From NCBI GenBank assembly GCA_021234155.1, contig JAJEKV010000486.1, positions 110,553 through 174,552 on the forward strand: a stretch of DNA of 64,000 nt. Reading direction: 5' to 3'. The stretch comes from Isoetes taiwanensis. Lineage: Eukaryota > Streptophyta > Lycopodiopsida > Isoetales > Isoetaceae. Position numbers and translations under genes: made by a program. Shown piece by piece: positions 1 through 64,000 of this stretch. Within the stretch, counting starts at the first letter, position 1. The number at the start of each line of letters is the position of its first letter. The notes under the pieces are model-generated. The model was not told the origin of the DNA. It saw only the letters and a list, made by a program, of their open reading frames with translations, and searched no databases.

Positions 1-200
1 TTATACATTCTTGAAGTACAAAGGTTATGGTGTTTGTGTTTAGATACCTCTAATACAAGAAGTCTTTGACTACTTTTAACAATAGATTTCTTTAAAATCT
101 ATTGCTATTTAAATTATAGCAAAATGAGTCTTGAAACTCTTTAATTAGTAGAAGAACTCTTTGACTAGTTATCCATTTGATGACCATTTTTAAGAAAATA

Positions 201-1250
201 TGATATGTGACATTCTTATATGCAAACATTCATAAAATTTATGAACAAAAGTAATTGCATATAAGAAATGGCACCGTGTGATCCTTGCGTAAAAAGTAAA
301 TAGAAACACAAATATTGAACTTACAACTTAAGCGTAAACAAATAGTATTTTAATAAACCAACACTTTATATACTAACACTTTACACCTTGAATAAGATAT
401 TTCTTTCTTTCCTTTTTACTTGAAAGCTATTTTGTTTTCAAGATGGATCACACCAAGCCGAATAATACATATGCAAAAAAGGGACACACTAAATTGCATG
501 GTGTGATCCACTTTCTTATTTGTTGTCAAATTAAAATTAAACACAAGTACTCATTCCTATTTGTATCTAAAATGCTTTACCACTCTTTTAAGTACATAAG
601 TCATTATCCCTTTTCAAAGAGCATATTATTTTTCAAGAAGGATCACACCAAGTTTAATAGTACATATGCAACAAAATGGAACACACTAAATTAAGATCGT
701 GTGATCCACTTTTCTTATTTGTTGTCAAATTAAAATTAAACACAAGTACCCCTTCTCATTTAATGTTTTACCACCCCAAGTGCATAAAGTTATTAGTCCT
801 TTTCAAAGAGCATATCTTTTTTAATAAGGATCACATCAAGCATCCTATTTGCATCTAAAATACTTTACCAACTCTAGTAGTACATAAAGTTATTAGCCCT
901 TTTCAAAAAAAGCAAATACTTTATCAATAAATGAAAGACAAATCACATATCCACACTTAACTTCAAATAAGACACATATATATTTCTTTTATTAAAAGAT
1001 AATCAAAGTAATTTTACTATAGGAAGTCATCTTTTTCCAAAAAGATCACACCTGCTTAATTTTGTATAAGCTAAAAGGTTGGAATATACTAAATTCGCAT
1101 GGTGTGATCCACTTTTCTTGTTTGTTGTCAATAGATAATAACACCAAGTCCCTCATCAATAGTCTCCCATTTGCATATAAAATATGTATCATTCCAAGTT
1201 ATATTATGTTTTATGAACTAAACTTTTCAAAAGAGGGTCCCAAAGCAAAA
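201..1250. repeat. Tandem array of ~190-215 bp hairpin units (GGATCACACCA family)
   Basis: The left arm GGATCACACCA or a close variant occurs at 445, 640, 828 and 1043, giving a period of about 190-215 bp. The right arm TGGTGTGATCC or a variant lies at 499-509, 697-707 and 1100-1110, with an older one at 274-284. The arms are inverted, so each complete unit can fold into a stem with a ~45-nt loop. Flanks also recur, for example TTGTTGTCAAATTAAAATTA and CCCTTTTCAAAGAGCATAT. The third unit has lost its right arm. No coding potential beyond chance short frames. An isolated fifth hairpin lies at 1811-1878. Confidence 0.85.
211..270. repeat. Nested inverted repeat (AT-rich hairpin)
   Basis: CATTCTTATATGCAA at 211-225 is matched by its near-perfect reverse complement ending at 270, with one extra A. 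A second small inverted repeat, CATAAA/TTTATG, sits at the centre (231-243), so the whole 60 bp could form one long imperfect hairpin. It sits where the left half of a degenerate array unit is expected. Confidence 0.6.
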
Positions 1251-2600
1251 TACAAACACTTAATCAATAAGCCAACACTTTACCAACAACCAAAGCTTTA
1301 TTAAATAAGATTTTTTATGTTATTTTATCAAACCTAACAATGTTTCCATATGACACTTTTGAGTTAATCGGATCCAAAGGCTCATGAAAGCGACACATTT
1401 TATACAATATGTCTTTGGAGCTTTTGTGTCGTGGCATTAGTAAACACCTCTAATGGAGCAAATATTTTGTAACTCATTTTTTCAACAACCCTAGATGCAC
1501 GTCTTATCAAACATTTCTTCATTGCAAGGACACCATTCTCATAACTTTGAGGCTTGCACAATTCGCTTAAACGAGGTCATGGGGCTACTTTCAAGCTCGG
1601 CTCCCACAACTTTACAACGTAAAACTAGATGCCCATTGCCCGAATGTATATCTTGGAAAAGCATGTCTCTTATGTCCATATGTTAGACACCAACGATGCT
1701 AGTAATGCTTTCCCCTAGTCTCAAATCCCGACATCGGATAAATAGCCCAAAGAAAATATTTGATTCAGTGAGTGAATATAAATCAAGAAGAGGGAAGAAA
1801 AAAGAAGCAAGGATCACATGACGCGAAATCTCACTACACATTTACAAAGTGCATATGCATTTTCGCATGGTGTGATCCATGTATTATTGAGGGTGCAAAT
1901 TTGCAAATATCCTCCTCTTCAAATCCCTTCCCCCCTCCCTTCCCTTTTTTTTGCAATATACTATCTATAGCATTTATTTTGAACCCTATAGTTCTACCTA
2001 TTCATTATGTATGAATGTCGCTCTAGCGATGTAACTCCATAGTCACCCTTCATAAGGATAACATTCTCACCCACGAGCCTATGGATAGATATCCTTCCCA
2101 ATCGGTCGATCGACGGCCGTTGAATTGTAAGAATGAATGGCAAGGAGCAATAATGATGAATGGGAAGAGTGAAAGGTAGGAAAACTTCAGAATGAAAATT
2201 TGGGTAGTAAAACATGCCATGTAACGTAAGTTTGCTTGTCCAATCGCCCATCGCCGTTGTTGCTTAACTCTATGCTTTCACTCCCAAAACACGTAGACAC
2301 TATTGGAGACTTGGATTCCAAATGAAGAGCATGGCGAGAGGATGCAATGATGGCGCTAATATGAACAATGGAAATCTTGGTGCCAAAATTTGATAAGGTG
2401 GTTGGTGCATGTGGGCATGCGCGACGAGGGGGAAAAGTAGCCATTATTTTGGTCCGCTGACACGATTTTCAAAAATCTTGGGCCATTAATGTGGTTGCAA
2501 TGAATGCACAAACATGTCCTATGAAATTTTGCCATGTGGATGCCAAGTAAGTACCGCTCCTCTTTCTACTTGCCAACTAATACTGACTTTGGAAAAAAAT
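1251..2600. other. Intergenic AT-rich stretch, no gene seen
   Basis: I see no domain, splice-consistent exon or transposon end here. The only structured item is the isolated hairpin unit 1811-1878. Short frames on both strands (for example 1495-1686 and 1994-2444) have no recognisable motif. The left LTR of the gypsy element that starts near 2.6 kb could lie here, but I could not find a matching copy downstream. Confidence 0.5.
1811..1878. repeat. Isolated GGATCACA...TGGTGTGATCC hairpin
   Basis: GGATCACATGA at 1811 pairs with TGGTGTGATCC at 1868-1878. It is the same arm pair as in the array at 0.2-1.2 kb but lies about 700 bp away, which suggests the 68-bp hairpin can be dispersed independently of the array. 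Confidence 0.75.
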
Positions 2601-2619
2601 GCGCAAACATCATTGGTCG

Positions 2620-3434
2620 CGAGAAACATGACGTGGAATTCTGGCATCCAAGATATGGGCCATTTTGAGACCCCAAATCCGCCCTAATGCTACTAGTTCC
2701 ACAACAAATGTTACAAATGTTTCTACTTTGCCTTTTCCTCCACAAGCTCCTTATCATTTTGAGCTTACTATACCTGTTTCTTCCCCTTGTTATGATTCTT
2801 CTATGAATGCTAACCATTTTTTGAAGACTTTTGAAGAATATTATGAGGAGCATGGAAAGAAGAAAGGTATCAGGTTTGCTGAGTTTACCAAATGCATGAA
2901 AGGTGATGAGGCCAGGTCTTGGTTGGACTTTGAACTGTCAATAGGCACTAATTGGGATGAATTGGAACAAAGATTTCTGTCAAGGTTTGGTAAGACTACT
3001 TCACCCCAGGATCTTGTTTTTGAGCTTAATTCCTTTTCTATTAAATCTGGTGAAAGTGTAAAACAAAGATGTGGAAAGATTTAACTCTTATTTTTTTGGT
3101 GTGTAATAGGAACCGTGTTTCCCACCCAACTTTGCATCTGGTTGCTTCCTTTATCAGAGGTTTGATGTCCAGGCCTAAGATCTATAGGAAGTTATTAAAA
3201 CTTCAAAAGTTTGGTGAGCTAGATTCTATCTATAAGACATTTGTAAAGGCTGTAGATTTAGTGGAGATGCTAAGCTATTTGCCCGATGAAGAAGTCGAGA
3301 TCCATTCTACCCTCCTCATCATGATAATCGAATGTGAGTTACATTATGCTAATGTCAGCCCCTGCGGTATTATTGTTCGGAAGGAAAAAGAAGAAGCCAA
3401 AAGTCAAGAGTTAGACCCTCGTGAGTTTAAATGA
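2620..3434 (+). pseudogene. gag: Gag (retrotransposon gag domain), frameshifted
   Basis: Gag packages the element RNA in cytoplasmic particles. The first frame (methionine at 2665; in-frame sequence starts earlier) holds a typical retrotransposon gag core: NHFLKTFEEYYEEHG, then KCMKGDEARSWLDFEL and WDELEQRFLSRFG. Near 3070 the frame shifts and continues with LVASFIRGLMSRPKIY and FVKAVDLVEMLSYLPDEE, the usual downstream half of plant gag. A stop at about 3434 precedes the knuckle region. The order and spacing fit a single broken gag gene. Confidence 0.8.
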
Positions 3435-3519
3435 AAACTGAGATAAGTAAGGTATCCAAGCTCTTTTAGAAGTTACCAAACAACTCACAGAGCTAAAAAC
3501 AAAGAAGAATGCCCTTTCT

Positions 3520-3730
3520 TCTAACTCTACCATACACAGAATGCACAAATTGTGGTAAGCCCTATCATAGGGGCTGAAAATTGCTTTGCAAGATCTTGTC
3601 CTAAATGCCACCAGTGGGCCATTTTGGTAAAGAATGTCCTATTTGTTCTTTTTGTAAGGAGATAGGTCATGAGGAGAAGTTCTGCAGTGTCAAGAATTTC
3701 CTTGCAAAGCAAGAAAAAGGTAAACAGGTG
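3520..3730 (+). pseudogene. Gag zinc knuckles (CCHC) of the Tat-like element
   Basis: Cysteine/histidine clusters typical of nucleic-acid-binding knuckles are visible across two frames: TNCGKPYHRG near 3550, then GHFGKECPICSFCKEIGHEE and KFC at about 3615-3690. At least two CCHC boxes are evident, with a possible third broken by a stop near 3578. These belong to the C-terminus of gag. Confidence 0.7.
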
Positions 3731-4089
3731 TCAAATGTTAATTTTATTGAGACCTGTGCAGAAGAGCAAGAAGAACAAGATGTTATGGTTGTGCAAACAC
3801 GTGCTAGACTCCCTTCAGGTAACTCTGCAAGTTTTGTTCCACCAATTGCAGCTCCTAAGGTAACATTTCAGCCAAATCCCCAGGTTGTAGCTCCTCCCCC
3901 TGCTCAAAGGTATAAACAGAAAGATTTCGAGTTTGATGAATTTGAATTGCTTATGAAAAACTCCAAGGTTACTGTAGACTTACTAACTCTATTAAGGATT
4001 GCACTATCATACAGGGAAAAGCTTATCAAGAATATCCTAAATGTTGAAGAAATTGTTTGTAAACTTTGCAACAACATTGTTTTACCACC

Positions 4090-4488
4090 GAGCACAATCA
4101 AGATCCGTGTGCTTTTACTTGTAGTGATACTATAGGTACTTCCCATTTAGATAAGGTCTTGCTGGATGGAGGTTCTTCTTTAAATGTCATGCCTTATCAT
4201 GTTATGAAAGCACTGAATCTCAAGGTAGAAGACAACACTTCCATTGTTCTAAAGTCCTTTTCTAATGCTAAGGTAGTACCAAAGGGAGTGGTGAGGAATG
4301 TTTCTGATAATACAGGAGGAATCATTGTTTTAGCTACATTTGTGGTTGTTGATTTTGAGAATGTTAACCATGCTAACATCTATGATTTATTATTGGGAAG
4401 AAGGTGGATGAAGACAAGAGATGCTAGGCCTATATGGTCCAAGGCATTTGCACTATTTCAAATGGATCAAATTCCATTAAGTTGGTAA
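4090..4488 (+). pseudogene. Aspartic protease of the Tat-like element
   Basis: The frame contains LDKVLLDGGSSLNVMP, with the aspartate and Gly-Ser-Ser of a retropepsin-like active site, and later NIYDLLLGRRWMK, the usual C-terminal Gly-Arg motif of Ty3/gypsy proteases. The site reads D-G-G rather than D-S/T-G, as in several plant gypsy lineages. It would cleave the Gag-Pol polyprotein. The frame runs into stops about 4488. Confidence 0.75.
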
Positions 4489-4649
4489 ACAAAAGTGACC
4501 CTTACGCTAATATTAGGTTCATAGATGTAGATATATTGCAAGAAGAGGAACTAGGAGTCTACTGATTTAGGTTTAGATGTTGATATGAGTGAAGAAGTTA
4601 TCAACCTTGCTCAAGTAGAGTTCTCTCGATCAAAAAGAAAACAAGGCCT

Positions 4650-5180
4650 ACCTTTGGTTTGATGGAGGTATGTCTAAAAATTAGGGATTGCTTCTTCCGC
4701 TATTCTAAAGGATGCAGATCTTAAGTGATGGCTAAGGTAGGAGAATTCATCCCAATATTTCTTCTAATGCAGCAGAGTATAGGGCCCTCATTGCAGCCCA
4801 CAGGAAGCAAGGTTCATGAATATTTCTTATATTATTATCTATGGAGACTCACAACTTGTTTTGCAAGCAAATTTTGGGAGAATACCAAACAAAGCATCAA
4901 GATATGGAGGATCACGAACATACAAGCTCAATAATTGCTAACTTTTTTTTTTGATCATTGGGAGATTTATTATATTCCAAGGTCCCAAAACTTTGAGGCT
5001 GATTCTTTGTGCAGGAAGACACTCTTAGAGCATCTATCTGAGGGAGCTATCAGAGAAGATGTCCTAGATGAAGATGAGCTCTCTCAATTTCATCCTATCT
5101 TGACCATCAACCTAGCACACAAGAGGAATCACACAAAAGAGCTTGAAGTGCATAAGGGAGGTATGTCCTAACTTTGCAAA
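4650..5180 (+). pseudogene. Additional (archaeal-type) RNase H, upstream of RT
   Basis: Across shifted frames the sequence gives WFDGGMSK, AEYRALIAA, YGDSQLVL, then KQILGEYQTKHQD and YIPRSQNFEADSLCRKTL. These are the ordered signature blocks of the archaeal-type RNase H found in plant Tat elements: DG start, AEY..L, GDS.LV..Q and the late N..AD. It degrades RNA in RNA:DNA hybrids during reverse transcription. Its place between protease and RT is notable, because a conventional gypsy RNase H is also present after RT. Several stops show decay or sequencing error. Confidence 0.7.
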
Positions 5181-5189
5181 TGGGAGATC

Positions 5190-6110
5190 TATATGATAAG
5201 GATTGCCAAGGTAAAATGGTTTAAGTACTTTGAAGATTGGGTGGACGTCTTTGCATGGGAATATTTAGAGCTGAATGGGGTTGATAGAAGCATTTGTGAG
5301 TTTGAGATAAAAGTTTGTGAAGATGCTAAACCCGTTATGCAAGAGATTGAGAAGGATTAATTCCTCACTTTTAGATCTTATCAAGCGGGGAGTTATTCAA
5401 AATGCAGGGAGTCAGTTTGATAGTTGACATTGTCAACCCTTCTTGGGTTTCTTGCATTGTTACAATTCTAAAAAAAAAAAAATGGTTCCCCTAAGAATAT
5501 GTGTGGATTATAGAGATCTAAATAAAGCTCTTGTTAAAGATTGTTACCCTTTGCCTTTTTGGAAGAAATCCTTTATGCAAAGTTGGTCGGGCAAGTCTAT
5601 GTACTCATTTTGGATGGTTTCTCCGGTTTTAATCAGATTAGCATCAAAAGGAGGATCAGCCAAAGACATCCTTCATTACTCCATGGGGAACTTATGCAAT
5701 GAAGAGGATGCCTTTTGGATTAATGAATGCCCCTGCTACATTTCGAGAGCTATGGATAATCGCCTTTGCAAGCATGACTCTGAGCAATTCAGGGTTTTAT
5801 CTTGATGATTTATGCCTAGGTACTTGATACAAATGCTCATATTTCCTGACTAACAAGGGTATTTACATTGTGCTTGTGACCGGAGTTAATCTAAATCCAA
5901 AGAAGTGCATTTTTTGGCATCCAAAGGCCAACTTCTAGGCCATGAGGTTTTACGCCCAAGGCCTTCAAGTAGTGAAGAGAAGATCATAGCTTTAAAAAAC
6001 TTCAAACACCCGGGACAATTAAAGAAGTCAAGGGATTCATGGGAATGACCTCTTTCTTAAGGGTGTATGTGCCTAATTTCTCTCACCTTTTATTAGTCCC
6101 ATCTCTAAAT
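5190..6110 (+). pseudogene. Reverse transcriptase of the Tat-like element
   Basis: The start of the RT region reads KYFEDWVDVFAWEYLEL near 5220-5270. It is followed by PLRICVDYRDLNKAL at about 5490, the fingers motif with a short poly-A run just before it, and then FGLMNAPATFRELW near 5720 and GFYLDDLCL near 5795, where LDD stands in for the catalytic YxDD box. Downstream NPKKCIFW and GFMGMTSFLRVYVPNFS are thumb motifs. Frames change several times, so the gene is broken. Confidence 0.8.
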
Positions 6111-6139
6111 TGACTAGAGTAGGCCAACTTAGTAAAAGA

Positions 6140-6620
6140 GAAAGTAAATATAGGCTGTTGTTTGGACTGATGAGTGTGAAAAAGCTTTTTTGCGCATCAT
6201 AGAGGCTATTTGCCATTCTACACTTTAAAAGTCTCGGACCTTTCATTACCATTCAAAGTTTATATAACCATTACTAAAAAGGTCACTGGGGTTGCCATTT
6301 TGCGGGATAGGCACCCCATTGCTTTTTTGCAAGCAAGCAATGGTCTCAAACTCAAGAGAGGTATGCTAAGGTAGAAAGGAGTGTTCTCGCTCTCATCTTT
6401 TTGATTGAAAGACAGGGACATCTTCTACAAAAATCCCAAGCCACTATCTACATCTGTGAGAACCCCATGCCTTTTTTGTATGGTAAGAAATTAGAAAAAC
6501 CCAAGCTTCATAGATGGGCTTGTAGGCTCCAATCTTATGATTTAAAGGTAAAAAGGTCATTCATGTATTGAACAACCCGAAGTTTATACTTACCCTGCTG
6601 CCTCTACTTTGAACATGAGG
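6140..6620 (+). pseudogene. Conventional gypsy RNase H, degenerate
   Basis: Motifs such as VYITITKKVTGVAILRDRHP and IAFLQASN near 6255-6340, followed by FYGKKLEKPKLHRWACRLQS near 6475-6535, match the RNase H that follows RT in Ty3/gypsy elements. It makes a second RNase H in this element. Frames are interrupted. Confidence 0.65.
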
Positions 6621-6699
6621 AGGTGGTACAAGAAGAAGAAATGACTAACCTTGTTGTAAATGAGCAGGACTTGTCGATATACAAGCTCAAGGTTGGCAA

Positions 6700-7965
6700 A
6701 GAACCTATTAGGAGGTTCCTTGAAGATCAAGAGATACCCTCTGGATTTTCAAAAGCCAAGCTTACAAGTTTAAGTTAAAAAATGTTTGACTTACTCCTTG
6801 GTTGGTGACATTTTGTGCAAGGTAAACAGGGGATGGTGTACTCTTAAGGTGTGTTGATGAAGATGAAGTCTGCCTACGGTACTTCTTTTGAAAATCACAA
6901 AGGTGTTTGTGGTGGTCATTTTTGTTGCAGATAACAACCGCCAAGAAAATATTGAGGTCCGGGTTACTTTTGGCCTCATTTATTTAAAGATTGTTATGAT
7001 GTTATAAAAGACTTGTCATCAATGCCGGATCTTTGGCAAAAGAATCTTGCACCTCGCTCCTCGGGAATTGTATCCCCGGGTCCATTTCAAGTTTGGGGAT
7101 TGGACTATGTTGGCCCTATCAATCCTCCATCCTCAGCCCAAAGATGAATACATTGTTGTAGCTACGGACTGTTCACTAAGTGGTCAAGCGGCACCTTTAA
7201 GGAAAGCAAATGCCCATACTACCGCTAGATTTTTGCATGAGAATATTTGCTCTAGGTTTGGCATTCCCTTTAAAATTTTGTGATAGGGGTTCTACTTTTA
7301 TTAATGAGGTGATTAATTTTCTTGTTTCAAGCCTCAATATCAAGCATGTGAAAAGCTCACCCTATTATCCTCAAGAAAAAAGTCGAGTCTACTAACAAAG
7401 TGCTTAAGGGTGTTTTTGAAAAAGCAGTTTGCCAAAACCAAAGGGATTGGCACTTGAAATTATATGATGCTCTTTGGGCTCATAGAATCACCTCTAAAGC
7501 AGCTACTAATGCCTCACCTTTCAGTTTAGTATATGGAGTAGAGGTCAAGTTATCCCAAATGAAAGTTAGAGATACCCTCTTTAAGGATGGCACTCAAGCT
7601 TGAATTGGAGTTTTCTCGAGGCCTCAGCTAATGGTATGAAGTTCTCATTAAAATTGGATGAAGAAAGGTTTGTTGCAGAGAATTACAATTTGTCAAGAAG
7701 GCTGGGAGAGTGCGGCTGACCTTCAAGGCTCGCCACAAACAAACCTAAGATAAGTTTGCACCTATGGAATTAGTTTTGAAGTGGAATGTTGCAGATGAAG
7801 GAAAGCTTCCCAAGTTTGAACACCCCAGGAAGGTCCCTATCGAGGTTTTAGGAGATGTTTGGCTGCTCATCTTATAGATTGACAGATCTTGGTACAGGGT
7901 TAGAGTTGCCAAACCCTATTAATATTCAGCACCTTAAAAGATATTGGCCTCAGCACGCCTGTTTA
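6700..7965 (+). pseudogene. Integrase of the Tat-like element
   Basis: Integrase inserts the cDNA into host DNA. The catalytic core is visible across frames: WTMLALSILHPQPKDEYIVV followed by ATDCSLSGQ (first D region), then DRGSTFINEVINFLVSSLNI (second D), SSPYYPQE and, after a one-base shift, VESTNKVLKGVFEKAV (catalytic E). ALWAHRITSKAATNASPFSL and VYGVE then follow. The C-terminus is recognisable as ELVLKWNVADEGKLPKFE and LPNPINIQHLKRYWP near 7905-7945. I see no chromodomain. Confidence 0.8.
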
Positions 7966-10650
7966 AGTCTATTCACTTCTATATAAACAGTTGTTCTAGC
8001 TTAGAATAGGTTAGTCTATAACTTCAAAGTTGTGGTTTTAAAATTTCTTTTGATTTGCATATTTCCTTTGAGGTTTAATAGTGTTTGTTTCTGTTTAGCT
8101 GCAGGGATGTTGCCACAGGGGATAAGACTTTGATTATTACCTACTAATGAGTTCTATGTTGTCATGACAGGGCCATTTCTGGCAACATGGACCAGCATTT
8201 ATGTGTCAGAACCTTTGTTTCATTTATATTTCCTCTAAGGAAAAGTTCCAGGCTATTGTGATCCCATTAGAGTTTGGAAGACATTTGACCAAGATTGGAA
8301 GGCATTGGGGATCTCATATTATAGCCTAGTCTTTTCTTTGAGGTAAAACACCTTTCTAGTCACATTCCCATTTGTTTAACATTTTCCCTTTGATTTGAAG
8401 ACCAGGCAAAGGCTATAGCAAGTTTATCAAGGAGTCACAAGGCATTTTACCAAAGTTCAACCTTATGAAGCTTACTTGAGTTACATTATTAGTTTTGAGG
8501 TCACACACATGAGAATACCATCTTGGAAGTGAAAATTGCTCTTATTCTAGCCTTGAAGTTTGGAAGACCCTTAGAGAAGTTTGGAAGACCCTTAGGCTTT
8601 TGAGCAAGCTTATTTTCACTATGAGGTATGATTTGAGCTTTAGAAACAATATGTGATGAAATCAAGTGCTACATAGGTATCCATTCTCTTCTCCATTCCA
8701 TCTTATATCCCCCTTTTTATATCCCAAGAGCCCTCTTAAAACCTTTCTTTCACCATTTTTTCCACCTTTGAGTCCTTTTCTCATCATTTCACTACCCATT
8801 TTTTTATTGATCCTACCTTCATTTGGGAATTGCCCCCTATAGATCTTGAAAACTGAAAAAGGCAAGAAAACTCTATTTTCACCCTCATTTCATCTTCCTA
8901 AACCCTATTCTAGTCCAATTGCACTTTTTCCCCATCTTTTTCCATGATTTTTTTCACCATCCCCAAGTTGCAGTATTCATTGACCATGGGTCAAAAGGGG
9001 CCAAAATTTAAATGTTTCAGCTCGACCTAAAATTTCTCTAGATGGAAAGCTTGTCAAAAAAGAGCTAATTTGGCTTTTTTTAAAATTTTGTAAAAACCCT
9101 TGCAAAGGCCTTCAAATTTGGATTCTTGGGATGCGTGCCATAAAAATAAAACAAAAAAAACCTATTCTAGCCTATCTACCCTATCTATTTCCACATCATT
9201 TCCACACCCCCCCCCCCTCCCCATTCTCATTTCCATCTCATTTCCACGCGGGTGGGGGCGGGGGCTTTAGACCCCTGGCCGGTAGAATAGCACGAAAGGT
9301 TATTAGACATGTCAGATTATTCCTTATATATAGAAGCCAAAACCTTTTCGCCTGTGGGATATATATAATGCTTAAGAATTTTTTCGACGAACCCTAAAAA
9401 ATAGGGGAAATCAAGCTAACCGGCCAATTGCGGGTCTAAATTGATTGAAGCCCGCCAAATTTCACCCGAAATTACCTCCTGAACCTTTTTCGAGACCTTG
9501 GGGATCCTCTCGTGGCACTTGATCCCGAAGAATTGCTCAAATTTGGCCTTAAATCACTCTACCGAAAGTTAGTTTGTGGGGCGTAATCGGTTCTTAAACT
9601 AGCAATGCAGATCAAATCGACACGCCCCTCGTAGATAGACCTCGTGGATCTTGGCGCATTTGATATTTTGATATTATCTTGCTCTACTCGCATTTCCGAT
9701 TTTGCTCTATTCTGTTCAAGTCAAGATCCGACATGGCGGACTTGTTCGACATCAAAGCACTTCAACCAGAACTCTAATAATCACTTCATTTTGCTTCATT
9801 GGTAGTTTTGAGGCTTTCTAGAGGCTCTGACAGCCCTCGAATTTGCTCTCAAGCACTATTACTTTTCAACTTTGGTAATACCTTTTGATACTATCGATTT
9901 TTTGGGTATCATCTTGCTATAATACATAGACTTTGCCTGGAAAATTATTGTCATCATTGTTCATTCATCTTTTATAACCTTGCATTGTTTTTTAAAGCTT
10001 AAAACTAAATACAAAGCCAAAATATTTATTCCAAGTTATGTCCCCTTCAGGTAGTTGCATTTCATCCTCATAGAAATCCTAGAAGCCTATACATTCAGAG
10101 AAAACATATAAAAAGACTTTTCTTCATAACTGTTACAGAGTTTGTTCTTTTCTTGAAGCTTTGGCTACTTACAGAAAAACTAAAACATCTTTTTGCTATT
10201 TAAACCTTATGCACGTGATCTAGAGGCTATTCTGAAGTTACCTGCACAGATCCCAACCCAAAATTCCTTATCGAACTCCATCTGCAAATTTTGGCTCTCT
10301 GTTTTGGCACTGGCCAACTTTTTGACCTGACTTTGACCTCGATTTTCGTGACCTTCCTTTATTCAAATCAAGCCAAATTTTCACCAAAAGTTTCCTCTGT
10401 TTGTTGACCATCTATACCATCAATCAGACCTCAAAAATCTCATAGGGTTTGTCTGCAAGGTCAGATTTTGCTCTGACAGTTTTTTCAATTTCAGGGACTT
10501 TAGTGATTCTGAGAAAACCAGCACTTCAAAATCAATTTTCTTGTTTCATATGATAAGGATTGATCACCCTAAGTGATCTGGAGGTTCTAACCACTTTGTT
10601 TGAGCTTCCTTTGAGGTTAGACTAAAGTTCCAGGTTTTAGGCTAACAAGG
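7966..10650. other. Non-coding stretch, no gene seen
   Basis: The sequence is moderately AT-rich with pyrimidine-rich patches (8680-8960, and a poly-C run near 9208). It probably holds the 3' non-coding part and a decayed LTR of the Tat-like element, but I could not match it to any copy upstream. No convincing reading frame, tRNA or transposon end was found. Confidence 0.5.
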
Positions 10651-10740
10651 AGGGGCTTTTATGTAACACATGGTGGGATAAGAAATGCTGCGTAGCAAGG
10701 GCCCGATTACCGAAAGGAAGCAGGATGAAACCAAAATGGT

Positions 10741-12270
10741 ACAGACTGTAACTACCCGACGATCATGGTAGGGAGTGTATACTTCAAACTCTTGGGCTGC
10801 CTGCTGGAAAGGAAATTGAGCGCATGGGCAGATTCACATGGGAAAAGAGCCACATGCCAAGCAGGATTCAGAAGAATGCACAACACTCTAGATCATTCTC
10901 TCACGTTGAGGGTGCTCATTGAAAAGGCCAAAAAACTAGGTAAGGCTTTGTTCCTTATATTTATTGACTTCTCTAAGGCCTTTGATACTGTACCTAGGGA
11001 TGGATTAGGTAATAGGATGGAAGAGCTTGGAGTTCCGATCTTAATCAGGGGTGCAGTATCCAAAATATACAAGGAAGTCATTGCACGGTTAGCAGATAAC
11101 TCAACTGAGATCCGTAGCACAATAGGTGTGAGGCAAGGCTGCCCTATGTTCCCGACACTTTTTGGGTTGTACATAGACGAATTGCAATTGTGGATGGAGA
11201 GGAACGGGCTTATAGGAACTCAACTAGGAGATTATGTGATCCAATTGCTGCTCTATGCATAGATGACGTAGTACTATTGGCAGACACACCGACAATACTC
11301 CAGAAACACTTGCAGACTTTGGGCGAGTTTTGCAAATCAAAAAAAGATGAAGGTAAATCTGTCCAAATCTAAGATTATGATATATGGCACAGTTAATAAA
11401 CCAAGTTTTACTTATAATGGAGAAGCATTATCTTGGAATAGAGTTTAGTACAGATTACAGATGGAGAGAATGTGCCAAGAAGCGGTTAGCAGGAGGGAAA
11501 AAGGCCCTATATGGCATGCTCTGGAAGTGCACAAAAGCATCGTTACAAGATTGGGGGCTGAAAAGAATGTTATTTGAAACTCTAGTTCAAACAGTTGTAT
11601 TATATGGTGTCCCGATTTGGGGATCAACACTATCTAAAGGGCTATGGAAACAGATCGAGTGTATTCAAAAAATATTCTTGCAGGAGGAGTTTGGAATTAA
11701 GCGGCAAACACCCTATCCTATAATGTTGGCAGAGGCAGGATTATTACCTTTGGAAGTGGAGGCACTGATCCAGACTATTAACTATGTGAACAGGTTATCC
11801 GCTTTGGATGAAAACAGACTCCCAAAGAAAGCAATGGATGTGACTAAGTCCGATAGCTGGTATAATGATATTTTTTCAATAAAGCGGGGGATAGGTAGAA
11901 CCAAGTTTACGATTCGGAGGTAGGTGTAATCGATATAGTGCAATCACTAGCCCCTGGCATATATGGGAAGAACCCGTACCAAAATGTCATATTACATGAA
12001 AGAGGTGAACTGATGTTGATATATTCGTGATCAAGCATACCTTCGTTTGGGATCTCACGGGTTTGAAGGCACATATAGCGTGGTATCGCATGAGCTCACA
12101 TAAGCTTCGTGATCGAGGTGGGTAGATGGACTGGTATCCCATGGCAGGAACGGATTTGTTCGATGTGCACAAATGGAGACATAGAAGACGAGGAGCATGT
12201 ATTTCTAGTATGTGCTGCGTATGTGGGACTCCGTGAGTTATATAATATTAATTGTTGTAATTTTCATAGT
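10741..12270 (+). pseudogene. LINE ORF2 reverse transcriptase and zinc-knuckle tail
   Basis: The product would reverse-transcribe the LINE RNA at a nicked target. Motifs in order: NYPTIMVGS (RT block), QAGFR, FIDFSKAFDTVPR (catalytic A box, 10960-11000), GVRQGCPMFPTLFGLYID (B/C region), then LYA and DDVVLLADTPTILQKHL separated by two extra bases at about 11260, which breaks the YADD box. After another shift come HYLGIEFSTDYRWRECAKK, VLYGVPIWG and LAEAGLLPLEVEAL. The tail RICSMCTNGDIEDEEHVFLV followed by CAA (12150-12215) is the CxxC..H..C knuckle. The start is outside or lost. Confidence 0.85.
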
Positions 12271-12383
12271 CTTTTAGACTTAGATCCTAAAAAACTAGGA
12301 TGTTACAAGTGAATACAAGTGAATATGTAAATGAAAAACAGTCGCTCCATGACCTCAAGGTCCTAAGGGGCGTGATAATACAA

Positions 12384-12403
12384 ATTATTATTATTATTAT
12401 TAT
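12384..12403 (+). repeat. (ATT)n microsatellite LINE tail
   Basis: Six or seven ATT repeats follow the LINE 3' non-coding end (…GGGGCGTGATAATACAA). They mark the 3' boundary of the element; host-like sequence GACGTACCCAAAGG follows. Confidence 0.8.
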
Positions 12404-12405
12404 AA

Positions 12406-12746
12406 TGGACGTACCCAAAGGACTGCATTATTTGAAGGGTATAGATGGTAACGCAACAGAGAAGAGAAATTCAGGTGGTGGGGCAACAAAAGGTACACTT
12501 TCATCTTCTCTCTAGACTTGCAACCTAGGAATCTATATCCTTTTCAACATCAACAAAATCAGCCTTTGCTTCATTTCGCTTTCCCATTTTCTTTTCTATC
12601 TATTCTTTGACCGTAACCAAGCAAGTGATTTGCACCGACATGGGCATGGTTCATAGGGATCTCAAGTCCCAAAATGTCCTTGTCAAACGAATCGCATATG
12701 AAGCAAATTCTTCTAAGCTTGAGTTGGAAGAAAATTTTGTCTCTAC
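12406..12746 (+). pseudogene. Protein-kinase-like host fragment, left half
   Basis: Reading across shifts gives DVPKGLHYLKG (kinase helix E) and, after about 180 bp, VICTDMGMVHRDLKSQNVLV (catalytic loop HRDLKxxN) and KLELEENFVS. The frame is cut at 12,746 by the copia element and resumes in the same frame at 41,170 (TYLKWNSLAVSEEAKDLI). No DFG motif follows in the expected place, so this is a fragment or divergent pseudokinase exon. The gene was already rearranged next to a LINE tail. Confidence 0.65.
12742..12746. repeat. Target-site duplication TCTAC (left) of Copia-1
   Basis: TCTAC immediately precedes the left LTR end and is repeated at 41,170-41,174 after the right LTR end. Removing the element restores an open kinase-like frame across the junction. 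Confidence 0.85.
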
Positions 12747-13095
12747 CGATAAAACCAGAGGCTTTTGAGCCCGTGAATTGAACCCAGGTAGGAATACCAC
12801 AGCTCAATATCCTACTCTTCTCCCTTTAAGGTTTTCACTTCACAATTATCCACACAGGATTCATCCGTATTAATCAGATTCCACAAAGGATTAAACAAAG
12901 TCTTCCACACAGAGGTTTAACCACAGAGGTTCAAATAGCATATAACATAGCAAGATGGGCACAAGATAATACTGAACAAAAAAAACCTGAGATGTTCTAG
13001 ATCCTCATACATCTACCACCGCCACGATGTCAAGGTTTCTGGCCACCGCCACGGCTATAAAATAAAACGGATTCTTCTTTGGGTAATGCAAAGAA
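12747..13095 (-). repeat. Copia-1 3' LTR, part 1
   Basis: The sequence from ATAAAACCAGAGGCTTTTGA to GTAATGCAAAG matches the LTRs at 40,579 and 47,845 from their CA end. It stops where the matching LTR reads GGGTAACGCAGCAACAATCC; the rest of that sequence resumes at 34,728. About 349 bp here plus 260 bp there equals the ~590-bp full LTR. Confidence 0.88.
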
Positions 13096-14644
13096 TCGGA
13101 CGTTCCAAAGACAAAGATACCTGGTCCCGTGATCGATAATCGTGATCGCCTCACACGCCAGACACTTAATTCGACCGACGTAAATGTACCCAACGGATAG
13201 CTGTGTAAGTAGCCCTTTGGGGCAACTTGTTAGATATGTTCATGTTATTAATGTGCACATGTGCACATTAATGTGGGCACACCTTCCATGTTGGCATATT
13301 TTGCCACCTAGCCATTAAAGGCAAGTGGGGCCTTTTCAATTATCCCACATGCCAAAATGGGTAATTGAAAACCCTAGCCTAAACCCCATGTCTATTTAGG
13401 GTAGGAAAACCTAGCTTGCTAGTTTTCGCCCTTAGGGTTTTAGAGCTCGCTTTTTTTCGCCCTGTGAGCCAAAACGCCTCCCGCATTAACGCCCTGCTTA
13501 ATCATGCGCCATTGGCCTCGAATTGATCTCGGACCGCCAGGATGGTTGAACTCAAAGTCGAGGAGCCACCAAGGATCAGATTTGGTCAATTTAATAGCTT
13601 AAACCGCCTTCTAGTCATAGAATCAGTAGGTTTAGACTATTAAATTGCCCATAGCGCCTATCTAGATCTTAGATTCGACACTAACAAAAGAACCTAACTC
13701 TATGATTAGATCTAGTTCTTTAGTTCTTCTGTGGATGTATTTGGATGATGTATCTCTGTGAACTCCTTGTATTGGGAAGGGGGTAGAGGCCCTAAAGCTT
13801 GTAGTTGATGCTCCTAGAGTAGCCTCTCTAGCACACCGTAGATTCGCCTATGCACAAGAACCACACCCGGTTGGGTGAAGGGGCGATGGGCTTAGAAGGA
13901 GGAGAGGTGGTTCGACTCTTTGAACCATCCCTATGGTGTGTTAGTGCTACTGTGGGATCATTGTGACTAGGTCTAATGGCTTACCACCGAAAGTGGGTAA
14001 GGCATGGGCTCGACACCCGGGGTGGGGTTCACCTTCCAATGGGTTCAAGTCAACACGGGCAAAGGGCCCTCTAGTCACCTTTGAGTCAAGATGTAGACCT
14101 CTGGAGGGAGTGATCCCTACCGCCCCATCGAATCGGGAGATGAAACCCGGAATAGCCCCCTTTTGGCTATGCGTCCGGCTGGGCCAAAGTCCCGACACTT
14201 TTCATAGCCTACTCGCAAAGTGTGCAATGGGAGGGGCGGATGGAGTGGACAACCCTATGCCATGTTCTTATGCCACCCAACTCCATTGCCATGAATTCGG
14301 CCCGCAATGAACTCGGAGACCCAAGCCACCACACCCCTTGAGTCCGAGCCTTGGGTAGGATTCCCTATGTGATGTGCCGACCATTGTCTATGCAGATAAA
14401 GTTGATATACCACCCCTCCGGGTGGATGGAGGATTCTCGCTGGTAATCGACATGTATGTTTACGCCCGGCAGCTCAGGTAGGCCCCCGAGGGAGACAGTA
14501 GAATGACACCTTCACTCTTCCCAATCGACTCGCTACGTAAAAAGTTGGATATGTGGAGGGCCCCCGACGCGATGGAGCCGGTGTGGGGAAGAACTCGCTT
14601 GTATACCTGCGGAGAGCAATTATTAACCAGTAGGGGACGCCATG
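13096..14644 (+). repeat. Gypsy-1 5' LTR
   Basis: It matches 33,172-34,727 along its length. The start TCGGACGTTCC corresponds to TGTGACGTTCC of the related Gypsy-2 LTR, so its first bases appear corrupted. The end GGACGCCATGC corresponds to GGACGTCACA of the 3' LTR. It contains a perfect 26-bp palindrome, an AAAACCCTAG box close to GTCTATTTAGGG, and a CTCCTTGTATTGGGAAGGGG block shared with the Gypsy-3 LTR. Confidence 0.88.
13247..13272. promoter_or_regulatory. Perfect 26-bp palindrome in Gypsy-1 5' LTR
   Basis: The 13-base half ATTAATGTGCACA is followed exactly by its reverse complement; centre CATG, two GTGCAC boxes. It is repeated unchanged at 33,327-33,352 in the 3' LTR although surrounding bases differ. 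Likely a protein-binding site in U3; function is inferred. Confidence 0.7.
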
Positions 14645-14645
14645 C

Positions 14646-14660
14646 TGGTATCGTGAGCAA
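14646..14660 (+). promoter_or_regulatory. Primer-binding site of Gypsy-1 (tRNA-Met type, altered)
   Basis: TGGTATCGTGAGCAATG follows the LTR end. It resembles TGGTATCAGAGC, complementary to the 3' end of plant initiator tRNA-Met, with CAG changed to CGTG. Gypsy-3 shows TGGTATCGAGCAATG at the same place. Confidence 0.75.
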
Positions 14661-14839
14661 TGTTCTTGGAGACCAAGAGCAAAGCAATCGACTATGTCCC
14701 AAAGAGTACTAACTTGATAGGATCCTCAAGCCTCAAAAGTGGGAAATTTTTTTCTCATCTTTGTAGTTTATGCTAAGCTAGTAACAATTAAGTGAATTGA
14801 ATTTAACAAGATTAAAAAGAATGAGCCAAAATTTTTCCA

Positions 14840-15260
14840 AGTGAGGTGGTCTCATACCGCTACCGGGTCATTTGAACCAAATTTTAGTTTTGAAGTTTAG
14901 GCGAAAGTCGTGAGACATCGAGCCAAGAACACCAAAACATGATGAATTTGAGAAAAAATAATGTGGTAAGGCTAATTCTAAGGTAGGAATTAGTTAGAAT
15001 AGCATGTTTTAATTACCTAAAAACCCTAGAAATTAGAGAGATTCATACCGCTACCGGTCGCAAAAAAAAAACATTAGTATTGGAACGAGGCGCAAGTCGC
15101 GGAGACCAATAGGTAGAAAAAGTCTGAAATAAGTATAAGTTTTAGCTAAGTTGGTGCCTTAGCATGTTAAAAAGAGCAACTTGAGTTTTGACCTAAAATT
15201 CCCAAGCTATAAATAGATGTAGAACCCCCTCATTTTTCGGCCCAAGCCCTAGAACTGGGC
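14840..15260 (+). promoter_or_regulatory. Promoter-like module A (paired hairpins plus TATA) before the H3 ORF
   Basis: Two ~65-bp units (CTACCGG at 14,860 and 15,051) are flanked by inverted GTCTCA/TGAGAC arms, the second one worn. A CTATAAATAGA TATA box follows at 15,207-15,217, 100 bp before the ATG of the H3-like ORF. The same arrangement recurs before the second ORF. Module function is inferred from the layout. Confidence 0.6.
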
Positions 15261-15316
15261 TTCTTCCCAACTTAGGCGCATCTTTTACGCTTTTATCCGA
15301 TTGACGATCCAGAAGC

Positions 15317-16591
15317 ATGGCCCGAACCAAACAGATCAAGGAAGCTGGCCAGCGAAACTACCCACTTAACGAGGGCGAGATCATCGGAAGATGCTTCGCG
15401 GAGAGGCTCGAGAGGGGGTCGTCACGGACGAGGAGCAAGACACGTCCGATCTGATTGATGTCTTCAACCAAAACAGCGGAGCAGACGAGGCCACATCACC
15501 AACTCCATGGACGAGGAGACGAGGGAGGTGTATGAAGAAATAGAAGGGAGATCCGCAGCATAGAACAAGGTAAGACCATTCCGACGACCCACCGAGATCC
15601 CGAAAGGTGATGAGCAAGGATGTGTCCGGAGCCAAGCAGAGGTAGCGCGTAATCTTAGAAGGTTCATCGAAAGTAATGAAAGCTAAGCAGTAAGAGAAAA
15701 GGAAGACAAAAAAGAGGAAAAGGGAGGAAGAGGAACAAAAAGGTGCAGAAGAGAAGAAGAAGGCGAAGGGAAGTTCGTGGTCGGGCACAAGGAGGACAAA
15801 GGATTGCCCGCCAAGGAAGAGGTCAACCCCAAGATTGTCATCAAGGAGCAAGCAACCCATCTAACCCCCAAACCCCGGACGACTAATTTCCGGGATGAAG
15901 ATTTTAACCCTAATGCCGCAGGTGGGAGCTCTTCTAAGCACCCGTGCAACGAAAGCAGAAGTACGAACCGAGTACCGCACCGGAAAGCAAAACCAAGAAG
16001 ACCAAGTGCAGTGAACCCCCTTGAGTACCCAGATGGGATAGAAAGAAGCAACCAATGACCCGCCCGAAGCCTACGCCACCGATTTGTGGTGAAGATTTAT
16101 GAAAGGAAGATGAGGGAGCACGAGGCATATATGAAGAAGTGGGAGGCCTACGAAGTATTATGAAGAAAAAAGTGGTCGTTCATCGAGGAGGGCTAATTAC
16201 CAACGGGCAACAAACCTTAAAGCCGCCACCACCAAGCCCAAGGTTCCCAAGCCACCACCAAAGAAGAAAGCCGGATAGAAAGGAGGTGGAGAGAAGAGCT
16301 TAAGGAGATTAGACACTTCCAACAGAAGCCACGGTCTCCCTAATTCCCCCAGGCCCCTTCTGCTTTGGGTTGGTGCGAGAAGTGATGCAGCCTCACGTAA
16401 CGGACTTTAGAGTCACTTTTTCACCGGGCAATGCAAGAGGCTACCGAGGCAAAAGATAGTGCAACATTTTGAAGATTCAACAGCCCGCGACTATCCACGC
16501 CTGCGGATAACCTTTAATGCGACAAGACATGAGTCTTGCGACCCGCATAAAGGAGAACGGGCCTTTAGAAACTTTTGTTGTAAATAATTAA
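15317..16591 (+). pseudogene. Retroelement-borne histone H3 variant with long N-terminal tail (Gypsy-1)
   Basis: The ATG opens MARTKQIKEAG; MARTKQ is the start of histone H3. A lysine/glutamate-rich tail of about 325 residues follows across shifted frames (KKRKREEEE, then PPPKKKAG). From 16,298 the H3 fold appears: LKEIRHFQQK (alpha-N), LIPPGPFCFGLVREV and TDFR (alpha-1), AMQEATEA (alpha-2 start), FEDS, TIHA, then LMRQDMSLATRIK (alpha-3). EIRHFQ and LMR.D recall plant CENH3; the loop-1 length looks canonical. It would wrap DNA in nucleosomes. Stops near 15,455 and elsewhere break the frame, but many lie at CAG/CTG-type sites that look like base-calling errors. It lies between PBS and gag, with its own TATA box. 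The family-level call is firm; CENH3 versus H3 is open. Confidence 0.85.
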
Positions 16592-17292
16592 AAATTTTTG
16601 TAATATAGAGCAATTTTGTGTACCTTGATGACATAAACTTGGTTAATTAGAGCAAATTAATAAGTTTTAGCTTTTTATTTCAGTGAAATAGGACATTTGC
16701 AAAGCCGAGACATGATGTCTCACAACCGCTACCGGGTCGCGAAAACTAAAGTTAGTATTGAAGCGAGGCTAAAGCCGTGAGACCTCGCCCAAACTTGACC
16801 AAAACAGCCCAAATCGGCCAAATAAGGGGTCAATTCTCACCGATTTGATGAGCCCATCACCCTTACACCATCGGGTTTACCCAAATTAGATACCTTTTGA
16901 TCGAAATGAGATCGATGTCTCTTACAGCTACCGGTCAAAGAACTAAAAGTTAGTTTTGAAGCGAAAGGCAAAAGCCGTGAGACCTCTTACCATTTCTTCA
17001 CCAGACTTGTCAAAGTCACCTTCAACCTATTGCATAGCATCTTTTAGGTAATCTAGCCTTGTTCAAGCATCCCATATAGTCCTCAAACTCCCATTTTGAC
17101 CTTAGATAGGCTAGAATTACCCAACCCTAGGAAATTTCAAGTCATCCAAAAATTAGGGTTTTCCCCTTTCTATAAATAGACCCCTCACTTCCGGATAGCA
17201 CCCTACAAATCTGCCCTCGCCCTTCTAGCCAATTTCTCAACTCCCCGAGGCCTTTGCAAACTGCTTGTTACCCTCTTCTCCGCAATTAATCA
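16592..17292 (+). promoter_or_regulatory. Promoter-like module B (paired hairpins plus TATA) before ORF2
   Basis: An AT-rich stretch like a 3' untranslated region (16,570-16,690) leads into two hairpin units: GATGTCTCACAACCGCTACC ... GCCGTGAGACCTC (16,714-16,786) and GATGTCTCTTACAGCTACC ... GCCGTGAGACCTC (16,913-16,986), 199 bp apart. CTATAAATAGA follows at 17,170-17,180, 113 bp before the ATG at 17,293. Unit sequence and TATA box match module A, so the module has been duplicated within the element. Confidence 0.65.
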
Positions 17293-18835
17293 ATGGCAAC
17301 TTCTCGATTTCCACAGATGGTACACACAAATATGCCATGTCAGCTGAGGCCGACACACTCAAATCTTCCGTGATCTTGAGGGAAGGAGGTAGATGTCCAA
17401 GCAACCTTGCACGCGACCCCAAATTTTATAGTAGAGTCCCGACCGAAGTTCCAAGCTAGGGTAGAACCAACTAGTGCAACTCCCCTTGTGTAGGCTATTT
17501 TGTTCCTAGAAGGGGCCCCTCGCGTAAAGATTGGACTATGTCCCTAACATCGCCAAATACCTCACAAACAAGGCGCATCGCGACACCAGCCAATGGTCCT
17601 AACTGCAATCAGACCAAGTACTTCTCTTCAACACCGCCTCGCAATCTTTCTCACCCACCGCGCGAGAACACTGGGGGGAAACCTCCATTCCCCATGGACG
17701 GGACCCATTGGCCAGCAAAGTTTAACAACGGCTCCTCACACAAGATGAACAGGAGCACAAGGGAAGGGAAGAAGACTCGGATGAACAGAATCAGAAGAAG
17801 AGGAAGACTATGTCGAGCTCGACCCAGGGGAAGAGCGGCGACAACAAGAGCAGGAGGGCAAGACTTTGAAAGAAGCCGTGAGGACTCTCGTGAGTCGCCA
17901 CCCCCCGGGTTAGGCATCACAAGCCTAGCTCCCATTATTGTCGAAGGTGAGGAGTTTCTCGCTCCTAAGCGACATTCAAAACCTCCCTGAGTGCGAGGAA
18001 AGGGAGTACCGACCTGAAGAGTTCTTCGCACCAACTGGAAATCGGACTTGGACGACTTCATCGTCCGAGGAGAATCCGACTTCCCTCCAAGTAAGGGAAG
18101 CCGACACTTACACGGGAGAGTTTACCTCGACATCCGCTTCACAAAGAACATCGGGCGCATTATGGAGGCGCATAAGGCCGAACAAGCTACCGACGGAGGA
18201 AGAGTTCCTTGCTCTTCGTGGAGCGGATGGGGATCCGCTATGCGACCTCAAACATCCTAACGGCAAGCTCGGTCAGCGTACCTCCCGGGGAGAATACAGC
18301 GAATTCGACCTGGAGGGCTTCCGTTGAATCGAGGACTCTGAGGAGCTCACCGGTGGAGGTTGATGACTTCGAAGGCATTAATGAGCTGGATACCGAGTGG
18401 TCGAGGGACCCGCCTCCGAACGCATTGAGTCACTTTCAGATATTACCGCTGGCGATGGATGGAAGAATATGATTTATCCACGCCAGTTCACCCCGTGAGG
18501 CGAGGAAGGAGTATCGTTGTCGATTGCACTCGTTGATGGGCCGACATGCATGCGGTTACATTCCCTTAATAGAGTATGCAATCCTCGTGAAGAGAGCTGA
18601 TAGCTTTTCGACGTCTTCGACCGCCATACCTTTACGGTAAAAGCAAGACCGCCGCTGGCGGCTTATACCTCCCAATCGAGAATAGAAGATTTGGCAAGAG
18701 CATTACAGGTGGATCTCCGGTAATGTTCTTAGGGAACTTGGGCCATTCAAAGGGGAACAGCCCAAGTGAAAAAGTTCCTGGAGGATAATCCATCTTACCG
18801 GCGACAACGGGAATGATTAGGCCGAGTTATGTCAG
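17293..18835 (+). pseudogene. Accessory ORF2 of Gypsy-1, product not recognised
   Basis: I do not recognise the product. The ATG lies after module B; the reading continues in shifted frames with TLKSSVI near 17,360, an acidic stretch DSDEQNQKKRKTMSS-like region near 17,780-17,830 (low complexity), PIIVEGEEFLA at 17,931, LDDFIVRGESDFP at 18,050, LPTEEEFLAL at 18,183 and EYRCRLHSLMGRHACGYIPL near 18,510. The relative in Gypsy-3 has collinear KPSVF, IVIGGEEYI and IISEEEFQQS with almost the same spacing, so this is a real gene of the lineage. A DNA- or chromatin-related role is only a guess from its partner, the H3-like ORF. Confidence 0.55.
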
Positions 18836-20440
18836 GGGATAGGTTCTATCGCATAAAAATTAAAATTCGGCGATAAAATTTTTCAAATTCGCAATTTGCC
18901 ACCCAAAACCTTTTTTTTTGTTTTTCTTAGTTTTTAGGGTTTTGTTGTTTTTTGATAGGTAGGCGAGGTTAGGTCCTTGATTAGGCCCTCGCTTGCCCCC
19001 CATTGTAAGGGCGAGCGATGGTGAGTGCCTTGTTTGCAATGGTGAGCTTGGCCTATTTTAGAAAAAATAATAATAATAATTTAAGCAAATAATAATTTAA
19101 GAGTAAAGTAAAAAAAAAAAAAAAAAACCAAAAAGAAAAGAAATTGGTTGCCTTCCTTAAACAACAAGCTGAGAGGGCTTTTTTAGGGTTGCGTGTTGCC
19201 AAGAGCATAGGCATGCCCCTTGCGGTATTGCCGCATTTATTTGCGCCATCGCAGGGTGGGTAACAGTGGCGAAGCTTAAAGGCAACTAGGGTCTCCCTTT
19301 AGTAAAGAGTATAACCCTCCTTACCGTTGTTGGCCTTGGTCCTGTGATTGTCGAAGGTGTGCGTTGTACTTTTATTAAGGGTTAGGAGAATGTTTTATCA
19401 ATTCACACCCTAGTTCGATGGTGTTGTTGATGAAAGTCAGACACTAATATAGGAGGCGGGCGTATGTTTTGATAAGCATTCGATTGGTCTCGTCTTTTGA
19501 AAAAGCGTGACCTAGGACAAGATGCAATGCATTTAAAACTTGCTAGCCTTGCATTTTGGAAGTGGGCTGGGCTATAGATCATAAATCGTGTTTTGGTCCT
19601 TTTATTTGTTACCCTATCCTTGGCCTTGCACATACATACTCATGTTAGGGTCTTAGTGTAGGAAGCATAAAATTAGTGTTTTGTTTTGGTTAAAGTGAGT
19701 TGATTTACCCTCATGTGCTAAGCACTAAATTGAAAGTTTTATCTTTGCTTGACTTGTAGGTGTTCTTTGTTGTCGGTTCGCGTATTATCGCGAAGTCGCA
19801 TTTTGCTAGCACGCTAGACAATCCCTTAAAACAAAAGTATGACTTCAGAAGAGAGGCGGAAGTTAACTTGCAACCAAATGTGGCATTAGTGTCTCGGATA
19901 GAGCCTTAACCCGGTAGAGGCATTGGCGTCTCAAACCACAGGCTCTGGCTGCAGCACGAGTCATCTTAGCGGCCTTGCCCGGCGTAAAAAAAGTAGACCA
20001 CAACAAGCATGGTCTACTTTGAGACCAATTTCATGAACTGGTTGTGTATGTCGGTACATTGCAATGCCTCATATTTCGGGATTTGGAATTGATTACTAGC
20101 GGTGAGGAAGGATGGCTAGACTACCATCTTGAGGGCTGGTAAAAGATCTTGAGAGGGCTTTTAAGCCGAATGATGGAGCTAGAGCACGAAAAGAGTGAGC
20201 AAAGAGAGGTATACATGGATAGTGGGTAATATTAGCGCGCACTAGGCAATATGATCCGCGAAGTTGCAAATTTGAGTAGTCATCGGCTTGAGGCTAGAGT
20301 TGAAAGAAAAAGCCGGCCACATGGAATGCGGCGTGGACCAAGAAAATTGAAGAAAGAGGCCCATCAACCCCCATCTTGTTAAGAAAGTGTTGGGCGCCAA
20401 ACCATAAAAGCCAAAGCGTCCCGAGGTGAGCAGAGATAGG
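18836..20440. other. Non-coding stretch inside Gypsy-1
   Basis: The stretch opens with A/T-rich sequence, has short AAT repeats (19,066-19,090) and a poly-A run near 19,110. I find no domain or terminal repeat. Gypsy-3 has only ~200 bp between ORF2 and gag, so everything from about 18.9 to 27.5 kb is probably inserted in Gypsy-1 (or lost from Gypsy-3). Confidence 0.45.
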
Positions 20441-20442
20441 GA

Positions 20443-21405
20443 GTGGGAAGCATTAGAGAAGAAGCGGATGCCAAGACTACTTGGTTTGCCATGGTAGATT
20501 CATCACAAATAATAAGCGGACAACGAATTGGTTACGGTTCATATGGTGCGGTGTATAAGTGCAATATTTTAGGGTCTAGTTTTATTAAGGATGAACCTTA
20601 TTGTGTAAAACTTCAACATAATAATTTTCAGCATAGTCTGAGAACCCAATAAGTTAGTGGAAGCTATCTTTGAAGAACATGAGAGTCGGGGAATGCAAGT
20701 TAGGCGCGGGTGTATATCTGTTGCATTGGTAGCACAACCGGCCTAGAAAGACAAGGCTTAATTTTCCTTTTTGGAATGGAGGTTCGTTGGCAACCTTCTT
20801 TACAAGTCATGGGTCCAATGCCTTTCTTGAGCTTGCATTTAAGTTGGGGGCTGTCCCCGAGTTGAGGCGGACTTGAGGCTGCTTGAGGGCCTTGAAAAGA
20901 AAAGAATTATTTGTTGCCTCTAGGGTTGGGGACTTAGCAATGTCATTGCGTAGCGAGACTCTGAAAGCTCCATCAAGAAAGATATTTGCATATGGACTTG
21001 CATCAGGGCAATATATTGCTCCATTTTGATTATGGAAAGGAGAAGGGATGTATTAATCCTCAGTTTGTATACATTGGCATTTGTGATTGGGGTGAATCGA
21101 GGTTGATCCCGCGAGGCGGTGGAGGTAAAAGCGATGGCATTACAAAGGGTATGGATGGCGAAGGTAAGAAAAGAATTGAGATGGAAAGGGCCGGGCATCC
21201 ATATATGCATGATGATCTTTTTGGTAGTGGCTCGAAGGCGGTGCACGCAAGGGTTGACTTTGATTTACAGGCAGCGTACATTGTCTACTACTTAGGCGAC
21301 TTTGCTAGTAAGCACTCCTACATGGAGTCAATAGGAAACTTGGAGCAACAAGGCAAGCATCGGAGAATGTGCGACTATTTGAAACATGCGTTGAGTCGCC
21401 AATGA
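20443..21405 (+). pseudogene. Divergent protein-kinase-like domain, cargo inside Gypsy-1
   Basis: The first frame has a glycine-rich loop RIGYGSYGAVYKC and a following YCVKLQH (candidate ATP lysine). After about 330 bp of broken sequence comes HMDLHQGNILLHFDYG, equivalent to the catalytic loop HRDLKxxN, and then YIGICDWGESRLIP, where DWG stands for DFG. Order and spacing match a protein kinase fold that would phosphorylate proteins. Residues differ from common plant kinases (HMDLH, DWG). It may be a captured host gene; the downstream coiled coil and zinc finger on the same strand could be part of the same gene. Frames are broken. Confidence 0.55.
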
Positions 21406-22380
21406 GGGACAAAAACGAAAATTTGATATGGCCCGGCTACTTGACACAATGCGGGCGATTTTCATTGCTCTCCAATTCCGTGCGAGGCCACAATTGGAAT
21501 CAGTTGGATTCTTCAACTTGGCGAGGGTGGCGGCGATGCATTAGACCAAGCTGGTCCTAGTCGCCTAAGCGTGCATATTCACTTACATTCAAACATCCTT
21601 GTATTACATAATATTCCAACTAAATTCATTAAACACTTATCGATGCTACATGAAAGATTATTGTCTATGTGTGTTGTGTAGCTTAGTTTTCCTTTTCGTT
21701 GTGTTTTTGTGTTATTTATTCTATGCTTTTTATATGTCATGACTAGCGAACATTATAAAGACAAGAAGTCAAAGCACACCTATACAAGTCGGTCGATTGC
21801 ACCTATAGAAGTCGGCCGGTCAAATTATGTCCCACGAGCGGGGCGAAGAATTGAATCGACACGGAATGTCGGTGCGTCGAGGAAGCAGGAGGATCGGCAT
21901 GGATTTTCGGTTCCCTCTAATTTGAGGACCCCCTCTACTCGATCTCCTTGGCATCAAGGGTTGGAGAAACGAGCTTGAGATGTCAATTTTGCTTTCGGCA
22001 AAATGGAAGCGGCGGCACATGCAAGGCGAATGAGTTTCGCGGCGGCGAGTTAAGAAGGTTGCGTGCGATGGATGAAGTTTCAAAGAGGGATAATTGCACC
22101 ATCCGAGGAGGTGCATAATGTAATTTGTGGCGGGGGCACGGCTATTGTCCAAGTGGGCGGGACTACGACGATGTAATCACAAATTTGGACAAGAATGAGT
22201 TTGAAAGTGAGTGGCCTAGTAGGCGGGGTAAGTATAAGGCTCACGAGTGCAAGAATGCCGTGGTTCGAGCAAAAAGCACTTTCGGCGTCATGTCAAGTGA
22301 AGGGACATTTACCCCACAGCGGTGAGTTTAGTAAGTTTTTTTTGCGACAAGTATACTCTGAGCTTGTGAAGGAAGTGCCG
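21406..22380 (+). other. Broken coding-like sequence between kinase and coiled-coil segments
   Basis: Plus-strand frames with protein-like composition continue (for example VGRSNYVPRAGRRIESTRNV near 21,810 and AHECKNAVVRAKSTFGVMSS near 22,240), but no domain is recognised and stops are frequent. It may link the kinase-like and zinc-finger-like parts into one gene. Confidence 0.35.
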
Positions 22381-22386
22381 TAAATT

Positions 22387-23223
22387 ATGGGAGTAGGAAA
22401 TGGAGGCAAGGAAGCGGTAGTGGCGGCGAAGAGGGTCAAGCTATCGGAAGATGGCGAGAGTGAACCACATGGTGAGCCCATCACCATTACATACCTTGTT
22501 GGCGGCGGCTATCCAACTTTTGGAGGTGGCGAGGGGGTAGCGGGGTGGAGGGTGAATGACCTTGTGGATATTCGGGCCCAACTAGAGAATGAGAGAAAGT
22601 CGGAACCGACACTTTCGAGGAGAATATTCGCTTGAAGGACCGTGCCGATGGGTATGATAAGATGGCCGCTGAATTAGAGGGCGCTAAGCGGCAACTAGCG
22701 GCATTAAGCGAGGGAGGCGCGGTCCTTAGAAAACAACGAGCACTTGCGCAATTTGACCAAATCGTTAGACTCGACCCTTTTAGGGTGACTTGGGGCGGTC
22801 GATATCCTATCTCCCTCGCGAGTATTTGTATGAGAGTGGGTGGGAAGAGCTAAAGGTTGTTGATTACGGACATTGCCAATTTTGTGGTGACAACGACCAC
22901 GGTGTGGGCTGGTACACTCTAGGGTGTGGGCATCGTATGCACATCGCGATGTGTTCTTGATTGGATGTTGCAAAGCTTACGTCCAACCTTGCAAAGGCGG
23001 ATGGATTTTTCTAACCTTGAGTTACAATATGCCATATTTAATATGCAAGGTCGCATGCCATTTGGTTGCCACATTTGACCTCCATTCCTTTGGGAGGGAT
23101 GGGCCATGCACACTTTTCAAACCTTTCGCGAGATGGAATTGTGGAGGGTGGAGGAGCAGCGTGAAGGAGAGCGGTGCGGACATTAACCGGTTCTTACCAC
23201 CCACCTCCGGGGGCCGGGGGTGA
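22387..23223 (+). pseudogene. Coiled-coil plus RING-like zinc-finger ORF, cargo inside Gypsy-1
   Basis: A frame from 22,387 holds GNGGKEAVVAAKRVKLSEDG, then a heptad-like stretch with DIRAQLENERKSE and, one frame over, GYDKMAAELEGAKRQLAALS. At 22,885-22,955 a third frame gives HCQFCGDNDHGVGWYTLGCG followed by HRMHIAMC, i.e. Cx2C-x13-C-x-H-x2-H-x3-C, resembling the first half of a RING finger; CCKAYVQPC follows after a shift and could supply the last ligands. The ORF ends with a stop near 23,221. RING proteins are usually ubiquitin ligases, but the spacing is not a perfect match, so the function is unproven. Confidence 0.45.
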
Positions 23224-24260
23224 TTATATTGATCCAAATGACCAATGAAAATGAGATATTACATTTTTAGACATGCCAAATTTTGACTGTATCATTTTGT
23301 GAATGGCGGGTATAATGGCGTTATTTCAAACAAGGTGTAATGATGTTATCAAAGGATGAGTAGTGCTCATAGTAAAAGCATCGAGACTTCCAAATCGCTC
23401 TTTAGTTTTACGTTTGTCCGCAAGTAAAGGCATTGAGACTTCCCAATCTCTTTTGGCAAACAGGCTTAGTCTCTTTTGTTTTGTCCTAGTGGTCACGGAC
23501 GGCTCACTCTTGAATGGTTGCCAATGTATCTCCTTAGTTTGGATATTTTAAAATATATCTAATTTACCTCCCCCTAGGATGATGCCGGCTCACTATTTCG
23601 GTGCCCGGAGGAATTAGATCAATTATAGGTCGAAAACTTCAAAAGTGAGTAAGCCAAGAGCGACCCTCTTGGATGGTCATGGTTGGATGGTGAAGTGACA
23701 TCAAGTTCCATTGTCCAAAGCACGCAACCCTCTTGAATGGTTGTCGGTCACCGTGAAGCCTTATTGTTCAAGCCAAAGTGGGTGGCAAACAATATAGACT
23801 TAGGGAAATTCTTGTTCTATTGATGGAAGACCTTGAGCATCCTTTAGAAATTGGGCATAGAAAGAACTTTGCTCTCATTTGGATGCCTTTTGGATGCCAT
23901 TTGGACATTTGGATGTCAAAAATCTATTTTATTACTTTGCGAGGGGGTTATAATAGTATGAAAATCCTCCAAGACCAATTACAAGTCGGTGAAGATACTC
24001 ATCACATCATTTTTCTAGGCGGCCCTTCTTCATCAGATTTCATCATTTGCGGTTCCATCCTCTTCTTCTTTGGGAACCTAGGTTCAACCTCCGATGACCC
24101 TTTCCTTTAGTGAAGCGTCCTCGAGGCGTGTTTTCCTAGCCCGTTCTTTCTGTTTGTCAAGGTAAAGCGCCAAAGGTGAGTCCGGTTGGATCCGTAAGCC
24201 GATCCGTCATCAAGCGCATTGCTCGAACACGGCCTTTACGTATCGGACTCCTCGGTATCC
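23224..24260. other. Non-coding stretch between cargo and hAT transposase
   Basis: No gene recognised. A motif AAAGCATCGAGACTTCC at about 23,377 recurs with changes as AAAGGCATTGAGACTTCCC at 23,426. The stretch may contain the 3' end of the hAT element (minus orientation), but I did not find its terminal inverted repeat. Confidence 0.4.
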
Positions 24261-26378
24261 TCATTTGTCGGCTGATCCGTGCGAGAATATGGCTTGGTCT
24301 ATATCATCTTCGTCATCAGCGAAGTGGAGTGCGTTGAATGTCTTCATCAACATGAAACTGCGGCATTTATTGCAAGCATCGTCCTCCTTGTCTTGAAGCT
24401 GTCCTCTTCCACTTTGGAATGCATCCATGAAGGAAGCGTAGCTTATCGATTGCGGATGTACCAGCATTGCGATTCAATAGCGCCCGGTTGAGAAGTTGTA
24501 TACAAGTTTATGCGCCTTCTTATGTAATAGCGATTGCGGGTGACCTTTGTGTATGTACTTATAGGCACTCCAATTCCTCTCACTTGCACTATTGGAAGAT
24601 ACCAAAGAGAGGATAGTCATTGCAATTGCACGCAAGGTATCGATAACTTGCCCATGGGCTTGCCACCATGCATATGATTCCATATTTGGTTCCTTCTTAT
24701 GACTCTCGGTCGTCGTGAAGCTCTTCATCGCCCACCTTCCACTTTCGGGTTACGGTATTGATTAACTTCGGCAATGAAAAGCTTGTAGTCCGATTTGTTG
24801 GGATAGAACATTTTTGCAACCTTCTTCAACGACCCCATCACTTCTTTATCGTATGCTGGTCCATATCATTGGTTGTGTGGGTCTAAGGCATCTTGGCGCC
24901 ATGAAGATCCTTTGTATGACTTCTTCCATCGTTCATTGAAGTCTCACGGTAGTCTTTTTGGCGCTTAGCATTGTCAAATGGCGCATTGGGACCATCACGT
25001 TCTAGGAAGGATTGAATGGAGTGCCAACACCTCGGACCTTTCGGTGCTTGCCTTGAAGAATCAAGGGTTTTGATGGCATGACAAAGCGGGTTGCATGCAC
25101 CTCACAACATTTTTACACCTTTCCAAAATGTCTCCGCCCAAGCATTTCTCGAAGGCGGCTGACTTCTTTGTCGGTGTTTAGCGGCATTTTTCCCTTTTAC
25201 GCCTTCTTTCCCAATCAAAAACTACGTATGATTAAAGGTTGAGATAATCCAATCCGCGACACTTCAGCACTCTTTCAAGGCGGATATAATTGGAACCAAA
25301 CCGAGTTTGCCGGGATTCATGAGTGCTAGGCTCTTACGCAATGACTTGTAAATGGCATAAATTGCGGCTTCTTTGTGATGAATTTTACAAGCCGTGGCGC
25401 TTTTGAATGGGATCTTTGAACCCGTGTCTTTGTGAGAACCGGTCCTTGACAATAGGTTGAGGGCAATGGCATTGGCAACTAGTAGCATGCAACCACGGAA
25501 ATTGGCCTCCGATAATTGACCCGCTAGCTTGCAATTAGGCAGCGTTATCCATTACAACTTGAAATATTCTCTTGGTCCAAAACTCTCTATCACGGCCTTT
25601 GTTTTACGAAAAATCCAATCTCCGGTCTTGGTGAGTTTGGTTTCTACGGTTTTCAAAATACTTCACCCCCGGATACGATCATGAAATTAATAAGATGGTC
25701 CTTGTTTACATTGCTCCAACCATGGGTCACTAATGAAGGCGGGCAGCGTCCGGTCTACGACACAACTTCATCTCCACCCTCTCAACCATTTTTCCATGTA
25801 TTTCATCAACCATCTTATTGTTGGCATGCTTGTATGAAGGCGATCTAAAAGCGGTCTGCTTTGGCAACTTCTTGGAAGGCTTCTTTCATTGCTTTATGCT
25901 CGAGAATATGTGGAGGCGACCCGGCATATAAAAATGCCTCTACAACCTTGGTTTGTGTCTTCTTCAATTGCTCGATGTTAAGCAATGATCAACCCTCTGT
26001 TGCCGATGCGTCTTTCCACTATTTCAATTGTCTCTATCATTTCTGTTCTCCGTGCTTGTACCTATTGACCCTAGTCAGCCCCTCGATCGGTATCTTTGTC
26101 CCAGCGGGGTGGTATAGTTATCTTAAATGCCTTACGCGGCCCTGCTCTTGAGTATTCGTAACTTCGTCTTTTCTCATATTATTCTTAGTTTTGCGTATCC
26201 CATCGGTCGAGACAATCTCTCGATGGCATCCTTCGCAAGTCGGCGGATCGCGGTACAAGTTTGCGACACCGGCGTCTCGTTCGTAAGATGTGAGCTCGAA
26301 TTCTTGTTCGCGAGAACCATTTACCGATGTGTATCCACAAAACACACATTCCCACTCATTTTCGCCAAACTCTTTCAC
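24261..26378 (-). pseudogene. hAT transposase, frameshifted
   Basis: The enzyme cuts and pastes the transposon. N-terminal BED finger: WECVFCGYTSVNGS ... CEGCHREIVS (26,118-26,378). Middle: VVMDNAA followed by KLAGQLSEANFRGCMLLVAN (25,430-25,560), the conserved DNA-binding/catalytic block. C-terminus: WWQAHGQVIDTLRAIAMTIL, then SLVSSNSASERNWSAYKYIH and HKKAHKLVYNFS, the classic hAT dimerisation region. DDEDDIDQAIFSHG at 24,265-24,310 is a plausible acidic tail. Frames are broken between blocks, so the copy is inactive or the sequence has errors. Confidence 0.8.
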
Positions 26379-26478
26379 AAACTCCCATTACGGGCCTCTT
26401 TTCCGACCCGCAACTCGGATGCAGCGACCATGTGCGAGTTGCGGTCCCGAATAACCGCCGCGAACACCTTGATCCCTC

Positions 26479-26537
26479 GCACCTCTAGAGGTAGATGCAT
26501 GACCGCTGCACGCACCTCGAGGTAGATGCATGACCGG
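26479..26537. repeat. Short tandem duplication (~32 bp)
   Basis: GCACCTC[TA]GAGGTAGATGCAT followed by GACCG occurs twice in a row (about 26,479 and 26,512), differing by a TA insertion. Confidence 0.7.
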
Positions 26538-27029
26538 TAGCCACCATTGCTTTCGGACCGGTGACAATGTCTCTTAATCGACTCCTTGATTACGAACTAA
26601 AGGAAGGCGTATATATGCAAAGGAGCAAGCTCACAATGCATATGTTCGTCGGCGTTCGTCGCGAAAAGAATCAAAGGGGGTTGGGCGAGGACCCTATAGG
26701 ATATTCTATGGAAGCGAGATGCCAACCCAAGTTTGGAAACCCGGGGCCGGGTAAACTCGCGTTCGGTATCCAGCGTCGGTACGTGACTCAAAAAAGCGAC
26801 ACCTCAAAGGCAAACCGTTTCCCAAGGAGTATTTTGACTCAACTGGCGGTCAGCGTTCGAGGTGAATTCTAGGGCTAATCACGTTTTCTTATATATACTA
26901 TTGCGGTGCCACAAAAGCGGGTCAAGCGATTAGGCGCCAAAATATTTTTTTTGCTTAGTAAATCGGGCAAAAGCTTGACTAGAAAATTTGCGGGCAAAAG
27001 GAACAAAACAGCCAGACGAAAATATTACC

Positions 27030-27240
27030 GGCGCCAGCGAAGATTATGTTTGTCGACGAAGTTCAAATATGACCCCGGCGTCGGCGAAAACTCGCGTCGC
27101 GAAAAAATCGGCGACAGCGGTGGCGTCTTACCCAGACGTCGGCGAAAAAAAAGTGGTTTAGCGTCTGCAGCTATTAATCTTCAGCGTCGCCGAAAAATAT
27201 TTTCAGCGTCTGTGGTTTGTTGCTTTGCGTCTGCGAAATT
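27030..27240. repeat. Subterminal motif cluster GCGTCGGCGAAA-like
   Basis: CGCCAGCGAAG, CGTCGGCGAAAAC, TCGGCGACAG, CGTCGGCGAAAAAAAAG, CGTCGCCGAAAAAT, GCGTCTGTGG and GCGTCTGCGAAATTTT recur within 210 bp. hAT transposases bind short subterminal repeats; this cluster lies on the 5' side of the minus-strand transposase. Confidence 0.6.
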
Positions 27241-27539
27241 TTACAACCAGCCGGGAATTGTTTTAAGTAGGTATTTTTTGCTTTTATACGGCAAATTTGT
27301 GTCAGTATCATTCAATTCATCATTATTCCGGTATAAAGCGTCACGGCGTATTGAACCTATCCCTGGTTGTAATTTCGTATTAATGTAATATAAAAATATA
27401 AATATAATATTCTCTTGCACTATAAATGTTTTGTTGATATATTTTGTGTTCCCCCAACCATGCCAACAAACATAAATAATGCAAGAAAACAAGGAAAACT
27501 AACCATGTAGCTATGAACCACTTGTGTATGCGGCTAGAG

Positions 27540-28424
27540 GCCTAAGCGAGGAGAGCGACAAGCTACTTGGGAACTTATAGAGGAACGAGTCCGCCTGTGC
27601 CACGTCCGCAAGGAACCGCTTTGAAGAATTTGGACAAATGACCCTGAAGAAGAAATATCGCAAATGAGGACGGACCTCTAACGGATAAAGGCTTTGCTAG
27701 CCGCACGCAGGAGCAGTTCGGTGGTAATGCTCAACTGCCGCAAGCATCAGCTCGGAGAACGTGTAGAGACAAGAAGAGGAACAAGAGAGGAAGGTCCCCA
27801 GTTCGGACTCCTCCCGATTCAAGCTCGATCGGACGGGTCCGGGAGGAAGAAGAAGAGCGTAACCAAGACCGAACAGATGGAAGGGCAGAGGAACGCCCGG
27901 ACGGACGAAAAAGGGACACAAGAACCTCGACTACCGGAAGAAGGTAGATTCCCGCAGGGCAATGTATGGAAGGCGGGAAGCTCGAAAGCAATTCTCAGCG
28001 AAAACGGGTCGATGCAGGCAGAGGCTTGGCTCGACGAGATGAGCGAATCACGCAATGCCTATGGTATGAAGGATAAGGATAAAGGCGGGTGGCAAATGGC
28101 CGAACTCGGGAAGGAGCAAAGACGCATTTGGTGGAAGGGCTATGCCAAGGCTCATGGTTTAAGGGGAATGCTTGCGAGGTTCAAGAAGTTTTAAAGCCTT
28201 CAAGCCGCCTATTACATTCCAAGAGAGCACAAGTCGATTATGATGCAAAAGTTTCAAAGCCGTTGCGACAAGGCAACAAGTCAAGATCTGTAAATACACC
28301 TGAGGAATTTATGAGGCTAAGGTCGTATGTGCCAAAGTTAGGTGAGAAGCATGCAAAGCTGGAAAGCTACATTGAAGGTCTAAATGAGGAGATCCGCGAA
28401 GCTTGTAAGGGCAATAAACCCTAG
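27540..28424 (+). pseudogene. gag: Gag of Gypsy-1
   Basis: The capsid protein gene. A charged N-terminal part (SSGSGRVREEEEERNQDR-like in one frame, 27,800-27,900) leads to MQAEAWLDEMSESRNAYGMK at about 28,010, then RIWWKGYAKAHGL at 28,118, the usual gag core around a conserved WW. A frame shift near 28,190 is followed by SVNTPEEFMRLRSYVPKLGE and KHAKLESYIEGLNEEIREAC, ending at the stop at 28,422. The Gypsy-3 counterpart (EAEAWLDEMEEF, YVPRSH) confirms the assignment. The start codon is uncertain. Confidence 0.75.
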
Positions 28425-28679
28425 AATTAAGGTCGGCGCGAGTCCAAGGCAATAAGCTTGCAAGGAAGGACCTTCGGAATAGCGGGCAAAGGCGTGAGAT
28501 TGCAAGATAAAGGCAAAGGCGAATGCGCTTTTAGCCCGAGGACAAAAGCCCCAGACTAGAGCCCCATATAGTGGCAATCAAAGGAAGCAAAGCAGGAGAA
28601 GAAGAGGTGTCTTTCAAAGACAAACAGAAGGGTCAAACTACTCCCAAAGCGGTCGCGATCCTTCTGCGAGCCATGCCCA

Positions 28680-28930
28680 AAGAAAAGAGACAGGAGTGCA
28701 TAGAAAAAGCAAACTTTGCTTCGTAGTGTTTCCAAATGCTTACAGACCGGGATGAACTGCCCATATGTCATGAGTCTGGCTAAGCGTAGTTGGGAGATTG
28801 GGACACCACCGGACGACGACCGAGGGAGGGAGGCCAGCGACTACATTCGTGGTGAGTGTCATATCTTTGCCGCAATAGATACTGAGCAAGCAGAGAGCCA
28901 AGATAAAGTAATTTCCACCGATTAGGAAAA
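28680..28930 (+). pseudogene. Gag zinc knuckle region, degenerate
   Basis: RQECIEKANFAS, then CLQTGMNC and, in another frame, DELPICHESG mark a CCHC knuckle of the form CFxCxxxGHELPxCHE. It is followed by SDYIRGECHIFAAIDTEQAE, matched in Gypsy-3 by QDFIDGECHICANIESGDIE (60,387-60,446), a conserved linker to the protease. Confidence 0.55.
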
Positions 28931-28939
28931 GGCCAAGGC

Positions 28940-29330
28940 CAAGTCATTTGTAGTCCCCGATAGATTCGAAGTAGCCATAACTTTGCATCCCCCGGTAATG
29001 GTTCAAATGTTGAAGTTGAAACCATTAAAGTCAAAGCCAAGGCCCGTTGTCTTAAAGTGGGCAAAGAAGGGGTGGCCGCAGTAAAAGAATCAACTTTGAC
29101 ATCGACTTGCGAGGATTAAGATCCGGATGGGGGCGTAAGTAATGGGCATCGGCAAATACGACTTGATAATAGGTATGGAGTACCTTGGACCAAAGGGGCC
29201 ATTATAGATTATGGAAAAGCTAAGGTGACCTTCCCAACACCCGCCAGCAAGATCATTGAGATAGCAGGTAAAGAAGTTGTTCCCATCATGCGGTGTATGT
29301 CTTCTAAGCGATATTCAAGTGCATCAAGAG
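28940..29330 (+). pseudogene. Aspartic protease of Gypsy-1, C-terminal part
   Basis: GIGKYDLIIGMEYLGPKGAI followed by IDYGKAKVTFP is the conserved end of Ty3/gypsy proteases (DxIIGMDWL type). The active-site D[ST]G upstream is not legible in the present sequence. Confidence 0.65.
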
Positions 29331-29579
29331 TGAGCAAGTGGCATACATCTTCAAGCTTGAGATTAGTGAGCGGAATTGGAAGGAAGCAGAGAAGACAAGA
29401 TGCTCGACAAGTTGCGAAGCAAATAGCTAAGTTGATCACGGAGTTCCACGATCTCTTTCGGATGAGATCAAGCAGCTCCCTCCTTATAGGGAGTCGAGTG
29501 CGAGATAGCACTTTTCGAACCGAGAACAAAGCCAACAAGCAAAGCTCCATATAGAATGACAATGCAGGAGTTGTCTGGT

Positions 29580-30230
29580 TGAAAAAGATTCGAGGGAGCT
29601 TTCGACCTAGGTTTCATTAGACCTAGTGTCCCGTTTGGAGCGCCCATTCTTTTTGTCAAGAAGAAGGATGGATCTTTGAGGATGTGCATAGACTATAGGC
29701 GGTTGAATAAGCACACCATTAAGAACAAGTATGCGCTTCAAGATCGACGACTTGATGGATCAACTTCAAGGAGCAAAGATCTTCTCCAAAATCGACTTAA
29801 AGGTCGGGTTATCATCGAATCGCGGATAAAGGAGGAAGATATCCACAAGACCGCTTTGGGGATGCGGTATGGGCATTATGAGTTCGGTAATGCCTTTCGG
29901 CTTATCAAATGCCCCTTAACGTTCATGAGGCTCATGAACGATATCTTCGGGGAGTTCCGGACACCTTTGTGATTGTTTTCTTTGATGACATTTTGGTGTA
30001 TAGCAGATCCCTTGAAGAGCACGTGCAACACTTGAGAAGGGTGCTAGAGAAGTTGAAGAGGCACGGTTATGCCAAGTTGTCGAAGTGCCACCGCCTTGCA
30101 GAAGGTGGAATACCTTGGTCATGTGATCTCGGAGAAGGCATCTCAACGGACCCCGCCAAGATTGAAGCGTTGATTCAGTGGCGGCGCCAAGAATGTGCAT
30201 GAGGTCAGAAGTTTCTGCCAGCGGTACTCA
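29580..30230 (+). pseudogene. Reverse transcriptase of Gypsy-1
   Basis: Motifs in order: [20 protein letters not shown] and [16 protein letters not shown] (29,637-29,740), [20 protein letters not shown] (29,826-29,885), then in the next frame [20 protein letters not shown] (catalytic FFDD box, 29,966-30,025) and ISTDPAKIEALIQW. The enzyme copies element RNA into cDNA. Frameshifts near 29,745 and 29,900 break it. Confidence 0.85.
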
Positions 30231-30830
30231 CAGGAAGTTCGTGAAGAAGAACTTTGCTAAGATAGCAGCCCCAAGTAATGCACTGACGAGGGCGTAGAAG
30301 GTGAAAAGATTGGGTAGAGCATTGGCACAAGAAAGCCCAAAAGGGGTTTGAATTGTTGAAAGAAGCTCGACGACATTTTCGCCTTGACCTTTGCCGACCC
30401 GGGAGAAAGATAAGCTCGTGAGCAACAGATGCAGTAAGATAGCTACAAAAAGTGCTTATGCAAGAAGAGTTTGTGGTAGCGTGATGATTCCGCAAAGATG
30501 AACGACGCCAAGACGCGCTACCCAACGCACGCATCAGGAATTGCTTTATGCGGTTGTCGTGGCATTAAGAATATGGAGGCACTATCTCTTGGGAAGGAAG
30601 TTCCAATTGATACCCCACCATCGAGCCTCCAATATGTATTCACGCTAAACCACACCTTAACGAGTAAGTAAAGGAGATGGATGGAGTTCCTCAAGAATAT
30701 GACTTTGATATAGTCTACAAGCCGGGAAGCTCAATGTGGTAGCGGATGCTTTCAAGGCATCCCCCTCGACAACTAGAGTGCATTGCAACGCAATTTCGAC
30801 TCTCCGGCGACTTTGGTAAGAAGATTGAAG
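30231..30830 (+). pseudogene. RNase H of Gypsy-1
   Basis: Fragments of the RT thumb/RNase H region are spread over frames: RKFVKKNFAKIA (30,233), LTFADPG (30,384), ELLYAVVVALRIWRHYLLGR followed by KFQL (30,541-30,610) and EYDFDIVYKPG near 30,700. The same blocks are seen in the better-preserved Gypsy-2 copies. Confidence 0.7.
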
Positions 30831-30859
30831 AGTCCTTGCCAACGGATGTGGATTTCGGG

Positions 30860-31960
30860 GAAGTATGGGCAAGCCCTCTCTAAGGAGGCTAGAACAGATA
30901 AAGAGCGGGAGGCCTTCAAGCATTATAAGAAGGAAGGCAACCTCGTTATACCATAAGAACAAGCAGCGCATCTCAATCATCGGGTGTAAGGAAGTTGATC
31001 CTCCATGACACGCACAATACCCCAATAGGCGGCCATGCGGGATTCATGAAAACATATTTCAAAGTCTTGCAGCAAATTATCATTGACCAGGAATGAAGAA
31101 GCAAATAGCTCGCTACATCAAGGAATGTCACTATGCCAGCCAGACGAAAGCAAAGCAATTCCTGTGGGCATTAGAGCCATTAGCGGTGCCAGCTAAGTGG
31201 GAGGTAATCAGCATGGATTTCATCCACGGGACTCCCAAACAGCGAGGAGGCAAGGATGCCTTGATGGTAGTGGTCGACAAGTTGTCGAAGATGGCACATT
31301 TTGTGCCTTGCGGGACCACGGATCTGACTATGGATAAAGAAAGCTCTTCACCAAAGAGATCTTCGGGCTTCATGGCATGCCAAAGGGAGATTATCTCCGC
31401 GAGGGATCGAAGTTCATGAGTGCCTTTTGGCAAGAGACGATTGGACCAAGCTATCCATGAGCATCTACGTATCATCCTCGAAACGGTGACTGACGGAGGC
31501 GGACCAAGGGGGATCTTAGAAGACATGCTACGAAACTATGTTTGGAATAAGCAAAGTATGTGGGAAGAATTTATTCACTTGGTGGAGTTTGCATACAATA
31601 GCACCAAGCAGGAATCATCCCAAATGTATGGATTTATGATCAATTACGACTACGATTGCCTAACTCAGACACTTGGCACAACCCCATGTCAAAAGTGGAA
31701 GTTTCGCAGCCAGATGTTGGCGATATGCAGCAGCTTGTGGAAGAGGTTCGAGGGTATCACGCTAGCAGCAAGAAGTCGACAAAAAAGAGCATCGCCGACA
31801 AGCATCGAAACAGTCGAGAGAGTTCAAAGTTGGAGATGATGTATGGCTCAAGATCAAGGTGAAGCGGAGGCAAAGCTCGGGATCGGGGAATTGCAAGAAG
31901 CTTGCTCCAAGGTGGGCTGGACCCTTCCGAATAGTCGAGAGTAGGTAATCAAGCCTACAA
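30860..31960 (+). pseudogene. Integrase core of Gypsy-1
   Basis: HDTHNTPIGGHAGFMKTYFK (31,009-31,065) and ARYIKECH mark the HHCC zinc domain. KWEVISMDFIHGTPK (31,198-31,240) holds the first catalytic aspartate, followed by DALMVVVDKLSKMAHFVPCG. The second aspartate region is broken near 31,390. RNYVWNKQSMWEEFIHLVEF and AYNSTKQESSQM (31,536-31,625) are the post-core helices. The C-terminal LAPRWAGPFRIVES and AYKLDLPTHLKIHKVFHVVF (31,900-32,010) are the GPF/Y-type module. Confidence 0.8.
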
Positions 31961-32029
31961 GCTAGACTTGCCAACACACCTAAAGATTCATAAGGTCTTC
32001 CATGTGGTCTTCCATCCAAATCCGGCGAA

Positions 32030-32307
32030 GCCTTGGACCTCCAACGTTGTTGGAAATAGAGGAGCAGCGGTGGAAATAGTTCGAGAAAATGATTCTTGAT
32101 AAAGCTTTCAAGAAGACAAGGAGGTCGGAGTTCCTCAATACTTGGTCAAGTGGAAACACTCTGCCGGTGGAAGACGCGACATGGGTACTTAAGAAGGATT
32201 TAGTAAAGCAAAGTACCCACACGTTTATGGAGCAATGGGACGGCAAGGTCATCTCCGAAGAAATCGGCTCGAGGCATGTCGATTTGTGTAGGTTAATTCT
32301 TGGGTAG
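32030..32307 (+). pseudogene. Integrase C-terminal chromodomain of Gypsy-1
   Basis: EMILDKAFKKTRRSEFLNTW in one frame and VPQYLVKWKHSA in the next, then EDATWVLKKDLVKQ and HVYGAMG, match the chromodomain pattern (beta strands ending in YLVKW, then the E.TW motif and a helix). Chromodomains read methylated lysines on histone H3 tails and steer chromovirus integration. A short frameshift splits it at about 32,125. Gypsy-3 has the same domain. Confidence 0.82.
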
Positions 32308-33171
32308 TTAGGATTAATCACGCATGCCACCTATGCTTGGTATGGGTCGCATGCGTTATTGCGATGATGAGACCACTACGGTGATCTCTAGGGCGTGGGT
32401 GTAATGTCAACGTAGGCATGACCGCGTTTTCGCTTAGGCAAGAAAGTGGAAGGTAGATTAGAAAGTCTACTGTCCCACGGAAGTAGGCGACCTCGGAAGA
32501 AAGGAGGTCATTAAGGAATGCACCGATAGGAAAAGCACCTCTAGCCCCATATATGCTTTGATAGGAGGAATGGGCCTTCCGCGCCCCATATCTGGGAAGG
32601 ACCTATCCTCCCATTTGGGCAACTAGGGTGTAGGCATGAGCGGCATATAGGCATATAGGGCTATCTCCACGACCATAATGGAAGATTCACCCTCTTCCAC
32701 GCGGGAGATTAGCCATGCATCCATGTAGATGGGTGGGGTGGTCACCATATAACAAAAAATTTATTAAATAATTAAAATGGTACTAACGTAGTATATCGAC
32801 TGCGAGGCCAATAGAAGCTCGGGAGGGCAAGGAGGTCGAAGCTCACGAAGACTTGCAACACAAATTTTGTTGGAATGTGTCATAAAAGGAGCGAAGAGTA
32901 CCTCGAACAATAATTTGTTGAAATTTTGTATAACTTAATGTCATAATAAGCGAGATAGCGAATACCTTGTTTAATGATGTTATGAATTGTTAAGTATTCC
33001 ATAGTATGATGACGTGATAATGTTTTAAAAAATATTACCTTAGGGTAATCTGGTAAATGTATAACTATTATATTGTATGCATCACGTTGATTGCGTGCAT
33101 TTGATTAGGAAGATCCCAAGGTGGGGAGACCCACGATCTTTGGGACAAACATCATTTCAAGGTGGGGAGAA
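32308..33171 (+). other. 3' untranslated region of Gypsy-1, ending in a polypurine tract
   Basis: No gene recognised. A palindrome-rich patch with ACCTATGCTTGGTATGGGTCG near 32,330 follows pol. The stretch ends with AAGGTGGGGAGA (33,159-33,170), a typical plus-strand primer directly before the 3' LTR. An earlier AAGGTGGGGAGA copy lies at 33,117-33,128. Confidence 0.6.
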
Positions 33172-34727
33172 TGTGGCGTTTCGGCCACGATTATACGGTC
33201 CCGGGGCGTATCTTGCATTTGCCAAATCGCCAGCGTACCATTTCCCCTCGACCGTGCGGCGGTAATGCCAAGCGGATAGCGGGTAAGTAGCCCTTGGGGG
33301 CAACTTGTTAGATATGTTCACATGTTATTAATGTGCACATGTGCACATTAATGTGGGCACACCTTTCCATGTTGGCATATTTTGCCACCTAGCCATTAAA
33401 GGCAAGTGGGGCCTTTTCAATTATCCCACATGCCAAAATGGGTAATTGAAAACCCTAGCCTAAACCCCATGTCTATTTAGGGTAGGAAAACCCTAGCTTG
33501 CTAGTTTTAGGTCCTTAGGGTTTTAGAGCTGGGTTTTGGCTGCCCCAGAGCCAAAACCGCCTCCCATTAACGCCCAAGCTAATTGCGCCATCGGGTTCCC
33601 CAATCGGATCAGCCCAGCAGGATGGTTGAACTCAGTCGAGGAGCCACTCAAGGATCAGGTATTTGGTCAATTTAATAGCTTAAACCGTCTTCTAGTCATA
33701 GAATCGAGGGTTTAGACTATTAAATTGCCCATAAACTATCTAGATCTTAGATCTCGGACACTAACTAAAGAACCTAACTCTATGATTAGATCTAGTTCTT
33801 TAATTCTTCTGTGATGTATTTGGATGATGTATCTCTGTGAACTCCTTGTATTGGGAAGGGGGGTAGAGGCCCTAAAGCTTGTAGTTGATGCTCCTAGAGT
33901 AGCCTCTCTAGCACAATCCGTAGATTCTAGGCAGGTGCACAAGAACCACACACGGTTGTGGGTGAAGGGGCGGGCGGCTTAGAAGGAGGTTAGGTGTTCG
34001 ACTCTTGAACGATCCCTATGGTGTGTTAGTGCTACCAGGGATCATTGTGACTAGGTCTAATGGCTTACCACTGAGTGCGGGTAAGGCATGGGCTCGACAC
34101 CCGTGGGGTGGGGTTCACCTTCCAATGGGTTCAAGTCGAATCAGGCGGTGGCCCTCTAGTCACCTTGAGTCAAGATGTAGACCCTCACGGAGGGAGTGAT
34201 CCCTACCTGCCCCATCGGGAATCGGGGAGATGAAACCGTGAATAGCCCTTTTGGCTATCGTATCCGGGCGGCTGATCGAAGTCCCCGACACTTTTTCAGA
34301 CCTACTCGCAGAAAAAAGGAGGGGCGGATGGAGTGGACAACCCTATGCCATGTTCTTATGCCAGACCAACTCCATTGCCATGAATTTCGCCTGTGAATGA
34401 ACTCCGGAGACCCAAGCCGGGCCACTCCCTTGAGTCCGAGCCTTGGGTAGGATTCCCTATGTGATGTCCCGCACCATTGTCTATGCAGATAGTTGATATA
34501 CCACCCCTCCGGGTGGATGGAGGATTCTCGCTGGTAAATGACATGTATGTTTACGCTTCCAAACTAGGTAGGCCCCCGAGGGAGGTAGAATGACACCTTC
34601 ACTCTTCCCATTGGGACTCTGCGGGTGCAAATGATATGTGGAGGGCCCTCGTGACGATGGAGTGGTGGGGGGGAAGAACTCTGTTTGTATACGGTGAGAG
34701 CACCGTACACGAGTAGGGGACGTCACA
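33172..34727 (+). repeat. Gypsy-1 3' LTR
   Basis: The sequence starts TGTGGCGTTTCGG after the polypurine tract and ends GGACGTCACA, so TGTG(A)CG and CGTCACA form the terminal inverted repeat. It matches the 5' LTR over its length and carries the same palindrome at 33,327-33,352. The Copia-1 LTR resumes at 34,728. Confidence 0.9.
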
Positions 34728-34987
34728 GCAACAATCCGGATCAGAGATTTCGATGCCAGAAGGTGTAACCACACATGCGAAATCACACTTCCGCTCACTG
34801 TCCAGGCCGTATCAACAAAAAACTGATTTCTCCTTTTTCTGTTTCGTCATATTTCTTGCTTTTTCTCCCTTTAAAAATAACATAAGCATGCAAATATAAT
34901 ATCTTAGGATAGACATATGTTTCCACATGTAATTGCCATGTGTTCCATCAAACATCACATGGGCATGACAAATATTTGAATCCAACA
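34728..34987 (-). repeat. Copia-1 3' LTR, part 2
   Basis: From GCAACAATCCGGATC to GAATCCAACA this matches the TG-end half of the LTRs at 40,579 and 47,845. It is followed at 34,988 by ATCTCCCCCTCAT, the minus-strand polypurine tract. Confidence 0.9.
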
Positions 34988-35000
34988 ATCTCCCCCTCAT
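34988..35000 (-). promoter_or_regulatory. Polypurine tract of Copia-1
   Basis: On the minus strand the sequence reads ATGAGGGGGAGAT directly before the LTR start TGTTGG. It primes plus-strand DNA synthesis and overlaps the end of the pol frame by proximity. Confidence 0.85.
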
Positions 35001-35002
35001 GC

Positions 35003-35870
35003 CTATGTGATAATAGTCCCAGCATCTTCTACCCGTAATTCTTTTTGAAACAATTTAAATTTGGGCTCACTCAAAGCCTTTGTAATTATGTCTGCACACT
35101 GTACATCTGTAGGCCTATATAGTACAACTATTTCCCCATTTTTCACATGATCACGTATGAAGTGATTATGCTGCTCAATATGTTTTGTTCTTTCATGTAA
35201 AACTGGATTTTTAGTCATGGCAATACAGCTCGTACTATCACAATATAGTGGTGTTGGCTCTTTCTGTACTAAACCTAATTTTGCGAGTAATCGCCTAAGC
35301 CAAATTATTTCTCTGGAAGCGAGAGAAATTGCTGCATACTCAGCTTCTGCTGTAGAAAGAGCAATAGAGGTTTGTTTCTTACTTTTCCAAGCGATTGCTG
35401 TTTTGCCTAGTAAACAAGCATATCCTGATCTTGACCTACATGTATCCACATCACCACCCCAATCTGCATCTGCAAACCCTTCAAGCAATAGACTTTCCAA
35501 TTTCACACCATGCTCACGTCTAAAAATAAGTCCATAGCTTAGAGTGCCTTTTAAAAATCTCAGAATGCGTTTTGCACATTTCCAATGTCCCTCGCCAGGA
35601 TTGTTCAAAAATTGACTTAATATATTTACTCCATATGTAATATCAAGACGCGTACAGTTCGATACATACTGAAGGCACCCAATAAGTTCTCTATAAGGTC
35701 GGTTCATCATGATAATTTTTTCTTCTTCTGTTTTCGGACACATATCAGAGCTGATTTTTTGCCCAGATGCTACTGGAGTGCTAGTAGGTTTGCATTCTTC
35801 CATCTTAAACCTTTTAAGCATACCTAAAATATTCTTTTTCTGGGTAATAGCTATAAGTCCACTTTCCTGG
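35003..35870 (-). CDS. Copia-1 pol, C-terminal part: RT end and RNase H
   Basis: This is the 3' part of the copia polyprotein, open for nearly 290 codons. It reads ESGLIAITQKKNILGMLKRF, then ECKPTSTPVASGQ, YRELIGCLQYVSNCTRLDIT (end of RT) and then the RNase H: GFADADWGGDVDTCRSRSGY, SKKQTSIALSTAEAEYAAIS, PLYCDSTSCIAM and HIEQHNHFIRDHV. The catalytic D, E and D residues are present. It ends with a stop just before the polypurine tract. The upstream RT is separated by a LINE insertion. This open frame suggests a fairly recent copy. Confidence 0.92.
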
Positions 35871-35875
35871 ATGCT

Positions 35876-36910
35876 TTGGACACTTTCTGCCAATTCACTG
35901 GCATGAGAGTTAACTTGGCCAAGACGAGGGTGCTGCTGGTCCCATCATCCCGGCACCCACGCCTTCCCTCATTCACTTACTGGGGTGTAGTGGAGGTGGC
36001 TCGATCTTATAAGTATTTGGGCATTGAGTTCTCTACTACCACACCTTTGGGATGCATCCATCGAGTTTACGGGTTCTTGCAGGGTGGAAAGCCCCAGATG
36101 CAATGCAAAACAATGAAATACAAGGCGTAATCAGATGCATGGGGTCACCGGGGCACACTTGTTGAGGGCCTTGGTTGAACCGGTCCTCCTCTATGGGGCG
36201 AAAGTGTGGGGGCGGTGATATCCCCTCACCACTTGGAACGATCTAGAGCAGTCTGAAGGCCTTCTTGGCAGACGCTGGGAGTGAAATCCACGGTCCCATA
36301 TCGGATCTTGCTCCAGGAGGCGGGCTTCCTTCCATTACAGAGGGTCTACTGGGCGTCACATTATTTACTTCGAGGAAGGTGGTGGCTATGGATGAAGCAC
36401 GGCTGCCCAACCTTGCTTTGGCAATGGCGATGGGCCGCGGCGACTCAAAGCCCTTTGGAAAGACAAGCAAGCCCGGTGGTTCTGGCGATGGAATGTGCGG
36501 GCACCGCGGATGTGGACGATTGCATACCGAAGGAACGCTGCCTTGAAGCGGCACTTGGATGCTTGCTTCATGGCCAAGCTTTGGGATCTGAGAGGCCCGT
36601 CACATGTCAAGGTGGCAAATTATCGGCGCCGAGGTTAATCCCATGTGCTCACGAGGGGCCCACACCACCACTACTGCGCACCCATCTACCCATGAAAAAG
36701 CATGTGGTGATTGCTTCCATTCGAGACAGTGCACACCACCTCCGCATTGAGACGGGGAGATGGATTCGAGCCGCGTGAGGACGAGTCTGTCATTCGCTTT
36801 GTCAGCAGGGCGCCATTGAGGATGAAAGTCACGCCCTCCGGCCTGTCCGACGAGCATATCAGGGGCTCGGTATGCTCGGTTAGTTGTGCCCCATCAGGCG
36901 CATGAGCCTT
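35876..36910 (+). pseudogene. LINE RT thumb, post-RT region and zinc knuckle
   Basis: The remnant covers only the region downstream of the YADD box. Its blocks are the same as those of the LINE at 10.7-12.4 kb (YLGIEFST; LLYG..VWG; L.EAG.LPL; ETGRW; C..C..G.IEDE.H), so both belong to one broad clade, but their sequences are diverged. Several frameshifts; no full product. Confidence 0.8.
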
Positions 36911-37077
36911 GAGCACCGCGACCTCTGTAGGCTTGTTGGGATCGTTACCTCGGGGAGGGTAATGGATCTGCGGACTTCAGTTATGCCCCCGTCAGACATT
37001 AACCTCGGTTGTACTTGTGGTTATGTATATAATCAGGAAGATGTCAAAGCATCCTTATTGCTACTAAGGTTTTTCCC

Positions 37078-37108
37078 GAAAACCCGCCCGGTGGGGCGGG
37101 GTTTTTAA
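37078..37108 (+). terminator. Terminator-like GC hairpin followed by T-run in LINE 3' end
   Basis: GAAAACCCGCCC GG TGGGGCGGGG TTTTT forms a GC-rich stem closed by A/T pairs, immediately before a run of T. In bacteria this would be read as an intrinsic terminator; here it more likely reflects LINE 3' RNA structure used for template recognition. Confidence 0.4.
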
Positions 37109-37190
37109 TCCGGTAGTATCGCTGCGCTCTCTCTTTGTACTTGGGTCCCATAGGCCAGTTGGTCTCCGTGGACGATAAAATCATATTATA

Positions 37191-37907
37191 TTCTATTCCT
37201 ATGTCTATAAACTTCCATACCTAATAACTGTTTAAGTTCCCCCAAGTCTGTCATCTGAAACCTTTGCTTTAAGATATTTTTGCACCGTTCTAGGCAATTA
37301 ACATTGTTTGCTGCCATGACACAATCATCTACATACACAGCGATTATGCAAAAACGATCTCCGTCTCTATAGACATATACATTTCCATCCATGTTTAATT
37401 TTTCAAATCCGTTTGCTTTCAAATGATTGTCAAGACATACATACCATTGCTTGGTGGTGCTTGTCTTAGACCATAGGCGCCTTCAAGGTTTCCATACTTT
37501 ATCCCCATCAATCTCATAACCGGGGAGGTTGCTCCATATAAATCTCCTCATTTAAGTCGCATTTAAAAAGCGGCGTGCTAACATCCATATGATGTAATTC
37601 TAAATTGTGCACGTTAGCAATAGCCATAATCGCTCTAATACTTGTTAACTTAACAATAGGAGAGAAAGTTTCATCATAATCAATACCTTCTATTTGCATA
37701 AATCCTTTCGCCACCAATCTAGCTTTGAATTTTTGCTGTCCATCTGGCCCCTGTTTAATTCTAAAAATCCACTTGTTTCCAACAACATTTCTATTATTAG
37801 GCCTGTCAACTAATTTATATGTTTCTGTACGTTTGAAAGAATTTAACTCTGCATCCATTGCATGTTTCCATTCATCCGATTCTGGACTTTCTACTGCTTC
37901 ATTATAG
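37191..37907 (-). pseudogene. Copia-1 reverse transcriptase, N-terminal and palm part
   Basis: Minus-strand frames give MDAELNSFKRTETYKLVDRP, NKWIFRIKQGPDGQQKFKAR, LVAKGFMQIEGIDYDETFSP and LHHMDVSTPLFKCDLNEEIY (37,514-37,858), then after a broken stretch the palm with CIIAVYVDDCVMAANN (catalytic YVDD) and LGELKQLLGMEVYRHRN (37,186-37,422). MDVSTPLF stands for MDVKTAFL. The RT is interrupted by a frameshift near 37,500 and by the LINE at 37,190. Confidence 0.88.
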
Positions 37908-38081
37908 TTAATTGGTATTTCGATTCTAATACTGTCATAAGAGCCGGTGTTACCTGATCACTTTCTTCAATATCTTCATGTGCTATTCTTCTCTCAGCTG
38001 CATCTCTCCTCATACTTCTTCTAGTCTCATCCCTTCCATATTGTATTGTATCGAATGGTATTCCTTCTTTAAGTAATTAAC

Positions 38082-38396
38082 TTACATTTCTTCTTCTTCT
38101 GGTGGTGGTATTGTAGGAACTGGTTCTATTTCCTCATCACCATGCTCAGCTTGGTCTTCATGTTCAGTTTGTTCTTCTTGCTCTTCTGCTTGCCTAGTAT
38201 CATCAATAGTTCTTGTTTCTTCCTCCCCATCATCAAAATAGTCCACTGGTTCCCAGTTAGTATCTTTACCTGCATCTTGTTCTTTCTTATTAGTAGAAAT
38301 CCGATCCTTATATAATACATTTTCAAAGAAAACAACATCTCGGCTAACAATTACCGCCCTTTTGCTTGGATCATAAAGTCTATAACCTTTTGACAA
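38082..38396 (-). pseudogene. Copia-1 INT-RT linker (acidic)
   Basis: KGYRLYDPSKRAVIVSRDVV and FFENVLY are the usual end of the copia integrase domain, followed by a strongly acidic linker (EEETRTIDDTRQAEEQEEQT) before RT. It continues the integrase frame from 38,462 with a break. Confidence 0.8.
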
Positions 38397-38461
38397 GCTA
38401 TCATATCCAACAAGATAAGCTTCTCTACTTTTATCATCTAACTTCGATCTATTCTCTTCTA

Positions 38462-39211
38462 CTATTTTGCGTAAGCCAAACGTCCAAACACTTTAAATTC
38501 TTTCACTGATTGGCGTTTACCTGTCCAAAGCTCATCTGGAACTTTACCTTCTAAGGCTTTGCTTGAGATTTTGTTTTGTATATAGAATGTTGTATTTACA
38601 GCTTCTGCCCATAAAAACTTTGGAAGACCTGCATGCTTTAGCATTGCCCGTGCTGCTTCCATTACCGTTCGATTTTTCCTTTCAGATACACCATTTTGCT
38701 GAGGAGTCCCTCTACACGTCAATTGTCTTTTGATTCTCTTTTCTGCACAAAAATGCTTAAACTCATTTGATAAGTATTCTCCTCCTCTGTCTGACCTTAA
38801 ACATTTTAGCTTACACCCAGTTTCTCGTTCCACTTCTGCAAGATACACTTTGAATGAATTGAATACCTGGCTTTTGTGACTTAGAAAATACCACTTAGAT
38901 TTTCTCGAATAATCATCAATAAATGATACAAAATAGTATTTTCCACTTGCACTTCTAACTCTCATGGGCCCACATACGTCAGAGTGTACCAAAGCTAATT
39001 TCTCACTTACTCGTTCACTTTTCTTTGGAAAGGGCTTTCTACTTTGTTTGCCCAACATGCAACCATGACAAGGTGAGTCCAAGCCTTCCTTAATATCAAC
39101 AACATCTAAGTCATTCAATATCTTATGCTTTTTCATAAAGATTATATTTTTCAAATTTGTGTGACCTAAACGTTGATGCCATAATTCTAATGATATTATT
39201 TTCAACTTCAC
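38462..39211 (-). CDS. Copia-1 integrase (GAG-pre-integrase plus catalytic core)
   Basis: The 249-codon open frame begins within the pre-integrase zinc domain: LELWHQRLGHTNLKNI ... CHGCMLGKQSRKPFPK (H-H-C-C). The core has LVHSDVCGPM (first D), FVSFIDDYSRKSKWYFL, LKCLRSDRGGEYLSNEFKHF (second D) and RGTPQQNGVSERKNRTVMEA (catalytic E). VFGRLAYAK is the end. The enzyme inserts copia cDNA. A 150-codon piece of the same frame recurs at 46,010-46,458 because of the tandem duplication. Confidence 0.93.
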   Translation of the reverse strand: MKLKIISLELWHQRLGHTNLKNIIFMKKHKILNDLDVVDIKEGLDSPCHGCMLGKQSRKPFPKKSERVSEKLALVHSDVCGPMRVRSASGKYYFVSFIDDYSRKSKWYFLSHKSQVFNSFKVYLAEVERETGCKLKCLRSDRGGEYLSNEFKHFCAEKRIKRQLTCRGTPQQNGVSERKNRTVMEAARAMLKHAGLPKFLWAEAVNTTFYIQNKISSKALEGKVPDELWTGKRQSVKEFKVFGRLAYAK

Positions 39212-39310
39212 TACTTAATATCATGTCTACATATTTTGGACAAAACTCAAATCGATTTCCAACTCTTTTTGCATATAATACAATATTTCCATTATTATGT
39301 ACGATGCACA

Positions 39311-39868
39311 TGTGCTAATCAAATGATACTCTATAATCTTTATCTACTAAATCTGCTACAGAAATTAAAATTTTCACCACTCCAAGAACACACAAGACAT
39401 TATCGATAGATATTACACTTCCATCCTCTCCTTCAAGCTCTAATAAACCACAACCTTCTACTTTTTGTTCTTCGCCTTTAGCCATACGTACACATCTGAG
39501 TTTACTAGTTTGCATATCTTTTAATATTTGTGAGTTTCCCATCACGGATTTTTCAGCTCCAGAATCTATCACGGTTAGCCAAGTTTTCATCACAAGAACC
39601 TGACAACACAAATAAATTTACCTCTTCTTCAGAAATTTCTTCAGTTGACACACGACTTATAATTGGTTTTGAAGATGTAGCTGTAAAGTCTAGAAGTTCC
39701 TCTACTAGAAGATGAGGATCCTCTAAAACTTCCACGTCCTCTTCCTTTTTCTTGAACATATATTTGCAAGATGTCCTCCTTCCCCCCACAAACATAACAA
39801 GTCACGACCTCTAATCGTGAACAATTCGGTTTAATATGACCACTTTCTCCACATCCATAGCATATCAC
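39311..39868 (-). pseudogene. Copia-1 gag zinc knuckle and protease
   Basis: CYGCGESGHIKPNC is a CCHC knuckle; a second, CYVCGGKEDI, is broken by extra bases here but intact in copy B. The protease reads TVIDSGAEKSVMG with the DSG active site, and LKCLR-like downstream GCGLLELEGEDGSVISIDNV and LCVLGVVKILISVADLVDKD follow. Frames break near 39,570 and 39,780 relative to the copy at 46.5-47.2 kb. Confidence 0.85.
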
Positions 39869-39989
39869 ATCCTTCCCTCTTTACTTCTCCCTCTTCCTCT
39901 TTCGATTATAAAATACTATCTCCCCTTATTTGTAATCTCTTCTAGCTTTCTTTTGCGTAACCCCGGTTCTTCTTTGTACTTATTGCTTC

Positions 39990-40546
39990 TTCCTTGGTTT
40001 TTGCGGTGGTGTAAAATTAATGAAGCAATATTTTCATCATATTCAAGACAAACATGTCCGATATATATAATATTTTAGACTGAAGCAGAGAGGGAGCAGC
40101 ACCATCTAAATCCATGAATATACCTTCCATTTTGTCAAACAATTCTACTAAATCCTTCCCTCTTACATACTTGAGCATTCTTAGTTCTTGTTCTAGTTTA
40201 TGTATTTGAGATGCGCTTAATTTTTCATACTCATTTAGCAAATATTGCCACATCTCTCGTGGACTCATGTGATGAATAGAAGCTATAATTCCATAACCAA
40301 GTTTGGAAATAATAATACCTTTTGCATGAGCTATATCCTTGGATGATCCACTACTGCTTCCACCTTCGGTCTTTATTGTAATTTTTCTTTGCTTCTCAGT
40401 TTCGGTAAGAGGTCTCACGTAATCCCAAAGCCCTTCAGCCTCTAATGCTTGTTCCACTTTCACCTTCCATGCTTGAAAACACGAGCCTCCCTTATAGACT
40501 TCAACTCAAGGCTAATATCCAAAGCGGCAATTTTATTGTTCGCCAT
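39990..40546 (-). pseudogene. gag: Copia-1 gag, N-terminal part
   Basis: The start codon is at 40,544-40,546 (MANNKIAALDISL). VKVEQALEAEGLWDYVRPLT, GIIASIHHMSPREMWQYLL and KLEQELRMLKYVRGKDLVEL are the UBN2-type gag of Ty1/copia. Compared with copy B it lacks a seven-residue STSEEPSG stretch and has frameshifts at 40,480-40,510. PBS is 18 bp upstream. Confidence 0.85.
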
Positions 40547-40563
40547 CTCCCCCTAGGACTCAA

Positions 40564-40576
40564 GGCTCTGATACCA
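40564..40576 (-). promoter_or_regulatory. Primer-binding site of Copia-1 (initiator tRNA-Met)
   Basis: The minus strand reads TGGTATCAGAGCC two bases after the LTR end, complementary to the 3' end of plant initiator tRNA-Met, the usual primer for Ty1/copia. Confidence 0.92.
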
Positions 40577-40578
40577 AG

Positions 40579-41169
40579 TGATAAAACCAGAGGCTTTTGA
40601 GCCCGGGAATTGAACCCAGGTAGGAATACCACAGCTCAATCTTCTACTCTTCTCCCTTTAAGGTTTTCACTTCACAATTATCCACACAAGATTCATCGTA
40701 CCTTTGTATTCCACAAAGGATTAAACACCTGGACAAGAACAACGAAGTCTTCCACCACAGAGAGGTTTAATCACAAAGGTTCAAATAGCATATAACCAAA
40801 CAAGATGGGCACAAGATATCTTGAACAAAAAAACACGAGATGTTCTAGATGCGCATATCGACCCTTTGCCACGGATGTCAAGGTTTTGGTCACTTTGGGT
40901 AACTTGGCAACAATCCGGATCGATTGATTTCGATGCGGAAGGTGTAACCACACATGAGAAATCCTGCTTGTAAGCTCCTGCGGTCGGGCCGTATCAACAA
41001 AAAACTGATTTCTCCTTTTTCTGTTTCGTCATATTTCTTGCTTTTTCTCCCTTTAAAAATAACATAAGCATGCAAATATAATATCTTAGGATAGACATAT
41101 GTTTCCACATGTAATTGACATGTGTTCCATCAAACATCACATGGGCATGACAAATATTTGAATCCAACA
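40579..41169 (-). repeat. Copia-1 5' LTR
   Basis: On the minus strand it runs from TGTTGGATTCAAATATTTG (41,169) to CTGGTTTTATCA (40,579), 591 bp. It contains a tRNA T-arm-like sequence near its CA end (40,603-40,619). The copy-B LTR (47,845-48,430) is the same but keeps CAG/CTG where this one shows other bases. Confidence 0.93.
40603..40619 (-). promoter_or_regulatory. Pol III B-box / tRNA T-arm-like sequence in copia LTR
   Basis: CTGGGTTCAATTCCCGG on the minus strand is a perfect five-pair stem with the seven-base loop TTCAATT, i.e. a tRNA T-arm, and contains GGTTCAATTCC (B-box consensus GGTTCGANTCC). It recurs at 47,869-47,885 and, altered in one base, at 12,771-12,786. No A-box-bearing tRNA body was recognised. 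Confidence 0.5.
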
Positions 41170-41890
41170 TCTACATATTTGAAATGGAATTCTTTAGCAG
41201 TGTCAGAGGAGGCCAAAGATCTTATTCTTGGAGTGGTGTCCAGATCCTTAAAGAAGATTGACAATAGCAGATTCCTTGTCATCCTTAGGTCTTGGAACAT
41301 ACTGGTTATGATAGTCAATATTATGAGAATTGTGTAAGATCTCCTAGTCCTTCAAACACCATTATCGAGACAACGAATGTATACAGGAAAAGGATCCAAC
41401 TATAGAGGGTTGATGGACAGTGGTAGGTGAAGCCTAGAGGAAGCCAAGATTATGCAGAGAACATTGATGGCAAGCTGAAGCACATAAAGCTCAAAATAAA
41501 GATAAAAGAAATGAAAAGGCCTTGTCAATTTGAGGATAGCTGCAACAAACAGTCTTATTTCCAGAGAATTGATGCAGGATGCCATAAAAAGATAAAGTTG
41601 CGCCTACAAAATGGGTTATGGCGAGTTGTTTTTCCTTGCCTGGAAGTTTCATGATGCGAAAGCTTGTTTCTGAGCACAATTTATTTATGCGAGATGGTCA
41701 ATCCAGGTTGTTGATCAAGAGCGGGGATGTGATGCCATGGAGACATAAATTCAAGATTCTATCCACAAGAACACTAAACTACTTTCGGTTCCATACATAA
41801 TTTGATCGTGGTACTTGTGGAGGGCTTGTACATATGAATGTAGTGGAACTACAAATTGATTGCAAGAACATGGTAGGGGTCTACTTTTAT
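41170..41890 (+). pseudogene. Host fragment continuing the kinase-like frame after Copia-1
   Basis: The frame from 12,746 continues: TYLKWNSLAVSEEAKDLILG followed by VVSRSLKKIDNSRFLVILRS, ending with a stop at 41,335. Farther on, RGSQDYAENIDGKLKHIKLK and KRPCQFEDSCNKQSYFQRID (41,430-41,640) read as exon-like sequence. I do not recognise the protein. It is repeated at 48,431-49,150 by the tandem duplication. Confidence 0.5.
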
Positions 41891-42329
41891 CTAATTGGGA
41901 AAAACTCTGAAATACCCTTATGTTTTGCTAAAATTAACAAAATGCCCCTATTTTTATAGAAATGATCATAACATTTTTGTGATGACCCAAATAAGAATGA
42001 GTCTTTCAGATATTTTGTATTTCATGAAAGTTAACATCTCCTGAATTGGATTCCGAAATCTCAAGTTATGGTCTCGTAAATCCCTCTGAAATTTCTACAA
42101 TTTTCTTGTGTATTAAAAATAGCATAACTTGTGATTTAAGACTCCGATTTATATGATCTTACCTTTGATGGAAAGATCTCATCCTCCTTTACAATAGCTC
42201 TGAAAGGCTCATTCTCATTTGGATCATCACAAAAAAGTTATCATCATTTCTATTAAAATACCCCCAAAACTAGGGGCGTTTTGTTAATTTTAGCAAAACA
42301 TAAGGGTATTTCAGAGTTTTTATCTAATT
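41888..42329. mobile_element. Foldback MITE with 9-bp target duplication (Mutator-like), copy A
   Basis: About 120-bp terminal inverted repeats start AAAAACTCTGAAATACCCTT and end with the reverse complement; the inner part includes CATTTTTGTGATGACCCAAAT opposite ATTTGGATCATCACAAAAAA. The 9-bp sequence TATCTAATT flanks it on both sides (41,888-41,896; 42,321-42,329), the duplication size made by Mutator-like transposases. There is no coding capacity. The left arm has a deletion (CCCCTAG...GGGGGT missing) relative to copy B. Confidence 0.85.
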
Positions 42330-43050
42330 TTTTTAAATATAGATTGTAAAAACATGACTTCATGGTTATATTTAGGCCACTCCACCCTCAAGAAACTGGA
42401 GGGCAACCCTCTGTGCGCAACACCTTGTTAGGCGTGGGCTAATGTGCTACAAATATTTGATAAACCATTGTATTTGAATATTTTCTACCTGGTGGTAGAG
42501 CCCACTCCAATAAGTTCTTGTACCATGTTGGGACCTCTTTTTCTACGCTGCAACTCTGCGGCTTTGGCATTTTGATGATCTTAGAAAGTCGGAATGATGG
42601 CCTTTGTCGGCGTTTTAGTCCTGTTTTTTGAGGTCAGATTCTTAGATATATTGTAATGATTTTTGGAGGATTAGCTTAACTTTTTGTGGTTCCTATCCGG
42701 AATAATAGCGACGAATGATTTGAGATCAGATTTGGTCGTTTAGGAGTGATTTTTCTGAGATTTCATGCAAGACAGGCTCATTGCTCAACTATTCGTGAAA
42801 TACCTGTGAAAGATTGTGGATCAATGAGCGTTTTTGGTAAATCTCGTGTCTGGAGCCTATCTGTGAAGTTATTTTGGTGCAGTTTAGTCTATTTTTGCTA
42901 AGACTTCATCATCTGCAAGTTTTACTTGGTTTGTTTTTTGAAAAAGAGTTTTCAATCCTGGGTCTATTGTATCTTTCAAGGTATTTTAAGTTTTTTATTT
43001 GAATGATGCTCTTTCTAATCTTGTTTTTAAACCTTTGTTCTTGGTTCGTC
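42330..43050 (+). other. Host-like non-coding stretch
   Basis: This is AT-rich DNA without a convincing frame; intron-like T-rich patches precede an exon-like segment. It is duplicated in copy B (49,603-50,340). Confidence 0.4.
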
Positions 43051-43074
43051 TCAGAGATGGGAAATGGCTGCATG

Positions 43075-43393
43075 TGATCATTACACATTTCTTTTTGTAT
43101 GTATTAGCTTAAGTCGGGTTAATCTAAGAATAACTAGTTATGGCGTCCTCAAGGTTTTAGGGATGGAAGATATGCCGACATTTGAGCTCAGTCTCCAGCA
43201 AAATGCACCTGTTATTTAGAACATAGTTCCTTTCGAATGTACCTGTCAGTTTTGGGAAGCAAAATACTAGTAAAAATGTGTCTGATGCTTCTAAGAAAGG
43301 GAAGCAAATCTGTGAAAATAGCTTTGGTACATTTATTGCCAAAGAGTCTTTACTTGGAGGCTTCGTCGATTTTGAGGCCGATTTGGTTTCTAA
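43075..43393 (+). pseudogene. Exon-like host fragment cut by the Gypsy-2 LTR
   Basis: An open frame reads SYGVLKVLGMEDMPTFELSL followed, after a stop and a shift, by NTSKNVSDASKKGKQICENS and DFEADLVS, and is cut at 43,394 by the LTR start TGTGACG. Copy B (50,390-50,684) is better kept and adds GDISNVPVSFGK. I do not recognise it; FELSL has only a faint resemblance to plant response-regulator-like proteins. Confidence 0.4.
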
Positions 43394-44516
43394 TGTGACG
43401 TTCCAGTATTTATACGGTATACGTATAAATACACTGACACGTCACGCTATACATATACGACGTCATGGGGTATAGTTAACCTAGTGGGTTAACCTAAATG
43501 GATTAATTTAGCTATGCTAAATTAACATTAACCTAATTAATGGAATAATCAGCCCTAATTAAGGTGATTGGGCGATTGTTAATGCCATGTGGCATGATTC
43601 GATTGGCCAAGGGAGGGTTTTGCTAGTTTAATCTATCCCTTGAACGAGAATCGACCGGGGAGCTCTTCAACCGGGCGCTTCCCCAAAACCCTATAGCGGT
43701 TGAGATGGATCATCCTCAAGAAAACGGCTCGAGTCGCTTAATGAGTTAGTCCAGTAGGATTAGGTGTGATTAGTAGAATAGCGCCTCACCCTCGTGTGTG
43801 ATGGTTCTTGTTTTTCTCTCGTGATTTAGCAATAGAGGCTAACCCTTGTTTGAAAGGTAAGATATTCTTTTTACGATTCTATACTTGCTCAAAAATGATG
43901 GATTGATGGATCTTTGCATAGTATTACTGGAATGGGGAATTACTGGGGGTAGAGACCTCTCGAGCTCGTATATCATAGTATGATTCTAGTTAAGCCCTAT
44001 AAATCCCATTAGTTCGACTGTGTACAAGATCCCATCGAGCTGTGGAATCTATGGCATCATTGAAGCACCGGATAAAGGGCGAGTGATGAAGTGGGGGTGG
44101 GGTCCGCTTTGAGCATAAAAGGCTACGGGGACTCTTTGGTGAGCTAGGCCTAATAGGCGGTCACGTAGAGGGCCGGGTATGGGTCTGACACTCCCTGGGT
44201 ACAGAGGTGTGACCCGTATGGGGCATCTTGTACTTTGAAGATAAAGTTAGGGGGAGTAGGTGAGATGCGGAAGGAGGAGCCTGATGTATCTCTTCCTCTA
44301 GTTCACCCATGGATTCACTGCGACTCTGGAAGAAGACACTTCTCTGACCTGCCTCGTCGGACCGAATGACACCTCCGTGTCCTTCACCCGGGCATCTTTC
44401 TATGGATGGTCCGAGTTAGATGGAGGGCCCTGTATATGGTGAGCTGATTGCCATGGGAGGGGGAAGTCCCTGTATGTATACGTCCGGAGCACCGTATATA
44501 TTCAGGGAGCGTCACA
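43394..44516 (+). repeat. Gypsy-2 LTR, copy A
   Basis: It starts TGTGACGTTCC and ends GGGAGCGTCACA, with TGTGACG/CGTCACA as inverted ends. The first 55 bp can fold: GTGACG ... CGTCAC enclosing the near-palindrome GTATTTATAC GGTATAC GTATAAATAC without the middle. A PBS follows at 44,518 (TGGTATCAGAGCAGC). Confidence 0.88.
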
Positions 44517-44544
44517 GTGGTATCAGAGCAGCAGTCAAGGACTG

Positions 44545-46050
44545 GCCTATCCCTATTAATGTTTCAGAGGTTAGGAGCTTTTTGGGCTTCACATGATATT
44601 ATAGAAAATTTGTCAAGGATTTTGCCAAGATTGCAGGGCCTCTGACAGACCTTACAAAGCATGAGAGATTGAAGGATTGGGTAGAACACTGGAAGGCAAA
44701 GGTCCAGAGAAGCTTTCAGAAACTTAAGGATGCTTTGACTTCAGCGCCAGTTCTCACATTACCAGACCCGGAGAAAGATAAGCTAGTAGCAACAGATGCC
44801 ACTAAAATTGCTACTGGAGGAGTTCTAATGCAAGAGAGGGGGTTATTGCGTATGATTCTAAGAAAATGAATGAGACCGAACAGCGATACCCCACCCACAA
44901 TCAAGAACTTTTGGCAGTTGTGCGGGCTCTGCGCATATGGAGACACTACCTTCTTGGTAGGAGATTCCAGCTGGATACGGATCACCAGAGTCTCCGTTAT
45001 CTTTCTACCCAACCAAATCTCAATCTCCGTCAGAGAAAATGGATGGAACTTCTTGAGGAATATGATTTTGAGATCATGTATAAGCCGAGTAAGCACAATG
45101 TGGTTGCGGATGCTTTGTCGCACCATCCCTTGGTAACCCGCACCCATTGTAATGCAATTTCCCGCTCACCCGGTGAGTTTGGAAAGCAAATAGAACAAAC
45201 CTTGGCCCGCGGATCCGTAATTCGGGTGAAGAGTGGAAACGGTTTGGCCAAGGAGGCACGGACAGATAAGGAGCGTGAGGCTTTCCGCTCTTACAAGAAG
45301 GAGGGTAACTTACTTTATTACAAAGACAAGTTGTGTGTACCCGAGACTTCAGGAGTCCATAAGCTTATTCTTCATGATACACTAATGACCCTATAATTTG
45401 GACATGCGGGGGCTTCATGAAGACCTATTTTAAGATTCGTTCCGGCTATTTTTGGCCGAAAGCATTAAGAAAGACATTGCGGATACATTAAGCAATGTCA
45501 AGTGTGTCGGCGGAGACTAAAGGCCGAAAGCGGTTGAGGATTCCAGAGAGTTGCAACCGTTGGATGTGCCTAACGCCAAATGGGAGGTGATAACCATGGA
45601 TTTCATTGTGGGCCTTCCGCATACCCTCAAGTGGATATGGCGGCTTTAATGGTAGTGGTCGACAAGTTGTCAAAGATGGCTCATTTCTTGCCATGTCGTA
45701 CCCACGGACATGGCCTTGGATCTGACCTTGTTATTCGCTGAAGGAAATCTTGATTACGGGATGCCCGCAGTAATAGTATCGGCGGGGATCCCAAGTTTGT
45801 AAGTGCATTACGGAAGGATTTCTTTGCCACCATTCAGACAAAGCTTGCTATGAACACAGCATATCATCCTCAGACGGATGGACAAATAGAGCGGACCAAC
45901 CGTATTATAGAGGATATGTTGCGAAGCTATGTGTGGAGTAAGCAAACTCAGTGGGCCGATTATATCTATTTAGTGGAATTTGCTTATAATAGCATGAAGC
46001 AGGAGTCATCTAGAATGTCTCCTTTCATGATAAATTATGGCTATCAAACA
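44545..46050 (+). pseudogene. Gypsy-2 pol remnant, copy A (RT end, RNase H, integrase)
   Basis: RT thumb PINVSEVRSFLGF and KFVKDFAKIAGPLTDLTKHE, RNase H LTLPDPEKDKLVATDATKIA and ELLAVVRALRIWRHYLLGRR, LDTDHQSLRYLSTQPNLNLR, then linker KHNVVADALSHHPLVTRTHC. Integrase: WEVITMDFIVGLP (45,585), VVVDKLSKMAHFLPC, NTAYHPQTDGQIERTNRIIE (45,852) with catalytic E, and YVWSKQTQWADYIYLVEFAY. Frameshifts occur mostly where copy B has CAG or CTG, which points to sequencing error. It ends at the duplication junction before the integrase C-terminus. Confidence 0.85.
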
Positions 46051-46054
46051 TTTT

Positions 46055-46458
46055 AGCTTACACCCAGTTTCTCGTTCCACTTCTGCAAGATACACTTTGA
46101 ATGAATTGAATACCTGGCTTTTGTGACTTAGAAAATACCACTTAGATTTTCTCGAATAATCATCAATAAATGATACAAAATAGTATTTTCCACTTGCACT
46201 TCTAACTCTCATGGGCCCACATACGTCAGAGTGTACCAAAGCTAATTTCTCACTTACTCGTTCACTTTTCTTTGGAAAGGGCTTTCTACTTTGTTTGCCC
46301 AACATGCAACCATGACAAGGTGAGTCCAAGCCTTCCTTAATATCAACAACATCTAAGTCATTCAATATCTTATGCTTTTTCATAAAGATTATATTTTTCA
46401 AATTTGTGTGACCTAAACGTTGATGCCATAATTCTAATGATATTATTTTCAACTTCAC
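46055..46458 (-). pseudogene. Copia-2 integrase, truncated
   Basis: LELWHQRLGHTNLKNI through ERETGCKLKC is identical to the copia integrase at 38,804-39,211, then the frame runs into reversed Gypsy-2 sequence. The zinc domain and the first catalytic D are present; the second D and the E are missing. Confidence 0.9.
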
Positions 46459-47266
46459 TACTTAATATCATGTCTACATATTTTGGACAAAACTCAAATC
46501 GATTTCCAACTCTTTTTGCATATAATACAATGTTTCCATTATTATGTACGATGCACATGTGCTTATCAAATGATACTCTATAATCTTTATCTACTAAATC
46601 TGCTACAGAAATTAAAATTTTCACCACTTCAAGAACACACAAGACATTATCGATAGATATTACACTTCCATCCTCTCCTTCAAGCTCTAATAAACCACAA
46701 CCTTCTACTTTTTGTTCTTCGCCATTAGCCATACGTACACATCTGAGTTTACTAGTTTGCATATCTTTTAATATTTGTGAGTTTCCCATCATGGATTTTT
46801 CAGCTCCAGAATCTATAACCACACGGTTAGCCAAGTTTTCATCACAAGAACCTGACAACACAAATAAATTTACCTCTTCTTCAGAAATTTCTTCAGTTGA
46901 CACATGACTTATAATTGGTTTTGAAGATGTAACTGTCCGTCTAGAAGTTCCTCTACTAGAAGATGAGGATCCTCTAAAACTTCCACGTCCTCTTCCTTTT
47001 CTTGAACATATATTTGCAAGATGTCCTCCTTCCCCACAAACATAACAAGTACGACCTCTAATACGTGAACAATTCGGTTTAATATGACCACTTTCTCCAC
47101 ATCCATAGCATATCACATCCTTCCCCTCTTTACTTCTCCCTCTTCCTCTTTCGGTATATAAAATACTATCTCCCCTCGATTTGTAATCTCTTCTAGCTTC
47201 TCTTTGCGTAACTTCAGGTTCTTCTTTGTACTTATTGCTTCTTCCTTGGTTTTGCGATTGGTGCAA
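46370..47266 (-). CDS. Copia-2 gag C-terminus with two zinc knuckles, and protease
   Basis: The 298-codon open frame shows two CCHC boxes, CYGCGESGHIKPNC and CYVCGEGGHLANIC, 8 residues apart, followed by GRGRGSFRGSSSSSRGTSRR and the protease VVIDSGAEKSMMGNSQIL (DSG active site). DGSVISIDNVLCVLEVVKIL and CIVHNNGNIVLYAKR follow. It stops just before the integrase zinc domain; the integrase frame at 46,458 overlaps, so a frameshift lies near 46,440. Confidence 0.9.
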   Translation of the reverse strand: MHQSQNQGRSNKYKEEPEVTQREARRDYKSRGDSILYTERGRGRSKEGKDVICYGCGESGHIKPNCSRIRGRTCYVCGEGGHLANICSRKGRGRGSFRGSSSSSRGTSRRTVTSSKPIISHVSTEEISEEEVNLFVLSGSCDENLANRVVIDSGAEKSMMGNSQILKDMQTSKLRCVRMANGEEQKVEGCGLLELEGEDGSVISIDNVLCVLEVVKILISVADLVDKDYRVSFDKHMCIVHNNGNIVLYAKRVGNRFEFCPKYVDMILSSEVENNIIRIMASTFRSHKFEKYNLYEKA

Positions 47267-47293
47267 ATTAATGAAGCAATATTTTCATCATAT

Positions 47294-47812
47294 TCAAACA
47301 AACATGTCCGATATATATAATATTTTAGGACCGAAGTAGAGGGGAGCAGCACCATCTAAATCCATGAATATACCTTCCATTTTGTCAAACAATTCTACTA
47401 AATCCTTCCCTCTTACATACTTGAGCATTCTTAGTTCTTGTTCTAGTTTATGTATTTGAGATGCGCTTAATTTTTCATACTCATTTAGCAAATATTGCCA
47501 CATCTCTCGTGGACTCATGTGATGAATAGAAGCTATAATTCCATAACCAAGTTTGAAAATAATAATACCTTTTGCATGAGCTATATCCTTGGATGATCCA
47601 GATGGCTCTTCTGAAGTACTACTGCTTCCACCTTCGGTCTTTATTGTAATTTTTCTTTGCTTCTCAGTTTCGGTAAGAGGTCTCACGTAATCCCAAAGCC
47701 CTTCAGCCTCTAATGCTTGTTCCACTTTCACCTTCCATGCTTGAAAACCTGAGCCTCCCTTATAGACTTCAACTCCGGCTAATATCGCAGTAGCAATTTT
47801 ATTGGCTGCCAT
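47294..47812 (-). CDS. gag: Copia-2 gag N-terminus (UBN2 type)
   Basis: I take the start at 47,810-47,812 (MAANKIATAILAGVEVYKGG), just downstream of the PBS, rather than an upstream methionine lying in the LTR. GFQAWKVKVEQALEAEGLWD, IHHMSPREMWQYLLNEYEKL and MLKYVRGKDLVELFDKMEGI are UBN2 gag motifs. The frame breaks near 47,300 and continues at 47,266. Confidence 0.88.
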   Translation of the reverse strand: MAANKIATAILAGVEVYKGGSGFQAWKVKVEQALEAEGLWDYVRPLTETEKQRKITIKTEGGSSSTSEEPSGSSKDIAHAKGIIIFKLGYGIIASIHHMSPREMWQYLLNEYEKLSASQIHKLEQELRMLKYVRGKDLVELFDKMEGIFMDLDGAAPLYFGPKILYISDMFV

Positions 47813-47829
47813 CTCCCTTTCGGACTCAA

Positions 47830-47842
47830 GGCTCTGATACCA
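47830..47842 (-). promoter_or_regulatory. Primer-binding site of Copia-2
   Basis: Minus strand TGGTATCAGAGCC, two bases from the LTR end; the same as in Copia-1. Confidence 0.9.
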
Positions 47843-47844
47843 GA

Positions 47845-48430
47845 TGATAAAACCAGAGGCTTTTGAGCCCGGGAATTGAACCCAGGTAGGAATACCACAG
47901 CTCAATCTTCTACTCTTCTCCCTTTAAGGTTTTCACTTCACAATTATCCACACAAGATTCATCTGTACACTGTATTCCACAAAGGATTAAACACACAGAC
48001 AAGAACAACGAAGTCTTCCACACAGACGTTTAATCACAAAGGTTCAAATAGCATATAACACAGCAAGATGGGCACAAGATAATACTGAACAAAAAAAACC
48101 TGAGATGTTCTAGATCTGCATATCGGCCACTGCCACAGATGTCAAGGTTTCGGTCACTTTGGGTAACGCAGCAACAATCCGGATCAGTGATTTCGATGCC
48201 AGAAGGTGTAACCACACATGAGAAATCACACTGTCGCTCACAGTCCAGGCCGTATCAACAAAAAACTGATTTCTCCTTTTTCTGTTTCGTCATATTTCTT
48301 GCTTTTTCTCCCTTTAAAAATAACATAAGCATGCAAATATAATATCTTAGGATAGACATATGTTTCCACATGTAATTGACATGTGTTCCATCAAACATCA
48401 CATGGGCATGACAAATATTTGAATCCAACA
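47845..48430 (-). repeat. Copia-2 5' LTR
   Basis: The 586-bp LTR runs on the minus strand from TGTTGGATTC (48,430) to TTTTATCA (47,845). It is followed by TCTAC (48,431-48,435), the duplicated copy of the right target duplication. Confidence 0.92.
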
Positions 48431-49148
48431 TCTACATATTTGAAATGGAATTCTTTAGCAGTGTCAGAGGAGGCCAAAGATCTTATTCTTGGAGTGGTGT
48501 CCAGATCCTTAAAGAAGATTGACAATAGCAGATTCCTTGTCATCCTTAGGTCTTGGAACATACTGGTTATGATAGTCAATATTATGAGAATTGTGTAAGA
48601 TCTCCTAGTCCTTCAAACACCATTATCGAGACAACGAATGTATACAGGAAAAGGATCCAACTATAGAGGGTTGATGGACAGTGGTAGGTGAAGCCTAGAG
48701 GAAGCCAAGATTATGCAGAGAACATTGATGGCAAGCCTGAAGCACATAAAGCTCAAAATAAAGATAAAAGAAATGAAAAGGCCTTGTCAATTTGAGGATA
48801 GCTGCAACAAACAGTCTTATTTCCAGAGAATTGATGCAGGATGCCATAAAAAGATAAAGTTGCGCCTACAAAATGGGTTATGGCAAGTTGTTTTTCCTTG
48901 CCTGGAAGTTTCATGATGCAGAGCTGTTTTACGAGCACAATTTATTTGTCTGAGATGGTCAATCCAGTTGTTGATCAAGAACGGGGATGTGATGCCATGG
49001 AGACATAAATTCAAGATTCTATCCACAAGAACACTAAACTACTCAGTTCCATACATAATTTGATCGACGGGTACTTGTGGAAGGGCTTGTACATATGAAT
49101 GTAGTGGAACTACAAATTGATTGCAAGAACATGGTAGGGGTCTACTTT
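48431..49148 (+). pseudogene. Host fragment, copy B
   Basis: Duplicate of 41,170-41,887 with the same kinase-flank frame (TYLKWNSLAVSEEAKDLILG). No new information on function. Confidence 0.5.
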
Positions 49149-49602
49149 TATCTAATTGGGAAAAACTCTGAAATACCCTTATGTTTTGCTAAAATTAACA
49201 AAATGCCCCTAGTTTTGGGGGTATTTTTATAGAAATGATCATAACATTTTTGTGATGACCCAAATAAGAATGAGTCTTTCAGATATTTTGTATTTCATGA
49301 AAGTTAACATCTCCTGAATTGGATTCCGAAATCTCAAGTTATGGTCTCGTAAATCCCTCTGAAATTTCTACAATTTTCTTGTGTATTAAAAATAGCATAA
49401 CTTGTGATTTAAGACTCCGATTTATATGATCTTACCTTTGATGGAAAGATCTCATCCTCCTTTACAATAGCTCTGAAAGGCTCATTCTCATTTGGATCAT
49501 CACAAAAAAGTTATCATCATTTCTATTAAAATACCCCCAAAACTAGGGGCGTTTTGTTAATTTTAGCAAAACATAAGGGTATTTCAGAGTTTTTATCTAA
49601 TT
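49149..49602. mobile_element. Foldback MITE, copy B (complete)
   Basis: Same as at 41,888-42,329 but with the full left arm (CCCCTAGTTTTGGGGGTATT). Flanking TATCTAATT at 49,149-49,157 and 49,594-49,602. Confidence 0.85.
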
Positions 49603-50389
49603 TTTTTAAATATAGATTGTAAAAACATGACTTCATGGTTATATTTAGGCCACTCCACCCTCAAGAAACTGGAGGGCAACCCTCTGTGCGCAACACCTTG
49701 TTAGGCGTGGGCTAATGTGCTACAAATATTTGATAAACCATTGTATTTGAATATTTTCTACCTGGTGGTAGAGCCCACTCCAATAAGTTCTTGTACCATG
49801 TTGAAACCTCTTTTTCTATGCTGCAACTCTGCGGCTTTGGCATTTTGATGATGCCGAGTCGGAATGATGGCACTGTCGCGTTTTAGTCTGTTTTGAGGTC
49901 AGATTAGCCGATATATTGTAATGATTTTTGGAGGATTAGCTTAACTTTTTGTGGTTCCTATCCGGAATAATAGCGACGAATGATTTGAGATCAGATTTGG
50001 TCGTTTAGGAGTGATTTTTCTGAGATTTCATGCAAGACAGGCTCATTGCTCAACTATTCGTGAAATACCTGTGAAAGATTGTGGATCAATGAGCGTTTTT
50101 GGTAAATCTCGTGTCTGGAGCCTATCTGTGAAGTTGTTTTGGTGTAGTTTAGTCTATTTTTGCTAAGACTTCGTCATCTGCAAGTTTTACTTGGTTTGTT
50201 TTTTGAAAAAGAGTTTTCAATCCTGGGTCTATTGTATCTTTCAAGGTATTTTAAGTTTTTTATTTGAATGATGCTCTACTACTTTAATAACTTTCTAATC
50301 TTGTTTTTAAACCTTTGTTCTTGGTTCGTCTCAGAGATGGGAAATGGCTGCATGTGATCATTACACATTTCTTTTTGTATGTATTAGCT

Positions 50390-50684
50390 TAAGTCGGGTT
50401 AATCTAAGAATAACTAGTTATGGCGTCCTCAAGGTTTTAGGGATGGAAGATATGCCGACATTTGAGCTCAGTCTCCAGCAAAATGCACCTGTTATTTAGA
50501 ACATAGTTCCTTTAGGAGATATTTCGAATGTACCTGTCAGTTTTGGGAAGCAAAATACTAGTAAAAATGTGTCTGATGCTTCTAAGAAAGGGAAGCAAAT
50601 CTGTGAAAATAGCTTTGGTACATTTATTGCCAAAGAGTCTTGCGGCAGAGGCCTGTCAGATTTTGAGGCCGATTTGGTTTCTAA
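50390..50684 (+). pseudogene. Exon-like host fragment, copy B
   Basis: SYGVLKVLGMEDMPTFELSL, NIVPLGDISNVPVSFGKQNT and NSFGTFIAKESCGRGLSDFE followed by ADLVS form one frame with one internal stop (after APVI). It is cut by the LTR at 50,685. The product is unknown. Confidence 0.4.
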
Positions 50685-51801
50685 TGTGACGTTCCAGTAT
50701 TTATACGGTATACGTATAAATACACTGACACGTCACGCTATACATATACGACGTCATGGGGTATAGTTAACCTAGTGGGTTAACCTAAATGGATTAATTT
50801 AGCTATACTAAATTAACATTAACCTAATTAATGGAATAATCAGCCTAATTAAGCTGATTAGCTGATTGTTAATGCCATGTGGCATGATTCGATTGGCCAA
50901 GGGAGGGTTTTGCTAGTTTAATCTATCCCTTGAACCGAAATCGACCAGGAGCTCTTCAACCAGGCGCTTCCCCAAAACCCTATAGCAGTTGAGATGGATC
51001 ATCCTCAAGAAAACGGCTCGAGTCGCTTTAACAGTTAGTCCGTAGGATTAGGTGTGATTAGTAGAATAGCGCCTCACCTCTGTGTGTGATGGTTCTTGTT
51101 TTTCTCTGTGATTTAGCAATAGAGGCTAACCCTTGTTTGAAAGGTAAGATATTCTTTTTTCTGATTCTATACTTGCTCTGAAATGATGGATTGATGGATC
51201 TTTGCATAGTATTACTCTGGAATGGGGGAATTACGCGGGGGTAGAGACCTCTGAGCTCGTATATCATAGTATGATTCTAGTTAGCGCCCTATAAATCCCA
51301 TTAGTTACGGCCTGTGTACAAGATCCCACCGAGCTGTGGAATCTATGGCATCATTGAAGCACCAGATAAGGGGCGTAGTGATGAAGTGTGGGGTGGGGTC
51401 TCGCCTGAGCATAAAAGGCTACGGGGACTCCTTCAGTGAGCTAGGCCTAATAGGCGGTCACGTAGAGGGCCGGGTATGGGTCTGACACTCCCTGGGTACA
51501 GAGGTGTGACCCGTATGGGGCATCTTGTACTTTGAAGATAAAGTTAGGGGAGTAGGTCGGGTACGGAAGGAGCTGCTGATGTATCTCTTCCTCTAGTTCA
51601 CCCATGGATTCACTGTGACTCTGGAAGGGGACACTTCTCTGACCTGCCTCATCGGACCGAATGACACCTCCGTGTCCTTCACCCGGGCATCTTTCTATGG
51701 ATGGTCCGAGTTAGATGGAGGGCCCTGTATATGGTGAGCTGATTGCCATGGGGGGATATGTATACGTCCCGGGCCCCCATATATATCAGGGGAGCATCAC
51801 T
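50685..51801 (+). repeat. Gypsy-2 LTR, copy B
   Basis: TGTGACGTTCC to GGAGCATCAC(T). It matches 43,394-44,516. PBS GGTGGTATCGAGCAAAGG follows with CAG altered. Confidence 0.87.
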
Positions 51802-53212
51802 GGTGGTATCGAGCAAAGGACCTGGCCTATCCCTATTAATGTTTCAGAGGTTAGGAGCTTTTTGGGCTTCACAGGATATTATAGAAAATTTGTCAAGGAT
51901 TTTGCCAAGATTGCAGGGCCTCTGACAGACCTTACAAAGCATGAGAGATTGAAGGATTGGGTAGAACACTGGAAGGCAAAGGTCCAGACAAGCTTTCAGA
52001 AACTTAAGGATGCTTTGACTTCAGCGCCAGTTCTCACATTACCAGACCCGGAGAAAGATAAGCTAGTAGCAACAGATGCCACTAAAATTGCTACTGGAGG
52101 TGTTCTAATGCAAGAGAGGGGGTTATTGCGTATGATTCTAAGAAAATGAATGAGACCGAACAGCGATACCCCACCCACGATCAAGAACTTTTGGCGGTTA
52201 ATGCGGGCTCAAGATATGGAGACACTACCTTCTTGGTAGGAGATTCCAGCTGGATACGGATCACCAGAGTCTCCGTTATCTTTCTACCCAACCAAATCTC
52301 AATCTCCGTCAGAGAAAATGGATGGAACTTCTTGAGGAATATGATTTTGAGATTATGTATAAGCCGGGTAAGCACAATGTGGTTGCGGATGCTTTGTCGC
52401 ACCATCCCTTGGTAACCCGCACCCATTGTAATGCAATTTCCACGCTCACCAGTGAGTTTGGAAAGCAAATAGAGCAAACCTTGGCCACGGATCCAGAATT
52501 CCGTGAAGAGTGGAACAGTTTGGCCAAGGAGGCACGGACAGATAAGGAGCGTGAGGCTTTCCGCTCTTACAAGAAGGAGGGTAACTTGCTTTATTACAAA
52601 GACAAGTTGTGTGTACTCGAGACTTCAGAAGTCCATAAGCTTATTCTTCATGATACACACAACAGCCCTATAGCTGGACATGCAGGCTTTATGAAGACCT
52701 ATTTTAAGATTCGTTCCAGCTATTTCTGGCCGAGCATTAAGAAAGACATTGCCAGATACATTAAGCAATGTCAAGTGTGTCAGCAGACTAAGGCCGGCGG
52801 TTGAGGATTCGGGGGAGAGTTGCAACCGTTGGATGTGCCCAACGCCAAATGGGAGGTGATAACCATGGATTTCATTGTGGGCCTTCCGCATACCCTCCGT
52901 GGATATGACGCTTTAATGGTAGTGGTCGACAAGTTGTCAAAGATGGCTCATTTCTTGCCATGTCGTACCACAGACATGGCCTTGGATACAGCCTTGTTAT
53001 TCGCGAAGGAAATCTTCAGATTACACGGGATGCCACGAGTAATAGTATCTGACAGGGATCCCAAGTTTGTAAGTGCATTCTGGAAGGATTTCTTTGCCAC
53101 CATTCAGACAAAGCTTGCTATGAACACAGCATATCATCCTCAGACGGATGGACAAATAGAGCGGACCAACCGCATTATAGAGGATATGTTGCGAAGCTAT
53201 GTGTGGAGTAAG
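51802..53212 (+). pseudogene. Gypsy-2 pol remnant, copy B (RT end, RNase H, integrase)
   Basis: Long open stretches: PINVSEVRSFLGFTGYYRKF (RT thumb, 51,830), LPDPEKDKLVATDATKIATG (RNase H), KHNVVADALSHHPLVTRTHC, DPEFREEWNSLAKEARTDKE, HDTHNSPIAGHAGFMKTYFK and CQVCQQTKA (HHCC finger, 52,650-52,795), then WEVITMDFIVGLPHTLRGYD (first D), LHGMPRVIVSDRDPKFVSAF (second D) and AYHPQTDGQIERTNRIIEDM (E). It stops at 53,212 where Gypsy-3 is inserted. All catalytic residues of the integrase core are present in one 132-codon frame. Confidence 0.9.
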
Positions 53213-53213
53213 T

Positions 53214-54850
53214 TGTGACGGTCCAGGGGAATATACGCCATAAATACGTATATTCCTGGATCCATCACCATACAAGTCTATCTTCATAGCCTTGTATACC
53301 ATAGATTGTGGCACTAGGGGGCATGGCCAAGTTATTCTCATAACTTAGCCAACCATAGGCTAGACCATTATCCACGTGGCCTTAACCTATTGGGCACCCG
53401 CCACACAGGACGCACCCGATTGGTGCCACGTGGCATCCTAGGTGGACCTAACTTATATAGGCCTAAACCCTAACCCTAGGCCTCTTTCCGCCCCTAACAC
53501 CCGGAGACTCACCTACTCGTTCAAACTCCGTTTGAACATCGCTTTTCTTGTGGCATAGGCGGTTCGCCCCGGCCAGGTAGACTCGTTCTTGGAGCAAGAC
53601 CAGCATCGCGAGAGTCGAAGACCATGGAGGCACACGGATCTGGAGGGAGAGCTTGAGGGAGGCGGTATGTAGGATAGTAGTTATGATAGCTCATCCGAAT
53701 TAGCATTCCAAAATGTGCTAGTATCTTGTATCTAGAGTAGAGCCATCCTAGAACCCGTATTTAACATCTTGAACCCTAATCAGCGAACCCTAACCATTAG
53801 TTAGATTGTATGATTAGGTTAAGATGTTCTTCTTATGATTATTCTCATGATATGATGATTATGTGATGATGGTTGATCATGTTTGCTCCTCTTGTATTGG
53901 GAAGGGGGTAGAGACCTAGGGCCATATGTAGTATGCTCCTAGAGTAGATCCCTTAGTTCCTATTAGTTGCGGCATTTTGTGCATAGGAGCCCACCCGGGC
54001 TATCGAGGCTATGATATGACTCCAAAGACCACACAACGGGGCTAGAGGGAATGTGGAGGAGGATCCCTGCCAGTGGGGGCTTAGGGGGGATCCCATAGTG
54101 AGCTAGGCTTATGGTCGGTCACTTCGTGTGGGCGAGCATGGGTCCGAACTCCTCGGGCAACCGGTGCACGCCTGCCCTCGAGAGCCGCAAGTGTTGGCTT
54201 GGCTCTCGTTTTGGGGGTTAAGTTAAAATGCAATCGCGGTGTCGCCACGATTCTCTAGCCGCCCACGGAACCTCTAGACCCCGGAGGGGAGATGCAACCC
54301 TTTGCCTCGTGGGACCGAGGAGATGCAACACAGGTAGTCCGATGGGTGATGCCATGGGATTGCGTGATCCGAAGGCTAGAGTCTGTCGAGCCTGAGGATT
54401 TAGCCCATCCGCAAAGTATGCACATTGGGAGGGGCGGATGGAGTGGTCAACCCTAGCCATTGTTCTATGCCGACCCTCGTCATTGCCATGACTGGGTGCG
54501 CTCTATCTTGAGAGCCTAGCGATGTCCACCATCCTCCTTACGAAGTCCGCGGCGGTAGGAGCTCTCATGTTTTACGGTTTGTGTTTATCATCTTTGTATT
54601 GATATATGGGTGATGCACTACCCTTCGAGGTAGTATTTGTATATGTTTGATGCTAGTTCTGACGTGTTTATCGCTCACAATTATAGGGGCCCATAGGGAA
54701 GGGCGCCGTAAAGACACCTTCAGATTCCCTCCCGCACTAGGGATCACCTCCGAGTCTTGAAGGGTAGACGAAAGGGTCGCGGTTGTTGCCCGGACGGGGA
54801 TTTTCTCGCCAAGTGTACGGAAGCCCATTATGTTTAGCGTGGGCGTCACA
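53214..54850 (+). repeat. Gypsy-3 5' LTR
   Basis: 1,637 bp. Near the start CCAGGGGAATATACG is paired with CGTATATTCCTGG nine bases later. TTATATAGG at 53,452 is a TATA-like box followed by CCTAAACCCTAACCCTAGG, two plant telomere-like units. CTCTTGTATTGGGAAGGGGG (53,898) is shared with the Gypsy-1 LTR. The end is GGGCGTCACA. Confidence 0.87.
53448..53480 (+). promoter_or_regulatory. TATA box with telo-box in Gypsy-3 LTR
   Basis: ACTTATATAGGCCTAAACCC then TAACCCTAGG: a TATA-like element immediately followed by an AAACCCTAA telo-box, a motif known from plant promoters of growth-related genes. Likely the LTR core promoter. Confidence 0.5.
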
Positions 54851-54851
54851 A

Positions 54852-54866
54852 TGGTATCGAGCAATG
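54852..54866 (+). promoter_or_regulatory. Primer-binding site of Gypsy-3
   Basis: TGGTATCGAGCAATG one base after the LTR; tRNA-Met type with CAG changed to CG. Confidence 0.78.
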
Positions 54867-55425
54867 TTCTTGGTTGACAGGAACTAGCACTCGACCATAA
54901 CCATGAAAGTAGTCTAACAAGCCTATAGGAGGTGTGAAATAAACATTTCCACCGTTGAACCGCGAAAATAGGGAAAAAAAATTTCTCCTAGGTAGTGGGT
55001 CAGGACTTAGATTAAGTGTTAGACGAAGGAATGAGTAAGTCAAATTCATATTCTAGTAAATTTGGAGTGAAAATTATGCATCTACATCAAATTTCACCTA
55101 AAATGGGTCGAAGAATCATACCAATCGGAGACCCGAGTGAAAAAAAAATGGCAAATCCATAATTAGCACTTCAAACCATTACAAAATTCAAAAAATTTAG
55201 GTATAATAATGGTATCTGAGATTAATACACACCTTAATAATTAAATAATTACTAAATATGGTGTAATTAATAAGGGGGGCTAATAAATAGGGGTAATTAT
55301 GGTGGGAGAATATTCCTAGGGACCCTCCTTTTTAAATATCTGACACCTCATTCTCTCTCTCCAACCTTTCACCTCCACCTCTCTCTTGCTCAGCCTTACG
55401 TCACCCATTTCCTGAACCACAAGAC

Positions 55426-56518
55426 ATGGCACGCACCAAGCAAACCTACAGGAAGACTGGCCCTAGGCCCACCCTCTCCATGGCGCAGGTGACAGGCGGC
55501 ACGCCAAGAAGGTCCCGAGCACCTTGGTAGAAGCCAGCGACGAAAATCCCCCGGCCCTAAAGAAGCGAGACTCCTTCCATGATGCGAGGAGAGTCCCAAA
55601 GAAGTTCTCGCGTCGGCGGTACTTTCGAGAGAACCGGCGAGTCTCGGCATTTCGGGCCTCGGACACCGAGGTGGAAGAAGAGGTGGAAGTGCAGCAGCAG
55701 CAGCACCAAACCCAGGAGGCGGGCCCTTCAGCACCAAAGAAGAAGGGCAAGGAGAAAGTCAGCGGAGTGGTCGGGAGGAGAGGGCCGCTAGGGAAGAAGA
55801 GGGGCGCGGGAGCGGGAGTTGAGGCAGCCAGGAAAGGAGAACGGAAGAGGAGGAACGATGAGCCTCACTGGGACCATCGCCATAGAGGAGCCTACCAAGA
55901 AGAGGAGGGGAAGGCGTGAGGGGAGAGGAGGAGGAGCAGCAGGACCTCGATGCTAGGCCACCCTACCTAAGTGGCAGAACCACCAAAAGTGGTGAAGAAG
56001 CGAGAAAGGTAGGGGAGCGGGCATTCGGCGCTCCGGGGATCGTAATTCAAAGCCCGAAAAATGGCGGCATACAAGGAGTACCTCGCCGTTGGACGAAGGT
56101 ACAACGGTGGTATTGCCGCCCGGGAGGTCTGCGGGTTGTGGAGGGCGGCGGGCGAAGAAGAACCAGCCCAAGCCACCCCACCTAGACCGGAAAACCCAAA
56201 AAGGGTTCACCCGCGGGCGAACAGCACGTACGCGGGGTGTTTAGGGAGATTAAGCACTTCAGATGTGCACAAATCTCTCCCGATAAGGAAGGCGCCTTCG
56301 AGCGTCTCCTTAGGGAAATGTCTAAAGAGTTAGGACCGATTATAGGGTTACCCCTCTAATGACCCGCCCCTGAAGAAGGCGGCGAGCGAGCTGGTGCTCT
56401 TGAGGAAGGGAACCTTAGCGCAATCCATGCTAAAAGCGAAGTCACCCTCATGCAGAAGGACATTCACTTAGCGGAGGATCCAAGCAGAGGGAGAGGCCCT
56501 AGGCCTCAAATTTTGTAA
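55426..56518 (+). pseudogene. Retroelement-borne histone H3 variant with long N-terminal tail (Gypsy-3)
   Basis: The ATG at 55,426 opens MARTKQTYRKTGPRP, matching histone H3 at ARTKQT.RK, so the K4 and K9 contexts are kept (A7 to Y, S10 to T). A ~270-residue basic/acidic tail follows in shifted frames (KKFSRRRYFRENRR, TEVEEEVEVQQQQ, APKKKGKEK). The H3 fold starts at 56,243: REIKHF (alpha-N), AFERLLREMSKEL (alpha-1), LKKAASELVLL (alpha-2), EEGNLSAIHAK, then VTLMQKDIHLA (alpha-3), stop at 56,516. REIKHF and TLMQKD are nearer to plant CENH3 than to canonical H3 (REIRKYQ, TIMPKD). Usual H3 is ~136 residues and plant CENH3 ~150-180; this one is ~360. Frame breaks (55,530; 56,358) may be sequencing error. 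It lies upstream of gag, like in Gypsy-1. Confidence 0.88.
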
Positions 56519-57296
56519 ATTTTGTTAGAAAAGTTAAATTTTCATGTAACTGTGTTTCTTATTAAAATAAAAGTTATTTTCCCTGTAATTAAAAAAATGT
56601 TAGATGCTTGAAATTAGGAAATAAGAACCCAATTGTGGTAGAACTCTTCATAGCATGTTTAGGAATACCCTAGAAATCATAACTACAACGAAAATTTGGC
56701 AAAAAAAAACATCAAAAAAGCAAAAATTTGGGCCAACCGGGTGAGACCGCACCAATGGCCTCTGCGTCCCCGACGCGGACGCGTTTCGCGCGGATTCACC
56801 CGACTGCCCCCAAAAACAGGCTTTTAGATGTCAGTTTTGCTCAAAATAAGTTGCTAGTTAGCTTAGAATCGGCCCAATTAGCCATGTTAGCATCTTGAAA
56901 TTCCCAAAAATCACCAAAAATGGCTCCAAAATAGGCCAACCGGGTGAGACCGCGCCAAACGCGTCTGCGTCCGCGACGCGGAGGCCATCCGCGCGGATTC
57001 ACCCGATTTTTGACCCAAATTAGCCAAATTTGATCCAACAAATTGCCATGTAGTGTTTCTTGCTTTGTTTTGCTTAAATTTGCACTTCATGGTAGTTCAT
57101 TTGGACACCCAGAGCCATAGAACCAAGGCCTTCTTCGGTAGGTACCTTTTTGCACGAACCCCGAGGTCACCCATAGTCTATATAAAATAGGTCTCATTTG
57201 CCATTTTTCCTTCTCTGAGTTTGCTCCGGCCCTTGGGCGATTTTACGATCCTTCACCGATCTTTGCAAGCCATTTTACGCACCTTTTTCCTACTCA
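56519..57296 (+). promoter_or_regulatory. Promoter-like module before ORF2 of Gypsy-3
   Basis: After a 3'-end-like AT stretch (56,515-56,620) two hairpin units occur 203 bp apart: CGGGTGAGACCGC ... GCGGATTCACCCG at 56,738-56,802 and the same arms at 56,941-57,005. CTATATAAAATAGG follows at 57,178, 106 bp before the ATG at 57,297. The layout equals Gypsy-1 module B although the hairpin sequences differ. Confidence 0.6.
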
Positions 57297-58845
57297 ATGG
57301 CCCGGCAACTTTGAGAGATGGTACAATCTTTGCAAGCCATATCCATCGGCTTCACCCGTAGATCAAGCCTTCCGTGTTCGACCACTTGTTTGATCTGCAT
57401 GCAACTTTCGACTAGAACACCCTACTACACGGACATTATGTGCCAATATGACCGACAAGTCCTGCCTTGGGAAAATAGACTGCCCCTAGGGGAGGGAATT
57501 GGGTTTCTCTGAGTCACTCACCCAAGCCTTAAATCGAGAGTTGGGAGGATCCAAGGGCAAGAAGCAACTATGGGATAGGACTAGGACCATGCCCGATTAC
57601 ATGACCCGCGGACATAATAGGCATAGGTACCTTTCGTCTCGAGCAGCCCTTGCCCTTTTCATGCACTATAAGTCAATCAACAAAGTAGGGGAACCTTTTG
57701 ATTTCAGCCCTTAGACTTAAGCCACTTGATACCGTGGGGCCCGGGATCAAATCACGAACATAGAGTCCTCCGCCTATGAATACCATGGCACGGCGTCGGG
57801 GGCACCATCTCTGCCGGATCTCACGAGACTACGAAAGCAGCTAGGGGAGCAAAACCCATAATGGGAGAGCGGGGAGGCAACAAGGATCACGAGGTACATG
57901 TCGAGGCACCGGCGGCGACATCGAGAAAAAACTCTGCCGAGCCTCGGTCGGCATCCACTCTGTCGTAGATAGTCATCGGCGGGGAGGAGTACATTTTGCA
58001 AACGACATCCTCAACTTGTCGTATTGCGAGAAGCAGGGGTCTTGAATCGGCGAACTCTTAGGCATGATAGCACATGGCAAAAGCGAACTTCATCGACTAC
58101 TCATACGGGGAGATTCAAAGGGAGCTAGCGGAGAGACACTCTTATCTTTGGGGAGACAATGTCGGATATAGCGACCTATCAGCCAGATAAGGGAGATCTA
58201 TCGACGGCAGGAACCTATCATCTCAGAGGAGGAGTTCCAGCAGTCTGAGCACACTCTACAAGCGAGGGGAGGGCCCAAGCTCAAACCCGACCCGGTTCGA
58301 GCCAGAGCATGAGGGAAGGGTCCAAAGCGGCATCAACTTGGATAACATAACCCGGCATGTGGAGAGATCATGAAGATCTTATGGCGGTGGATGCCTACGG
58401 CGGCGGCTCAAAGGAAGGGCAAGCGGATCGCGAGGTACGGGGAAGGGCCGCGACGCCGCTACTATCTTCCAGCCCTGACCAAGGGCAAATGATAGTTTTC
58501 CACAAGGAGTTCAGCCCAAGGGGAAGAATCCGTGGCACTTCTCATAAGCGCTCGGGCCGGGCAGCATTCGAAGATATACGCCCATCATGCCGACCACATT
58601 ATCCTTTTCAAGCGGGTCGTCGGCGCTATTGCACCGACTTTGCGAGAGGGCACCTTAGGGATGCAACACTTTCGGTGGTAGCGGCAACGACACGAACTTC
58701 GAGCCAGGAGATGGCGAGCACTTGAAGGAAGATCGACAAAAGGAACATCTGCGCGCAACCTCGGCAAAGGCCTCCGATTCGGGGATGTCAAGAACTTCTT
58801 GAGGGCTTCGGGAGGCCATTGAATAGTTGTAAAATTTTTCTTAAG
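57297..58845 (+). pseudogene. Accessory ORF2 of Gypsy-3, product not recognised
   Basis: Not recognised. The ATG reads MARQL then a stop; other frames continue with EMVQSLQAI, RSSLPC (KPSVFD in a shifted frame), LPWENRLPLGEGIGF, IVIGGEEYI at 57,967, KANFIDYSYGEIQRELAERH at 58,080, IISEEEFQQS at 58,216 and MIVFHKEFSPRGRI at 58,489. Three blocks (SSV/PSVF, I-V-x-G-E-E-[FY], EEEF) are collinear with ORF2 of Gypsy-1: the distance between the last two is 252 bp there and 249 bp here. The start MAR is not an H3 tail. Confidence 0.55.
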
Positions 58846-59040
58846 TTTTGTGCTAAATGTTTTCTTGTACCCATTGTGCTAAGACATATCTACTCTATCA
58901 TGTAATCCTTATGTATTAATGGCTATTAAGCGTTTTATAAATGCAAGGCTTTGTATGATTTCTTTATAACTAATAAAGATAATTCAATTACAAGTAAGAT
59001 TGATCAACATATAACCCAAATAACTGTATTGATGATCAAT
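58846..59040 (+). other. AT-rich spacer between ORF2 and gag of Gypsy-3
   Basis: T-rich DNA with AATAAAG at 58,974 and TATGTATTAATGGCT; it resembles a plant 3' untranslated region or polyadenylation region. In Gypsy-1 this position is occupied by the ~8.5-kb insertion. Confidence 0.5.
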
Positions 59041-59950
59041 CCTTGCAGCAAGGAACTCAAGTGCAGGATCTCAAGACCAGCACCGACAACGCAATTGGGT
59101 ACCAAGGAATTTGTTTGGCAGAGAACAAGAAGACTTGGCGGGATATGTCACCGCAGGCAGATCAGCGCCAAGGGTTAGTGCGAGATGAGGAACCGGATGC
59201 AACACCTCATCAAGCGGGCGGCGCCTCTACGATGAGCGCGACAGGGAAGATGGTCCTCCACCTCCACCTTGTGTTGGGGAGGTGGCGAAGGCCCTCGGCG
59301 AGGAAGGGGAGGGCAACCGTGGGGAACGTCGAGGGGATAGGAGAAGGAAGAGAAGAACGAGAGCCATCATCATCTAGCTCCGGCTCATGGGGCAGTTCTT
59401 CCGGTGGGGGGGCTCTCTAGCTCCGGCGGTCGATCCGACACATCTAGAGCAAGGAAAAGGGCAAGAAAAGGCCGGATGACTATCAGAAAAAGGTGGATAG
59501 TGCTATGAGCAGCGTATGGAAAACAAGGAATTTGGGCGGTTTCGGGGAAAGGCAGTCGAGGCATGGAGGCTGAAGCATGGCTTGATGAAATGGAAGAATT
59601 TGGTAACTCCGGTATGAAAAGACAAGGACATAGGGAAAGTTGCTACAGCCCTAACCTTATTGGACGGCAAGGATCACGGTGGAAGGGATATGCTAAGTCT
59701 AACAAGCTGAAGAGGAACAATTGCAAGTTTAAGACCTTGGCAAGGCTTTCCATAAAGCACTATGTGCCAAGGTCTCATACTAGTAGAAGCAGAATCAACA
59801 GTTTTACAGGTTGAATCGGGGTAGCTTATCGGTGGCTAAGTATACCAGAAGAATTCATGAGGCTTAGGCTCCATGTTAGAGTCTCGAGAAAAGGCAAGCG
59901 ATGGATACCTACATTGAGGGGTTGAATAGCAATATCAAGAGGCTTGTTAG
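59041..59950 (+). pseudogene. gag: Gag of Gypsy-3
   Basis: Charged N-terminal part with RREERREREP-like runs and SSSSGSWGSSSGGG (59,360-59,415), then SMEAEAWLDEMEEFGN at about 59,560, RWKGYAKSNKLKRN (59,680), ARLSIKHYVPRSHTS and MDTYIEGLNSNIKRLVRAIN near 59,900. The blocks match Gypsy-1 gag. Frames are broken; the start codon is unclear. Confidence 0.72.
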
Positions 59951-60209
59951 AGCAATCAACCCAAGGTCGGATTCGAGGTAGAAGATAAAGCTATAAGTTT
60001 GGAGGAAGCACCGGCAACTCAGCCAGAGAAGCGATCAACCGGGGGTAAGAGTTGAGGCGATGTCGGGGGCAATATCGGGGTAAGCAATCAGCCCGGCCAC
60101 ACCATCGGGGAGAGGCGGCAAGGTAAGAGTCGAACAAAGCTTTTGGGGACCGTAAGCCCTGGGAAATGCATCGAGGGCGTGCTCTTAAAGCGTCTCCTAG
60201 ATAGTGTAG

Positions 60210-60480
60210 AAGGAAAAGAGACAAGAATGCATTGAGAAAAAGTTATGTTTGAGTGCTTCCGGCCCGGGGCAACCGAACGCATGATTGCCCATTCGTCATG
60301 CGGCGGCCTTGGCGAGAACTTTTATGGATTGGGATTCCCCAACGTAAGGCTTTATCGAAGACGGCGACCAGCGGGGAGGCCCAGGACTTCATAGATGGTG
60401 AGTGCCACATATGTGCAAACATTGAGTCAGGTGATATTGAGAGTCAGTCGACTGTCATCGCGGCTGATGGGATCATAGAT
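60210..60480 (+). pseudogene. Zinc knuckle and linker of Gypsy-3
   Basis: KRQECIEKKL, CFRPG and THDCPFVMRR across two frames form a CCHC-like knuckle at 60,215-60,305; QDFIDGECHICANIESGDIE (60,387-60,446) matches the linker of Gypsy-1 at 28,835. Confidence 0.55.
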
Positions 60481-60920
60481 AGTAATCCTCGTAGTCCTCA
60501 TAGATACTGGTAGCTCTCACAATTTTGCATCTCCTAGGCTGGCTGCTCTAATGAAGAACAAGGTATTGAAGTCTAAGCCAAGGCCAGTAGCTATGGCAAA
60601 TGGCGCCATTCGGCACACAAAGGGCAGGAGAATCATCTTTGACATAGACCTTAGTGGGGCTAAGTGGCCGATGGGGGCGGAAGTCATGGATATCGGAAGA
60701 TACGATCTTATAGTGGGGATGGAATTCTTGAAGCCAGCCAAAGCCATGATTGATTGCGGACGGAGCAGAAGTCACCATGACGGACACCGGACGGCGGCAA
60801 ATTGATAGTGAAAGGTAAGAAGCTAGATTCTCCCATGCGGTGTATCTCTTTGAAGCAGCTAAGGAAGAGTATAGAAAGGAATAAGGTGGACTACATCTTG
60901 AGGATGGAATCATTGGTTAG
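60480..60920 (+). pseudogene. Aspartic protease of Gypsy-3
   Basis: KPRPVAMANGAIRHTKGRRI, then MDIGRYDLIVGMEFLKPAKA and MIDCG are the C-terminal half of a Ty3/gypsy protease; VKGKKLDSPMRCISLKQLRK follows. The active-site DSG is not legible upstream of 60,550. Confidence 0.7.
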
Positions 60921-61079
60921 CAAACAGCGGGATGGAAGTGACCCAAAGGGAAATCAATTGCCGGGCAAATAGCAAAACTTATTTCGAATTCAAGGATGTA
61001 TTCGGATGAAATCCGGCGGCTACCACCTATAGGGGGTGTGGAATGTGAGATCACGTTGGCACCGGATCTGAAACCTACG

Positions 61080-61850
61080 ATGAAGGCGCCATATAGAATG
61101 AGCACCCGAATTGATTGAGCTCAAAGCGACTTCAGGAATTGCTTGAGCTTGGCTTTATAAGAGCAAGTGTGTCTCCTTTTGGACACCTATACTCTTTGTG
61201 AAGAAGAAAGATGGGAGCTTAAGAATGTGCATAGACTATCGCCCGACTCAATAAGTAGGCGATAAAGAACAAATATGCATTGCCAAAAGGCGGATGACCC
61301 TAATGGACCCGGTTACAAGGAGCAAAGGTATTCTCTAAAATTGATTTGAGGTCGGGGATACCATCGGATAAGAATAAAAAGAAGAGGATATCCATAAGAC
61401 CGCTTCGACGAAGCGGTATGGTCATTTTGAGTTCTGATAATGCCCTTTGGACTATCGAGCGCTCGGCAACGTTTATCGCCTCATGAGCGACATCTTGAGA
61501 GACTTCTTGGATGAGTTTGTTATTGTCTTCTTGACGACATTCTAGTCTGACAAGTCCCTTGAGGAGCATTGTCGGCATCTCGGGGAAAGTGTTGGAGAAA
61601 TTGAGGCGTCATCGGTTGTATGGGAAGCTCTCCAAATGCCCGCCGCCTTGGGCGAGTGGAATATTTGGGGCATGTTGTAACATCAGGGGAATTTCCACAG
61701 ATCCATCTAAGATTGAGGCAATAGTTGATTGGCCAGCTCAAGGAATGTGGCGAAGTAGAAGCTTTCGGGTTGGCGGGATATTACAGAAAGTTCGTGAAGG
61801 ACTTTGCTAAGTGGGCGTCCCCCGTCCGGGGACCTCACCAAGGCCAAGAA
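61080..61850 (+). pseudogene. Reverse transcriptase of Gypsy-3
   Basis: Fragments of [20 protein letters not shown] (61,186-61,240), NKYALPK (61,268), IKKEDIHKTA (61,375), EFVIVFLDDIL-like sequence near 61,515, LEKLRRHRLYGKLSKC (61,590) and ISTDPSKIEAIVDWP (61,693) occur in order over changing frames. It is severely interrupted. Confidence 0.75.
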
Positions 61851-62330
61851 GATTAAGGATTGGACTAGTCATTGGTTGGAGAAAGTCCAAGCTTCCTTCG
61901 AGAAGCTTAAGGAGGCCTTAACAACGGCACCGGTGCTTGTTCTCCGGATCAGAGTAAAGATAAGTTGGTAGCATACGGATGCAAGTAAGATAGCGAGGGC
62001 GATCTTGATGCAAGAAGGAAGGGTAGTCGCCTACGATTTCGAAGAAGATGAGCGGCCGTAGAACGCTTACCCAACCCATGATCGGGGCTGCTAGCCATTG
62101 TCGGGGCATTAAGGATATGGAGGCATTATTTCTTCGGGAGGAAGTTTGATTGGATCACGATCACCGAGTCTCCGGTATCTTTTACCCAACCCACTCCTCA
62201 ATTTAAGGCAAAGGAGGTGGATGGAATTTCTTGAGGAGTATGATTTTGATATTGTATATAAGCGGCAAGCTTAATGTTGTAGCGAGATGCCCTCTCGAGG
62301 AGACCATTTCAGACAAAGGGCGCATTATGT
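61850..62330 (+). pseudogene. RNase H of Gypsy-3
   Basis: WTSHWLEKVQASFEKLKEAL at 61,860-61,920, SKIARAILMQEGRVVAYD near 61,990, ALRIWRHYFFGRKF near 62,110 and EFLEEYDFDIVYK at 62,226 match the better-kept Gypsy-2 RNase H. Confidence 0.7.
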
Positions 62331-62379
62331 CGCGATTTCCACTCTTTCAGTGAGTTTGGCAAGAAGATTGAGGAGTCCT

Positions 62380-63600
62380 TGCCAACCGATGTGGACTTCA
62401 AGGAGGTGTGGGAAAGCCTCTCAAAGGAAGCCGAAGGATAAAGGGGGGAAGCCTTCAAGCATTATAAGAAGGAAGGCAGCCTGTTGTATCACAAGCATAA
62501 GTTGTGTGTGCCGAATCATCGGGGAATAAAGGAAGCTAATTCTTCATGACACACATAACAGCCCAATAGCGGGGCATCTTTGGCTTCATGAAGACCTATT
62601 TCAAGATTCAAGTAGTTACCGGCGGGAATGAAGAGGCGGATAGCTGCATATATCCGGGATTACCCGATTATGTCGCCAGACCTAAAGCGGAACAACAGAT
62701 TCAGTGCTTTAGAGCCATTGGGGGTACCAAATGCGAAGTGGGAGGTCATAAGCATGGATTTCATTCGGGGCTCCTAGAACTCTTGAGGCAGGATGCATTG
62801 ATGGTTGTCGTGTAGACAAGTTATCTAAGATAGCACATTTTGTGCCTTGCAGAACCTCGACACCGCGTGGAATCTTGCCAAGTTATTTTGTAAGGGAGAT
62901 TTTTAGACTCCATGGCATGCCTTCGGGGAGATAATCTCGATAGAGATTCTAAGTTTATGAGTGCCTTTTGGCGGGATCTCTTTAGCACCATTAGGGCAAG
63001 CTCTCCATGAGCGGCATATCATCCCAACGGATGGCTTAAACCGGAGAAGGGCGAATCGGATCATTGAAGACATGCTTGAAGCTATGTGTGGAACAAAGCG
63101 GTCCAAGTGGGATGAAAGTACATCCACTTGGTGGTCGCCTACAATAGTGCCAAGCAAGAGTCATCTCGGATGTCTCGTTTATGGTAAATGCAAAGTGCAG
63201 TCTTAACCCGGGATACAGCACAATCACATTCGAGAAGGTGGAAGTATCAGCGAATGTTAGGGATATCGGCGGCTAGTGGAAGAAGTAAGGGGGTTACTTA
63301 TTGGCAGCAAAAATTAGAAGAAGAGTGTGGCCCAGAGCAAGCGGGGCGTAAGAGAGTTCAAGGTAGGCGATAAGCGTTTGGTTGAAGATCAAGGTGAAGC
63401 AAGCCAAGCTTGGATTGGGAGTTGTAAGCTTGCCCCTAGGTGGGCTGGTCCGTTCAAGATGCGGAGAGTGGGCTCTCAAGCCTACAAGTTGGATCTTCCA
63501 GGCCCATCTCAAAGTTCACAAGGTCTTCCCGTAAGTTTATTAAAAGGCACAATCCTAACCACGAGGAGGTTTTGGATACTCCAACCTTGTTGGAAATGGC
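62380..63600 (+). pseudogene. Integrase of Gypsy-3
   Basis: HYKKEGSLLYHKHKLCVP, HDTHNSPIAGH and MKTYFKIQ (62,460-62,615) mark the zinc domain. KWEVISMDFIRG (62,739) holds the first D, then KLSKIAHFVPCR; SEWDESTSTWW-like and FKVGDKRLVEDQGEASQAWI; LAPRWAGPFKMRRVGSQAYK then LDLPG (63,430-63,500) is the GPF-type C-terminal module. Frames are broken. Confidence 0.78.
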
Positions 63601-63604
63601 GGAG

Positions 63605-63821
63605 AGCAAAGTAGAAATAGTGCACGAATTACTTCTTGATGCAAGTCATTCAAAGAAGACTAGGAGGTCTCAGTTCCTCAATATTTGGTTAAGTGGAAGC
63701 ACTGGAAGATGGAAGACATGGGTATTGAAGCAAGATTTGGAGAAGCAATACGAGTTTATGAAGGGTTTGATGGAGTGTCGTCTCAGACTTGAGTGCATTT
63801 GGAGCTTGCCAGGTGGTTAGC
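63605..63821 (+). pseudogene. Integrase C-terminal chromodomain of Gypsy-3
   Basis: ELLLDASHSKKTRRSQFLNI in one frame and VPQYLVKWKHWKMED in the next, then TWVLKQDLEKQYEFMKGLME. It is the same YLVKWK...WV..DL pattern as in Gypsy-1, so the chromodomain is a lineage trait. The pol stop is at about 63,821. Confidence 0.82.
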
Positions 63822-64000
63822 TAGTATATTTGTTAGTTAGCCTTAAGCTTGGCTATGCATTCTAGTTAGTAGAGGTGCATGTGCAGGTATGAATCGTGTG
63901 GGCGATGATGCTGGGAATCACATGCTTTAGGGCATTCTCACAAGCCTGCGCACCAAGAGGTGCACATGACCATTAGGGTCATGTGAGTGAGGAAAATGAG
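63822..64000 (+). other. Start of Gypsy-3 3' untranslated region
   Basis: No gene. GGTGCATGTGCAGG and AGAGGTGCACATGACC with GGTCATGTGAGTG give short inverted repeats. The 3' LTR lies outside the window. Confidence 0.5.

Follow-up and report, generated by a model that had tools for sequence, protein, structure and literature searches.

Histone H3 genes captured by mobile elements are described from fungi, where hAT DNA transposons carry them in Pyrenophora tritici-repentis (H3L; PMC3538342) and in Pseudocercospora fijiensis and its relatives (PMC6710886); many of the hAT-borne copies of P. tritici-repentis are reported to look functional (PMC3538342), and those of P. fijiensis to have been inactivated by RIP (PMC6710886). 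The lineage reported here resembles them in that an H3 gene is carried and amplified by a mobile element; however, going by these reports, the fungal carriers are DNA transposons with terminal inverted repeats and their cargo is an ordinary H3, whole or partial, whereas ours is an LTR retrotransposon in which, in one of two architectures (the domain type), the H3 fold stands behind a new N-terminal domain. It shares with the plant Ty3/gypsy elements Ogre, Retand and Athila an additional ORF (eORF) in the 5′ part, before gag-pol (PMC6317226), but the eORF domains named in that account, in non-chromoviruses, are the plant mobile domain, Transposase_28 and Athila ORF-1, a histone not being among those named. 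Plant chromoviruses, with which our elements have in common the LTRs, a tRNA-Met-type primer binding site (PBS), gag, protease, RT, RNase H, integrase and the chromodomain, are described with gag-pol; the literature searched yielded no chromovirus, nor any other LTR element, described with a histone gene, in agreement with the sequence-only reading of this DNA, which knew of no retrotransposon with an H3 gene.

The window analysed comprises 64,000 nt of the Isoetes taiwanensis genome (GCA_021234155.1, contig JAJEKV010000486.1, 110,553 to 174,552, forward strand) and contains two related Ty3/gypsy elements, E1 (~13096–34727) and E2 (53214 to the window end), whose pol regions are 68% identical at the nucleotide level; all features given below are on the + strand in window coordinates. 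Both elements have an H3-like gene in the identical place, downstream of the PBS and upstream of gag. The MARTKQ ORF ending in an H3 fold that had been claimed for this interval of E1 is thus confirmed, and E2 repeats the arrangement; the domain order claimed with it is not simply that of H3, since an interval of ~200–300 residues lies between MARTKQ and the fold.

E1 begins with a 5′ LTR (13096–14644, left end approximate), of which 13190–14642 matches 33268–34725, the aligned part of its repeat partner, the 3′ LTR (33171–34727), at 86.5%. Copies at 40580–41169 and 47846–48430 have the repeat around E1 without interruption, and a target site duplication (TSD) could not be established because ~45 bases of the left flank fail to align. 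Immediately 3′ of the LTR lies the PBS, TGGTATCGTGAGC (14646–14658), followed by the H3-like gene (15317–16591), which consists of a MARTKQ start (ATG at 15317), a K/E-rich linker and the H3 fold (16278–16588) and is interrupted by several frame breaks; in a locus related to E1 (L034) the N-terminal half of the gene is open over 279 codons. The gag region (27640–28430, limits approximate) was recognized by tblastx similarity to that of E2 and by a fragment scan (134 versus a shuffle maximum of 58). The frame-broken pol (28500–31900, limits approximate) encodes protease, RT, RNase H, integrase and an SH3-like domain, with single-frame Pfam matches that all fall below the cut-off (RVT_1 1.4e-5, RT_RNaseH 6.4e-4, Integrase_H2C2 0.013, SH3_Tf2-1 7.9e-6), and is followed by a weak chromodomain region (32045–32250; Chromo E=0.055, below cut-off).

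E2 has a 5′ LTR with directly readable ends (TGTGAC...GTCACA; 53214–54850), its 3′ LTR lying beyond the contig end, and a PBS, TGGTATCGAGC, at 54852–54862. Its H3-like gene (55426–56525), likewise frame-broken, reads from a MARTKQTYRKTG start through a basic linker into the H3 fold (56234–56525). Downstream are a gag region similar to that of E1 by tblastx and fragment scan (59150–60330, limits approximate), a frame-broken pol region (60400–63550, limits approximate) with single-frame matches that are again all below cut-off (protease-type 9.3e-4, RT_RNaseH_2 1.7e-4, SH3_Tf2-1 2e-5), and a weak chromodomain region (63590–63780; Chromo 7.2e-4 for a piece stitched from two frames, below cut-off). 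The frame breaks of both elements resemble errors of base calling at methylated positions.

Pfam Histone matched none of the six single-frame translations of E1. With the frames stitched, as the sequence-only reading had proposed, PF00125 recovered the fold of E2 above the cut-off of 26.4 bits (4.5e-6, 27.4 bits) and that of E1 below it (0.0064, 17.2 bits), and the best PDB sequence matches of both folds were histone H3 (E1 6e-9, E2 4.7e-10). Since stitching by eye may inflate a match, we chose a frameshift-aware alignment and applied it to the entire window on both strands. H3 scored highest at the folds of E2 (136) and E1 (125), the next best place reaching 57; Markov-shuffled sequences (n=60) gave a maximum H3 score of 60, and shuffled H3 queries (n=60) on the real window a maximum of 70. 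H4, H2A and H2B queries produced no comparable peak anywhere in the window (best 53, 48 and 63, respectively), and at E1 and E2 only H3-type queries peak, placing the folds closer to H3 than to the other three histones.

The same arrangement recurs across the genome. MARTKQT-coding starts number 2,727, versus 0 in the reversed control; among the first 20 in contig order an H3 fold follows within 2.5 kb in 17 and a PBS precedes in 12, most of these 20 having a broken frame. We also fetched 20 loci of this genome, 17 of them picked for long frames, and recovered an open H3-carrying frame of 396–494 codons in 17 of the 20, gag downstream in 18 and a PBS upstream in 17 (13 exact, four in altered forms); the PBS position reads TGGTATCAGAGC, presumably complementary to initiator tRNA-Met, in 13 of the 20. 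Three open ORFs match PF00125 above the curated cut-off (1.9e-43, 2.1e-40 and 2.6e-41). A chance match, a stitching artefact or a chimeric assembly, the last raised at the outset as a possible refutation, might be suspected from the many frame breaks in E1 and E2 and from the failure of every single E1 frame to match Pfam Histone; nevertheless, the shuffle controls, the presence of E2, the open copies on many other contigs and the MARTKQT counts with their downstream folds refute such an origin of the H3 signal, and we give it next to no credence.

One of the fetched elements (L017/L029) is a complete chromovirus, with an LTR pair, the TSD CAATC on both sides, PBS, H3 gene, gag-pol and chromodomain. 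Its profile matches (PF00125 1.9e-43, gag 9.8e-15, RT 7.3e-39) and the order gag, protease, RT, RNase H, integrase are those of a Ty3/gypsy element, and E1 pol matches its pol at 63.5% of nucleotides. A chromodomain lies behind the integrase above the Pfam cut-off in both L017 (6.1e-8) and L028 (5e-9). Bounded by LTRs and carrying gag-pol, this is not a hAT-borne H3, and its chromodomain sets it apart from Tat/Ogre-type non-chromoviruses with an eORF. We show, then, that the I. taiwanensis genome harbours a lineage of Ty3/gypsy chromoviruses with a histone H3 gene placed after the PBS and ahead of gag-pol; the proposal of a chromovirus with its own H3 variant is supported by E1 and E2, the 17 of 20 loci with open frames and the complete element.

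The gene takes two forms in the same place, both with a basic linker. The tail type, to which E1, E2 and many further copies belong, has a MARTKQT N-terminus, a long K/E-rich linker and the fold; the domain type, which does not have MARTKQT, has a conserved N-terminal domain of ~300 residues (33 invariant columns among 15 sequences), for which we looked for relatives and found none. Within the fold, 63 of 92 residues match the host's canonical H3 in all 15 open domain-type ORFs, including R72, R83, C110, H113, T118, D123, L126 and R129, which we take to contact DNA, H4 and the second H3, and the host residue is missing from all 15 at S86, S87, E105, T107 and A135. Unlike the host protein, the element protein has an N-terminal extension or linker of 200–300 residues and mostly lacks ARKS, which in ordinary H3 surrounds K9 and K27. 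Only 19 of the 2,727 MARTKQT starts continue into ARKS with a TCN serine codon and none with AGY, 15 of the 19 being canonical host H3 genes by their coordinates; in the domain type, where both motifs of the ordinary tail ARTKQTARKS are lost, ARKS occurs in 1 of 15 ORFs. The element protein is therefore an H3-derived variant and not an ordinary H3. K9 is nonetheless retained in many copies, 1,051 of the 2,727 starts continuing into ARK, so that an interpretation as simple loss of K9 is weakened, and the absence of ARKS may be one founder's inheritance rather than selection. A MARTK start, a long variable N-terminal region and a few common fold residues in E1 and E2 recall CENH3; however, canonical H3 outscores CENH3-type queries for both E1 (H3.1 119, H3.3 123 versus 82–106) and E2 (H3.1 124, H3.3 122 versus 73–89), and three plant CENH3 are set apart from the elements in the tree (support 99/95), where the long branch of CENP-A is placed with uncertainty, so that we reject a CENH3/CENP-A identity.

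Among the 15 open domain-type ORFs, whose loci had mostly been chosen for their long frames, the median dN/dS rises from 0.030 in the fold (42 usable pairs out of 105) through 0.095 in the linker (37 usable pairs) to 0.150 in the N-terminal domain (24 usable pairs): the domain-type H3 fold is under strong purifying selection. Host genes captured in transposable elements are common, most fungal hAT H3 copies are inactivated in one reported case (PMC6710886), and the extra ORFs of plant LTR elements are described as highly divergent with function an open question (PMC6317226); but because of this selection, with a median dN/dS of 0.03 over deeply diverged copies, a passive passenger gained by transduplication and without function for the element is highly improbable, and the shared position of the gene in both architectures also speaks against it.

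Our best explanation of the whole, with a probability of roughly 0.5, is a lineage-specific H3 gene providing a nucleosomal anchor and possibly resistance to silencing. We propose the nucleosomal role because the presumed interface residues are identical to those of host H3 and dN/dS is low: the strict retention of the fold probably reflects pairing of the protein with host H4 and its incorporation into host nucleosomes, where it would serve as a chromatin anchor displaying the element-specific N-terminal part. An alternative is a packaging role, the protein covering or compacting the cDNA or RNA of the element inside particles or pre-integration complexes instead of acting as a nucleosomal histone. 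It accords with the position of the gene 5′ of gag and with the basic linker of both types, suited to a nucleic-acid-binding protein, but alone it leaves the conservation of residues contacting H4 and the second H3 unexplained, and in L017 a zinc knuckle is already present in Gag (0.0051, a weak match under the cut-off); we regard a packaging role as improbable. The variant might instead sit in nucleosomes as an integration tether, its N-terminal part or linker binding Gag or the integrase chromodomain and marking landing sites, so that the lineage's chromodomain would recognize the H3 encoded by the element instead of host H3K9me. The presence of a chromodomain, the conserved N-terminal domain and, by eye, the absence of aromatic residues at two of three cage positions in L017 agree with this, as does the account of plant type II chromodomains as having no methyl-lysine cage and an unknown partner (PMC6317226); even so, we consider a tether somewhat unlikely.

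Returning to the nucleosomal anchor, we tentatively suggest from the residues kept and lost that nucleosomes containing element H3 on or near element DNA could resist silencing via H3K9 and H3K27; the K4 end kept in MARTKQT copies, with ARKS gone from nearly all, would then favour element transcription. A doubtful extension is a self-made chromatin, in which one gene would serve both protection and integration-site choice: the element's own H3 would shield its DNA, having kept the K4 end (ARTKQT) used by activating readers and shed ARKS around K9 and K27, nucleosomes so built would be poorly handled by the host silencing machinery, and the chromodomain would read the element's own H3. Elements may thus be able to alter chromatin that normally silences them. 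As a mobile-element anti-silencing protein, the variant would parallel VANC of the Arabidopsis VANDAL transposons, although VANC proteins are described as sequence-specific, belong to other transposons and are not histones (PMC5735166, PMC10398659). Chromatin is usually seen as acting on retrotransposons; the present lineage supplies a core histone variant itself, with a strictly selected fold. If the protein enters nucleosomes, such elements can write chromatin besides reading it, and the ligand of plant type II chromodomains becomes a directly testable question; the domain-type protein, with its H3 fold behind a conserved new domain, would be an unusual histone in itself.

Between the H3-like gene and gag, both elements of the window additionally contain, within approximate limits, the region of a second upstream ORF. 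That of E1 (17293–18860), which has no Pfam match in any frame, resembles ORF2 of L014 and L021, beating all 10 shuffles for both (81 against 60 and 64 against 59, respectively); that of E2 (57297–58830) does so for L021 (90 against 72) and not for L014 (58 against 61). E2 has two hairpin repeats in the interval from its H3-like gene to this region (56714–57010; RNA folding z-scores −3.4 and −6.0), and their E1 counterparts fold much less clearly (z −2.5, −0.7, −0.4 and +0.5).

Because stitching frames by eye can flatter a match, we aligned histone sequences in a frameshift-aware manner to the entire window on both strands. With H3 as the query, the top two places ended at 56503 (score 136) and 16563 (score 125), with the third best scoring 57; comparable searches with H4, H2A and H2B recovered no such peak anywhere in the window on either strand. 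Shuffle controls reached a maximum of 60 from 60 shuffled sequences and 70 from 60 shuffled H3 queries. The place at 16563 lies in E1, the Ty3/gypsy element at about 13096-34727, and bears out the sequence-only reading that an ORF with a MARTKQ start and an H3-like fold stands between its PBS and gag (ATG at 15317, fold pieces to about 16590). The fold pieces are distributed across three frames, and no single E1 frame yields a match to the Pfam Histone profile. When the fold is stitched, its PF00125 match falls below the cut-off (e-value 0.0064), and histone H3 is its best match among PDB sequences (6e-9). E1 is bounded by LTRs at 13190-14642 and 33268-34725 (86.5% identical), and it is an insertion, the repeat around it being uninterrupted in two further copies in the window; about 45 bases of its left flank fail to align, and no TSD was identified. 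Adjoining E1, an open copia-type pol frame was recognized by eye on the minus strand (35003-35944), and the repeat holding E1 may be the LTR of this copia-type element.

The place scoring 136 belongs to E2, a second element that begins at 53214 and is cut off by the window edge, which is also the end of the contig. Its 5′ LTR runs from 53214 (ends TGTGAC/GTCACA) and is followed by a PBS at 54852 and an H3-like ORF with the start MARTKQTYRKTG at 55426, whose H3 fold ends near 56525. The stitched E2 fold is above the PF00125 cut-off (4.5e-6) and matches H3 from the PDB (4.7e-10). E1 and E2 are related yet diverged, with 65-68% nucleotide identity across gag-pol and pol; tblastx between them displays the gag similarity but none in the H3 gene. 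E2 starts directly behind the second of two tandem 7.2-kb repeats (38799-45942 and 46046-53212; 94.6% alike), which have gypsy pol sequence at their ends.

A PF00125 search of the window's own assembly (1,658,258,908 bases, 1,110 contigs) turned up 8,705 candidates at first look; 150 of them were scored, and each exceeded the cut-off. Fifteen of these are ordinary H3 genes with full profile coverage and matching places, and the eight that were fetched (L001-L008) code for plain 136-residue H3. Among the remaining 135 scored candidates (of the 8,705), the surrounding frame is open for 300 codons or more in 55 and for 400 or more in 36. We identified 20 element loci individually, which were chosen rather than random (17 because their frames are long, the other 3 having short frames): in 17 of these chosen loci a frame open from stop to stop over 396-494 codons ends in the H3 fold (in L018, shortly after it), gag is found downstream in 18, and a PBS upstream in 17 (13 with exact TGGTATCAGAGC, 4 altered). 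In one of them, L011, an E2-like PBS and, a short way on, a diverged H3 fold of the E1-like kind, represented by its C-terminal part (L011:381-958), stand upstream of the domain-type H3 gene of the same locus.

A complete element, about 11.2 kb long (C1019:5367715-5378883), emerges when one of the loci, L017, is read together with L029, the piece downstream of it. Its LTRs (TGTGACG...CGTCACA) differ by 48 mismatches and 131 gap columns over 1,786 aligned columns, and it displays the TSD CAATC on both sides and the PBS TGGTATCAGAGCC. The H3 frame (PF00125, 1.9e-43) is followed by gag (9.8e-15), protease, RT (7.3e-39), RNase H and integrase, and a chromodomain scores above the cut-off (6.1e-8); a stop separates the RT and RNase H frames, and ORF2, a second upstream ORF found elsewhere between the H3 gene and gag, is absent.

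The element H3 genes come in two architectures. In the domain type, a protein beginning with MPRFK, MSRFK, METPK, MEPVK, MEEVK or MANTK contains an N-terminal domain of about 300 residues, a basic linker and the H3 fold, in that order. This N-terminal domain has 33 invariant columns in an alignment of 15 sequences and no relative among PDB sequences (best match E 0.72) or in Pfam and NCBIfam, where only weak histone-like matches in the fold and chance-level ones were returned. The tail type, to which E1 and E2 belong, has an H3 N-terminus at its start. The N-terminal domain was not clearly found in E1 and E2, with one of six comparisons above all 10 shuffles (L017 against E1, 59 vs a shuffle maximum of 51, in a K/E-rich stretch). 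A genome-wide pattern search for coding matches to MARTKQT recovered 1,333 + 1,394 = 2,727 starts (0 in the reversed control), likely an undercount because CAG is often garbled in this assembly. When the first 20 such loci are taken in contig order, an H3 fold follows within 2.5 kb, in any frame, at 17 (the exceptions being L037, L041 and L044), and a PBS lies upstream of 12; frames are broken in most, and in L034 an E1-like ORF stays open through its N-terminal half, for 279 codons. The start continues as ARK in 1,051 of the 2,727 cases and as ARKS in 19 with a TCN serine codon and 0 with AGY. By their coordinates, 15 of these 19 are ordinary H3 genes; the count of 19 therefore leaves about 2,700 starts with the K4 end but without ARKS. 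K9 is retained in well over a third of the latter, which weakens a reading of simple K9 loss. Among the 15 domain-type ORFs, ARKS is seen in one (L019).

The broken frames of E1 and E2 probably reflect nanopore base-calling errors where CG and CHG sites are methylated, to which real decay may add. Decay as the main cause is unsupported, the LTR differences being clustered in bursts: the E1 LTR pair has an event-free run of 127 columns, and 107 transitions vs 111 transversions with 45 indel events. Triplets that contain CG, and CAG/CTG, are the ones with differences close by; this applies to 34 of 42 CAG/CTG vs 36% of all triplets. The observed/expected ratio of CAG/CTG is 0.39 in E1 and 0.45 in E2, as against 0.69-0.96 in 20 other loci and 0.91 at the eight host H3 loci, and the PBS of both elements deviates from the usual sequence at its CAG. 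These bursts, the triplet bias and the PBS change, together with ONT reads as the apparent source of this assembly, fit the base-calling reading; the I. taiwanensis genome report describes ONT reads with polishing and an assembly of 1658.30 Mb (204 scaffolds, 909 contigs; PMC8566536). Over the whole window CAG/CTG is the most depleted triplet (0.54 of expectation), most strongly in 13096-34727 and 53214-64000.

H3 is an integral gene of this chromovirus lineage, and its fold is under selection. For the 15 open ORFs with a placed start (L009-L022 and L025; L023 and L024 omitted), we calculated Nei-Gojobori dN/dS by region from pairs with 0.05<dS<1.5, other pairs falling outside this range and several being saturated. 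The median is 0.030 for the H3 fold (range 0-0.11; 42 of 105 pairs), 0.095 for the basic linker (0-0.27; 37 pairs) and 0.150 for the N-terminal domain (0.07-0.25; 24 pairs); in three pairs, dN is 0.055-0.088 in the gag-pol frame vs 0.019-0.029 in the fold. At 63 of 92 fold positions all 15 ORFs equal host H3, and the host residue at S86, S87, E105, T107 and A135 is present in none of them. In a tree of 105 columns, with E1 and E2 left out, the elements form a single group (weak support, 70/73) among canonical H3s, with three plant CENH3 separate (99/95) and human CENP-A on a long branch of unsure place. This placement, with plant CENH3 apart, identifies canonical H3 as the source, and a single capture is favored, though not proven. 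A centromeric source, hinted at by a few E1/E2 residues (LKEIRHF, LM), was rejected: canonical H3 scores higher for both elements and the tree sets plant CENH3 apart.

Since all 15 ORFs retain the fold residues through which H3 touches DNA, H4 and the second H3, we infer that the element H3 fold enters nucleosomes. Of the purposes such a nucleosomal H3 might have, we favor resistance to silencing, less firmly than nucleosome entry itself. The main rival is that it acts as an integration tether, followed by a role in packaging; that the gene is a mere passenger is the least likely reading, the fold being under selection.

In the open-licence literature we found no description of a histone gene carried by an LTR retrotransposon. 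The closest known cases, going by the available parts of the sources, are fungal hAT DNA transposons carrying H3 (PMC6710886, PMC3538342). The accessible portion of a survey of plant LTR elements reports extra ORFs (eORFs) in 314 Ty3/gypsy groups and known domains in about a fifth of eORF proteins; it names no histone among these domains, and its supplementary table may hold an unnoticed case (PMC6317226). The word "histone" is absent from the main text of a review (PMC13317346) and of the I. sinensis (PMC10541799) and I. taiwanensis (PMC8566536) genome papers. A protein database returned 0 matches to the stitched E1/E2 queries, which has little weight given its uncontrolled plant content, and scans of viral_contigs recovered no relative.

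E1 and E2 both seem to carry ORF2 before gag, three of four comparisons with open ORF2 proteins being above all 10 shuffles (L014 against E2 was not). ORF2 spans about 440-500 codons, is conserved in several copies (e.g., L021:5075-6520; E1 17293-18860, E2 57297-58830) and matches nothing in Pfam or NCBIfam. Rfam (at the gathering level) and ARAGORN gave no matches. Hairpin-like repeated stretches are seen ahead of the upstream ORFs (56714-57010, 14848-15105 and 16714-16992), with two strong foldings in E2 (z -3.4 and -6.0) and weak or absent folding in E1. Between ORF2 and gag, E1 has about 8.5 kb (18900-27600) missing from E2, containing a weak protein-kinase match below the cut-off (E=0.017) and, read by eye on the minus strand, a hAT-transposase-like piece (24474-24749).
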